Positions 1-64,000 of a stretch of 64,000 nt of DNA are shown piece after piece. This DNA is from Owenia fusiformis (Eukaryota > Annelida > Polychaeta > Sabellida > Oweniidae). How positions within the stretch are numbered: position 1 is the first letter of the stretch; each line of letters opens with the position of its first letter. Location: assembly GCA_903813345.2 (NCBI GenBank), contig CAIIXF020000006.1, forward strand, positions 18,170,348 through 18,234,347, in the 5' to 3' direction. The notes under the pieces are model-generated. The model did not search any database and was not told where the DNA came from. It saw only the letters and a list, made by a program, of their open reading frames with translations. The position numbers and the translations under genes are program-made.

Positions 1-150
1 AAATTATTTTATCATCTCTAGAAGTGATTTTCTTGGAGGTAATGAATTCGCCTAACATATGCAACTGTTTAAATCCCCAGGAAATGGCCAAAATCAAGCA
101 TATATGACTGTCCAAAATCTGTTGTGCTAACTTCCCTCCTCCTTTAAGGA
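1..150. repeat. End of a foldback element (cut by window edge)
   Basis: The first ~150 bases match the right end of the foldback element at 31667-32376, including the terminal stretch 'gtccaaaatctgttg' followed by 'cttccctcctcc'. Only one arm is inside the window, so the element continues to the left. No coding potential is seen. Confidence 0.75.
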
Positions 151-171
151 GAAGCCCCTAATACAAAATGA

Positions 172-600
172 CACTAAACTAAGACAACAGCAATGCCAAA
201 GTGTAGCAGATCCCATTGAACAGCCATGGCTGGCATTTTTGCAAACGAAGTATATAGCAAAAATTGTAAAATAACACTTATAAATGGCCACGATTTTCAA
301 AAATGGTTGCTCACTAGCTAAATTGTCATCAGAAAGTGTAATATGCTTAGCCCATATAAATTTTAGCAAAAATTGCACACATTCAAAGGGTACATGTGTA
401 AATGGCGGCCATTTTTCAAAATATAGTCACCTGCTAGCCCAAATGTCATAAGACAGTGTACCATGTTTAAGAGTATTCACATATTAAATATGAACAAAAT
501 CGCTCCACTACTTTTCGTAGTAAAATACGTAGAAATGGCAGCCATTTTTCAAGATTTCCGCCTACAAATTTTTTTGTCTCCCTAAAAAAGGTAAATTGTG
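172..600 (+). repeat. Family A repeat, partial copy
   Basis: It begins with the family A end signature ('caatgccaaagtgtagcag', 'atcccattgaac') and carries the 'aaatggcggccatttttc' internal blocks, but stops before the GGAC-rich end. It lies directly upstream of a longer copy in the same orientation. Confidence 0.7.
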
Positions 601-778
601 CATGTTGTATATACCCTTGAGAGGCCAATCAGATATTTTATTTATTGGGTAGTCTCTCTTAAAACATCAGATTATAGTATTCTCGAAACATGGCCAGGCA
701 CTTTAATAGTGCAAGTCATTCTACATTTTGTATTCTGCATGTAATTCCACACATGTACATCTTGACGATATAATAAAC

Positions 779-1853
779 CAGAACAACGGCAACGCCAAAG
801 CGTAGCGAATCCCATCGAACAGAAATGGCTGGCATTTTTACAAACGAATAGCAAATATCATAAAACAACACACCAGAAAGGCCACCATTTTCAAAATGGT
901 TGCTCACTAGCCAAGTTGTCATCAGAAGAAATAATATGCTTTTCAGTAGCCACCTCTAAAATTTTTGAAAAATCGCACACATACTTGTAAAATAACACAC
1001 ATAAAAATGGTGGCCATTTTTCAAAATGGCCGACTACTCCCCAAAGTTTTATTAGACAATGTGCCATGCTTAAAGTATTCACATATCAAATATGAACAAA
1101 ATTGATCCACTACTTTTCGAGTTATAGTAAAATACGTTAAAATGGCGGCCATTTTTCATAAAATTTTTCAAAATGGCCGCCTTCTACCAAAAGTGTCATA
1201 GGACAGTGTGCCATGCTAGTAGTATTCACATACCAAATATGAACAAAATCGCTCCACTACTTTTCGAGTTATAGTAAAATACGTTAAAATGGCGGCCATT
1301 TTTCAAAATGGCCGCCTTCTACCAAAAGTGTCTTTAGACAGTGTACAATGCTTATAGTATTCACATACCAAATATGAACAAAATCACTCCACTATTTTTT
1401 GAGTTATAGCAAAGATCGTAAAATGACGAGTAAAGGCCGCCATTTTTCAAGATGGCTGCCATGTGCTTCTTTTATATCTACATTTGTAGCATTATTAATG
1501 TCCTTTATAATTTTTTACATTTAAAACATATTGATATAACAGTTTTACATATTGCACCTAAATTACTGTAAAATCGGCACTAAAATGGCCGCCATTTTGA
1601 AATGAGCGGCCATTTTGAAAATCGGCTTTCGAGCAGAACTTCTACCCCAAAAAGGTATATGTGTACAAAATATGAACAAAATCGGGCCAACGGTATTTGA
1701 GTTATTGCCCGGACGGACGGACAGACGGACGGACGGACGTACGTACGGACGGACGTACGTACGGACGGACGTACGTACGGACGGACGGACGGACGGAGGC
1801 GTTCCCTATATCCCTCCGAACTTCGTTCGATGGGATAATAATACAGCAAGAGA
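779..1853 (+). repeat. Family A repeat, longest copy
   Basis: About 1.07 kb. One end carries TCCCATCGAAC and the other GTTCGATGGGA, so the termini hold a short inverted repeat. Inside are ~130-bp tandem units (1090-1450), each with an 'aaaatggcggccatttttca' block and the phrase 'tccactacttttcgagtta'. A GGAC/GTAC tetranucleotide tract lies at about 1710-1798. Other copies are at 2336-2826, 27283-28722 (reverse, interrupted) and 29322-29770 (reverse). There is no transposase, so it is a non-autonomous element of unknown class. The open frames in it are low-complexity readings of the GGAC tract. Confidence 0.8.
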
Positions 1854-1879
1854 GCAGATGACATTCTAATTTAAACAAT

Positions 1880-2159
1880 GCAAAGTCCAATACTTTAGTA
1901 CACTATGAGTGTATTTAGTGTATTTGGATTGTGTGATTACAATCAGATGGACTCTCAAAACTACTGTCAATCTCAAAATTTGCAATATATTTTCACAAAA
2001 TGAATCAATTTTGTGAAATAAGATCTGCTGTAAATTAAGGTACATGTAGTTCCACATCTTATTTATTTAATGGGTTCCATGTTATTTCCAAGACCACAAC
2101 TCATTCCTTACATGGTCTATATATCTTTCATTTTTGCACCAAAAGAGTATACATATATG
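1880..2159. other. AT-rich stretch, nothing recognised
   Basis: No coding frame, repeat or RNA structure is recognised here. Confidence 0.5.
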
Positions 2160-2330
2160 TAACGACCCAGACAGCACAAGTGGAGGCTTAAGCCATTTGG
2201 CTCGGTAGTAAAGCATCAAACTTTGAACCTGAAGGTCTTGGGTTCGATTCCCGCACTGGGGGTCGTTAGTTAGCCATTCCCCTGAGGGACCCTTTGGGTG
2301 TAACCTATACTTGTAAAATGCAGTGACCTA
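2160..2330 (+). repeat. tRNA-derived SINE-like sequence
   Basis: A box-like TGGCTCGGTAG (2198-2208) and B box-like GGTTCGATTCC (2241-2251) have tRNA-like spacing. The block is bracketed by TAACGACCC (2160-2168) and GGGTCGTTA (2260-2268), which could pair as a stem. Cloverleaf folding otherwise fails, so this is a SINE head and not a tRNA gene. A related downstream tail ('cccctgagggaccctttggg') follows. Confidence 0.6.
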
Positions 2331-2335
2331 CTAAA

Positions 2336-2826
2336 ACTAGACAACAGCAACGACAAAGCAACGCCAACAGCACTGGCTGGCACTTTTACAAACGAAATAT
2401 ATTGCAAATATCGTAAAATAACATACATAAGAAAGTTCAATTCAAAATGGCCACCACTACCCAAATTGTCGCTGAACAAAATCGTAAAATGGCATGTAAA
2501 GTTTTTTCAAGGTGGCTGCCATGCATTTTTTCTTGCTTAATTAATGTCCAATTTAACTTTTTTACATTTAAAACATATTGCTTTTACAGTTTTATAAACA
2601 GTACCTAAATTACTGTGAAATCGGCACTAAAATGGCTGCCATTTGAAAATTGGCTTTTGAGCAGAACTCCTATAGGGCACATGTGTACAAAATATAAATG
2701 AAATCATGCAGGTAATGGTATTTTAGTTATCGCCCAGACAGACGGACATATGTACGTACATAACATATGTACGTACGGATGGACAGATGGAGGCGTTCCC
2801 TATATCCCTCCAAACTTCGTTTGTTA
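2336..2826 (+). repeat. Family A repeat, internally deleted copy
   Basis: It starts with the family A end ('acaacagcaacgacaaagc') and ends with 'ggaggcgttccctatatccc' and 'aacttcgtttg'. Most of the tandem middle is missing. The GGAC tract is diverged (2735-2790). Confidence 0.7.
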
Positions 2827-2839
2827 TTTTCTGCGGATT

Positions 2840-3335
2840 TGTCATACAGGATCACTCAATGATTTTGGCTTCGTTAGAATGTTCATTTTAATACAGTAAT
2901 AACGATCGCTCTTCTAATTTGTCTTTTTCAAAACTCAAAATGTCATGTTTTTACGTATTATTGCCCAGCACTGGACGGAAGTATTGTCAACACTGAAATC
3001 CCCAGGAATTTCCTTGGAATTTCGTGACTATCAAATTTCGCGAATTTAAACTGGAGGAATTTCGCTGCTTTTATATTTTGCTAATTTTCAAAAACACGCG
3101 AAAAGCGCGCTAAAATTACCGGGAGTACAGTATTTTTTAGAAGGATTTAAAATCAAATTCACTGCAGAATTGAATGAAATCTTTCTGCACCAACGTCAGA
3201 GAACACACTTCCAGTTTTACAACCAATGATTTATCGTTCAAAAATTTGTCATACATTTGCCTAATATCTGCTTGAATATATATTTGTGCTGATTGCTAAT
3301 TTTCAAAATAGGTAGGGTGAAGAATATGAAGGTTG
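2840..3335. other. Non-coding, nothing firm
   Basis: The only recognisable pieces are a short 'aatttcgcgaattt' segment (2990-3125) and the phrase 'gggagtacagta', both of which recur near 51640-51730. Confidence 0.4.
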
Positions 3336-3339
3336 TTTG

Positions 3340-3720
3340 ATCTTGTCCCAGAAACAGTACTGTCAACCCCCAAAGAGTTTCTCGCGGGACAGATTTTTAA
3401 GACCCAGTGCCCAAAATTCGCGGGATTTTGCGGGACATCTACTAAATTCGCGGGATTTCGCGGGACATTTAAGGGATTTGCGTGATTGCGCTAATAGGCC
3501 AATTTTTTTTATCAAATTCGCGGGATTTCGCGGGACCATTCGAGGGACAAACACCCTAATTGCGGGACAGTTAACAGGTTTACCACCAAAAACTTCATAG
3601 AGGGACAGATTTTTTTAGACAAAGTGCCCTAAATTTGCGGGATTTCGCGGGACATCCACCTAAATTTGCAGGATGTCCCGGGACATTCAAGGGATTTGCG
3701 TGATTGGGACTAATGTAAAA
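3340..3720. repeat. CGCGGGA-rich irregular tandem repeat
   Basis: Short units of the type 'ttcgcgggatttcgcgggac' recur with variable spacing; a related fragment lies at 11515-11650. The two opposed open frames here are translations of the repeat and are not counted as genes. Confidence 0.7.
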
Positions 3721-3839
3721 GCGTGTAAAAGTACTTAAATCAAACTTTCAGATACTGATTAATCAAATATAATGCACCGTTACATTGTAACTTAAATAAA
3801 CGTCAACACAATTTCACACAAGAACACAAATGTGTACAA

Positions 3840-5818
3840 TATGTCCCCACCTATGGGTGATCCCGTCAAATGGTTATCCTAAAAATGAGTAGACAAGACT
3901 TTACCGACACAATTTGAGGACGGAGAATCCAAAATGGCCACTTTAAAATTTACCAAGAATGCCAAAAAATTAGTCAGTTCGAGATTTTCATACTAAGAAC
4001 CATCCCTGAAAATTTGAAATTGATCCGTCACACAGTTAACCAGAAAACATGTAAACAAGACTTTACAGACAAGATTTGACGACAGAAAATCCAAAATGGC
4101 TGCCTTGACATTTATCCAGAATGCCAAAAACTAATCTGTTCTAGATTTTCATACTAAGAATCATCCCTGAAAATTTGAAATTGATCTACCAAACAGTTCA
4201 CCTGAAAATGTGTAGACAAGTCTTAACAGACAAGATTTTAGGACAGAAAATCCAAAATGGCTGCCTTGACATTTACCCAGAATGCCCAAAAACTAATCAG
4301 TTCTAGAATTTAATACTAAGAATCATCCCTGAAAATTTGAAATTGATCTACCAAACGATTCACCTAAAAACGCATAGACAAGACTTTATGGGCAAGATTT
4401 TAAGACGGAAAATCCAAAATGGCTGCCTTGACATTTATCCAGAATGCCAAAAAACTAATCAGATCTAGATTTTCATACTGAGAATCATCCCTGAAAATTT
4501 GAAATTGATCCGTCACACAGTTAACCAGAAAACATGTAAACAAGACTTTACAGACAAGATTTGACGACAGAAAATCCAAAATGGCTGCCTTGACATTTAT
4601 CCAGAATGCCAAAAACTAATCTGTTCTAGATTTTCATACTAAGAATCATCCCTGAAAATTTGAAATTGATCTACCAAACAGTTCACCTGAAAATGTGTAG
4701 ACAAGTCTTAACAGACAAGATTTTAGGACAGAAAATCCAAAATGGCTGCCTTGACATTTACCCAGAATGCCCAAAAACTAATCAGTTCTAGAAGTTAATA
4801 CTAAGAATCATCCCTGAAAATTTGAAATTGATCTACCAAACGATTCACCTAAAAACGCATAGACAAGACTTTATGGGCAAGATTTTAAGACGGAAAATCC
4901 AAAATGGCTGCCTTGACATTTATCCAGAATGCCAAAAAACTAATCAGATCTAGATTTTCATACTGAGAATCATCCCTGAAAATTTGAAATTGATCTACCA
5001 AACAGTTCACCTGAAAATGCGTAGACAAGACTTTACAGACAAGATTTTAGGACGGAAAATCCAAAATGGCTGCCTTGACATTTACCCAGAATGCCCATAA
5101 ACTAATCAGATCTAGATTTTCATACTAAGAATCATCCCTGAAAATTTGAAATTGATCTACCAAACGGTTCACCTGAAAACGCGTAGACAAGACATTACAG
5201 ACAAGATTTTAGGACGGAAAAATCCAAAATGGCCGACAATAAAAAAGTGATTATGAGTTTTTGCTGAAATCTTTTTACAAAATTATCACATATAACTACT
5301 GTTAACAATAACATAGGCTTTTACAACAAAGTACACCTGAAATTATTTATAAAGCTACTAAAAAGTTAAAGTATGAAAACTGAAAAACACCATTCAATAT
5401 GATACAAAGTATTATCGTGCGCTAACTTTTCTTAAAACATTCAAAATGGCTGACATGACTGAGCTAACAGGTCCAAAACCTAATCAGATCTAGAATGAAG
5501 TAAGCTGAACAAGATGTTAAAGTTTTAAAAGCAACTGTGAAGCCGTTTTTCTTGAAGTTTGCAGACAAGGATTTTAGCATTTGACTTCAAAATGGCCGAC
5601 AGGAAGTAGGTATTGAGTTAATTTTTTTTCATCCACATCTGTATGCACTCATAAGTTATCCCTGAAAATTTGAAGGTGATATCTGTAGCGGTTTTGGAGA
5701 AAACTACCGGACGTACGGACGGACAGACAGACGGACAGACAGACGGACAGACAGACAGACGGACAGACGGACGCGCCTAGGCCGACAATATGGCCCCACA
5801 CTATGTGGTGGGGACATA
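3840..5818. repeat. Family B element with terminal TATGTCCCCACC and ~162-bp units
   Basis: The left end reads TATGTCCCCACC and the right end carries its inverse (GGTGGGGACATA). Between them lie about eight to nine tandem units of ~162 bp, each with 'aatccaaaatggctgcc' and 'aatcatccctgaaaatttg'. A higher-order period of ~485 bp (three units) is visible: the rare variant 'tgatccgtcacacag' is at 4021 and again at 4506. The right part ends with a GGAC/AGAC tract (5702-5773). It is non-autonomous and has no open frame of interest. Confidence 0.85.
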
Positions 5819-6187
5819 AAAACAGTAAGATCATATACAGAACTAAACGTTTAGTTTAAAGGCACTATCAGATCTACCAAAAAAAAGATTTTCATACTAA
5901 GAATCATCCCTGAAAATTTGAAATTGATCTACCAAACAGTTCACCTGAAAATGTGTAGACAAGTCTTAACAGACAAGATTTTAGGACAGAAAATCCAAAA
6001 TGGCTGCCTTGACATTTACCCAGAATGCCCAAAAACTAATCAGTTCTAGAATTTAATACTAAGAATCATCCCTGAAAATTTGAAATTGATCTACCAAACG
6101 ATTCACCTAAAAACGCATAGACAAGACTTTATGGGCAAGATTTTAAGACGGAAAATCCAAAATGGCTGCCTTGACATTTATCCAGAA
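5819..6187. repeat. Family B second copy, left fragment
   Basis: From about 5880 the sequence repeats the interior of the first family B element. It stops abruptly at 6187 in mid-unit ('tttatccagaa'), where the family C array begins, and resumes at 9174. A small palindrome (ACTAAACGTTTAGT, ~5842-5855) lies in the joint between the two B copies. Confidence 0.8.
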
Positions 6188-9173
6188 GGTATGAGTACCG
6201 TAATCCAACACCAAATTCGAAAATTCAGAACAATACCCGGCACAAATGGCGTTCGTGATCAACTATGAAACGCTTACCCCCCATAGTGTTATATATCAAA
6301 ATGTACCTGTTCATATAGGGATTCGATTGATCTACATCAAATTATAGGGAGTCAGGTTACTTTTTGAGATATCAGCGTCCATTTATTGTAACTCGCGTTT
6401 GCTAACATCGCCTCAATTCTGAGACGACGGGCCAAACGCGTAGTAAACATGATCACGTCGGAACTATTTTGACCTACATCGCTATTTTCGTAATTCAAAT
6501 GAAAGTTGAACTCCTCCTCTTTATTTTGATACCAAATAGTGGCATACTAGGTACCCTAGAAGCCAGCTATGGTGTTATTTAGAACAAAACCACAAGTTTT
6601 TAAATGGACTATATAGGGGTCATACCTTTTGGCGGATGGATATGGAACCTCATACCTTAATGTGTTATGACATCACACTGATTTTTGTCTCTGCAACTTT
6701 TTTTGGCAGAAAATATCATTTTTAGTTCAAAAATGCATAAAAACGTCGGAAATGGCTGAATATGTGAAAAAATTATCCATTTAGGCTAGAAAGGGTTAAT
6801 TTGCCCTACCCCAAATACGTCTAAATATGCTAGTCTAACTTTGCCACTGTGACGTCACAAATCTAACCTGACTATCTCTGAGTTTATTGAAGAAAATGAT
6901 ACGTCTGACAAACAGCTTTCATTCCCTATATGGCACACCTTCTACTAAGAGTTGCATCATTGACTAAATCTACGACAAAGGCCCTATGTCCCGAGGATTT
7001 TGACTGAAATTTGGCCATTTTCGTCCAAATCTCAGTAAATAGCAGTTTCCCCAACAGCTGTATTTTGAAATAAATATTGCTACAATGTAGCAATTTAAAA
7101 ATCACACATGCTTACTGTTTCTGTTGACCTGACACGTGTATCTAGCCTGTAAAAATGAAAAATCGCTACATTGTAGCAATTTCAGTGAGATATGGGCCCT
7201 CAAAATCATGTATTTTTAGCAAAAAATGAAGAAATAACCTGCAATTTTGACGGAATTTTGGAGGGCTTTCTTTCATTTATGACCCTCCGGGGGCCTCCTT
7301 TGACCATACTAATACACACAGAAGGGTTGAAAGTGATTTTAAATCATTGTTTGCCCTACGCCGAACGAAAAAATCGATTCTGTTCTCAAATTCTGCTGGA
7401 ATAATGGTCTCTGGCCAACTAGCAGACAATTTTAGGCCTCATATTAAGGTATGAGTACCGTAATCCAACACCAAATTCGAAAATTCAGAACAATACCCGG
7501 CACAAATGGCGTTCGTGATCAACTATGAAACGCTTACCCCCCATAGTGTTATATATCAAAATGTACCTGTTCATATAGGGATTCGATTGATCTACATCAA
7601 ATTATAGGGAGTCAGGTTACTTTTTGAGATATCAGCGTCCATTTATTGTAACTCGCGTTTGCTAACATCGCCTCAATTCTGAGACGACGGGCCAAACGCG
7701 TAGTAAACATGATCACGTCGGAACTATTTTGACCTACATCGCTATTTTCGTAATTCAAATGAAAGTTGAACTCCTCCTCTTTATTTTGATACCAAATAGT
7801 GGCATACTAGGTACCCTAGAAGCCAGCTATGGTGTTATTTAGAACAAAACCACAAGTTTTTAAATGGACTATATAGGGGTCATACCTTTTGGCGGATGGA
7901 TATGGAACCTCATACCTTAATGTGTTATGACATCACACTGATTTTTGTCTCTGCAACTTTTTTTGGCAGAAAATATCATTTTTAGTTCAAAAATGCATAA
8001 AAACGTCGGAAATGGCTGAATATGTGAAAAAATTATCCATTTAGGCTAGAAAGGGTTAATTTGCCCTACCCCAAATACGTCTAAATATGCTAGTCTAACT
8101 TTGCCACTGTGACGTCACAAATCTAACCTGACTATCTCTGAGTTTATTGAAGAAAATGATACGTCTGACAAACAGCTTTCATTCCCTATATGGCACACCT
8201 TCTACTAAGAGTTGCATCATTGACTAAATCTACGACAAAGGCCCTATGTCCCGAGGATTTTGACTGAAATTTGGCCATTTTCGCCCAAATCTCAGTAAAT
8301 AGCAGTTTCCCCAACAGCTGTATTTTGAAATAAATATTGCTACAATGTAGCAATTTAAAAATCACACATGCTTACTGTTTCTGTTGACCTGACACGTGTA
8401 TCTAGCCTGTAAAAATGAAAAATCGCTACATTGTAGCAATTTCAGTGAGATATGGGCCCTCAAAATCATGTATTTTTAGCAAAAAATGAATAACCTGCAA
8501 TTTTGACGGAATTTTGGAGGGCTTTCTTTCATTTATGACCCTCCGGGGGCCTCCTTTGACCATACTAATACACACAGAAGGGTTGAAAGTGATTTTAAAT
8601 CATTGTTTGCCCTACGCCGAACGAAAAAAATCGATTCTGTTCTCAAATTCTGCTGGAATAATGGTCTCTGGCCAACTAGCAGACAATTTTAGGCCTCATA
8701 TTAAGGTATGAGTACCGTAATCCAACACCAAATTCGAAAATTCAGAACAATACCCGGCACAAATGGCGTTCGTGATCAACTATGAAACGCTTACCCCCCA
8801 TAGTGTTATATATCAAAATGTACCTGTTCATATAGGGATTCGATTGATCTACATCAAATTATAGGGAGTCAGGTTACTTTTTGAGATATCAGCGTCCATT
8901 TATTGTAACTCGCGTTTGCTAACATCGCCTCAATTCTGAGACGACGGGCCAAACGCGTAGTAAACATGATCACGTCGGAACTATTTTGACCTACATCGCT
9001 ATTTTCGTAATTCAAATGAAAGTTGAACTCCTCCTCTTTATTTTGATACCAAATAGTGGCATACTAGGTACCCTAGAAGCCAGCTATGGTGTTATTTAGA
9101 ACAAAACCACAAGTTTTTAAATGGACTATATAGGGGTCATACCTTTTGGCGGATGGATATGGAACCTCATACC
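6188..9173. mobile_element. Family C inverted-repeat element, 2.4-copy tandem array
   Basis: Three copies of a 469-bp core begin GGTATGAGTACC and end CCTCATACC: 6188-6656, 7448-7916 and 8705-9173. Two nearly identical spacers separate them (6657-7447, 791 bp; 7917-8704, 788 bp). The array is flanked by a 4-bp duplication, AGAA (6184-6187 and 9174-9177), and interrupts a family B unit whose intact form is at 4436. No protein is encoded; the 60-70 aa frames in the spacers have no recognisable domain. I infer a MITE-type element amplified with its spacer. Confidence 0.85.
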
Positions 9174-10066
9174 AGAATGCCAAAAAACTAATCAGATCTA
9201 GATTTTCATACTGAGAATCATCCCTGAAAATTTGAAATTGATCTACCAAACAGTTCACCTGAAAATGCGTAGACAAGACTTTACAGACAAGATTTTAGGA
9301 CGGAAAATCCAAAATGGCTGCCTTGACATTTACCCAGAATGCCCATAAACTAATCAGATCTAGATTTTCATACTAAGAATCATCCCTGAAAATTTGAAAT
9401 TGATCTACCAAACGGTTCACCTGAAAACGCGTAGACAAGACATTACAGACAAGATTTTAGGACGGAAAAATCCAAAATGGCCGACAATAAAAAAGTGATT
9501 ATGAGTTTTTGCTGAAATCTTTTTACAAAATTATCACATATAACTACTGTTAACAATAACATAGGCTTTTACAACAAAGTACACCTGAAATTATTTATAA
9601 AGCTACTAAAAAGTTAAAGTATGAAAACTGAAAAACACCATTCAATATGATACAAAGTATTATCGTGCGCTAACTTTTCTTAAAACATTCAAAATGGCTG
9701 ACATGACTGAGCTAACAGGTCCAAAACCTAATCAGATCTAGAATGAAGTAAGCTGAACAAGATGTTAAAGTTTTAAAAGCAACTGTGAAGCCGTTTTTCT
9801 TGAAGTTTGCAGACAAGGATTTTAGCATTTGACTTCAAAATGGCCGACAGGAAGTAGGTATTGAGTTAATTTTTTTTCATCCACATCTGTATGCACTCAT
9901 AAGTTATCCCTGAAAATTTGAAGGTGATATCTGTAGCGGTTTTGGAGAAAACTACCGGACGTACGGACGGACAGACAGACGGACAGACAGACGGACAGAC
10001 AGACAGATGGACAGACGGACGCGCCTAGGCCGACAATATGGCCCCACACTATGTGGTGGGGACATA
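9174..10066. repeat. Family B second copy, right part
   Basis: It resumes the interrupted family B copy exactly where it broke off at 6187. It is nearly identical to the first element's right part and ends with the GGAC/AGAC tract and the terminal GGTGGGGACATA. Confidence 0.85.
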
Positions 10067-10265
10067 AAAATACGCATGGGAATATTATTAAACTTTATTG
10101 TAATTTATCAAAAACAAAAACCATGCTTCAGGTGTGAGTACCGTAATCTAACACGAAATTCAAAAATTCGGAACAATACTTTGCACTTCTGGCATCGTGA
10201 CAAACTATGAAATGCTTACCCCCATAATGTTATATATCAAAATGTACCAATTCATATACTGTAGG

Positions 10266-10291
10266 CATGGGCTTTCAATTGAAAGCCCATG
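10266..10291. repeat. 26-bp perfect palindrome
   Basis: CATGGGCTTTCAA is followed by its exact inverse, with no loop. Intact family C copies lack it, so it is an insertion. ATATA occurs on both sides. Confidence 0.85.
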
Positions 10292-10349
10292 ATATAGGGG
10301 TTCGATTAATCTACATCAAATTATAGGGAATGAGGTTACTTTTCTAGAT

Positions 10350-11226
10350 AGGGTTTGTAGAAAAAAAGGTATCGGGTAGTAAATCCTCCATGCTGGGTTC
10401 AAACTTGGTACCCGGTCGAAAAAACGGATACCCAAAAAACGAAATATACGAATATTATCGCATCCTATGACCCCTTTAGATTGTGACCACAATCTAAAGG
10501 GGTCGTAGGATGCGATAAATACGAATATACAACATAATTAGATCATTAGAAAACGTGTAAGATTTGTTTTGAATTTACAAAAATGTATGTAACTTCCTAC
10601 AAAATTGAGCTAGAAGCTTCAAATAAAAAGCATTTTAAGGCTCTTTTCTTCCTCTATCATAATGGTCATATTTCCATTGGTAATGAAGGGGGGGGGGGGT
10701 GCACCCCCTCCTGGCTACGCCAATGACAAGACAAATCAATCTTACTTTATTTTCAATAGGTCGTACGTGGTACGTGAATTGTTTTGATTATGATTTAAAT
10801 CTGTAAATAGCTATCGTTGCTTTAGCAGAGAGGTGACGTGTGTTAATTTACATGATGCAACGTGTAAGATTATTAATCATAATTTAAGTTATCCCAATTT
10901 TCGACAAAATGTCCACTGAATTGTAAATTGTTATGTCTTACAATGTCATAGGCGTAGCCAGGAGAGGGTGCGATGGTGCGATCGCACCCCCCCCCCATAA
11001 CCAATGAAAATATGGCCATGACGATAGAGGAAGAAAAGAGCCTTAAAATATGCTTTTTAATTGAAGCTTCTAGCTCAATTTTGAAGGATGTTACATACAT
11101 TTTTGTAAATTCAAAACAAATCTTACACGTTTTCTCATAATCTAATTATGTTATATATTCGTATTTTTCGTTCTTTGGGTACCCGTTTTTTTGACCGGGT
11201 ACCGGGTACCAAGTTTGACAAACCCT
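10350..11226. mobile_element. Foldback hAT-like element with 8-bp target duplication
   Basis: The termini are AGGGTTTGT and ACAAACCCT, flanked by the exact 8-bp direct repeat TTCTAGAT (10342-10349 and 11227-11234). Long arms of roughly 290 bp are inverted copies of each other. They carry 'aaaacgtgtaagatttg', the GGTACC-rich end and the G- or C-run next to 'ctggctacgcc'. An 8-bp duplication is typical of hAT elements. No transposase frame is present. Confidence 0.85.
10455..10518. repeat. Long hairpin in the foldback element
   Basis: TTATCGCATCCTATGACCCC pairs with its near-perfect inverse over ~30-bp arms around a 3-4 base loop. It occurs only in the left arm, so it arose after or separately from the arms. 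Confidence 0.8.
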
Positions 11227-11514
11227 TTCTAGATATCAGCGTACATTTATTGTAAATCGCGTTTGCTAACATTTGCTCAGTTCTGAGATGAAGGCCACAC
11301 GGGTAGTAAAAAGGCCAACGTTGGAACTATTTGTGACCTACATCCCTATTGTCGTAATTAAAATGAAAGTTGAACCCTTCCTCTTTATTTTGATACCAAA
11401 CAACAGCATGCTAGGTACTTAAAATTAGGTAAACTTTACTCCTCAAAAGTGCAAAAACTTAGCTTCTTACTTAGTATATAAGATAAGATAATCACAATAT
11501 AGGGGATTGCAACA

Positions 11515-11650
11515 ATTTCGGAAATTCGCGGAGGTCAAAGCCACATTTGCGGGACTTCGCGGGACATTGCGGGACACGCGAATTAGCCTAATTTTGATCA
11601 AATTCGCAGGATAATCCCGCCATTCGCGGGACACTTGACAGCTCTGCAGA
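11515..11650. repeat. CGCGGGA-type repeat fragment
   Basis: A short stretch with 'cgggacttcgcgggacattg', related to the array at 3340-3720. Confidence 0.6.
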
Positions 11651-11659
11651 AAGTATTAT

Positions 11660-11980
11660 CAAACTGCAATATTTGGTCTATCACTCAAGGGTCCTAGGTT
11701 TGATTCCCACACGTGGCATTGAATTTAGCACACTTTCTTTCAATTTTTTTATCTGGCTTGTTTCACTATACTCATTAGTATGTCAATCCCCTTGGGTGCC
11801 CTCAGGTCATTACTTTGGTGTCAGATGTGGGATCAAAGCATGGGGCGTGGCCCATTCAAAGGGGAAGATAGTGTAACAACCATTGATTACAAGTTGCTAC
11901 TGTAATGGCTTAAGCCTTTATAGCTCAGTCGGTAAGCATCATCAGGCCATCCAACAGTCCCGCACTTGCATATTTGTTAC
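11660..11980 (+). repeat. SINE-like copies
   Basis: A B-box-like AGGTTTGATTCCC (about 11697) is followed by the tail 'gaatttagcacactttc', which recurs at 15575-15660. A second tRNA-like head, TAGCTCAGTCGG, starts near 11922. Neither folds as a full tRNA. The open frame across 11673-11876 is a reading of the SINE body. Confidence 0.55.
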
Positions 11981-11981
11981 T

Positions 11982-12022
11982 TGCGTATTTTTGCGTGACA
12001 GAATATGTCACGCAAATACGCA
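11982..12022. repeat. Short hairpin
   Basis: TGCGTATTTTTGCGTGACA faces TGTCACGCAAATACGCA across a 5-base loop; the arms differ by a one- or two-base length change. Confidence 0.7.
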
Positions 12023-12173
12023 TTTTACCTGACAATTGGGGATTATTATCAAGCAAAATATTTCTTTAGAAAAACTTCAAAAAAGTGAAAAAAAAGCAAA
12101 AAAAGAACGTTGAAAAAACAATTCCACAATTTGAAGGTGTTCAACATTAGTAAGTCACTCATGTTAGGTGTTC

Positions 12174-12274
12174 CCTAACCAAACCCGTCTGACCGAGTTA
12201 TCTACGCATGACGTTGTTTCTACGACTTTTCAGAATCAGGATGTAGATAACTGGGCCAGACAAGTTTGGTTAGG
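12174..12274. repeat. ~100-bp hairpin, MITE-like
   Basis: CCTAACCAAAC at the left faces GTTTGGTTAGG at the right, with further pairing (GTCTG/CAGAC, GTTATCTAC/GTAGATAAC) inside. Confidence 0.65.
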
Positions 12275-12279
12275 TGTTC

Positions 12280-12885
12280 ACAAGTTGACAGGCCTGCATC
12301 ATGCTTTGGATCCATAGTGAACAGAAGCCCCCCCATGTTATCTATAGGTTACACTATAAGTGCGGAAGGAAGTTTGAAAAAAAAATAGAGTAAATTAAAA
12401 AATTATTTTTGACTTGTTTTGTTTACATGATTCTCCTGGCACACCTAAAACATGAACATAACACTTCAAGGAAAAATATAATTTTTTTCTCACCTCAACT
12501 GGCTTTATATCGGTCAAATAATGAACCAAATTGGAAATATTGCTTTTGAAACTCGCTCCGCCTGTCGTGAGTAAATAGGCCGATCTAAAGGATGTCGTAA
12601 TTACAAATTCAAATGCCACCATTTTGAAATTTTTTCCCACTTCAGATTTTAATCGCAAGATTTGGTCTTATTCCATTATAACTTAAAAATTCAAAACACA
12701 CAACAGGGATCAGGATATAAGTATAAACCTTTCTAGTACAGATTATGAATTTATTGCCAGTTGTAATGTCAGTGAATAACAACATCTCAGGGTGGAGCCA
12801 GTGTTTTACTGATTTAAGATGCCTTACCTGGAGTATTCAGTATATCATGGACTTTGCAATAGATCTATCAATATGGGAGAACTTC
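12280..12885. other. No feature recognised
   Basis: The 87-aa minus frame at 12395-12658 has no recognisable domain, no splice support and ordinary AT-rich composition. I do not call it a gene. Confidence 0.4.
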
Positions 12886-12889
12886 CCAT

Positions 12890-13880
12890 TATCCGTGTTT
12901 GGATCCAAGGGTCCTGGGTTCAATTCTCACACGGAGCATTCAGGGCCGTCAGATGGGGGGATGCGATGGGTGCGACCGCACTTCTAGGGAAGTAGGCCAC
13001 CCCTCGCATCCTCTACAAATCAATTAACAAAGATTCTGAATTTATTTCATGTATTGTCTCAAGACACTTTTAAAGTGCCCATACTTCATCAAATAGCACC
13101 TTGATATTGGTCAATGTTTCTTGCTGACAGATATTGGGACAAACACTTGCTCCCCCTGTGGCACCCCAACCCCACCTCCCCCTCTGGCACCCCCTTTGAC
13201 ACCCCCCCCCCAGGGAAAATTGGAAAACAGATATTTAATTTTTTTTAATTGACTCATACACTTTAGAAGTGCCCAGAAAGCACCAAATATCATCTTGAAA
13301 ATGTAAAATTTTCTAGGAGAGTTGGCCACCCCTCACATCCCCAACAAAACAATTGAAAAATTCTGAATTTCATGTAATGTCTCAGACGTCATCAGAGAGC
13401 ACCTTGATATGGTCAATGTTTCTGGGGGACAACCCCTTGCTCCCCCTCTGGCACCCCCACCCCATCTCACCCTCTCATCCTCTTTGACACCCCCTCCCAA
13501 AAAAATTGAATTTTTTTTATTGACTCATACACTTTGAAAGTCCCCAGAAAGCACCAAATAGCATCTCAAAAGTGTAAAATTAGAGTGGGCCACTTACACC
13601 CCTGTAAAACAATTGGAAAGTTTGGAAGTTGCATTTGTTAATTTTAAAGACTTTAAAAGTGCCCAGAAATCACCAAGTGACATAATGAAATCATAAACAT
13701 TTCTGGCACCCCACCCCAAAAACGAAAAAAAGTGCTCGACAGCATCTTGAATTAGTTAAATTTTCCTGTGCTGTCCCCTCGCTCCCCTAAGAAGAAAATG
13801 ATTGAAAAAATCTAAATTTCTTTAAATTGATTCTATTGATTGAAACACTTGAAAGTGTCCAGAAATCACTGAATGTGATA
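12890..13880. repeat. SINE-like start and ~200-bp degenerate repeats
   Basis: A B-box-like 'gggttcaattctcac' lies at about 12917. From 12950 the phrases 'ggccacccctc', 'agcaccttgatat' and 'ttgctccccctctggcaccc' recur three to four times at roughly 190-240 bp spacing, with increasing divergence towards 13880. No coding sequence is supported. Confidence 0.6.
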
Positions 13881-14586
13881 TTGAACCAAGGGCGTTACAA
13901 TACCCGGAAATTTATCGGTTCGTGCAGTACTTGTTTGTGATAGCGCCCTCTGTAGGTCACTGTGCTTATAGCCTACAGTAATACGGGGTAGGATATCGGG
14001 AATTCGGTCAGTTTCTATCCGTCGATTTCGCTATGAATTGAAGCAAGTGTGACCACTTTATCCACTTAAACAATTTGATAATTGATTAAATCTTTAAACA
14101 AAATCTATAAACACGTTATACACTTCCTATCTCCTTAGAAATTAGCATGTATTTATGGATTGTGTTTTCGAACAAGGCTCGACCCAGACCAATAGGGAAA
14201 TCCTTATGCTAATTAGTATGACGTCATATTTTCCTGGGGAATCCTAGATTTCAAAGCCTCAGTCTGTTATTGTGTCAAATGTAAACGCTCTTTTGCAGAC
14301 AGAAAATTGACAGATTAGCTTTTAACTTTCAGCTTTGATGTTTAAATATTCTGTATTTCTACCGGACTTCTTGCTGAATATCATATAATGTTATAACTTG
14401 ATTTGGACCATTGCCTGATTGATCATTCTGAAATTTTGATTGTGATTCATGATTGATTGGCAAGAAAAATAATTCCTACATGTATTGTTTTCCAGCGAAG
14501 TCAAAATGTTACAGCATGAGTTATAATGTCGAGTTTGCATCATGTTAAATTCTGCTAGTGATTAGAAGTCCATGCACAAGCATACA
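13881..14586. other. No feature recognised
   Basis: AT-rich unique-looking sequence without a supported gene. Confidence 0.4.
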
Positions 14587-14794
14587 CAGGCCCTTAGCCA
14601 GGATTTGCCAAGGGGGGGGTTCAATTTTCAAAAATTTCCAGGGGGGGTTCACATTTGACAATTTAGGCCCAAATTAGGCTAAAATCACTTGAGAAGTGCT
14701 CAAAATGGTCAAAAACTGCATGATTTTGAAAGAATTTTTGGCCAGGGGGGGGGGGGGGTTCGAACCCTGCGAACCCCCCCTGGCTACGGGCCTG
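14587..14794. mobile_element. Small MITE with CAGGCCC / GGGCCTG ends
   Basis: The left end reads CAGGCCCTTAGCCAGG and the right end CCTGGCTACGGGCCTG. Poly-G and poly-C runs lie next to each end. ATACACA occurs at both borders, so a 7-8 bp target duplication is likely, as in hAT elements. Length is 208 bp, with no coding capacity. Confidence 0.75.
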
Positions 14795-15570
14795 ATACAC
14801 ATAAGAGACAAACACACCCAGGCTACAGGCCGTGGATGGAAATATAAAACTATTTAAGGCACAAACTGGTATTAATAGACCGATATGTAGTGTCTGCCAT
14901 GTATTGAAGGTAAACCAATCTGCATTATTAATGTTTCTTCTATCAATACATGGATTGTGCAATGGAAAAGCAATGGCACAATCAAAAATGTGCATATCAA
15001 TCGTGAATATCTCTCGGTTCAAAGCTTATTTCCAACAGAATCGCGTCAAAATATGTCTGAGTAACAATTATACATTATAAGATCGCAAACTCTTACCAAT
15101 TATCAGCCGAATGGCTCATTTTCAACGAAATGTCCTTAGGACAACAGCCCTGGGTCGCGCCTGAGACCAAAAACTATTTCAAATAGCCCTCCCCTAATTA
15201 TATTGGATAATCACATTTATGCGTGCGCGCGCAGCTCATCTATTGAACGAAACGCCACTTCCCGCTGAAATCACCGGGTATTGATCTTTCCCTTGATTGA
15301 ACTGGTAAAAGTTCTTGGGTGAACATTTATGCCCTTCTAGCACTAACACACCCTCCCCGTATTCCAATGTTTCTCCAAATTGCTCATACAATATTTAGTC
15401 TTAAAACAATACGAAAACAATAAAACAGTGAGTGGCCCCAAATATAGGGAGTAACCGCCCCCCCCCCCCTGTGACTTAATCTTACACGATTTGACTTATG
15501 CTGCAAAAAATTGACATTTTAATATTCCGTAGTGGGATCCGCACCCCCCTTGGAGAAAAGTGTCTTACGG
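14795..15570. other. No gene recognised
   Basis: A C-run at ~15451-15462 and a 'cttacgggcctgg' piece (15566-15578) suggest a decayed copy of the CAGGCCC-type element. Nothing else is supported. Confidence 0.35.
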
Positions 15571-15574
15571 GCCT

Positions 15575-15662
15575 GGCATTGAATTTAGCACACTCTATTT
15601 CAATTTCTTTGTCTTTGTTGTAACACGATACTCATTAGTTTGTCAATCCCCTTGAGTGCCAT
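15575..15662 (+). repeat. SINE tail fragment
   Basis: 'gcattgaatttagcacac' and 'tttgtcaatccccttg' match the tail of the SINE at 11710-11800. Confidence 0.6.
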
Positions 15663-15839
15663 TTTAATATTTTTATTATAAAATTATTGGGCGATAATAG
15701 GGGAATACTGAACGATTATGCTTCAAACATCATTTATAATGTAATTAATAGATTGAAATGTTGTTTACCCGTGGTTTATATATCACTGGACATATTACAT
15801 ATAAACGCCGTATCAACAAATCAAACACTCTTCGCCTAA

Positions 15840-15981
15840 ATTGAATTTGAATCTACCGGATTCTCTCTTCTGCCAAAATAGACACGTGACTCGAAATAAT
15901 CAACATCCGGTTTAGTAGGCACACATGTTTTTCAAGATTTGTTGAAGAATAAGCCATATAGCAAATACATCTTCAATAGAT
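15840..15981 (+). promoter_or_regulatory. DDX51 proximal promoter region
   Basis: An E-box CACGTG lies at 15883-15888, ~95 bases before the start codon. CCGGAT (about 15857) and ATCCGG (about 15906) resemble ETS-type sites. No TATA box is evident. CACGTG sites are common in promoters of ribosome-biogenesis genes (family knowledge). The transcription start cannot be placed from sequence. Confidence 0.4.
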
Positions 15982-16004
15982 ATGGCTTTATTCAATGTTA
16001 AGAG
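15982..16004 (+). CDS. DDX51: DDX51 exon 1 (start exon)
   Basis: It encodes MALFNVK plus two bases of an Arg codon, then a strong donor GTAAGT. It was chosen because its start matches vertebrate DDX51 and because AG joined to the G at 17507 gives Arg-Tyr, continuing the conserved N-terminus. It is too short to be found as an open frame. Confidence 0.85.
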
Positions 16005-19000
16005 GTAAGTGAAACGTTTTTGTACATTCTAGTTACTGTTACGATGACTTGTTTTACTACATTGGGCTTGTGCGATTGGTTTTAGATCTATTTTTTGGGG
16101 AATTTTTTTCCACGCACTTGCCTTAGAGTTGTAGATCTTCCTTTTTTAGAATTATATCTATAATGGTTGCATAGATGCATTTGTACTGTAGGGTCTTTAC
16201 TTATAAATCTGATATAGAAGGTGTCTGATGTATGCATAAGTCAAAAGTCCAATAGTCCAACTCATCCATCTTCGTTCACTCGGCTCCCGTCGGAACGCAG
16301 TGAAGACCAAGCGTGCGAAGATGAACTCATCAGAGCCGGGGTATCCCTGTCTAACCTTTTTATAGCCCTCCATTAGGCCTACTGTATCTATAGTCTGTTC
16401 CCAGTCCTTGAAGGCCTGTATCCATGATCAAGTAACTTTCCTTATGGTTTGAATATTTACATAAATTTACAAGGTCAGTCTCTATGCATACCGGCACGGA
16501 TGGGAGTGACGTTCTGTCCAAACTCGACATGATTCAACTTGCTCTTCAATCCTGTCCATGCATATTGGGGAGTAAGCCCCCAATTTTATATACCGCATTG
16601 GAAGTTACCTTTTGAATTTGTTTGACTTTCCTAAAAGAGAGCTTTGTCTTTAACTCTTTCAGTTTTCAATAAACCTCTGAACTATCCAAGCCAATCAGAG
16701 TTTGTTGTAAAAAAGGCGACTTTCTAGCTATGGTAATTTCATCTGACGTTATTACATTGATAATGAGCACACATTTAACATGTTCTGGTCAGTTGGTTGG
16801 ATGGGAAAAGGTCAACATAGTACTGCACCTGGGCTGTCACAAGGACTGGTCAATCAGATGGGGCTTCTAAACTGTAATTTTGTCTATACCACTGTATGCA
16901 GAGGGTACTTTATGACTACCATGTACTGTAGACTCTGCATACAGGGTAATTGAAGATGCAGCGGTTCGTTTTTGGTACAATCATGACATTCGATTCTGAG
17001 AAAACCATGGTCTACTTTTTCTTCAAAACTTAATATATAGAATATAAGAGGGAGGGGGTAACTTACTCCCCATGCCTGCATATACATGTAGCTGCAGATT
17101 TATTAATTCATTCATAATCGCGCTTTTATTTGCTTATTAATATTCATGGACAATCAACACTCACCTATTTGGAAATAAAATTTCTTCTTACACTGACTAG
17201 ACATTGTCGACTGTGTCGTTCATGGTGTTGGTGGCAGTGACAGCCAATATATCAATCATATGAATGAGCTCATCATTCTTGATGGACTGTATTGTTTTGT
17301 CTGGTACATGGACTTTTAATATACTCAAGGTTTCCTTCTTGATGGTGGGAAACCATGTGGACTTTTCAGATTCATTGTTTAGAATACTCCACACTACATC
17401 ATACTAGTTATTGGGCACTGGGGCAGGCAAGTTGGGTTTTACTCATGGAGGTGTGACAGATATAGAGATGTTATACTTTACATATTTTACTCTAATTTTA
17501 TTCTAGGTATGAATTTGATGGAGATGATCTGTCACATCCTAAACCAAACCCAACACCTTTGGATATCATACAACAATTGAATTTAGTCGCCAAGAGGAAA
17601 AGTTTGGAAAGAGTGAAAGATATTAAAACAGACAACAAAAAATACAATAAGAATGAACAGTCTGAGGAAGGTCAACATGACATTGAAGAAACTCACGATT
17701 TTGATGAACCTTCTTCTGTTGAATCATCTGCTAAAAAGAGGAGAAAACATAAGCACAAGCAAACAAATGATATATTGGATGCTAATGAGGCTTCAGTTAA
17801 TGATGAAAAAGAAGAAATATCCGATGTATTACCTAAAAAGCTTAAAAAGGCAAAAGACAGAAAAGAATCTGTTGGTGATGATGATAATATGACTGATGTA
17901 TCTAAACCTGTGAATGTTAAAAATAAAATTGAACCAAACAGAGCTGAAGACATTCAAAAATCATTGGAAAATAATACTCCAGATAATTTTGTTGAAAATA
18001 TACAAAAATCAAAAAAGAAAAAGAAGTCTAAAAAATTAAGCAAAGAAACAAAAACGATACAAGATAATTTGGTTAATGATTTTTCTGAAACAAGCCTGTC
18101 AGAAAAAGATTCTGAGTTAGACAGCGGTTCTTTAAAAACGGATAAAGACATTTTAGATATACCTAAAAAAACTAACATTACAAATATGGATATTGACAGT
18201 ATTGATACAGCTACAGGTGATACTGAACATGAGGAACATGAAAAAGCTGTCACTGAAGCAGAGATCGATGAGGCTGTTAATAATGAGTCATTTCCAGTTA
18301 TTGGTGAATTCAAAAGAAAAAAAATTCAAAAGGTACATTCAGTATATTAAATGTACAAGATTTACTGCAAGTTTATCTTATTAACAGTATAATAATTTTT
18401 AATGAATTCCTATGATCATTATCTCATCAGATACATACATGATATTATAAGTCACATAATATAAGTAACAGCAGAATGCTTAAACTGATATGTACTGTAG
18501 GGCTAGTGTTAGACACTTTTTCTTTTATATTCCTTTATCATTGTGACGCTGGGGATTTATTTCCTTTTGATCTGTTGTACTCATAAATATACTCATATAT
18601 TTTTTAAAATACTTTTTGGTGTTTACCATTCTGACACTAATGTGACTACATGGTTACATCATTAATATTTCACTTATTCCAGGTTGATCGTCACTTACCT
18701 GATTGGCTGTCACAACCCTCAGTTGTCAATGCCGACCTGGCTACTAAGGGAGACTTATCTTTGATCAAGGGACTTGATGAGGATATCAGGCAGAAACTAA
18801 AGGAGAATGGAATTTCTTACTTCTTCCCAGTACAAGCACAGGTTGGTTTGTCTCTAAAATATTCCTTTAATCACAGAGGTTTTTGACTTACAGTTGATGA
18901 AAGTTTTTAAAGAGACAGTTAGCTATAAAATAGCACTTGTGTTTAGGGTTGTTGTAGAAAGTGTATTGTATATTTATATTTAAATACTTCAGTAATCACC

Positions 19001-22000
19001 TAGATAAACCTTTTAGAATAAATCCACAATATTAAAAGTATTCAACATATTTATTGCAGGATTTTTAGCAATTGCAGCTTTAAATTCTTCTTTGATTCTT
19101 CAAAACTGTATATGTTGGATTTTATTTTGTTTAGATCATCCCTGTTCTGTTAGGCCAAGCTGCTGGAGGTTTCATGCTAGGGAATGCTGGGTACAGACCT
19201 CCTGATATATGCTGCTCAGCTCCTACTGGAAGTGGGAAAACACTAGCATTTGTATTACCCATAGTGCAGGTTAGTCATATTCATTTCACTATCATAGCTA
19301 GAAATTATCAGCTATGCAAATACTAACATATTTTCAATTAACTTTTGTTAAGCAATCAATTTTAGATTTACTATTGTTTAGACTCTCTTTTCGAAATTGT
19401 TATCATTTGCCAGAAAAATGATTTTGAAACAATTATGCTGATACAATACTCTGAAATGAGATACAACCATTCCATTATACATGTTTAATATTGATATTTC
19501 TGTTATAGTCCTTAAAAGCCCGTGTGGTGTGCCGTGTCCGTGCATTGATTGTTCTGCCAGTACAAGACCTGGCAAAGCAGGTTTACAAAGTCTTCCTACA
19601 GTATACCCTAAATACAAAGCTAAAGGTCAGTTTAAACATAAATGTTTTATTTATTTTGTATGATTAATCTATTATATTATAATCATAATTCAGTAAAACC
19701 TGTGTATATTTTTTTGCCAAGAAAACACATTAAGTGTTAGTGTTTATTACAGAAAGGGTAAAAATACAGAAGTCATTTGAGTATGTGCGTTTTCATTAGA
19801 GGCAGGTGTTCACGAGAAAGAGGTGTTCACTGAGACAGGTTTTACTGAAGTACTATAAAATCAAATGAAATCAACAAAATAGAAATTCTCACCACTCTCC
19901 AGTGCTCCCCCATTAGGATTTTGTGTGGAATGTATCATTTTCAAAATATATAAACTTATAAATTTCATGTGAAACTGGAAAGCAATTGTTAAGTTCTTGA
20001 TATATTTACTGTACAAAATGGGTTTGTGCTTAAATACAAAATGAATGCTGAACAAATTGAATTGAAATATGTGCAGGTATCATTGATGACTGGTCAGAAG
20101 CAGTTCCATCAAGAACAGAACCAGCTGGTTAATACAAGGTGAGTCAGTTCATTGTACAACACCTCAAGACAGGGTGTTTTTAACTAAGGATTTCAGACAA
20201 ACTTGTTAAATTGAAAAAACTGATTTTAATTGCTATGCCATGTCATTTTCTTAGACATCATTGAAAGTATAAAAAATGATTAACTACTCTTTGATATACT
20301 TTGCATAATGTTTCAGGAGAGATGGTGTAACTGAGAGTCTAGTTGACATTATAGTGGCAACACCTGGTCGTCTTGTGGACCACATTAACAACACTAAAGG
20401 CTTTGAACTGCAGCATCTAAGGTTTTTGGTATGTATAAAGTGTTTATTTAGTGATTAAGATTATATCGTCACATAACTAGATCAACTAAACTTAACATAC
20501 TATGTATATTTCTCTATATTTTAAAGTGGTTGGCATTAGGTGGTTGGCAATCAGAGTTCAGCGTCCAGTGTTTGGCGTCCGTAACTAAAATAGCATATGG
20601 TGACATTATGCATGTTAATGCCTTGTATTAATTACCATGGCAATCAATTATAAGACCTAAACTTTGTTACCATTGACTCAAAATCTTTAGAGAAATCAGC
20701 ATGTGAGGCCACCAAATGGTGCCATTTTGTAATAATGTTATCTAATTGTAACAGGTGATAGACGAGGCAGACAGAGTTACAGAGATGATTAAACAAGACT
20801 GGCTGAGTCAGGTGGAGAATGCCGCCAATACATCAATTGTGAAGCCTCTAACGGCTGCCTCAGCTTATCATACACATATACCTGTAAGTACCTTGTTGTC
20901 TCAGCTCTAACCAGTTTCAAGGGAACATACCATATACACATATTTGTAAGTATCTCGTAGCTTGCTTTAATCAATGAAATATTAAAGGTTGTGAGAGTCA
21001 TTTTCAAGGGAAACATACCATATTATACACATATCTGTAAGTATCATGTTGCTTGCTCTAACCAGTGAAATATTGAAAATTGTGAGAGTCAATTTTGAGG
21101 TCAACATACCATGAGCCTATGGAAAGGGGGGTTTTGTCACATAATCACGTCAGGTGGTAATACGTTTTCACGTCGCACGTTACTAATCAGAATTACTTTC
21201 ACGTTTCACATCCTTGATCATCAAATATTACATTCACGTTTCACGAAGATCAAATATCATTACATTCACGTTTCACGGGCATTAAATAAATCGCGCGCTA
21301 AACCGTCGAAATCACTCTCCATTTTGCTTGCAAAGTCCAGACGATGGTCACATAGTCCAGATATCTCAGTATATCAGGTCGATCTTTGTATTCACCGGAT
21401 TGGCTTGCTATTGGTTGAATTTCTACTAAGTCGTTATTCTCAACCAATCAAAATAGAAGAAAAGAAATTAAAATATTAAAATATCCCAATGGTATAACAC
21501 CTCTCTTATGTTAATCTTTGTTTGTAACTGGTGTTCTGATTGGCTAAAAACAGAAAAGTTTAGGAATAGTAACTAATTACATTTGAGTTTACAAAGTCGA
21601 CAAATAAGATGTATCACAAAAGCGAACGTAGGATCAAATGTATTCTCGCCGAACAAAGTTTCATTTATTCTGAAAACGTAGCACGAAATAACGAGACTGA
21701 ACGATGTCACAGAGGTCTCATAATTCAAAATACGATGCACGAGGCAATGTTTATTGACTTCACGATGTACGGGGTTAACTTCATGAATGTCTGCACGGGC
21801 CTGGATTTGCATTTCACGTTTCTCGTTCAATCAAAATCCACTAAAACGCTGCACGCGTGAACCCTTTCCATAGCCTCTTCCATGTAATGCACATTTCTGT
21901 AAGTATCTTGTGACTTGCTTTACTCAATGAAATATTAAAAGATTGTGGGCGTTACCAAATGCATATACCTTTAGTTATCTCTCTTTCTAGATGGCACTTA

Positions 22001-25000
22001 CTTTTTCATATTTTAAAAACATATATTTATTATGGCATATTATTAAAAGTCAGCTTTTTACTTCAGTTTCAGAAGCTGTTGTTCTCAGCGACATTGTCTC
22101 AGAACCCAGAGAAACTGGAACAATTGAAACTGTTTCAACCCAAGTTGTTCACCAGTACATCAAGGGGAAGACCAGTAAAGAAACATGCAGCCACTCAGCT
22201 GGAGAATAAGTCGCATGATGAACGTATGTACATACTGTATTATTGGTAGTAATACAATAGCACATGGAACATTTTCCATAGCATTTCTTATGTGGCATTC
22301 AGTAAACCCTGTAAAGTTGAACACCTCCAAAAGTTGAAAATTTTTCTAGCTACTCTAAATGTTAGTTGAATGGATCCCATGTGGAACACTATTTAAAGGT
22401 GTACACAGACTTACTGTTCTTACAATATGAATTGAATTGTATTGCAAAATTAGTATATAATCTGTTCTTATATGATTACAGAGGAAGCTGACTCAATTAC
22501 TACTGGGGAATTTGCTGGGAAATATACAACTCCAGCAGGTCTTAAGGTAGGCAATGTACTGATTTATTTAGCCTCATTCAAGGCATTAGTTATGTAATAT
22601 TTAGTCTTATGTTATTTATCTGATTATAGATAGGCATTGAGACTACTCTAATACTACAATAATAATAGTGTCTTTGTTTTATTTATTTTTATATTTTTTT
22701 TATTTTTATCAAAATCAATGTAACATATATACAGGTTATAGTGGCTATGACCCCCAAGAGGGAGTATTTGGTGCCACATAATGGTATTTACAATGATTTG
22801 AAATATTATAAGAAGTGTACATGTAATTGTGTAAAGTATGATACCCTCATGATTTTTTTCATGATTTTATTGGATCAACTATTTTGACAATAAGTTATTT
22901 CATTTATGTTAGTATTTTAGTTTCAGGCAGATCACTTGCCACTTTGGGAGTGTAAAGGGTCATAACAGAACTACAGAATTGAGTATACCGTAAGACTTAC
23001 ATGTATTCAAAGCAGATTCAAAAGTTTATACTGATTCCATTTTTGTAGGAGTATTTTATCCAGATCTCCCCCAGTGAGAAGCCTCTAGCCCTGATGCACT
23101 ATCTCTATGAACTACACTTGAAACGTGTGCTGTGCTTCACTAACACTGTGGATTCAACTAATAGGTATGTTATCTCGTATATGATTTCTTCACCAGTAAG
23201 TTTCTAAGGAATGTACGAAGCCAACTCTTTACTGAGGCTGAACTCATGATCACCAAATGCCAGTTAGAAACCAGTTCTTTATTTAAGATGGAGTTGAGTC
23301 ATGTAAGCACCCACACATTCCTTGAACCAGGCAACCAAGTTCATGATAAATAAATTCAACGACCAATCAGGGGAATTTCCCGGTATATTCAAACTTCAGA
23401 TTGAATTAATTTCCGTGAAAAATAATTAGATCGGTCAGTACAATCACAAAATTTAGATAGGTGAATATGTGGTGAAACTCTATTGTAAAAAGGTCCAGAG
23501 GGGTCTTGATTGTGCTATCCTATGGCATAGAGCCTCTTCAACCAACTGATTGCTTCATGCTCAATATGGCAAACAGCTGTATATTATCAGTTGTACAGTT
23601 GGAAACAATTTACTATTACATTCTGGATATACATGTAAAAGGTTAAGAATATGTGATATATGGATATCACATTGCTTAAATCTTTCTATTGGGCTATGGT
23701 TTTTAAAATATCAAAAGAAATTTAAATGCACTATGAACCTTTAAAAAAAATTTTTTAATTGATTTTGTCACACACTGTGTGAAAGATCCTTAGGTTGAGG
23801 TTTGGTTTTGACAGTTTAGTGTGTTGAGGAGTGTTTGTTCATTTCCTTACATGCTAAAGTAGAAATAAGTTTGAAATGTAAGAACAACTGACTGCTTTTC
23901 TTTATAATTTGTGGCGTTACAATTTGCTCCGCTGAATCCAACTCCAAAGTTACTATGACAACTGCTACAGTGTGAAATATCAAAAATTCTAGCCAAATTT
24001 TCAGATTGGCTAGTGAAATGTATCATGCTACTCCTGCATAAATCTCACTATGAATATTGCAAAATAAAAATTTATCAATTATCTTGGCAGTCATGGGATA
24101 GTTATAGAAATATTCATCCTGCTCTCTGTTATACACTGTACACTATATATTTCCCCATGTTATGTACCTAGGACCTCTGGTTAAGAATACATCCATGTGC
24201 TTTAAAAGCTTTGAATGAAACAAAGGTTATGTGGTTTCTATTCAGGAAGTCTAACCCTGGCTTTCTGGAAGGAACATTTTCCAAACAGGCCATTTCATAT
24301 CTTTTGCATTATTATGATGTAATAGACCATGCACATTTCTTTTGAATAATTAACTTAAATATCTTCATTTTCAAATTATTTATTGACTATTGTAATGCTA
24401 GTTTACGAAAAATATATTATATTGCATTTACAATTATCTATTGAAGTAATAAAACAGTTAACAACATCAATGAGGCCAGAAGTAGGTCCTACCTGAATAT
24501 CTGGTTGCTATGAATTTTTTTGAATTTCTCAAAATTTTGGGTTGGCGAAAATGGCTGGGTATTTCTATGTCCCAAGTCATTCGAGGGCACCGTGAATGAT
24601 GCCAAATGGTCGAAGAGGACTACCATTTTTTATGATTGATCAAGTGACCGAGTAATGAAGACCACTTTTCGACAGGCGCAGAAATTTAAAAACCCATAAA
24701 TAAACATCTATATTAGCTTGAAATATGGCAAATTCATCCGGTCAAACTGTTGACTATCTATCATAAAATAGTTGTACAGTAGATAGAGTAAGCAAGATGT
24801 TAGATCAAATGCCACTACTAAACTTTTTCAAAACCTTTACAAACATAATACAAATCCCTCAGGTTTGAATACATAAATTTCAGGTGGGACTTTATAGTTA
24901 AAAGGTCCAGAAGTAGAATAACAATCCCCATCCCAGCAAGAATGATTATTGACATATAACCTAAAGCTTTAGCTGAAGGTCGGTCATCAGGTTCAAATAT

Positions 25001-28000
25001 TGCAAATTTAGGAGCTTTGGTTGTTGTTGGTGGCAGTGGTGTGGTCTTAACTGGAGTTTTAGTAGTTCTCTTTTTTGTAGAAACTGTAGGAGGAACATCT
25101 GTTGTTAGATTAGTTTTAGAAGGAGCTGTCTCGGAAGTTTCTTCAACTGTTGGTTCAGTTGTTTGGCTTTTTTCTGTTGTTTTTAGTTCAGAAGCTTGTA
25201 TTGTTGTTGGTTGAGTACTTTGTATCATAGTTGAAAGATTAGCCTGTATTGTAGTTGGCTCAGTAGATAGTGTTGTAGTTTGGTCAGTTTCTGTTGTGCT
25301 TGGTTTAGTAGTCTCCATTGTAGTTTGTTCTGTGGTTAGTGTTGTAGTGAAGTCAGTTGATTTTATTGTACTTTGTTCAGTAGTCTGTATTGTAGTTGGT
25401 TCAGTGGTTAGTATTGTACTTTGTTTTGTAGTCTGGATTGTAGTTGGTTCAGTGGTTAGTATTGTAGATGGTTCTGTAGTCTGTGTTGTAGTTGTTTCAG
25501 TGGTTAGTATTGTAGATGGTTCTGTAGTCTGTATTGTAGTTGGTTCAGTGGTTAGTATTGTACTTTGTTTTGTAGTCTGTACTGTAGTTGGTTCAGTGGT
25601 TAGTATTGTAGATGGTTCTGTAGTCTGTATTGTAGTTGGTTCAGTGGTTAGTATTGTACTTTGTTTTGTAGTCTGTACTGTAGTTGGGACAGTGGTTAGT
25701 ATTGTAGATGGTTCTGTAGTCTGTATTGTAGTTGGTTCAGTGGTTAGTATTGTACTTTGTTTTGTAGTCTGTATTGTAGTTGGTTCAGTGGTTAGTATTG
25801 TAGATGGTTCTGTAGTCTGTATTGTAGTTTGAACTGCAACAAATACATAATAACATTCTAAATAGGCTTATGTTGTGGCCATACCCAATTTAGCCTAGCC
25901 TACTATGAGGTTTATTCTAAAAATGCAACAAAAACACTGTATATGACTCATATATGTTATGATCACACATCTTACAACACCATTTTTATAAGAAGAATAG
26001 TTTATGATAATTCTAATTTCAGTTATAGGATTTTTTCCAAGTTTTTAAAGCAAAACATCATAGGCACAAGACCTCTACTCTAGAAGGAATTTGTACAATG
26101 GCATGATGTCACACCACATTATTCTTTAATATATAAAAGTGATGAGGATGATGTATCATTTGAATGCAGTTTTTAAAGATTTATTTTAGATATTGAGTGT
26201 TTCATTGCTTACTTCTGCTTCTTTTCCCACCCTGTATATGTTTTATCAATACATGTATATTCACATATTGGGTTGACACCCTATATATTAATAATCAATA
26301 CTGTATACGTATTCACATTGGGATAATGCATAAATTACACCTATTACATGGTGACTTTAAGGTTAATCTTTGTCAGGTTTAGAATGGAACAAGGATCTTA
26401 CTTATACAAGTATATCAAAGTTACATAATGATGGTGCATATTTTATTTTGAAATTTTTTGGAATGTAGAGACTCAAGTAGCTAAAATAACCAACCTGCTG
26501 AGCAGTCATTCTCGCATATATATGCCTTAGTTTGTTCACAGTCAGTTTTAGCAAATTCATCAGGTAAAATTGAGAATGCTGCCATCACTGCAGCCAGACA
26601 CTCCCCTGCTTGAACTCCAATTGTTCGATAACTGTCTTCCCAACCTACGGCCCTGCCATCAATCCATTTTAAAGAGCCATCAAAGAAATCCCCGCCAAGC
26701 CAGAAAGACCCACTTGTTTGACCACTGAAACATAATGCATTGTATTATTAACTATATATCATTGATTCCATTGTGGGATACAAAATGGACTATTTTATGA
26801 AGAAAGTCTAAAGTCTCTTATAAGTCTGGGAATCTGATAAATCCAAGTGCATTGCAAGCAGGATAAATTCATTAAATAGATGCATGACCTGGTTATTATA
26901 AGGCCTAATTATTCCAAGTGTAAAAGGCAGTCATGTAATTCCTGAAGTTCTTGTGGACTAATTTGTTTTTATTTGATGAGAAGATGTATGATTACTCATG
27001 AAAATGATTTATGATTAATGATCATATATAAAAATATTTAAAACGTACATGTAACATACATAGATTCCGTGTTTGTCGGTTACTGCTATATAAAAAATTG
27101 GCATACTTTTCTTTTGCGAAATTAATTAAATTGCTGTATGTTCCATGTGTATCGGCTACTGCTATGTGGCCACCTGTTGAAGCACATTGTTGTCTCGCGA
27201 GGTCCCATGTTGCCTTTGTGGATTTCAATTCATAGCAAACATCACCACTAGATTTACCTAGTATATTGTAAACTACACATTATTATCCCATCGAACGAAG
27301 TTCGGAGGGATATAGGGAACGCCTCCGTCCGTCCGTCCGTCCGTCCGTCTGTCCCTCCGGGCAATAACTCAAATACCGTTGGCCCGATTTTGTTCATATT
27401 TTGTACACATATACCTTATGGGAATAGAAGTTCTGCTCAAAAGCCGATTTTCAAAATGGCCGCTCATTTCAAAATGGCGGCCATTTTAGTGCTGATTTTA
27501 CAGTAATTTAGGTGCAATATGTAAAACTGTTATATCAATATGTTTTAAATGTAAAAAAATTATAGAGGACATTAATAATGCTACAAATGTAGATATTAAA
27601 GAAGCACATGGCAGCCATCTTGAAAAATGGCGGCCTTTACTCGTCATTTTACGATTTTTGCTATAACTCAAAAAATAGTGGAGCGATTTTGTTCATATTT
27701 GGTATGTGAATACTATAAGCATTGTACACTGTCTAAAGACACTTTTGGTAGAAGGCGGCCATTTTGAAAAAAAATTGAAAAATGGCCGCCATTTTAACGT
27801 ATTTTACTATAACCCGAAAAGTAGTGGAGCGATTTTGTTCATATTTGGTATGTGAATACTATAAGCATGGCACACTGTCCTATGACACTTTTGGTAGAAG
27901 GCGGCCATTTTGAAATTTTTTTTGAAAAATGGCCGCCATTTTAACATATTTTACTATAACTCGAAAAGTAGTGGAGCAATTTTGTTCATATTTGATATGT

Positions 28001-31000
28001 GAATACTTTAAGGATGCAGTACCAGGTCAGCGTAGAATAAGTTCCAGACATTAGATTTTGCTCATATTTTTTACAATGTATCACTATGATGTTATTATCA
28101 TCCAAGTGCAATATGAAGAGGATTGACCGTCTGGTAATTACAAAATAAAATAATTATTTTACCCACCCAAAATGAATCTTTTTACTTTTTTGAGTTTTCA
28201 ATAGAGCTGGCACCTTTCGAACCCTGGTTTTCGTATTCACTAATTGCGACTCAAGAACAAGTTTTCCCACAAAAGTGAAAGAGATAAAATATGCTTGATA
28301 AAATATTTGCAATTTAATTCTTTTCTGGAAACATCATTATCGAAATAAACTATAATTTTTGAATAAGACTAAATGCGAAAATGACGTTCTTGGGAGCTAG
28401 CTTTCTCAAACCGGAAGTCAAACCTGCGCAAACAGACGTGAAAACCGACCCGGTACTGCATCCTTAAGCATGGCACATTGTCTAATAAAACTTTGGGGAG
28501 TAGTCGGCCATTTTGAAAAATGGCCACCATTTTTATGTGTGTTATTTTACAAGAAAAGCATATTATTTCTTCTGATGACAACTTGGCTAGTGAGCAACCA
28601 TTTTGAAAATGGTGGCCTTTCTGGTGTGTTGTTTTATGATATTTGCTATTCGTTTGTAAAAATGCCAGCCATTTCTGTTCGATGGGATTCGCTACGCTTT
28701 GGCGTTGCCGTTGTTCTGGTTTCAATTCTTGTTTCAAAGGTCCATGTGCATTGTGCAATATGCCAAGTGATTTTAGACAGTCATATCAATTCACCATGAG
28801 TATTACCTGGGTATAAATAAAAGTTGCCAGTCTTTCTTGGAAAAGTTGGGTGTGTGTTTATTGGAGTGTGCGCTTATTAGAGATAATATGGTATATGAAG
28901 CAATGTACGTAATACTTACATTTTTCAGTTGAGTTTTCATTGCCATTCTGCCATGTTCCAATGTCATATTCACAAATGAAATTCTTTTTTTCACAACATG
29001 AAGGAGAGGTCCATTTTGTTGTTGTGGATGAGTAATGCAAAGCTGACTGGCACAAATCTTGACCTTCACCTAAAATAATTCAATAAAGAAATAGTGGCGG
29101 TGCAAGAAACAGTCAACAGGATTATGAAAGATTGAGTCAGAAGTCAATCAAAAATTGTGTCTTTTAATATCTGTTTTTGCTTCTTTTTTTCCATACTAAT
29201 ATACAATATTTACATTCATTTTGATAGAATTACTGAGAATTGAGAAAGTGCATATCAATCCATATTTTGCGTAAATTGAACAAAATATCTACATTTTTAA
29301 AGATATTTTTGATAAGTTATTATCCCATCAAACGAATTCGGAGGGATACAGGGAACGCGTCCGTCCGTCCGGGCAATAACCCAAATACCATTGGCCCGAT
29401 TTTGTTCATATTTTGTTAACATATACTCTATGGGGTTAGAAGTTCTGCTCGAAAGCCGATTTTCAAAATGGCCGCTCATTCAAAAATGGCGGCCATTTTA
29501 GTGCCGATTTTGCAGTAATTTAGGTACAATATGTAAATCTGTAATAGCAATATGTTTTAAATGTAAAACAATTATATAGGACATTAATAAAGCCAGAAAT
29601 GTAGATCTTAAAGAAGCACATGGCAGCCATCTTGAAAAATGGTGGCCTTTACTCGCTATTTTACGATTTTTTGAAAAATGGCTGCCATTTTTGCTATATA
29701 CTTTGTTTGTAAAAATGCCAGCCATGGCTGTTCAATGGGATTTGCTACGCTTTGGTGTTGCTGTTGTTTAGTTAAATTCTGTCACCTGCCAAACTGTTCC
29801 AAACCTCCCAGCTTCCGAGTTGATTGCCATCAACTGTCCTCCAGTCACTGCCATCGTGATAAGCCCCTATCCAGTAATCTGCGTAGCTTTCACTAAAATT
29901 TAATAGAAATAGTACTTAACTGCAATATAGTTAATGTCTCAAACAGGGTAGTGTATGTACATCTGATTTCAAATAAGTCCAACATGTCATATAACTTGTA
30001 GGTCATGTAACTTGTAGCAACAATAGACTTTAGTATCAACCTTCTTTGCTGAAAATATAAATGCTTGAAAAAATCTTCGGACCAAATCTAGCTACAGTTA
30101 TCCAAAAAGAGTACAAAACTACGTACGACCCAATTGCAGCTTCCTTTACACCTTTCATCATTAATGCCTCTGAATCTGATGTCATAATAGCCAATGTTGC
30201 ACCTTGATTTACACAATGTGTCAATGCATCGTACCATGTCAGTGGAGTAGAAAAGAATTCATAGCAAGCATCACCAGAACAATATGATGCAACTACAATG
30301 TAAATAGCCATTACAATCACAATACAGTAAAGCCTGTCTTAGTAGAACATCTTTGGTACCTCTAAAAAGTGTTCTACTTACAGATGTTCATTTTACATTA
30401 AGTCAATTTGTCCAGGACTCTGAAAAGTGCTCTACTAACTGAGGTGCTCCAGTCTTAGATGACTTGTATTCCACTTTACAGGTTTCACTGTATTATTCAA
30501 CATGTTTAAAGAATAGATCTTGAGATTTTACTGAGTTTCATTAATTATTACATTAAATAACTTCACAACTTAGGAAATGTGATAAAGAATTATTATTTCA
30601 ATTAGCGAGCAAACATTTATCATTACAGCCAGTTAGCAGGCTAAGAAGCAACTGAAGGGAGCATAGACCAGAACACGTGTCTGGGAATGACATCTGTCAC
30701 AGATAAGGCCAGTCCCCCTGACAAATGCTTTGTAGGTTCAATGTTAGAGGCTGACCCTATCTGAGACGATCTGTTGCTGCATAATTTAAATCAAGTTTAA
30801 TTAATTAAACTTACAATTAAATTTTAATGTTCTTCTTTGTCAGTTCAAGTTTTGTAGAATTTTGGGATGAATGACAACATGTGGGAGATGTGAGATGAAA
30901 TTATTATATGAAAAAATTTTCATGTTACATCAAAAATATAAGGTTATGCCAAAACTGAGAAAACCACAATTTCATATTTTTATTTATTTTATTAATTTAT

Positions 31001-34000
31001 TTTGACATACGCTTTTTTAAAAGCGGCACACTATTATTAAGTGTGTCAGTATTTGTAATCTACATATATATTTTATAAGCACTAAAAATGTTTACATAAA
31101 ATGCTACAGTTTTCTAGGGTTAAAAAGTGTTCACATCTTCACATATTTATCAAACATATAAAAAATGTCATGCCCCCATTCCATAAAAACCTTATCACCA
31201 AGTATTGTAATTAACCTATCATAAATGCTCGAAGACAATAAACTGCTACTTAAAATGGGAGAAACATATTTCTCTACATCGTTGTAAAAGTTGGACCTGG
31301 CTGTGGCAAAATGGGGACACACCATTAATCTGTGTGATGGTTATACACATTATACATATACCATCACTTTTGCCCCACTTTTCATAATTTGTCTCAAGGC
31401 AGAAATTATTCGATCTTGCTAGAAATTTCATTTTAGATCCATAAAAATCAAGGTCATTCTTAAGGTACCTTTCGGTGCGGTTATGGGTTTTAACCTCCTT
31501 ATATATTTCAAGGGAGGGGTATTCAGCTACCCTAGTGTGGAAATTATATATGCTTTGGGATTGAGATATAGTTAAAAATGAGGGGTACCATTCGCTGTCA
31601 TTCCGAAAAATAACATCATCTAAACCTTTATCTCTTAAAATATTCCGTGTATTTGATGCAAATGAGGAGGGAAGTTAGCGCAACAGATTTTGGACAGTCA
31701 TATGTTTGATTTTGGCCATTTCCTGGGGATTTAAACAGGTGCATATGTTAGGCCAATGCATTACCTCCAGGAAAATCACTTCTAGAGATGATAAAATAAT
31801 TTCAACTTTGAGACAGGGTAGATGCAAACAACCCACCCACATGTTTTTTCTGAAATGTTTTCCTAATTTTCAACCCCTTCCATCCTTGCTTTTTTTATTT
31901 TTCTTGCATCAATGTGTTGCGTTTTGGCACAAAGTTAATTCCTTAAAAGGAATAAATGATTCCTTTTAGATAAAGTGGAAAACTATATTTCCCATGTTAT
32001 TTTCCCATTGGAAAAATCATTGCTTTCAGCTAAGTTTGGTCACCCATAATGGATATCTTTAAAACCCCTGAAGGAATCACTTATTCCTTTTAAGCGGTTA
32101 ACTATGTGTCAAAATGCAACATATTGATGCAAGAAAAATTTAAAAAGCAGGGGTGGAAGGGGTCCAAAATTAGGAAAACATTTCAGAAAAAACATGTGGG
32201 TGGGTTGTTTGCATCTACCCTGTCTCAAAGTCGAAATTATTTTATCATCTCTAGTAGTGATTTTCCTGGAGGTAATGCATTGGCCTAACATATGCAATTG
32301 TTTAAATCCTCAGAAAATGGCCAAAATCCAACATATGACTGTCCAAAATCTGTTGCGCTAATTTCCCTCCTCCTTTCCAATATGATTCTTTGCCGACTTT
32401 TAATAATTTTAGCAAATTCTGTAGGATTTTATGAGGGAGGGATGTAGTTGGTACATTAAAATTAAGGTAGTTCAAATAGTCAATTTGTCTTTTTTCAATC
32501 ACCTCTGCTATCGGTTTCCAGCCTAAATCCCCCAATATAGATTCACTGGCGGGTTTACTTTTAATTTGAAAAATGGCTTGGGCGGCACCATATTGAAATA
32601 GATTCATAAGAAATTAAAACAAAATAAATAAGTAAATAAATACCTTTCACCCAGTATAAAGTATTCAGCGTGAGTATACAAGTGATTGTGTTCATTAACA
32701 TCTTTTTGGCATTTATATATTTGCAAAAATACTGATAATTTTTTTTATTTTGAATTGTTGGCCTGTCAATCTTTGAAATTTTGTTCCACTGATTCCTTGT
32801 GTTCCCTCCGTTGACTAAAAACTTGAATTCTTAGTCTTCCTTCTCTGCTTTTGCATTGAAATTATTTTGTTCAATGCCTGTTTCTTTATTAATGGTCTTT
32901 TTGTCTATTTTGTCTATTTCAGTAACTCTGATTGGCCAAACGCTTTTTCAGGTTATTTGTGATTGGATCTTCAGAGGAAACCATGGATTTTGTGTTGATG
33001 TATTTGAGTTTAAGGGAATGGATTTCCCGATTGCCGCGGGATTGATCATTCAATAAGATATATTGATGAGCATAAGCTCATGAATCAAATCAATTATTTC
33101 CTCGTGGATGCAACTTACCAGCTTCTTAGTACATGTTCAATAATGCCACAAAATGGTTAAGTTGACTCCACATTGTTAGTTTGCACATTAAAAATAAAAT
33201 ATGGCTATTTCTTTTCTCTGGTATTGTTCTTGGCTCATAAACAGTTTGTCCAGCAGGCATTCAAATTCAGTCAGTTTGGTGACAAAAAATTTTCATATCA
33301 ACATGAACAACACTACTGTTTTATCAATACATAAAGATGCAGTATACCAAAGATTTCTCGCCCAGACAATCAATGATATCCGACTATTATTGCTCATATA
33401 ATATCTCACATGCCATGGATATATCTTGAGAATAACTTATGGGTATATTATTGCCAAAATATTGAAAGAATCAACAGAACAACCAACCTCCAGAATCAAA
33501 CACAATTTTAGTGTGAACTATAATTTTGCACCACCTATAATGATGATGCCATATTGGATTTGAAGCAGTCATAATACCTACCAACAAACTCTGGTTAATT
33601 TGCATTCAATTTATTCAGCTACGCATTTGACATTTTTGCCAGTTGTGTACAACATATTGATTGATTTATATAATAATTTTCATCATCCTCCCTAATGGAG
33701 TTTTGAAGATCCTAATTAAGAATAGTTTGAGCTGTCAACTGTCTACAATTGTAATGCAAAAAATCGTAATTTAAAAAAGGTTTAACAGCTATAAATATTT
33801 GAATATCCAAAATCTGAAATCATACGATTGCGTGTCACTGCGATGGTTATTTGGTCTCCAAATTTGAAAAAGATTGAAAAAGAAAAGAAAATTTTGGAAC
33901 AAGAAAAGTGTTCCGCTTTGGATTTTATGCTAATTACGGCTCTTTGGAACAATACTATAAGTTGTTGAATGGTTTGAAGTGCAATACAGGATATATTCTC

Positions 34001-37000
34001 GAGCAGAATATATCCTGTATTGCAATTCAAATTATTCTATAACATTTTTATCATGTTATCTTAGGCCAATACATTTTACTGAGGAGAAAATCCCGAGAAC
34101 TATTTTGTATCTCTGTATTGCTACTGAGATTGTCCCCTCCGTACCAATATTTTCTGTATTGCTATGGAGATTATCAATTGGGACAATCTCAGTAGAAATA
34201 CAGATTGGTACAGCACAAGAACTGACCAATCGGAGGGTCTCATTTTACAGATCCGACAATAAATTCAAATACAGGCTTAGGTGTGTACATTTCCACCTTA
34301 AATTTGAAGAACAGTTTCAATAATCATAATACCTCTTTCGGGCCTGCTGTGGTTCAATTCAATATTCCAGATACCAGACTTTTTATTTAAAAAAAAAGAT
34401 TATGGCATCTGATATTGGTGAGAAAATTAGAAAGAAAATGTGTATGTTCTACTCTTAGTTAAAAATATACCTTTGCCACTTAAAATGTGAGTTTACTGAC
34501 TTTTTAAGGTCCTCTTAGATTGCTTTAACTTATTTTAAAGTAAAAAAAGAGTATTTTTCCTGAAATAGTGACCATTTTGAATTCAGCATTCCTTCTTGAG
34601 CAGAGTCCTATGTCAAATTGGCATTCCAGGTACTCTTCGCGCTTACCTCTGGCTCTTGCTATATTATACAGAACAGTGACCTCTTGATATTCTATATTAG
34701 TATGACATTGAATTAATCAAATAGCAGCACAAATTAACGATCAATAAAACAAAACATTTATGACATCTTTTATTGATATTTTGATTTGTATCAATCAATG
34801 TTACGTGTTATAGGAAACAGATAAAGAAATCCTATCATATTTCCAATACATTGTCAGTCACGTTTTAAATAGAAAATGATTAAAAGGGTATATAACTAGA
34901 CTGGGGAAATTGAACAAGTTCAATTTCAGACTCCAGATGGCTGACCTTTTTAGCCGAGTCATCCAGAATAAGCCGAGTCAACCAGAATAAGCTGAGTCAT
35001 CCAGAAAAAGATGGATGGATAAAATAGGAAGGTAGGATAGGATAGAATAGGAAGGGACGATAGGATAGAATAAGAAAGAAGGATAGGATAGAATAGAATA
35101 GGAAGAAAGGATATGATAGGACAGGATAGGAAGGATAGGAAGGAAAAGATATACGAAGGAAGGATAGATAGGAAGGATAGGATAGGCTCAGATAGGAAGG
35201 ATGGATGAATTTTTTCAATATTTTCTTCTCTACTGTTGACTTTCTATCAGAATACCATCAGATCGATTTTTCCGAAATTTTAAAACGCCATAACTTCCGA
35301 ACCGGAAGTCGGATCGAAATTTAGTTTGAAGATTCGGATTCCTGACAAAATTCTACTACTTATTCATAACTCATACGTTAAATTTGGTGAATTTTTATTT
35401 TGACCTACTTTTTGGACAAGCCATAACTTCGGAACCGGAAGTCGGATCGAAATTTGGTTTGCAGATTCGGATTTCTGAGAAAATTCTATTCTTAATTCAT
35501 AACTCAAACGTTAAATTTGGAGAATCTTTTATTTTGACCTACTTTTGGACACCATATCTCAAAAGTGGATCGAAATACTTTCTGACGGCAAAAGGCTAAT
35601 ACTATTAGCACACTATTTGCTACCAGTATACAAATTTTTGAAGCAAATCATTTAAATGTAGTGTCAGAATTGCAAAAATAAGAATAAACTATGAATTTCA
35701 CCTAGATTTTGATCTAGGGATTTTGGTGTCCAAATTTTGAGGTTAAGTAGCCTTTGAGGTCCCCTTCTTTCATAGGCTTTCATTATTTTAAAGTGCCCGA
35801 TAAACTATAAAATGCGCATGCGTCCAGGTGTTGATAAACTATAAATAGCGAAAATCCAGGGTTTGTCACCACAAGGTAAGCCAGGACGTGTTGAGAGAAC
35901 AGCTAGTGTTGATATTGAATTTACATGTAGCCAGATAAGTTTCCTTATTGAAATTACATATGGTTATTAGCAATACTTTGTAGGTGCTAAACAATAAAAT
36001 ATTTAGAGTATATATGAGAGAAATTGGTCATTTCGAACCCGTTGAAAAGTTTGTGGCTCTCGGCTACACCGGGGAATTTACTTCCATGAGTACACACATA
36101 AATGTTGGGTTCCCCAAGAGGTACGCGACAAGGTGACCTGGCATCAAATGTGCGACTAAATGCTACTATCGAGAAGATAAAATAACGAATACGACAATAA
36201 GTTATTGCATGTGACAATTCCGAGCCTTCATCTCACTGAAGTATTTTGAAGTGAAAATAGGATTTTTGTTTTGATACATGGATTCAGATGAACGTAACTT
36301 TATTCTGACAACTAATCAAAACTGAACACAATTGATTGTACGTAACAGACAATTTATTGTTTTACAATGTTTTGATTGGCTAAACGAATGAAACCAACAA
36401 ATTATGACATGTAAAATGACAATTTTGAAATGTAAAATTTAAAAGTGACAAACACAACCTCCCTATCCACTCTTTGGGAGCCCTAGTAAATTAGTAATAT
36501 GTACATGCAGCAGTGGTAGTGTACAGCTTATTATCACACTACGCTTTGTATTCTAAAGCCTGTTGTTTGTAATAACACTAGTACTGTTCACTCAACGTAT
36601 GTTTTGTGTGTGGGCAGTCAACGATAATCATTGTTTTATCCCGGTTATATGACCTCGGCAATTATAACAGAACCGTACTAAACGAAAAAACGCAAATAAG
36701 AGAAAGCTTTCACACACATATAAAAAATGAACTAGTCTAATCCGCCAGTATAAACTCTGTGCTATACGTAGCCAGGTCGGGCGCACACTTTAAGCTGTAC
36801 TTAGTCTATATCTCGTATTTTACACTTCAAAAAAATTCTTTACTTAATCCATAACTCAAACGTTAAATTTGGAGAATTTTTTATTTTGACCTACTTTTCG
36901 GACACCATATCTCAAAAGTGGGTCAAAATACTTTCGGACGGTAAAAGGCTAACCCTATTACCACATTCTTGGCTACATGTATACAAAATTTCGAAGAAAA

Positions 37001-40000
37001 TAATTAAAGTGTAGAGTCAGAATCGCAAAAATAAGGAAAAACTTTGAATTTGACCTAGATTTTGACCTAGGCCCTGGACTGGATTTAGACCTAGACTTGA
37101 CTTGGACCTGGACCAACACTGGACTTTGACCTGGACTGGACCTTGACTTGGACCTGGAAATAGACTGGACTGGTACTTTTTCAATTTTTCTCACTTTTCT
37201 TGACTCTCTATAAGGGTACCATCAGATCGATTTTTCTGGAACTTTCAAAACGTCATAACTCTTGAACCGGAAGTCGGATTTCAATTCGGTTTTCAGATTC
37301 GGAATCCTGAGAAAATTTCCTATAAGGCATATACCCTCGACATTGAATTCGGAGAACTTTTTTTTAGACCTCGTTTTCGGACACTGATATCTGGAAATCG
37401 GTTCGATGAATCAAAAAACGGATAGCACATTTATGAAAGGGCTGTTTCTAAGCTACATGAAGAAAAAAAGATGAAGACGTTTCGATAAATAACGAAGAAG
37501 ATAATAGACAGAATGTTGAAAATGTAAGATTTGACCTAGTTTGCAGATTCGGATTTCTGAGAAAATTCTATTCTTAATTCATAACTCAAACGTTAAATTT
37601 GGAGAATCTTTTATTTTGACCTACTTTTGGACACCATATCTCAAAAGTGGATCGAAATACTTTCTGACGGCAAAAGGCTAATACTATTAGCACACTATTT
37701 GCTACCAGTATACAAATTTTTGAAGCAAATCATTTAAATGTAGTGTCAGAATTGCAAAAATAAGAATAAACTATGAATTTCACCTAGATTTTGATCTAGG
37801 GATTTTGGTGTCCAAATTTTGAGGTTAAGTAGCCTTCGAGGTCCCCTTCTTTCATAGGCTTTCATTATTTTAAAGTGCCCGATAAACTATAAAATGCGCA
37901 TGCGTCCAGGTGTTGATAAACTATAAATAGCGAAAATCCAGGGTTTGTCACCACAAGGTAAGCCAGGACGTGTTGAGAGAACAGCTAGTGTTGATATTGA
38001 ATTTACATGTAGCCAGATAAGTTTCCTTATTGAAATTACATATGGTTATTAGCAATACTTTGTAGGTGCTAAACAATAAAATATTTAGAGTATATATGAG
38101 AGAAATTGGTCATTTCGAACCCGTTGAAAAGTTTGTGGCTCTCGGCTACACCGGGGAATTTACTTCCATGAGTACACACATAAATGTTGGGTTCCCCAAG
38201 AGGTACGCGACAAGGTGACCTGGCATCAAATGTGCGACTAAATGCTACTATCGAGAAGATAAAATAACGAATACGACAATAAGTTATTGCATGTGACAAT
38301 TCCGAGCCTTCATCTCACTGAAGTATTTTGAAGTGAAAATAGGATTTTTGTTTTGATACATGGATTCAGATGAACGTAACTTTATTCTGACAACTAATCA
38401 AAACTGAACACAATTGATTGTACGTAACAGACAATTTATTGTTTTACAATGTTTTGATTGGCTAAACGAATGAAACCAACAAATTATGACATGTAAAATG
38501 ACAATTTTGAAATGTAAAATTTAAAAGTGACAAACACAACCTCCCTATCCACTCTTTGGGAGCCCTAGTAAATTAGTAATATGTACATGCAGTAGTGGTA
38601 GTGTACAGCTTATTATCACACTACGCTTTGTATTCTAAAGCCTGTTGTTTGTAATAACACTAGTACTGTTCACTCAACGTATGTTTTGTGTGTGGGCAGT
38701 CAACGATAATCATTGTTTTATCCCGGTTATATGACCTCGGCAATTATAACAGAACCGTACTAAACGAAAAAACGCAAATAAGAGAAAGCTTTCACACACA
38801 TATAAAAAATGAACTAGTCTAATCCGCCAGTATAAACTCTGTGCTATACGTAGCCAGGTCGGGCGCACACTTTAAGCTGTACTTAGTCTATATCTCGTAT
38901 TTTACACTTCAAAAAAATTCTTTACTTAATCCATAACTCAAACGTTAAATTTGGAGAATTTTTTATTTTGACCTACTTTTCGGACACCATATCTCAAAAG
39001 TGGGTCAAAATACTTTCGGACGGTAAAAGGCTAACCCTATTACCACATTCTTGGCTACATGTATACAAAATTTCGAAGAAAATAATTAAAGTGTAGAGTC
39101 AGAATCGCAAAAATAAGGAAAAACTTTGAATTTGACCTAGATTTTGACCTAGGCCCTGGACTGGATTTAGACCTAGACTTGACTTGGACCTGGACCAACA
39201 CTGGACTTTGACCTGGACTGGACCTTGACTTGGACCTGGAAATAGACTGGACTGGTACTTTTTCAATTTTTCTCACTTTTCTTGACTCTCTATAAGGGTA
39301 CCATCAGATCGATTTTTCTGGAACTTTCAAAACGTCATAACTCTTGAACCGGAAGTCGGATTTCAATTCGGTTTTCAGATTCGGAATCCTGAGAAAATTT
39401 CCTATAAGGCATATACCCTCGACATTGAATTCGGAGAACTTTTTTTTAGACCTCGTTTTCGGACACTGATATCTGGAAATCGGTTCGATGAATCAAAAAA
39501 CGGATAGCACATTTATGAAAGGGCTGTTTCTAAGCTACATGAAGAAAAAAAGATGAAGACGTTTCGATAAATAACGAAGAAGATAATAGACAGAATGTTG
39601 AAAATGTAAGATTTGACCTAGTTCTTGACCTTTGACCTCGATAAAAATTTGACCCCATTTCCCACCAACTAGACATAGTACCTTAATTAACCATATAATA
39701 GTCTTCATTGAATACTTTATAGTTGTTGAGAAATCGTCCACAGTATAATAAGAAAGAAAGAAGAATAATAAAGAATAATGGCAAAAACAATAGACTCCAG
39801 ATTTTCATCTGGAGTCTAATAATCTGGAAGGATTAAATTTGAAGGCAAAAAGGCATGTAGTTCTAAATTTTACTAAAGCCCCAGAAAATAAGATACTTCA
39901 ACCAAATGGAGAGACAATATGTGAAGTACATATGTGTATGATCAGAAAATAGCATAGAAACAACAATTAAATCCTTGGACTTCATGCTAAAAGTAGATTT

Positions 40001-43000
40001 AGAATGAGTTCTCATCGATTAGCAATTGAGACTGGAAGACATACAAGGCAAATGCCAAAACCTATCGAATAAAGATTATGCAATATTTGTAAAGATATTG
40101 AGTGTCATTTCAAAAAGATGTGTCATGAACAAAAAACATTGAGAATATGCAAATATTATAAAAAAGCTTTTAAAGTTTACCTAATTTGGATTTACTAAGT
40201 GAAAATTTACTTATTTCAAGTAAAAACATAACTTTACAAAGACACATTGAAAAATTCATTTACCATTCATTTTAGAACATATTGTGCGTGCAAAACACTA
40301 TTATTGTTACCTTTGACATATATTTTTTTAGTTTGGTTTTACTTTTTGTTAGTTTATGTGTTTTGTAGTTTAGATATGTAGTCTACCATAGTTCTGACTT
40401 ATATAATAATGTTATGGTACTACTCGTATATGTCAATAAGAGTTACACGTATACTGTATATGCCAAATGTTCCATTTAGCAAATTTAGTTCTGTTTTTAT
40501 TATGTCATATTGATGACATATTGTGTTATAGTCTCTTTTTTGTGATGGCATTCAGTGTCCAGCGGTTTGGTATTTGTAACAAATGGCATGTTGTGACATT
40601 TTGCATGTTGCCCATATCTTTCTTGAATGATAAAAAATATTTACCAATATGTCTTTCAACAGTACCATTCTGTGCATTATGTTTTTACAAGCTAAATAGA
40701 ATCTTTCATTTAGTGGAGTAGGTCCTGGTTGAATGATACAGTGTTTCAATTCAATTTCACATTTTCTAAAAATCTATTTATACTAAATTAATTCAGGAAA
40801 AGTTGTTTATTTGTTACATTTATTTTTATGTCACCACCAAAAAGTGTTATGGTCTCTGTTTTTTGGGATGGCGGTTGGTGGTTGGCATATCTGGACAGAA
40901 AATGTGATATTTCTTAATCCCAAAGTTGTTGTAAAGCAAAACTGTACAGTCTTTCTTCCATTGAACACTCTATATTCACACAAAAATCACGAAGATTCCT
41001 TCATTATTTAAGGAATAAAGACCGAGATTTTATGGTTTATAGCGTGATATATGACCGAAAATTTTATTCTGTTAATTGTTAAAAGACCGAAATCTCATAG
41101 CGATTGAAGTCTTTGGCAATGGCCAGAATAAAATTTGAGGTCTTATATTTGACATAAATCATAAAATCGAGGTCTTTGTTACGATTACGATACGATTACG
41201 ATACATACTCCAATACAGACCAGTAAATCAATTGTTCTAGCTATTGTGACGTCATGTATCATATTAGAATGAGAAAGATATTCCAAAGTTAGTGGGTGTC
41301 ATTTTTTTGTCTCACCCTGAAGTTATCTTGAAAACACCCCTCACCAGGTATTTAACCTCTTTTCGTAGAATCTTTTATTTGGTGTAGATTTTATTCCAAG
41401 CAACCTGAGAAGGTTCAATAAAGTATGCATTAATATCTGTTTATATGCCAGTCAATAATCATTCAAAAATAAATCAAATAAATTTGATTTTATCTTAAAA
41501 ACTAATATTAGTATTCAGTTATTAATTGGCAAACTAAAATATATAAAGGTTGGTTACGGCTATTAATGGCTCTTATCACATTAGGGGATATATCTCCCAG
41601 ATCACATTGATTTAAGAATTGATTTGGTTTATTATCCCACCAACCTTTGGATATGTAATGACCCTGGGCACATTTGGCTATAAGGGCTTAGCAGTAACCA
41701 TTACAGCTGAAACTAGTACTGACTTGCTATCGAGGGTTGGTTTTTCTTTAAATTCATACACAAGTTAAAGGGTATCAAGTTCTACAACTTGTTTATGTTT
41801 GGGTGACCATTTATAAGCTTATTTGATAACTAGAGATTTTTCTTGTCCTATGAGAAAATAACATGTCAAATTTTCTTTCCACCTTCCCATTTTTTCTGCA
41901 TCAAAAAATATTTTAGAATATCATAATGACTCACAAATGTTTCACAGGCGTTTTAGAGTGAAACAATCAAAGTGTGATTGATTATCAAGGGATTCTCTAT
42001 AATTTCAAGGCATTATAGAACTTACCGGTATCGGGAATCGTATATTAGTAGTGTGAGACACTATTCTATCATTGACCCTCATATGACTTTCGATTAATTT
42101 AGTTCTTCCCTCAAAACAGTCTGTGATTTGGTGACTTTGTAAAAATATGAGTGAGATGACGCACGTTTACAGTATTTGAAATCTATGAATCAATGGATAT
42201 CGAATTATACAAAAGAAGTGTGAATAACCCAGGTTCCATGAAATACAATAATTTGAGAACATTTGAATTGATCATTTACTGTCAAATCAATATATACTTA
42301 CCTCATTCATGTTGCTGTTGTTTTCTTGGAAATTCTGTTTGTTTACCTAATTTGTACAAGAGTGAATAATTGGTTAGTAATAATGATTAGTTATTATGTC
42401 ACCATTCTCAAGGTCAAAAGAGATTTGACCTTTAATGACCTCCTCGAGGTCAAAAAGGTCTTTTGTATGTTGCTTCAACTAGGTGGTGACATTTTGTCAT
42501 ATTAATGCCTTCTTTACAAATAGCTAGGTAAGGTGTGTCAAATTCCAGCCAATCAGAAGTAGAACAAAGTATTTCAAATCCTTTAGGATCGAACTATATC
42601 CACTTGTCATATATTTTACAGCAGATTCCTCACTCATAAGATTGTTTTATAATCCTTCTTTGGCAAACCAGCATCTGTACAAGATGGAATAATTTTTGAT
42701 AACTCTTATACCAGTTGTCAGATTTTGTTCAGATTTCATCGGGTGCCTTGTTGGCATAGGAGTCTGCTCAAGAAGGAATGCTGAAATAAAAGGTTAATAA
42801 TATGGTATTCTGGATATCGAAATCTGAATCAGTCAGCTGAACCTGCATTATGATATTTAACATGTTCAGACTACACTTACATGTAGTTAATAAAACTGAA
42901 CATAAAACCACTGTAACAATGGATATAAAAAGTTAAAGTTCCATGTATGATTTGATTATATAGATCTTTAGAAAATATGACTTAGTACTGCAAGTCCAAT

Positions 43001-46000
43001 GATTGTGATGCAACATGTTATGCAAGTGGCGCCACCTGTCACCCAGGGGTCTTTCTCATCCCAAACAGCATAGAGACGAATTGGAGCTCCTGACCCATTC
43101 TCAATCTTCATGGGCATGGCATACACGACACTCCCTTGTTTGGGAATTTCACCAACATTTGCTGCCATCTCTACACACCACTTATTCTCACCAAGCATCA
43201 AGATATGCGCTTCAAAATTCAGTGTTTTTCCAATGTCACAGTTCAGTGTATCAGTCGCAAATCCAACAACATCTCGATTTTTCAACAACCAATCGACCGC
43301 CTCACGACTAAACCCTGGCGAGTGAAGAGTTTCAATGGTGTCTCCACCGACATATGCAGTTGCATTTCCCCAGTATTTGTTCCAGCCTGAATTCATCAAA
43401 ATGACGGCTCCTTTTGGAATTTGTTGCCCAAATTCACTTTCCCAATCTTCAAGGTCTGACACATCCAAAGTGGCATCCTGGATTTGGGAAGCCTTTTCTC
43501 TGATGTCTATTACAACTGCTGGACCTGCAACACAGAACCATTTATCCAATGACAGAGTTACATGCACATAACATAAGTATATCAGAAGGTATATCAAACC
43601 ATCCTAAGGAGGAAATTCAAAGGATATTATGTGCCATTGCCTATTGGCTTGACCTCTTGACTACCCAGAGTGACGAGATTTCACGTAACCTCATAAATAA
43701 CCTTGAAACCAAGAGTGACGAGATTATCTGTCACAAAATTTTTCATTATGATTTCTTTTATTTGAACAGTTTTCATCCAATTTACACAAAAAGTATTTTA
43801 TAAAATGTGTAGAAATGGTCTCTGCCATCTAATTTACTAAAATCAACTGTTGTAAATGTACGTGTAGTAAAAATGTCAAAAGCTGGTAAAAATGAAAAGT
43901 ATACTCTGGTCAAGAAGAAATGCTACATTTCTCAAGAAACTTGATTTTTGTTGTGATAACACAAATACAGTAGCAGCTACCAGATTTGCTAAATTTTAGG
44001 CTATGTGACACTAATGTTTTTATTATGGTTATAAGACTATTCTGCATATCTTTTCATCATGTGTGTAGATTTTGCCAAAAGGACACAATACTAGTTTACT
44101 ATTTCTTGTCATGTACTATTATCTCATGTGATATCCAAAATGATGAGACATTTAATAATAATCATGTTTATTTCGATGGGATTTGCTGCTCCTTGGAGTT
44201 CAGTTCTGAAGTCAGTATAATATATATACAGTGTATATATACCTATGTACAGTATTTATGTTGAAGAATAAGATTGATCTGATAACCAATACAACATTTA
44301 AAATATTTTGGACATCAAAAGTGTTTTGGATTAATAGATCTTGGTGTGCAACATTATATGATGTAAATGTTATAGTTCATTGATGTAGGTAACTCAGAAG
44401 GTACATGTAACTCACCCTTAAGCTGTGAAAATGGTATCTGATGTAGCCTCCAACCTTGAGCAGTGAAATGGTAGGGTGCGTCCATATGGGTCCCCACATG
44501 TTCTGATGTCTCAAAGTTATTAGATGCTACACTGAAAATAAAAAAAATATTTTCTCTTATATGGAATTAACATTTATATAGTGTATAGATGGCATTATAA
44601 TTGTTACTATCCCAATGAAAGAATTTCAGATAGGATGTAATTCAACTCTCTGTCTGTGAATCAGTCTATCCTCATCTGTCCATCTGGATCAATTACAAGT
44701 ACATGTAACTTTTACTCTAATAGAGCAAGTATTCTTCATATTTATTGGAAAGATGTATAATGGTTAATAATTGAGTTCTTTGCAAAAAATTGTTTCACAA
44801 TTGCTACAGCTTTAAGAATTTTCAATATGCCCACTCATTTCAGAATGGCCGCCATTTTTTATAAAAAATATGTTTGACAACTCAGATACCAGTTGATGGA
44901 TTTGATTTAATTTTTTTATGCTGATGCTAGTAGTGTTGTCGCGATGTGCCATAATCGTACATCGATGCATCGGCAATTTTCAGTAGTAAACATCGATGCA
45001 CATTGCGATGTACATCGAGAAAAAGTCTGAGAAAAGTCCACTGAAATACCGAACAGAACAAATTAACCTCTTGAATCCCAGGCTCTAAAATTGGCATGAA
45101 ACCAGAGAATTTTTCATTTTTTGCCACCTTTTGACATTTTATTACATACCTATACAACTTTAGATGCTCAGCTTAGTAAAATTGGACGGCAGAGATCATT
45201 TCTACACGTTTAAAAACAATTTTTGTGTAAATTGGATGAAAATTGTTCAAATGAGAGCAATTTTTGTGAAAAATTTTGTGACGGATTTTCTCGTCCCTCT
45301 GGGCACCAGTCTTATTTCATTTGTGACGGATATATCCGTCACTCTGGGTATTCAAGAGGTTAATAAGAGTACGCTGGTACATCCGGGAACTTCTAGTGAC
45401 GGTGAAATGAAAGTAAAGTAATTTTTTAGATTAATGGTTTATTTCGACTAGCTAAAACAGTTTAAAAGCGAAAGAATATCAGAAAACATTGGAAAATGAA
45501 ATAAGACATGAGAAAGGTAAGCGATTTGTGTCAAAATAAGATAAGAAAGGGTGATTTTTAGCAAATTAATTTTTTTTAAAAACATCGATGTTTTGTTTCA
45601 GACATCGATGCATCGCCAGAATCAGCTTTGGCAATGTATATTGCGATGTATCGATTAATCGCGACAACACTAGATGCTAGGGACATAGGATTAATGGCTG
45701 CTCATTTCAAAATGGCTGCAATTTTATGTAAAAAGTGTTTTCTGATAAATCAAATACCAGTCGATAGATTCAATTCAAATTATGTATGCCCATACACAGG
45801 AACCAAATGAGCTCTCCTCATATAAATTTCAAAGATGGCTGCTGAATTTCAAATTGGCTGCTATTTTTCATGAAATATGTAATTTTAAATATCACTTTGA
45901 ATACCATTTATAGATCAAATTATGGAATTTAGTCCAAATTTAATTGGCTGATATCTTATTGGCAAAGATGCTCTGTTAAGAGAGGCATTTTCAATTTGGG

Positions 46001-49000
46001 TTCTCATTTCAAAATGGCCAACATGTTTTATAATAGCTTTTCAATAACTTAATACTTACAAAGGCGCTCCAAGGACAGGCCCTAGCAAAGCAATAGTTGA
46101 ATTGTAGCTTTTGTGTCCAGGCCATTTCATCAAATCTTTATTGACAAGATATGTCATATCTTTGAATGTGCCCTCCACCACACCTATAGTCACCATGGCA
46201 ATATACAATATCACAATCATCTTCATTTCAAATTATGTACTATTTTAATCGTTGATTGCGATTGTTATTAGATTAATATTCAGTACGTATCCTGACTCAA
46301 AATTGCTTGCTTTGTAGTGGTTGCCTGAGAAGTTAGCACTAACCAATATTTGCCTCTGAAGTATATAAACTTAAGTTTCTCAAGGTGACATGCCTGGAAT
46401 GTTTAAACCGTATTGGCTGATATGTAGTCCACCCAGAGTCTAGTATTCTATTACAAACATAGGCTTTGAAGAGAAGTAAATATACACTTTTTTGCAGATT
46501 AGACTTTTAACAAATGCAGGCCTTCCTTTGTTTGACAGTAATCTACATGGACGACATTGCCTCCCTGTCCTCTAATGCCTAGGACTTCTGAAATCATGAA
46601 ATTCAATGAATGCTATTGGCTAGCTGGAATTTTATCGACCATAACATCGGTACTTTGATTGGTTAAGCCTAGATCAAAGGATTTGTAGATTGTAGACAGG
46701 GTCGTTTAGAAAGGGCATTGTAGTTTTTTATTATTGATGCCTAGAGATAAAGGAGCTCTGCTCGAGAAGTTATTTTCAAGATGGCCACTATTTATCAAAA
46801 TCTCAGCCATTTTTAATTAAAAATGTAATCTTTGATAACTTTGATACCAGTTGACAGATTTGGATCAAATTTGATATGCTGATGCCTAGGGACATAGGAG
46901 CTCTGCTCAAGAAGAAATTTTAAAGGTGGCAGCTGAATTTCAAAATGGCCACCATATATCAGATGCTGGCACACTTTTGCCGGAAGTTTGCAAGAAGTAA
47001 CTTTTGGCAATGCAGTATGTTAGAGTAACCTAGTAGGTGTAAGAAAATATAAGGTGATGGGCTTTAAAGTGGTAAAAACAATTTTCACGGCCGAATTGAA
47101 CTTCAATTCCTTCGATTTCAGGGGGTACTATAAGACTATTTCATAACATAAAGGGTATAGTTGCTATTGTTCTGTTTTCTACAGCACACATTACTAGTCC
47201 AAAGATGAATAATATCCTAAAGTTATAGGCCGATATCTGTATTAGTCTCAGAAATATTGCAATTAATAGGAAAGAAATATGCCATTTTAGTCATTTCTAA
47301 GTCTCACCTATTTTATATTTGTAGCTTCCAGCAAAAGATGGCAGTTTAAATAGCTCAAAATTGTTTTCTAAAAACTAATTCAAGCTATGTTTGATATTGT
47401 AATACAATTATAATAATGATAATGTACTATTTATGATTTTTAATATGACTTTATAGTACCCTACCCCTGGAAAGGTGGCGTGGTCAATGTTATCATTTTG
47501 CAGCATACAGTTAAAAACTTGTATTGATAGAAAGCAAATCAATGCATATTAAACATCTTCACTTGTTAATTGACAATGCAATTCATTCATTACTAAAATA
47601 AAGGACTCTACATATTTTATATATACGTTTTCAATTTTGTACAATGTATCATAATGAAATCTAAAAGGCTGTTTCATTTTCAGTCTTCACTAACACATGA
47701 AATGTAAGTCACAGTGTTTCCAAATAACCTTGGCAATGAGAAAGTACCACAAAGACTACATAATATGAGCAGATTCAAGGTCCCAATACTAATACTTACC
47801 GATCTATCGGTGTTCAAAAATAGAGAAAGCTGTCGTGAGTGCAGTTTTAACTAATTTTGAACTGAAACTGCTACTTAATGAATATTTCTTTAAACATCTG
47901 TGACTTTTTTGGACCCCAAACATAAGATACCAAGACATAATGCTACCAAGTTCTGATATTGGAAGTTTCAGAGCTCTAGATCAAATATTCACTTCTGCAT
48001 GTACTTTTAAAAAGACCCAAAAGGACAAAAACCTGTCAGATATCGCAAAAAATATGAAAGATGCACTATTCAAAACAATTTATCTCTTAAATGTTACTTT
48101 TATTTGACATAATTTCTGATTCTGCCTCCAGTTAGTACCACCAATAATACATATGAGAAGACTTAAGTTCATAGTAAGTGGAGTTACAGATCTATTGGCT
48201 TCTGAAAATGGGAAAAGTTGTAGCAAGTATGATTTTCACCAGTTTTTCATCTAAGACTGCAACTTTCTGGATTTTCTCTTTACAAACTGCACCGTAAGAC
48301 CAAAGACATTAAAGGAAACCTGGTTATTGTACCACCAATAATAAGTAAATATAATATTGGTAATAGAGATTTCGCACATACGTGAAAGCCAACTTATAAC
48401 GTATACTTATACTTATAAGTAAACGTACAAGGTGTTTCATAATGTGGGCTTTTCGTCAGGAAAGATCTTCTCGGACTGTAATAAATAAAGGTCAAAGGGA
48501 TGCCATTTGTACTTTCTTGAATCGTAGCATGTTTAGTTGATCCAAATGTGTTTGTCTAGAATAAAATAGGCTCATATATAGTACATATGTTATAGACCCA
48601 TCTCTTCTGAAATTGGCTTTTTGGAGATGCTCGTTATGAAACACCCTGTGTGTCATTTGTTGAGCTACTGAATTGATCATTTCCAGTAATTCCTAGAACC
48701 TACTGGTTTGATTGGTGTTTCAAATGGATGGTTAAAGTATTTGATTGGATACTGTTCCTACTCAGCCAATTAATTTTTAAAAATGCTTGCGGTCAATTGT
48801 TCCACACACATGTAGGTAAAGCTTTATACGGAGATCCAACTGTATACGTTTATCATCTCGTATATATACTGTTTTGTTAGTTCATTGAACTTGATGAAAA
48901 CTTCATGAAAACTTTGAAATAATCAACTTGTTTATGTAATGACTCACTTTAAAGGATCATGAGTCACTTTAAAGGATCATGTTTATAATACACTAGAACT

Positions 49001-52000
49001 ACTAGGACACGGAAGCAAGCATCTAATTATAACTTTGCATAATCTACACGTGCAGATGACAGTGAATTCACAGTCTCTAGTTGATGGAGCTTTTCTATAT
49101 CGGGAATAGTTATGTTCCATTAAGTACAATTTAAAATTGATTTTAGTAAATATAATAGTTCGACATGACCCTTTAAAGTATACGTATACATATAATTTGT
49201 CCTTTCACTTATGTGCGAAATCTCTCTAATATATACCAAGTATTTACTTTAATTCCAAGGCATCTGAATTATTGATAAATAAATGAAATCAGTACTTTAT
49301 TGTATCTTGGGACAAAATACACAGTTTGAATGCTTAAGCTTGACATCACAGTATCAAGTGAAAGATACTTTGTTATATACAGCTATATATCACTTTAACT
49401 GACTTTACTCTTCAACTTAAAATATGCCTGGCCATCCTAAGAAAAAAGCAACGGAGGGCAAAGATGTTGCATGGTATAATTGGTATTAAGCTCTTATAGA
49501 GTTTAAAGCTCCCACAATTTTTTGAAAACGAAATGGAAAATAACATGTGAAAGTATAGGATGGACTAATTGTTCTTGGAAAGTTTTGGAAAGTAACACTG
49601 CATAAAATATTTAGCAAGAGATATGTTCCAAAATACTTTCAGGTAGAAATAAAGCTCTGTAATGTAAAAACAATGTATTCTCAGTATTCAATAATAACAT
49701 TCTCTGAGTCACTTAATAAATAATAACTAGATGTAACTCGTACTACAAGTTTCAGTTCTAAATAAAATACAGTTTAGTTAAAAAATTGTTAAGAATACAT
49801 GTACATATTTTTTCATAATTTCACCATTTCTGACTGTATTGTGCATATTTTTAAGTGTCAATTGTTCAATGATTATTTGATATAACCTCCTGAAACTACT
49901 CTCATATATATTTGGTGGTACAGTGATATGAAATCTTGTCTTTCGGGGTCTAACGGAATTCTTGTTTTAGAGAAGAAAATCCTGAAAGCTGCAGTTTAAT
50001 ATCATGAATAGTAGGTGAAAATTGCACTTGCTACAGCTTCTCCCATTTTTAGATGCCAATAAATCTGTAACTACACTTACTATGAATTGTTCTGAATAGT
50101 GCAATTTATCACATTTTTTTGCGATATCTGACTGCATTTTGTGTCTTTTTAAGAGTCCATGCAGATATGAAAACTTGATCTAGAGCTCTAAAATTTTCAA
50201 TTCCAGAATTTGGTAGCACTATGTCTTGATATCCTGTGTTTGGAGTCGAACCAAATCACAGATGTTGAGAAAAAAAATTCATATGTAGCAGTTTTAATTC
50301 AAAATTAGTTGAAATGGCACTCGGGACAGCTTTCCTCATTTTTTTGAATGCCGATAGATCAGCAAGTATTTACACTATGATCGTGAATCTGCGCATCTAT
50401 CTCATTGCCCAGGTATTGTGGAAACATTGTGACTTATATTTCATGTGATAGTAAGCACTGAAAATGGACTTGTTGCATTGTGGCGGACCTCATACAAAAC
50501 AAACATCGGGGTAGAGGGGGAGGGGGGTTAAACGTTGATCAGTTCTGCTATTTTTTGTGGCTATTGGTCATATAGTAGATCATTTTGTCAAAAGGTAAAG
50601 GTGATCCGAGAAAAAGTTGGTAAATTGAAACAGCCTATTAGATTTCTATATGATACATTGTGCAAAATTGAAAACGTATATATAAAATATTTAGAGTCTT
50701 ATATTTTAGTAATAAATGAATTACATTGTCAAGTAACAAGTGAAGATGTTTTAAATGCATTGATTTGCTTGATATCAATACAAGTATTTAATTGTATCCT
50801 GCAAAATGATAACATTGACCACGCCCACTTTCCAGGGGTAGGGTACTATAAAGTCATATTAAAAATCATAAATAGTATATTATCAATTATTATAATTGTA
50901 TTACAATATCAAACAAAGCTTGAATTAGTTTTTAGAAAACAATTTTGAGCTATTTAAGCTGCCATCTTTTGCTGGAAGCTACAAATATAAAATAGGTGAG
51001 ACTTAGAAATGACTAAAATGGCATATTTTTTTCCTATTAACTGCAATATTTCTGAGACTAATACAGATATCGGCCTATAACTTTAGGATATTATTCATCT
51101 TTGGACTAGTAATGTGTGCTGTAGAAAGCAGAACAATAGCAACTATACCCTTAATGTTATGAAATAGTCTTATAGTACCCCCTGAAATCGAAGGAATTGA
51201 AGTTCAATTTGGCCGTGAAAATTGTTTTTACCACTTTAAAGCCCATCACCTTATATTTTCTTACACCTACTAGGTTACTCTATCATACTGCATTGCCAAA
51301 AGTTACTTCTTGCAAACTTCCGGCAAAAGTGTGCCAGCATCTGATATACCATGTTTCATAAAAAACATAATCTTTGATAACTTAAATACCAGTGGATGGA
51401 TTTGGTTCAAATTTTTTTGGCCTCTATTTCTCAAAACATGTTTTGTTCGGTGGGATTTGCTACTCCCTGGAGTTGCTGTTTTTCTCGTTAGATCAAATAA
51501 ACCCCCAAAATGACAAGTAATGGAGGTTAAGGTGCAGCGTGCCTTTGACAAAGATGACATTAAGTAGGTGACCTTACTGTATATGAGGTTACTTTATTAC
51601 AGAGCATGGGATTCTGGGAATGATGAGATTTTAACTTGTTTAATTCGCGAAATTTGATATCCGCAAAATCGTGTTTTCTCATAATTCGCGAAATTAAAAC
51701 TTGTGAAATTAATCGGGAGTACAGTATTCCATTTAGATATTACATTTATAGTACATGAACAGCATATGATTAGACTAAATTGCCACAAAGTTTTGCATAG
51801 TCGTATCCTATGTTATAAAAATGGGAATGTACTAAAAACCCTTCGACCCTGCGACCTACGACTTACAGCGTGTCAAGAATTTTTGAAATATATTTTTATA
51901 AAAACCCTTCGACCTTCTAGATATTTCTCAGTCCATATGAAGTTGCTGGAAATATTACTTTGTGTATAGAACTTAAGAATCTGTCCCAAGAGAGTTAAAG

Positions 52001-55000
52001 ATATTTAAAGCTGGACTTCGATCGGAGCCGGCGATATGATTTTGGAAAGGTTTCTAAATGAAGAACGTGACGTCACTTCCAATTCATAGCACTCAAAATG
52101 AGTAGCCTTTAATTACTCCCACCATTCATAAAATCACGGTGGTCTAGCGGAAGAATGCTCGCTTAGCACGCGGGAGGCCCGGGTTCGAATCCCGCATTCG
52201 CCTTTTTATTTTTTAACTAAATAATTGTTCTTTGACATTACGCAGATAATTTTTTTTTTATTTACATAAACTTTATATTAGAGCTTGAAAATGTAAAAAC
52301 AATATATGTCAACATATTGCGTTTTGGAGCGATGTGCAGGTTTAATGTATTCAAGCACATTCGAATGTGAACGTTTCTTACCTCCTCAGTAAATCGGTAC
52401 TGAAGACTGTCCAGGGGTATTTGCTGGGGTACCGACAATTGTCGGCACTCTATCGTCACCTAGTAGTGCCAGATAGAGAACCGACAATTGTAGGTACGCA
52501 AGTGGCTGCTACGTGTTTTTGCTAGAGAGCCGACAATTTCATAAATAAATCCACTACTTTTACTTTTCGAAATAACCTCATCACTGGTAGCCTAGTGGTT
52601 AGGGAGCACGACTCGAACACACTCAGTCCCGAGTTCGAATCCCGGCAGGACCTACTTTTTTCTTTTGAGGGGGGGGGGGCATAGTGCTTCTTTTGCAGTA
52701 TGGAATCGTACAGGCATTAACTTGTAGTGAGCCATAATTTATTTCGACAAAAATTGAAGCTTACCCCCCATAGTGTTATATATCAAATGCACCTGTCCAT
52801 ATAGGGGTTCGATTGACCTACATCAAATTATAGGGAGTCAGGTTACTTTTTGAGATATCAGCATCCGTTTATTGTAACTTGCGTTTGCTACCACTTCCTC
52901 AATTCTGATATGACGGGCAAACGCGTAGTAAACATGCTCACGTTCGGAACTATTTTCACCTACATCGCTATTTTCGTAATTCAAATGAAAGTTGAACTCT
53001 TTATTTTGATACCAAATAGTGGCATACTAGGTACCCTAGAAGCCAACTATGGGTTATTTAGAATGATACCACAGGTTTTTAAATGGACTATATAGGGGTC
53101 ATACCTTTTGGCGGATGGATATGGAACCTCATACCATAAGCTTCAAATAAAAAACATTCTAGCTATTTTCTTCTATCTAATGGGTAGCAAACGCCCCTTT
53201 CTACGCCTGATCGGCTCAGGAGAAATATCCTGTCTGTTTAGAATATATATATAGCCGTTTACTCTGCATTAATAGCTCTTTAACGTCTTACTTGTTCATG
53301 TTTTTATTGGGTTTTTAACGTTAACTACCATTCCCCGTTCCCGGGCTACCATTTTTTGACTGGGTTTGGTAATCCCCGGGTAACTGGGGCTAATGCCCTC
53401 CCCGGGTTTTGCACTTGTTCCCAAAATATCCGTATGATATCTGAAATATCCCCCCGCGCATTGCGCATGCGCCAGAAAATTCGAAAATCAATATTTGTCG
53501 GTCCTCTAGCGTGTAAACATAGCATATCTCCCGTACCGACAATTTATTTGTCGGTCCTCTAGCGTGCCACCACATCAGAGTCTAGAGTACCGACAATTGT
53601 CGGTACTCTAGCCTTTACGATATTTATTAGACATAGATATGAAACATTTCAGAACTAGATAACAGCAACGCGAGGTGGAGCAAATCCCATTGAACTTTTC
53701 ATCTCAAAATCGTTCAACTACTTTTCAAGTTTTAGTAAAAAAGTAAAATAAGACGAAAAATTTCGAACGCAATGCGTGACATATACGTAATTCGCGTGAA
53801 AAGTCCGAACAAAATGCGTATGTTTTTTTTTCGGCGTTCGTATTTTTGCTGTGTAGACGAACTTTTTTAGAAATTTTTCTACTGAAACATTTTTGCTTGA
53901 CAATTACCAGGTAAAATGCGTATTTGCGTGCACAGGGAGCTCAAGTTGGAACTATACGTAATCATTTAGTAAACTGGACTGGGAAATCAGAGGTCGAAGG
54001 GTTTTTCAATAAAATATATTCCAAAAATTCTTGACACCCAGTAAGTCGTAGGGTCGAAGGGTCGTAGGTCGGAGGGTTTTTAGTACATTCCATAAAAATG
54101 TGATATGTCTGTGAAATTTCTGTTTAAAATGTCAAAAAGTGGAATTTATTGCTTTTTTATTGCTAAAGAAGCATAGCATCATATGGAAAAAGTAAAAATA
54201 ATTGTCTCACGCCACTACAATGTAGCTATCTTGTAATGTTGACCCAATAAGAAAAGTTTGATCCATAATTCTTTCCAAATAATGTGCTATCACATTTGTG
54301 ACACTTGTTTCTTCTTAACAACACAATTTTTTAAATGCTATTTTATTTAATGAATTAGTAATTTTGTACCTTTCACTCAATCTTTATGTATACAAATCTT
54401 TATTTCCTATGAAGTGGAAAAAACTGTGTTATATAGCATTTGGTTATTTTAACATTCAAATTGTTTTTTACTGAAATGGCTAAAATATGATGAAAGTACT
54501 TCAAATATTTTGAAACTTTACATTGGGGCTTTAAGATGTTTAACATTGTTTACATTGAACTGCTTTGCCTGTGCAAACAATTTTATGAACTTTTTTCAAA
54601 ATAAATCTGTAGAATAATCCGCCTGTTTGCTTACATGTAATTGACAAACTTGACTGATATCCCCTTCTGATAATATTGTTATCAGTTCTGAATAGAGGAA
54701 ACCCTAACTGCTAATGATAATCTTAGAATATTTTAATCTAAAAAACAAATCATTTTGATTTTGTAATACTCGTAGATACCATTTATGGTTTAATCTATTG
54801 GAGCTCTGAAGCAGATGAATACATTTTACATATTGCTTTCTTATACTAAGACAGCATTGCCCACTTGTAGAATATTTTTAATGTGTACTCTATACTTCAG
54901 ATGTACATGTATTGATCGTTTGTTTAAAAATTTGAAGTTGAAAGTTCTAAAGGTTTAAGGTCCATGTGCAGTATTTTAGACAGTCATATCTTTCACCATG

Positions 55001-58000
55001 AGTACTTTCTGGCCATAAATATATGTTTTTTATTAAAACAATATGTTTTCTTTCATGTGAAGTCCCAATGATAGTAAAATATCAATCCAACTCTCTGAAA
55101 ATTATGGATAAAGGCCCCACCTTGGCACTTTTTAAAAAATGTTAGGCTTATTTTCTAAAAAGAATATCTTGTTTTTCTCAATTTAAACATATCGAAAGTT
55201 TCTTCTACACAACATTAACAATTTCTGAAAAGGGGATGCGAATTGAAATGCGTGCTATTTTCCCATAGGGAAACCTCGTGCTATCCATTGTTTTCAGCAT
55301 CATTTTGGTCATCGAAAATTGATATTATCAAAACTGGACTTTCAATACCATTATGTTTTGAAGATGTTTTAGACCCCTTGTGGAACAATCCTGTCATGCA
55401 ATAAAAATCAGAAAAAGGAGATCCTCTTTTGAGTAAATAGGTTCAATATTTTGAAAAAAATGTTGACATGGGGTACATATTCATAATTTTTCGAATTGTT
55501 CAATTGATATTTTTATCATCTTCACTTGAAAGAAAACATATTGTTTTAATAAAAACCACTGTATTTATGCCCAGAAAGTACTCATGGTGAAAGATTTGAC
55601 TGTCTAAAATCACTTGCCATACTGCATGTGGTCTTTTGAAGGTGACATTTACAGCATAATGAATTCCTACCATCTTCAAATTGATACCTAAAACCTGATG
55701 TAAAAATGTTACCTTCAGAAAGTACATGTACACTGATACATTGTATAATGTACAGGGTGTTTCATAATGACCGTCCCCCCATCCACAGGCAATCCTAGAT
55801 CCCATGGCCCTATAATTTATATACCATAATAAAGCTAATTCAATTCTGGACTTGTCTGCCAAATATTAGCATGCCCGACCTTTTGGAACATAGTTTGTGA
55901 AATTATATTTGATTGTCACTATCTTCTCAATTTACATGATTTCTGGCTAATATTCCTGGTGGATTTAAAGAGAGGAGCGGATCGCTATAATATAATCTAT
56001 TCTATCATCTAGTGCTCTCTGGGCATTTCTTTGAAATATTCAATGTTTTGTTTTAAAATGGGTACCTTTTGCAGAGATATGTAGCAAGTTGTAAAAACTG
56101 TTGAGCTTAATCAAGGTTGTTTCAATAATTCCAGAATTGAACAAGCTTTCATATGATATATAAAATATGGGGATTGGGGGTATGCTATTTAAGATTGGTG
56201 GTTGATGGGGGACAGTCAGTATGAAACACCCTGTAGAGATAGACGGTGCAGGGTATGAGGCATATTTACATATAATGTTTACCTTTATTTCTTATTATTT
56301 TTTGTTAACCTCTGTTTATGATTTTAAACATGTTTTATTAGCCTTCTGCAATCTTTACTGAGAATTGTCTTTGTAGTAGCTACATTAGGCCCCTGGGCAT
56401 TAGGCATACATTATCATATAAAAAAGGAATAAACCTAAAATGTATTAAAGCAAGAGAATTAGCAAGTAAAATGTCACTTCAAAAATGTAAACTTTACTTA
56501 AAGATCTAATAGCAAAGGTTTTGCAAAAATAAATCAATGTAGTATAAAACAAATGTATGTATTATGAAGAAATAAATATATAATGAAAAAAATAGATATG
56601 TGTTTGTAATATTGGTATAAACTTAAGATTAAAAAGTGTCACTATCTCTTTCATTTTTCAACAAATATAGGCTCACGTGACATGTGACGCGGGGCAGTCA
56701 ATTTTGATCTATCGTAGACCATATCAGTATCAAATTACTGATATTTCAACCTCGTCTTGCGAGGCCATTTTGATTTGAAACATCTTGAATTTGGTGTCAA
56801 AATGAAGCTGGTCACGCCCACTTTCAGAGTTATCAATGAATCATTTACTACGACTACTATATTCATTTAGGAGGCGTGTAAAGTTAACCAATCAGAAAGA
56901 CAATTGTTCCATATATGGTAGTTCATTAACATATTCAGTGTTTACTACTGCTTTTCACGTCATGACAACACGAGTAGTAACCAATCAAGATGCCGTATTT
57001 TATCACGTGAGTTCAGAGTGACACGCACGCGACATGTTGTCTGGGGTGATCGCGATGTTGAACAATTTCTTCTCGGAATTTGTCCAGAGAAATCAGCGAT
57101 TCTAAATTAAGGTTGGATCTGCCATTTTTTCCTGTACAAGTTATAACTTATCTCTATCGAATCCTAAAGTTTTGGAAGAAGATATGAAGCGTAGGTTTAA
57201 AAACGAAGCGATTAATTTGACGATCTGATTTTGCAATTTGCAATGGCCAATTTACTGCAAGTCCAGTGCATGTATTTGACAAGAGATAGCGCCAAGTCTG
57301 GTATCTAAATGCTTGTTAAGCCACTCAAAAACAAGATCCATATTTTCTAAATTTGATAACTTTGCAGAAAACCTGTTTTCATAATCTGTTTTCCGGGTCT
57401 AGATTCAAACTGAGTATGATAATAGGATCGCTGGAATCTTCAGTCAATGGCAACGGGTCTTCATTCCAGAACTCACATTTTTAGTTGATTCTCCGTCATA
57501 GTTCTTGTTTAAAGTCCCCATATCTGCTCTCTTACTGCCATACTTGCACACATTTCCCCTCCTTAAATTGTCTTCATTCAAATTACACCCTCTCGCCGAT
57601 TTATATAGTCATTTCCCAGAACCCGGGAGTCAGAATCGCTGATGTTTGCCATATTGAACATATTATATGTACTGTAATATCTGTACATTGACTGCTACGC
57701 GTAATGGTCACGTGACTAGCGCGATACAGGAAAAATGGGGAATTTCAAAACAACAATTTTTGGGCACTTTTATTGCAAATTTCGGGTATTTATAAAGTGT
57801 TTGTGGTATAAAATATAATCCACAGACATAAATGAACATCCAAACTACATATTTCATTAAGTTTTGGAGCCTTTTTTGCTCTTAAATCAACATCTTTAAG
57901 TAATGATCCATATAGTATATAGCTGAACATAAGTCTTTAAAGTCCTCCATATAGACAAAGACATGAGCAAACCCCTTCTATTCACACTATTATGCCATAC

Positions 58001-60265
58001 TTTCCATACAGGGTCTACACCGCAAAGTATGTTGCTTCGGAATCATAATAACTGTTAACTTGCTTTATTAGTCTGAAATAACCCTTAGAGTTGGCAATTT
58101 CTTTCTATAACAAAATCTGTTTTTAGTTTCGGAGCAGGTAACATTTTGATATTTTGCCCAACCCATAACCCACATGACATTGATTCATATTGTACTCAGA
58201 AGATAATTAGTTAGTTGGGCTTGCAGTTGAAATATAGATGAAATCATCAAATTTTTTCTTCAAAAATGTGTGTTTGGAACAACTCCTTCAAATGGTCATA
58301 ATTTTCATGATTTATCACTCTTTCATACCATCTCCTTGCTTAAACTGTTAAAGCAAACAACAAAATGTGGAAATGCATAATTGTTAAACAAGATCAATAA
58401 CATCAGTTTCCAAAGTCTGGGTATATTCAAATGTTCTATTCCAGTTTGCTTATATTAATCTGCACTGACTGCATTTCCATGCAGAAGATTAAAATGTGTG
58501 TACATGACTCATTTACCCGTATGCATATTTTTGGAAATATATACATGTTCAATGATTCAAGGAAACTACAAAATGTGGAATTTCATACTTAATAAAAATA
58601 TTTTCAGGCTATACCACCTGTTGCAGACAGTGGGAGGGTTGGAAGTGAGGGAGTTCTCAAGCAAGCTGAATGCCCATATGAGAGAAAGATTACTAAAGCA
58701 GTTCAGTTTAGGCAAAATAGATATGTAAGTCAAACATAACCTTTCAATCTCTATTACTCTGTCATTTTCAAGATTCTACTGGGCTTCACAAATACCATCC
58801 TCCGAACGCAGGGTTCCAGACATCATTCACTTAGTTCCTTCCTTCTTCCAGAAGAAGGAGGTAGGAGTTCTGGAGGCCTGTGTTCGGAGAATGCACAAAT
58901 ACAGCTGTAGTTCAACTTACAGTCAGGATATTCTTATTGATATAATGCCTGGAAATGGTACATACAATGTATAATGATAGAACAAATTATTAGCAATATT
59001 GAACAAAATGTCTATCTAAACCTAATTCTTAACTTTGCTCAAGTCGGTATTTTTTACTTATCCTGATCTTGAATTATTACCGCCTTGTACAATATAATGG
59101 TATTTTAGGGTCAGTTAGAGACTGAGCCCATTTTAAGCTTATTCTGCATATGACAGCTTGGAAGAAAGCTAAAGATGAAAATGAATCTGATTCAAGCATT
59201 CTTAAATGTAAATTTTCAGAAATTGCTCATCTAGTCTTATTCTCACAGCATGTAATTTCTGTTTAGATTGATTTGTTCCGATGCTATGGCCCGAGGGATG
59301 GATATAGAGGGAGTACAGTATGTGATATCCTATGATTATACACCCTACATAAAGACATATATACACCGTGTGGGACGTACAGCTAGGGCAGGAAAGCCTG
59401 GCACTGCCTTCACATTTCTAGAGAAGAAAGAGGTAACTATGTAAAATTTGTGAAAGTCTAACTTGTTTGACCTTGTCACAAGTTATTTATCAAGTTAATT
59501 ATTATTATCAAATGGCATCAATATACATTTTTTTTTAAAATTGTGAATTCCTCATAAGGCATGATTTCTAGAAATTCCAGAGTTTTGCATGCTTTACAAT
59601 ATGGTGCAATTCTGGAATGCATTGTCTATTAAGCAAATTATAATTTTAATGTCACCACCAAAGAGGTGAGGTGACAGACATATTGTTATTGTCACCAACT
59701 TTTTGCTGAAAGCAGTCTGAGTTTGGTGGTTAGTGTTTGGTGGTAGGCATAACAAATGGCAGGTGGTGACATTTTGCATGTTTATGCCTTGTTATAATCA
59801 GGGTCAGGGAATCATCATTTGGTATGTCTTGTTTTCAGATCTTCCACTTCAAGAAGATGATTCAGGAGGCTGGTAAGCCAGGAGTGGAGGAGGTGAAGAT
59901 GCCAAACTCCAAGTTGAAGCCCTGGGTAGCAACCATGCAGGAAGCACTCAAGAAGCTGCCAGACCTGCTTAAGGTGAAGTAGATCATTACCTCTCGTTCT
60001 CACTCACTCAGAGTAGTTTGATTTTCAATTTAAACTAAAAAGTATTTGTGTCACTGTCGCCATCAGATCATATCTCTACCATGCTTTCCCTTGAAATCAA
60101 TTTATGTAATGCCTGATCGTGCAATTAAACAACTTGAATGTTTTAATGTAAATCACTTTATTGAGATATTCCATAAGTTTGCATGAATATTTTCTGTAGC
60201 CTAGCAATTAATATTTAATATGTTTAATTTTTGATTTCTTTCAGGCGGAGAAAAGAAAAAGATGA
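15982..60265 (+). CDS. DDX51: ATP-dependent RNA helicase DDX51 (15 exons, 779 aa)
   Basis: DEAD-box helicase of the DDX51/Dbp6 family, a nucleolar factor for large ribosomal subunit assembly. Coding exons: 15982-16004, 17507-18332, 18683-18841, 19135-19269, 19509-19625, 20077-20138, 20317-20428, 20755-20883, 22067-22223, 22482-22546, 23049-23164, 58608-58724, 59267-59432, 59839-59973, 60245-60265. All junctions are GT-AG, phases agree, and the 2,340 coding bases are in frame. Motifs: Q-motif-like region near 327-336, motif I APTGSGKT 365-372, Ib TPGR 456-459, DEAD 481-484, SAT 528-530, motif [10 protein letters not shown] 677-685, motif [10 protein letters not shown] 706-713. The start MALFNVKRY resembles the MALF start of vertebrate DDX51. 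It is longer than the human protein (666 aa) because of a Lys/Glu/Ser-rich N-terminal region. Intron 11 is 35.4 kb and holds two antisense genes. Confidence 0.95.
17197..17401 (-). other. Antisense open frame in DDX51 intron 1, possible exon remnant
   Basis: A frame of ~67 codons ends at a stop at 17197. It has mixed, non-repetitive composition and reads like protein (for example '[20 protein letters not shown]'). An acceptor-like 'tatgatgtag' precedes it near 17402, so it could be a terminal exon or a processed fragment of an unrelated gene. I do not recognise the family and see no partner exon. Confidence 0.25.
17507..18332 (+). CDS. DDX51: DDX51 exon 2, disordered N-terminal region
   Basis: It covers residues 8-283. 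After a conserved Pro-rich start it is dominated by Lys, Glu, Asp and Ser, with basic clusters ([17 protein letters not shown]) suited to nucleolar localisation. There is no folded domain. The acceptor is 'ttattctag' and the donor AAG|GTACAT. Minus-strand frames across this exon are shadows. Confidence 0.9.
18683..20883 (+). CDS. DDX51: DDX51 exons 3-8, first RecA domain
   Basis: Six exons (159, 135, 117, 62, 112 and 129 bases) encode residues 284-521: the Q-motif-like region, the ATP-binding loop APTGSGKT in exon 4, [10 protein letters not shown] (motif Ia position, in place of the usual PTRELA) in exon 5, ATPGRLVDH in exon 7, and VIDEADR in exon 8. Introns are 111-451 bases (18842-19134, 19270-19508, 19626-20076, 20139-20316, 20429-20754) and contain nothing recognised, except a 'tggtgacattatgcatg' scrap (~20598) of the TGTCACC element. 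Confidence 0.93.
20871..21960 (+). repeat. Tandem copies of the exon 8 splice-donor region
   Basis: The end of exon 8 with its donor is repeated downstream in 60-100 base units. GTAAGT occurs at 20884 (the real donor), 20946, 21037 and 21899. Each is preceded by 'acacatat'-like sequence and followed by 'cttgct' and 'gaaatatt'. A degenerate fifth start is near 21958. A mobile element (21113-21877) splits the third and fourth copies. Confidence 0.8.
21113..21877. mobile_element. Inverted-repeat element in DDX51 intron 8
   Basis: The ends are GAGCCTATGGAAAGGG and CCCTTTCCATAGCCTC (one mismatch as inverted repeats). The 765-bp body has many 'ttcacgtttcac' motifs. No transposase is seen; the two opposed frames at 21573-21860 have no recognised domain. 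The target duplication is unclear, so the superfamily is not assigned. Confidence 0.7.
22067..23164 (+). CDS. DDX51: DDX51 exons 9-11, SAT motif and inter-domain region
   Basis: Exon 9 (22067-22223) carries KLLFSATL. Two acceptors lie six bases apart (CTTCAG at 22061-22066 and TTTCAG at 22067-22072); I chose the upstream one because it restores the conserved Gln-Lys before LLFSAT. Exon 10 (22482-22546) and exon 11 (23049-23164) lead into the second RecA domain, ending in [12 protein letters not shown] plus a split Arg codon. Introns 9 and 10 hold no recognised element. Confidence 0.9.
24379..24384 (-). terminator. Candidate polyadenylation signal of the lectin gene
   Basis: AATAAA on the minus strand, 434 bases past the stop codon. 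It is the first clear signal seen downstream; position is the only support. Confidence 0.35.
24818..25833 (-). CDS. Lectin gene exon 6 (mucin stalk, membrane segment, tail)
   Basis: A single long exon encodes residues 292-629 and the stop. The acceptor is 'tgttgcag'. The first ~500 bases are the repeat array; then comes a Thr/Pro/Lys-rich spacer, a hydrophobic segment ([20 protein letters not shown]) and a basic, Tyr-containing tail. Confidence 0.88.
24818..30311 (-). CDS. Tandem C-type lectin, mucin-like transmembrane protein (6 exons, 629 aa)
   Basis: Exons in transcript order: 30311-30127, 29892-29786, 29069-28920, 27257-27056, 26724-26495, 25833-24818. Domains: short hydrophobic N-terminus, C-type lectin domain 1 (about 16-132), domain 2 (about 148-286), Thr-rich stalk with 16-residue repeats (292-~575), one membrane segment (about 581-603), and a 26-residue tail with a YSNL motif. 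Domain 1 has WIG at 69-71 and cysteines at 33, 104, 122/123 and 130; domain 2 has FWLGG at 222-226. Neither has EPN/QPD or WND, so classical calcium-dependent sugar binding is doubtful. The start is uncertain: an acceptor-like 'cattgtag' overlaps the first codons, so upstream exons may exist. The exon 4 donor (GTTACA) is weak. The gene lies wholly inside DDX51 intron 11, antisense to it. Confidence 0.85.
25330..25832 (-). repeat. 48-bp coding minisatellite (16-residue Thr-rich repeat)
   Basis: About ten units read [12 protein letters not shown] followed alternately by KQST or EPST. The alternation gives a 96-bp higher-order period. Conservation is close to perfect across the central units, and the unit length is a multiple of three, so length changes keep the frame. 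Confidence 0.9.
26495..27257 (-). CDS. Lectin gene exons 4-5 (C-type lectin domain 2)
   Basis: Exon 4 (27257-27056) opens with SSGDVCYEL, closely matching the SGDACYEF of domain 1, so the two domains arose by duplication. Exon 5 (26724-26495) contains [18 protein letters not shown] and ends YICENDCSA. Exon 5 is certain; the 3' end of exon 4 is not, because only a weak donor keeps the frame. Confidence 0.8.
27283..28722 (-). repeat. Family A copy, reverse, interrupted by a TTAA element
   Basis: It starts 'attatcccatcgaacgaag' with a CGTC tract (27325-27352) and ends at 'gccgttgttctgg' (~28722). The interruption is 28012-28463. It lies in the intron between lectin exons 3 and 4, beginning ~26 bases from the exon 4 acceptor. 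Confidence 0.8.
28012..28463. mobile_element. 452-bp element with TTAA target duplication
   Basis: The ends GGATGCAGTACC and GGTACTGCATCC are exact inverted repeats, flanked by TTAA (28008-28011 and 28464-28467). The uninterrupted site is present in the family A copy at 1070-1073. TTAA targets are typical of piggyBac and Kolobok elements. It is non-autonomous. Confidence 0.88.
28738..28830. repeat. Fragment related to the 54.96-kb foldback
   Basis: 'ggtccatgtgca', 'ttttagacagtcatatc' and 'caccatgagta' recur at 54958-55010 and, inverted, at 55570-55635. Confidence 0.6.
28920..30311 (-). CDS. Lectin gene exons 1-3 (C-type lectin domain 1)
   Basis: Exon 1 (30311-30127) runs from ATG through 'TWYDALTHC' to a donor GTACGT. 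Exon 2 (29892-29786) has [13 protein letters not shown] and ends at GTGACA. Exon 3 (29069-28920) has the closing cysteines and ends at GTAAGT. Phases are 2, 1 and 1, and the frame is continuous. The intron between exons 2 and 3 contains a family A copy that stops ~15 bases from the exon 2 donor. Confidence 0.85.
29322..29770 (-). repeat. Family A copy, reverse, deleted middle
   Basis: It runs from 'tatcccatcaaacgaattcg' to 'tttggtgttgctgttgttta'. It fills most of the intron between lectin exons 2 and 3. Confidence 0.75.
30312..31126. other. Region upstream of the lectin start codon, nothing firm
   Basis: It should hold the lectin promoter or further upstream exons. No additional lectin exon, TATA box or repeat is recognised. 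Confidence 0.35.
31131..32607 (-). pseudogene. Non-LTR retrotransposon remnant, C-terminal part, split by an insertion
   Basis: Reading leftwards on the minus strand, 32607-32377 gives residues such as [14 protein letters not shown], and 31666-31131 continues with '[12 protein letters not shown]' and a Cys/His pattern, with a frame change near 31330. This resembles the region after the reverse transcriptase in LINE-type elements; the polymerase core is absent. The two parts are separated by the foldback element 31667-32376. Confidence 0.5.
31667..32376. mobile_element. Foldback element, ~710 bp
   Basis: The two halves are near-complete inverted copies. The outer ends are GAGGAGGGAA and TTCCCTCCTC, and both arms carry AGCGCAACAGATTTTGG or its inverse. 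The centre is AT-rich with 'aaaaggaataa'. Another copy forms the start of the window. It has no protein. Confidence 0.85.
32640..33970. other. No feature recognised
   Basis: AT-rich intronic sequence; open frames here are short and lack domains. Confidence 0.4.
33974..34030. repeat. 57-bp hairpin
   Basis: Arms of ~26 bases (TGCAATACAGGATATATTCT and inverse) surround the loop CGAGC, with one mismatch. Confidence 0.85.
34120..34200. repeat. Inverted repeat
   Basis: TACTGAGATTGTCCC faces GGGACAATCTCAGTA, with a ~45-base interior. Nothing is recognised from here to 34990. Confidence 0.7.
34995..35215. repeat. GGATA-type microsatellite
   Basis: Irregular GGATA / GGAAGGATAG units over ~220 bases; the Ser/Pro-rich antisense frame is a reading of this tract. 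Confidence 0.85.
35265..35460. repeat. Dispersed repeat with 'gaaccggaagtcgg'
   Basis: Units with 'cataactt..gaaccggaagtcggatcg' and 'gattcgg' occur here and also inside each copy of the adjoining duplication (37250-37320, 39330-39400). Confidence 0.7.
35461..39624. repeat. 2,082-bp tandem duplication (two copies)
   Basis: 35461-37542 and 37543-39624 are almost identical; differences spotted are single bases (for example 'ctttgag' against 'cttcgag' and 'gcagcagtgg' against 'gcagtagtgg'). Each copy contains a 'gacctggactgga' minisatellite (37060-37170 and 39142-39252). The junction carries a 4-base match 'gttt'. The 76- and 73-codon frames appear in both copies only because the DNA was duplicated. 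Confidence 0.93.
39791..39818. repeat. Perfect 12-bp-arm hairpin
   Basis: TAGACTCCAGAT, loop TTTC, ATCTGGAGTCTA. The rest of 39625-41010 shows no recognised feature, apart from a short 'tgtcaccaccaaaaagtg' piece at ~40830. Confidence 0.85.
41017..41177. repeat. Small foldback
   Basis: AAAGACCGAGATTTTATG at the left faces CATAAAATCGAGGTCTTT at the right, with a second inverted 'aaagaccgaaatctca' / 'gaagtcttt' inside. Beyond it, 41180-42390 shows nothing recognised. Confidence 0.7.
42397..42512. mobile_element. TGTCACC-type small element
   Basis: TGTCACC near the left end and GGTGGTGACA near the right bracket 'aaggtcaaa' repeats; the tail 'tattaatgcct' is shared with copies at 59650 and 61178. 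Confidence 0.55.
42968..43524 (-). CDS. Cyclase gene exon 3
   Basis: Residues 95-279 and the stop TAA. Acceptor 'tgttgcag'. It carries most of the catalytic domain and the hydrophobic C-terminus. Plus-strand frames over 43015-43571 are shadows. Confidence 0.9.
42968..46226 (-). CDS. Cyclase-family (KynB-like) hydrolase, secreted or anchored (3 exons, 279 aa)
   Basis: Exons in transcript order: 46226-46060, 44531-44416, 43524-42968; 840 coding bases in frame, all GT-AG. Residues 1-19 form a signal peptide ([19 protein letters not shown]). Exon 2 carries the family metal-binding motif [12 protein letters not shown] (67-78). Exon 3 has IDIREKA, NSGW, SPGFS and a late His/Glu pair (AHILML, H201; E213), as in bacterial-type kynurenine formamidases. 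The last ~20 residues are hydrophobic after GGA, which suggests a GPI signal or a short membrane anchor. The substrate cannot be read from sequence; kynurenine formamidase, isatin hydrolase-like or another amide/lactone hydrolase activity are options. The gene is nested antisense in DDX51 intron 11. Confidence 0.88.
44416..44531 (-). CDS. Cyclase gene exon 2 (metal-binding motif)
   Basis: Short exon (116 bases) with [12 protein letters not shown]; the acceptor 'attttcag' and the donor GTGAGT are both strong. It was missed as an open frame because of its length. Confidence 0.9.
44931..45672. mobile_element. hAT-like element with 8-bp target duplication
   Basis: The ends TAGTGTTGTCGCGAT and ATCGCGACAACACTA are exact inverted repeats. 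The direct repeat GATGCTAG flanks it (44923-44930 and 45673-45680). Sub-terminal 'catcgatgcatcg' motifs occur at both ends. It is 742 bp, non-autonomous, lies in cyclase intron 1 and carries a second element inside. Confidence 0.92.
45067..45359. mobile_element. TTAA element nested inside the hAT-like element
   Basis: CCTCTTGAATCCCAGG at the left and CTGGGTATTCAAGAGG at the right are inverted repeats with few mismatches. TTAA flanks it (45063-45066 and 45360-45363). It contains a 'gtgacggatatatccgtcac' palindrome near its right end. Target and ends are piggyBac/Kolobok-like. Confidence 0.88.
46060..46226 (-). CDS. Cyclase gene exon 1
   Basis: ATG, signal peptide, then residues 20-55 with '[19 protein letters not shown]', ending CCT TT before the donor GTAAGT. 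TT plus the T of exon 2 gives Phe. Confidence 0.87.
46227..46740. other. Region upstream of the cyclase start codon
   Basis: Likely the cyclase promoter. A 'tttatata'-like box on the minus strand lies ~140 bases before the ATG; this is weak. No repeat is recognised. Confidence 0.3.
48366..49226. mobile_element. Element in the loop of the 4.39-kb foldback
   Basis: AGAGATTTCGCACATACGTG at the left faces the inverse of AGAGATTTCGCACATAAGTG at the right. Both ends also have 'gtatac' motifs. No coding sequence. Confidence 0.75.
48430..48652. mobile_element. Small GGTGTTTCATAA-end element
   Basis: CAAGGTGTTTCATAA and ATGAAACACCCTG are inverted ends related to those of the element at 55753-56233. 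It is nested in the element above. Confidence 0.6.
52138..52206 (+). other. tRNA-Ala(AGC)-like sequence, probable pseudogene
   Basis: TGGTCTAGCGG fits a D arm/A box, CTCGC-TTAGCAC-GCGGG forms an anticodon stem and loop with AGC, and GGGTTCGAATCCC forms a T arm/B box. T runs follow, as at a pol III stop. The 5' ATCACGG does not pair with 3' ATTCGCC, so the acceptor stem fails. Confidence 0.55.
52583..52655 (+). other. tRNA-like sequence (SINE head or pseudogene)
   Basis: A box TAGCCTAGTGG and B box GAGTTCGAATCCC at tRNA spacing, followed by a T-rich run. The anticodon and acceptor stems do not pair convincingly. Confidence 0.5.
52757..53135. repeat. Family C copy, 5'-truncated
   Basis: It matches the family C core from 'gcttaccccccatag' to its exact terminal GGAACCTCATACC, which confirms the right end of that element. 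Confidence 0.85.
54105..54957. other. No feature recognised
   Basis: AT-rich intronic sequence without repeat or gene evidence. Confidence 0.4.
54958..55640. repeat. Foldback, ~680 bp
   Basis: 'ggtccatgtgca', 'ttttagacagtcatatc', 'caccatgagtactttctgg' and 'aacaatatgttttctttca' at the left recur inverted at 55520-55630. It is related to the fragment at 28738. Confidence 0.75.
55753..56233. mobile_element. Tc1/mariner-like MITE with TA target
   Basis: CAGGGTGTTTCATAATGACC at the left faces GGACAGTCAGTATGAAACAC followed by CCTG at the right, flanked by TA (55751-55752 and 56234-56235). It is 481 bp, with no transposase frame. Confidence 0.8.
56240..58600. other. No feature recognised
   Basis: The last part of DDX51 intron 11. 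Two CACGTG-containing stretches (~56672 and ~57706) were noted, without gene or element evidence. Confidence 0.35.
58608..60265 (+). CDS. DDX51: DDX51 exons 12-15, second RecA domain and C-terminus
   Basis: Exon 12 (58608-58724) completes the Arg codon begun 35.4 kb upstream and reads [18 protein letters not shown]. Exon 13 (59267-59432) has ARGMD and [10 protein letters not shown]. Exon 14 (59839-59973) is a basic helical tail. Exon 15 (60245-60265) adds AEKRKR and a stop. If the exon 14 donor is not used, translation would instead end after Val-Lys at 59980-59982. Confidence 0.92.
58800..58889. repeat. Hairpin in DDX51 intron 12
   Basis: CTCCGAACGCAGG, CCAGA and CCTTCTTC at the left face GAAGAAGG, TCTGG and CCTGTGTTCGGAG at the right; a small MITE is likely. 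The rest of intron 12 shows nothing. Confidence 0.7.
59650..59790. mobile_element. TGTCACCACC-end small element in DDX51 intron 13
   Basis: TGTCACCACC (59650-59659) and GGTGGTGACA (59762-59771) are exact inverted ends, followed by 'ttttgcatgtttatgcc'. Relatives lie at 20530-20620, 40830, 42397, 61178 and 63218. Confidence 0.7.
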
Positions 60266-60741
60266 CTTTACTAAAATACAACAAGGATGATGTAATACAA
60301 ATAGACTAAACCAGTAGATTATGGATACTGGTATATTTGTAGAAGCTTGATTTTAAAAGCAGATATATATTGACTGTTTTCTTAATCCAATCTTCAAGAC
60401 TGACTGACCTATCTGAAGTCTACTTGAGTCTTAAAGCTTCGCGAATGCAACTTTCGTCTGTCGGCTACAGGATTAACCTAACTGTTTTATGGGCAACTCA
60501 TTTAAATATGAATAGTACCTGCCACTATTCCATTCATATAAAAACATGAAAAACGAGTTGGACGGTCGAAAGTGGCATTTACGAATACAAGCTCAGTAAA
60601 AAAGATCCCAATTAGTAAGTGATTAAAAACAAAAACTTATATTTTGTGACTTATATGTAGTCGAAATCCTGGTTACGCCACTGTGTACATGCCAGCATGT
60701 AAGTGCCTTAAGAAATTTAAATTGGAGGAGGAATATTATAC

Positions 60742-60747
60742 AATAAA
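60742..60747 (+). terminator. Candidate DDX51 polyadenylation signal
   Basis: AATAAA ~480 bases after the exon 15 stop, in an A-rich context. No other strong candidate precedes it. Confidence 0.4.
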
Positions 60748-60749
60748 AT

Positions 60750-61175
60750 AAAAAAGCATCCACCACCAGAACTACTATGTATTAAATAGTAAATATTAAA
60801 ATGCAAATAAATTAAACAAAATATATACATTGCACCCATATTAATTTTTATTATCTGTCTAGAGAGAGAGCTCTTATTTCTGATCAGTTAGTTGATATAT
60901 CACTAGGTATTTTAAAACTTAGAAAAAATGTCGTTGGGATTCTGCCTACAACGCGTGAAATGAGGAAAAAAGAAAAATCGTACCTTCGACGTTCCGACAT
61001 TTTGTTACCGAAACGAACCGTTTCGGTAACCAGCGTAATCGAGCAGATAGTAGTGACACTGTCTGTTTTTCATTGAGTAACAAAATGCGACAGATAACAA
61101 TCAAAAATACAGCTCAGAGAGGGAGATCATGTGGAGAGGGATCGACTTGATTATACAATAGCAATATGACAGCAC
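60750..61175. other. 3' flank of DDX51, nothing firm
   Basis: A small inverted repeat 'accgaaacg' / 'cgtttcggt' lies at ~61006-61030. Confidence 0.4.
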
Positions 61176-61177
61176 TA

Positions 61178-61300
61178 AGATGTCACCACCAGAAGTGGTA
61201 ACATATTGCTATAAAGTCTCCACTTTTTTAGAAGTTGTTAGCGTCTGTCAAATTAACAACTTACAAGGTGGTGATATTTTGTCATATTAATGCCTTGTCA
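61178..61300. mobile_element. TGTCACC-type small element
   Basis: TGTCACCACC at 61180 and 'aaggtggtgatattttgtc' at ~61265 bracket the copy. Confidence 0.55.
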
Positions 61301-61870
61301 TATTATCAATGCCTAGTCATGTTAGAAAGACACATGATTGATATTTTGTGAAAAATATTCACATAAGGTTGATTTTTTCACATAATTTTGTTCTCTGTTC
61401 AAAATGTTGTTCACATTTCAAGTTTCTTTAACATGGGAGTCAATGGGAAAAAATGGGACCAAAAATTGTTCGGATTGGGAGGTGTTTGGATTAGTCAGGC
61501 ATTTGGATATACAATTTTCGGTCAATGGATACTATTAAAATGTATAAAATAGTTTCTTTTATAAATAGAGTTTAGTAAGTTTTGGAAGCCTTATAGCCTC
61601 TTATCTGTCAGTCAATATCAGTCCAACAAGTCAAATACCAGGGGATATTAAGAGTTCTGATTAGGAATTTATCCCTTTGGAAATATCTAAAATATGCAAA
61701 ACCATCCAATTAAGACATTTTTCAAAGAGTGAGGTATATCCCTACATGCTTCAGTCTTACCTTGTATGTTATTTGTTCCAAAATCCTGACATCATTTATA
61801 CGAGTACATGAACATAAAATACAGGGTGGTCAAAAAAACGGAAACCCTTACGACATTTTCCTCATATCTT
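61301..61870. other. No feature recognised
   Basis: 'acagggtggtcaaaaaaacgg' (61822) resembles a Tc1/mariner end, but no partner end was found. Confidence 0.35.
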
Positions 61871-61873
61871 TGT

Positions 61874-62515
61874 CATTATCCCACTGAACGAAGTTCGAGG
61901 GGGATATAGAGAAGCTGTCCATCCGTCCGTTCGTTTGTCCGGGCGATAACTCCAATACCGGTTGACGGATTTGGTTCAAATTTAATAGGCGTATGCCTGA
62001 TGAGTGTAGGACCTCTGCTTGAGAAGGAATTTTCAATATGGCCGCTCAATTCAAAATGACCGCCATTTTTCGTAAAAAATGTAATCGTTGATAACTCAAA
62101 TACAAGTTGACGGATTTGGTTCAAATTTTATATGCTGATGCCTAGGGACAAAGGAGTTTCGCACAAAAATAGATTTATAAGATGGCCGCTTAATTTCAAA
62201 ATGGCGGCCATTTTTCGTAAAAATATGTAAACTTTGATAACTCAAAAATACCAGTGAACGGTTTGGTTCAGATTTTATATGATGATGCTTAGGGACACAG
62301 TAGCTATGTTCGACAAAAAATTTTCAAGATGGCCGCTTAATTTCAAAATGGCAGCCATTTTTCGCAAAAAACATAATCTTTGATAACTCAAATACCAGTG
62401 AACAGATTTGGTTGAAATTTTATATGATTATGCCTAGGGACAAAAGAAACAATTTTCAAGATGGCGGCCAATTTTCGATAACTCATATTCCAGTGAACGG
62501 ATTTGGTTCAAAGGA
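61874..62515 (-). repeat. Family A2 repeat with GGAC-type end
   Basis: It starts 'attatcccactgaacgaag' with a CCGTCCGTTCG tract and continues with three to four ~145-150 bp units ('aagatggccgct', 'aaaatggcggcc', 'gatgcctagggac'). The end is shared with family A. Confidence 0.75.
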
Positions 62516-63210
62516 AGAGGTGCGATTATTGGCAAATATCCCTATGGTCAAAATGAATCATTCTTAGGTGTAACATGAAGATTAGCATGTCATATAATAC
62601 TTAGGAAAATATTAAAGTGCTCGGGCACACATAAGCTGAGATAGGGGTCATTTCGTTCAGTAAGGTTGTATTGACTTACATGGGGCTGTGCACCATTGAC
62701 TTAATATGAGGATATCAGCAGATCCCAATTGAGGCCATCGGTTCCATTGATTATCACAGAAATATCAAAAATATACTATGACCTGAATCGATTGCAAATT
62801 TTATAATTTCACAATATGACACAAATGATTCATCTCATCAAATGTGCAAATATGAAGTTTGCAATCGATTCAGGTCATACGATAAATTAAAAGATTGTAC
62901 ATTTTTTTCATTATTTTTTCCCTACAAAATGGCTATAGAAAAATGCTCCAAAAACATCTTTTTCACTTATCAAATATCATAAAACTTTGCAAAACCAAAG
63001 ATTATAATATTATATTTCATTATTTAGTATCATATGTGAATAAGATGTAGGGATGCGTAGGATGCAAATGGATTTTGATAAGCATAAAAATACTTCCTGG
63101 TTTGGAATCTATGCCTATACACTTCATGATTGAATTATGACCCTAATAAGTGGTCCATTCATCAATGCAGTGCTGAATATAGGTCAACAAGATACTAGTT
63201 TGCATGTAAA
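62516..63210. other. Non-coding, one long hairpin
   Basis: ATGACCTGAATCGATTGCAA (from 62778) faces its exact inverse ending at 62878, across a ~59-base loop. Otherwise nothing is recognised. Confidence 0.6.
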
Positions 63211-64000
63211 TGTTATAACAAGGCATTAACATGACAAAATGTCACCACCTAAAACAATTTGGTCAATTAAAGCAAGTTGAAAAAATACCTCTTTGACTTT
63301 TTTTGACATTAAGAAGGTCAATGAAGGTCAAATGTCAAATCTAAAGTCAGATTTGAATTTCTGAGAACATGTAGATGATTTTGAAAAAAAAAATTAGTCA
63401 ATTTGAAGCAAGTTGAAAAAAGACCTTTTTGACCTTTTTATTAGCTCACATGGTGAGCTTTTGCAATCTCTCACTTGTCCGTCTGTCTGTCTGTCCGTCT
63501 GTCTGTCTGTCCGTCAACAATAGTGGCACGTTTTAAAACCTCTGTCAATAGGATTCCTGTTTTAAGTTATTACTGTTCAACATCAATACAGAAAATCCCC
63601 TTATGACTCCTGGTTCAAAAGCTCGCCTATTTTCAAAATGGCCGTCACTTTTGTCTCGCGAAATTCACTTTTAGCCCATTTCCTAGCTAACCACTGTCGA
63701 TAGGATTCCTGTTTTAAGTTATTTCTGTTCAACATCAATACAGAAAACCCCCCTATGACTCCTGGTTCAAAAGCTCGCCTATTTTCAAAATGGCCGTCAC
63801 TTTTGTCTCGCGAAATTCACTTTTGGCTCATTTCCTAGCTTTACAAATAATTTCAATGTTGAGAAGGTCATTGAAGGTCAAATGTCAAATCTAAAGTCAA
63901 ATCTAAAATCATATTTGAATTTCTGAGAACATGTAGATGATTTTGAAAAAATAATTTAGTCAATTTGAAGCAAGATGAAAAAATACCTTTTTGACCTTTT
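63211..64000. repeat. TGTCACC-type element and 'ttagctcac' insert
   Basis: 'aaggtcaatgaaggtcaaatg' repeats at 63310-63440 resume at 63860. Between them (63441-63855) lies another repeat: AGCTCAC/GTGAGCT palindrome, GTCT/CCGT tract (63477-63515) and two ~152-bp units with 'ataggattcctgttttaag'. It runs off the window. Confidence 0.65.

Follow-up and report, generated by a model that had tools for sequence, protein, structure and literature searches.

Do two complete genes that lie within one intron of a helicase gene, both on the opposite strand, form an ordinary nest, or does their position reflect an assembly fault, decay of the nested genes or a means of controlling the host? This question is raised by a locus of Owenia fusiformis, which we analysed as a window of 64,000 nt (C6:18170348-18234347) containing no N, in a genome of 498 Mb and 525 contigs. 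We are confident that the arrangement is a standard intronic nest, in which two independent minus-strand transcription units occupy a transposon-expanded DDX51 intron, and the nested genes are presumably coupled to DDX51 in function weakly or not at all.

The host gene and its long intron

The host is a DDX51-like helicase gene on the plus strand (15982-59982), for which, as for the two nested genes, a model was assembled manually from splice sites and open frames. It has 14 exons encoding 775 aa, and its 13 introns are all GT-AG and consistent in phase. Its parts are as follows.

15982-23164, plus strand: DDX51-like exons 1-11 (15982-16004, 17507-18332, 18683-18841, 19135-19269, 19509-19625, 20077-20138, 20317-20428, 20755-20883, 22067-22223, 22482-22546, 23049-23164); in-phase GT-AG gene model with DEAD and Helicase_C domains
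23165-58607, plus strand: DDX51 intron 11, 35,443 nt, phase 2; gene model
58608-59982, plus strand: DDX51 exons 12-14 (58608-58724, 59267-59432, 59839-59982, the last with the stop); gene model, sole copy found in the genome

Intron 11 compares with a sum of 6,230 nt for the remaining 12 host introns. Exon 11 ends in ...TAATAG immediately before the donor GTATGT, and the acceptor TTTCAG is followed by GCTATA at the start of exon 12, with an Arg codon split between the two exons. The initial annotation had described a single intron of 35 kb that interrupts an Arg codon and separates exons of the same helicase domain, and both points are borne out by the exact GT-AG junctions, by the phase and by the Pfam matches of the spliced protein. 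The latter contains one DEAD domain (PF00270, 121.6 bits) and one Helicase_C domain (PF00271, 82.8 bits, residues 609-715), and the coding sequence of Helicase_C lies on both sides of the intron.

The kinds of gene that had been proposed (helicase, lectin and cyclase) are upheld by their domains, whereas the exact name DDX51 is putative. The host resembles DDX51 (DDX51/Dbp6) in its N-terminal region and motifs. PDB chains were the only named proteins with which it was compared; these yielded general relatives, and the best of the 60 shown was HAS1/DDX18-like, at no more than 131 bits.

Searches of the genome, in which the best candidates were scored, placed the host exons once, in order, on C6 (exons 2-14, with exon 2 in part). 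Exons 11-13, searched as protein, had 16 matches, three at the host locus and 13 to weaker relatives at 28-52% identity. With exons 1-10 (only the start of exon 2 being used), nine of the 12 matches were at the host locus and the other three were relatives with 45-63% identity over short stretches; exon 1, which encodes eight residues, was without a match of its own in this search. Exon 14 matched its own site and nothing else. Among the best candidates scored for exons 3-14 and part of exon 2, no second host copy or alternative haplotype was seen.

Two coding sequences (24818-30311 and 42968-46226) lie wholly within intron 11, and they are not host exons because they are on the opposite strand:

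24818-30311, minus strand: nested gene 1, C-type lectin/Thr-rich protein, 612 aa (exons 30127-30311, 29786-29892, 28920-29069, 27107-27257, 26495-26724, 24818-25833); gene model
42968-46226, minus strand: nested gene 2, PF04199 cyclase, 279 aa (exons 46060-46226, 44416-44531, 42968-43524); gene model and PF04199 match

The nested lectin gene

The lectin gene was claimed to have six exons and an intact frame, and our model agrees: the six exons are in phase and open from ATG to stop, and the introns are GT-AG. The spliced N-terminal 286 aa contain two Lectin_C stretches, scoring 71.5 bits against a Pfam cut-off of 22.6. The frame of exon 1 scores 14.1 bits by itself, and the domain is complete only after splicing. 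The protein also has a Thr-rich stalk, in whose coding sequence a 48-nt unit recurs. A hydrophobic stretch close to the C-terminus, noted by eye, is a putative membrane anchor. A search for relatives in the genome gave 12 matches, five of them to the gene's own exons and seven to other places; the best of the latter was 34% identical, and there was no close paralog. The intact six-exon frame, the splice sites and the domains suggest, and form the whole basis for suggesting, that the lectin gene is under constraint.

Opposite the stalk exon, the plus strand is also open (25215-25829) and would encode a hydrophobic sequence of 205 aa. This frame is most likely a by-product of the codons of the stalk repeat.

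The nested cyclase gene

The second nested gene is likewise as first described, with three exons that are open from ATG to stop and joined across GT-AG introns. The cyclase domain is complete, with a PF04199 score of 130 bits against a Pfam cut-off of 23.1 and a match to positions 2-141 of the 142 in the profile. The predicted enzyme has an intact HxGTHxDxPxH motif, presumably the metal-site motif of PF04199 cyclases. By eye, the protein has a signal-like segment at the N-terminus and a hydrophobic tail at the C-terminus.

The genome search with PF04199 returned 28 exon-level matches, two of which are from the nested gene and two from one gene on C18. The family has more than 20 copies in the genome, with clusters on C3, C7, C8, C11 and C12. 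Among the 28 matches listed, 26 are on the minus strand, which is perhaps due to chance plus tandem clusters. For the alignments and the tree we used 20 paralog regions (L002-L021) and the C18 piece, which makes 21 of the other family members (about 25 in number) and gives a tree of 22 rows. In this tree the nested cyclase falls in a clade of ten members with a support of 96/100; the C18 row has a very long branch and its placement is unsure. We ruled out the possibility that the C18 gene is a haplotig or a recent duplicate of the nested cyclase; it is a distant paralog, its identity being 21-24% in the main exon and its nearby intron being in a different phase.

Two features of gene structure bear on the origin of the nested cyclase. 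The acceptor and phase of intron 1 are common to the five nearest paralogs (L002-L006; main exon 53-59% identical), of which L002-L004 also gave a match to exon 1. A retrocopy would lack this intron; a retrocopy origin is thereby ruled out and the cyclase was therefore copied at the DNA level. Intron 2 (43525-44415, 891 nt), by contrast with intron 1, is absent from all 20 fetched paralogs (L002-L021), in which the alignment is unbroken at this position (codons were printed for seven), and the C18 gene has an intron close to the site in another phase. Together these observations argue for a probable gain of intron 2 in the lineage of the nested cyclase, the alternative being losses in parallel. 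A dispersed repeat matches intron 2 over 262 of its 891 nt at 82-86% identity; with just this part covered, a pure transposon insertion is unsupported.

Repeat content of intron 11

Repeats with listed copies elsewhere account for at least 9,778 of the 35,443 nt of intron 11 (27.6%), or at least 10,784 nt (30.4%) when the second tandem copy is counted. Approximately 1.9 kb of it consists of two stretches with a single matching place each, 52068-53626 on C12 and 54973-55413 on C10, and may not be transposon. The main elements, none of which was assigned a strand, are as follows.

31660-32376: 717-bp palindromic repeat element; at least 39 other copies, 95-98%
35457-39623: 2,082-bp tandem duplication, two copies with 2 mismatches; from sequence comparison
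35788-36793 and 37870-38875 (the second deduced from the duplication): TTAA-flanked MITE-like element of about 1,006 bp in each tandem copy; at least 40 other copies, 97-99%
46954-51348: foldback element with outer arms of 463 nt, 98% complementary; left arm with at least 20 other copies, 95%
56498-57899: 1.4-kb repeat; at least 19 other copies, 97-100%

One stretch of 861 nt within the foldback element (48366-49226) has no counterpart in the copies listed and has inverted ends of its own (55 nt, 76% complementary); it therefore looks like a later insert. The foldback element and segments at 52.07-53.63 kb were matched close together on C12 (29.64-29.65 Mb), and the mobile unit may be larger than the foldback element. 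Young insertions have lengthened intron 11. Outside these repeats 24.7 kb remain, and the intron was therefore probably long before the young insertions arrived.

Further genes or RNAs were also sought. No Rfam match reached the gathering score in 15000-61000, and no tRNA was found in the window. In the search for a third nested gene, Pfam was run on 34 of the 61 listed stop-to-stop intron frames of at least 70 aa, and of these 34 only the cyclase exon reached the cut-off; the lectin exons pass it only when spliced.

The proposed arrangement and its alternatives

Under the standard nest that we favor, plus-strand transcription of DDX51 would give a pre-mRNA of about 44 kb, and removal of the 35-kb intron 11 by splicing would leave the message for a single intact helicase. 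On the minus strand, the lectin and cyclase genes would have their own promoters and polyadenylation sites. The cyclase goes back to an intron-bearing DNA copy within the multi-copy family, and intron 11 has subsequently been lengthened by repeat insertions and the tandem duplication. The first AATAAA or ATTAAA lies 433 nt after the stop in the lectin gene, 531 nt in the cyclase gene and 141 nt in DDX51, which in AT-rich DNA carries little weight either way.

An assembly or haplotype artefact, in which the segment with the lectin and cyclase genes was misplaced between DDX51 exons 11 and 12, strikes us as very improbable. Near-identical repeats of many copies and a 2,082-bp tandem duplication with 2 mismatches are typical sites of assembly error, and this duplication is either very recent or itself an assembly doubling. 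It sits between the nested genes, however, and a local fault there would leave the nesting unchanged. Furthermore, (i) there is no N in the window; (ii) donor, acceptor and phase match exactly across the junction of exons 11 and 12; (iii) DDX51 exons were found on no other contig; and (iv) the intron apart from 42901-46299, searched as three long pieces, matched only repeat-like places and one group of segments on C12, among the matches listed, some of the lists being without the self match. There is a similarly slight chance that the lectin gene, the cyclase gene or both are silent or in decay and intact in appearance only. The cyclase belongs to a family of more than 20 copies, some members of which show stops within the matched stretch. 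Against this, the lectin gene retains its six in-phase exons and two lectin stretches, and the cyclase frame is intact at saturated synonymous divergence: in pairwise comparisons with six paralogs, dN was 0.33-0.42, while dS was 1.7-2.2 in three and saturated, with no value, in the other three. When we simulated neutral change of the cyclase frame (400 runs, even base choice), the proportion of runs left stop-free at 0.2, 0.3 and 0.5 substitutions per site was 0.25%, 0.5% and zero (0 of 400), respectively. That the frame has stayed intact over such divergence points to long-term constraint on the cyclase for most of its history; pairwise dN/dS is an average and is compatible with recent relaxation.

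We consider it similarly unlikely that the nest is regulatory, with nested antisense transcription interfering with the DDX51 pre-mRNA, or forming double-stranded RNA with it, and so controlling the helicase. The opposite orientation is in keeping with this idea. In human cells, nested genes are reported to cause transcriptional interference, and some correlate negatively with the host (PMC3192792); in Drosophila, shifts in expression are larger for those nested genes that do diverge, and in mammals divergence is more frequent among young nests than among old (PMC13343718). The same 2026 comparison, however, found nested genes to be no likelier than unnested genes to diverge in expression (PMC13343718), and by their coordinates the mature mRNAs of host and nested genes have no sequence in common here because the nested exons sit entirely within a spliced-out intron. 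Double-stranded RNA from the mature host and nested mRNAs is thus impossible; the unspliced intron would be needed for it to form. A more obvious source of double-stranded RNA seems to be the foldback repeats of intron 11, which could fold into long hairpins in any case. The suggestion of the initial annotation that opposite directions of transcription could create interference or double-stranded RNA is thereby weakened, and interference with DDX51 is at most conceivable. The most far-reaching version, to which we give the least credence of all, is an old and selectively kept nest, with antisense transcription of both surface/secretory genes in particular tissues or stages that throttles DDX51 in the same cells. 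If this were true, ribosome production would fall along with DDX51.

Comparison with known nested genes

The initial annotation called two genes within one helicase intron an unusual arrangement. This was overstated: published nests are common, mostly antisense and unrelated to the host, and sometimes hold several genes per intron (PMC4394429). A review gives the share of nested genes as approximately 10% in Drosophila and 1% in humans; two thirds of these lie antisense, and most have no relation to their host (PMC4394429). For mammals, a 2026 study arrives at a share of more than one tenth (PMC13309782); the published rates differ widely. Two or three nested genes, mostly potentially non-coding, were counted in 23 of 74 human hosts (PMC3192792). 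For Owenia fusiformis, a genome of 505.8 Mb with 12 chromosomes and 26,966 genes is reported (PMC9977687); this average density of one gene per 18.8 kb would, as a guide only, lead one to expect about two genes per 35 kb.

There is close precedent in human NF1, where intron 30 contains three coding genes (OMG, EVI2A and EVI2B), all on the opposite strand; like DDX51 intron 11, it is one large intron with several complete coding genes (PMC4394429). The NF1 nest differs in having three nested genes compared with two here, and the genes are unrelated, with no homology implied. The NF1 nested genes encode membrane or surface proteins. Drosophila timeless2/2mit is also similar in that a coding gene lies in host intron 11 and runs in the opposite direction, but there the nested gene is single and has a reported behavioural role (PMC3786989). 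Human and Drosophila nested genes generally are, like those described here, antisense and functionally unrelated to the host; whereas 41% of human nested genes have a single exon (PMC3192792), both of ours are multi-exon. The literature searched held no report of genes nested in a DDX51 intron, and on annelid genes nested in introns it held only a general review of introns.

The DDX51 nest looks to be of an ordinary kind that leaves knowledge of nested genes unchanged. It is a clean and well-bounded case of a single intron that contains two antisense genes, each with several exons, and probably lies beyond the usual model animals. Its exact coordinates let convergent transcription through a ribosome-biogenesis gene be tested for cost.
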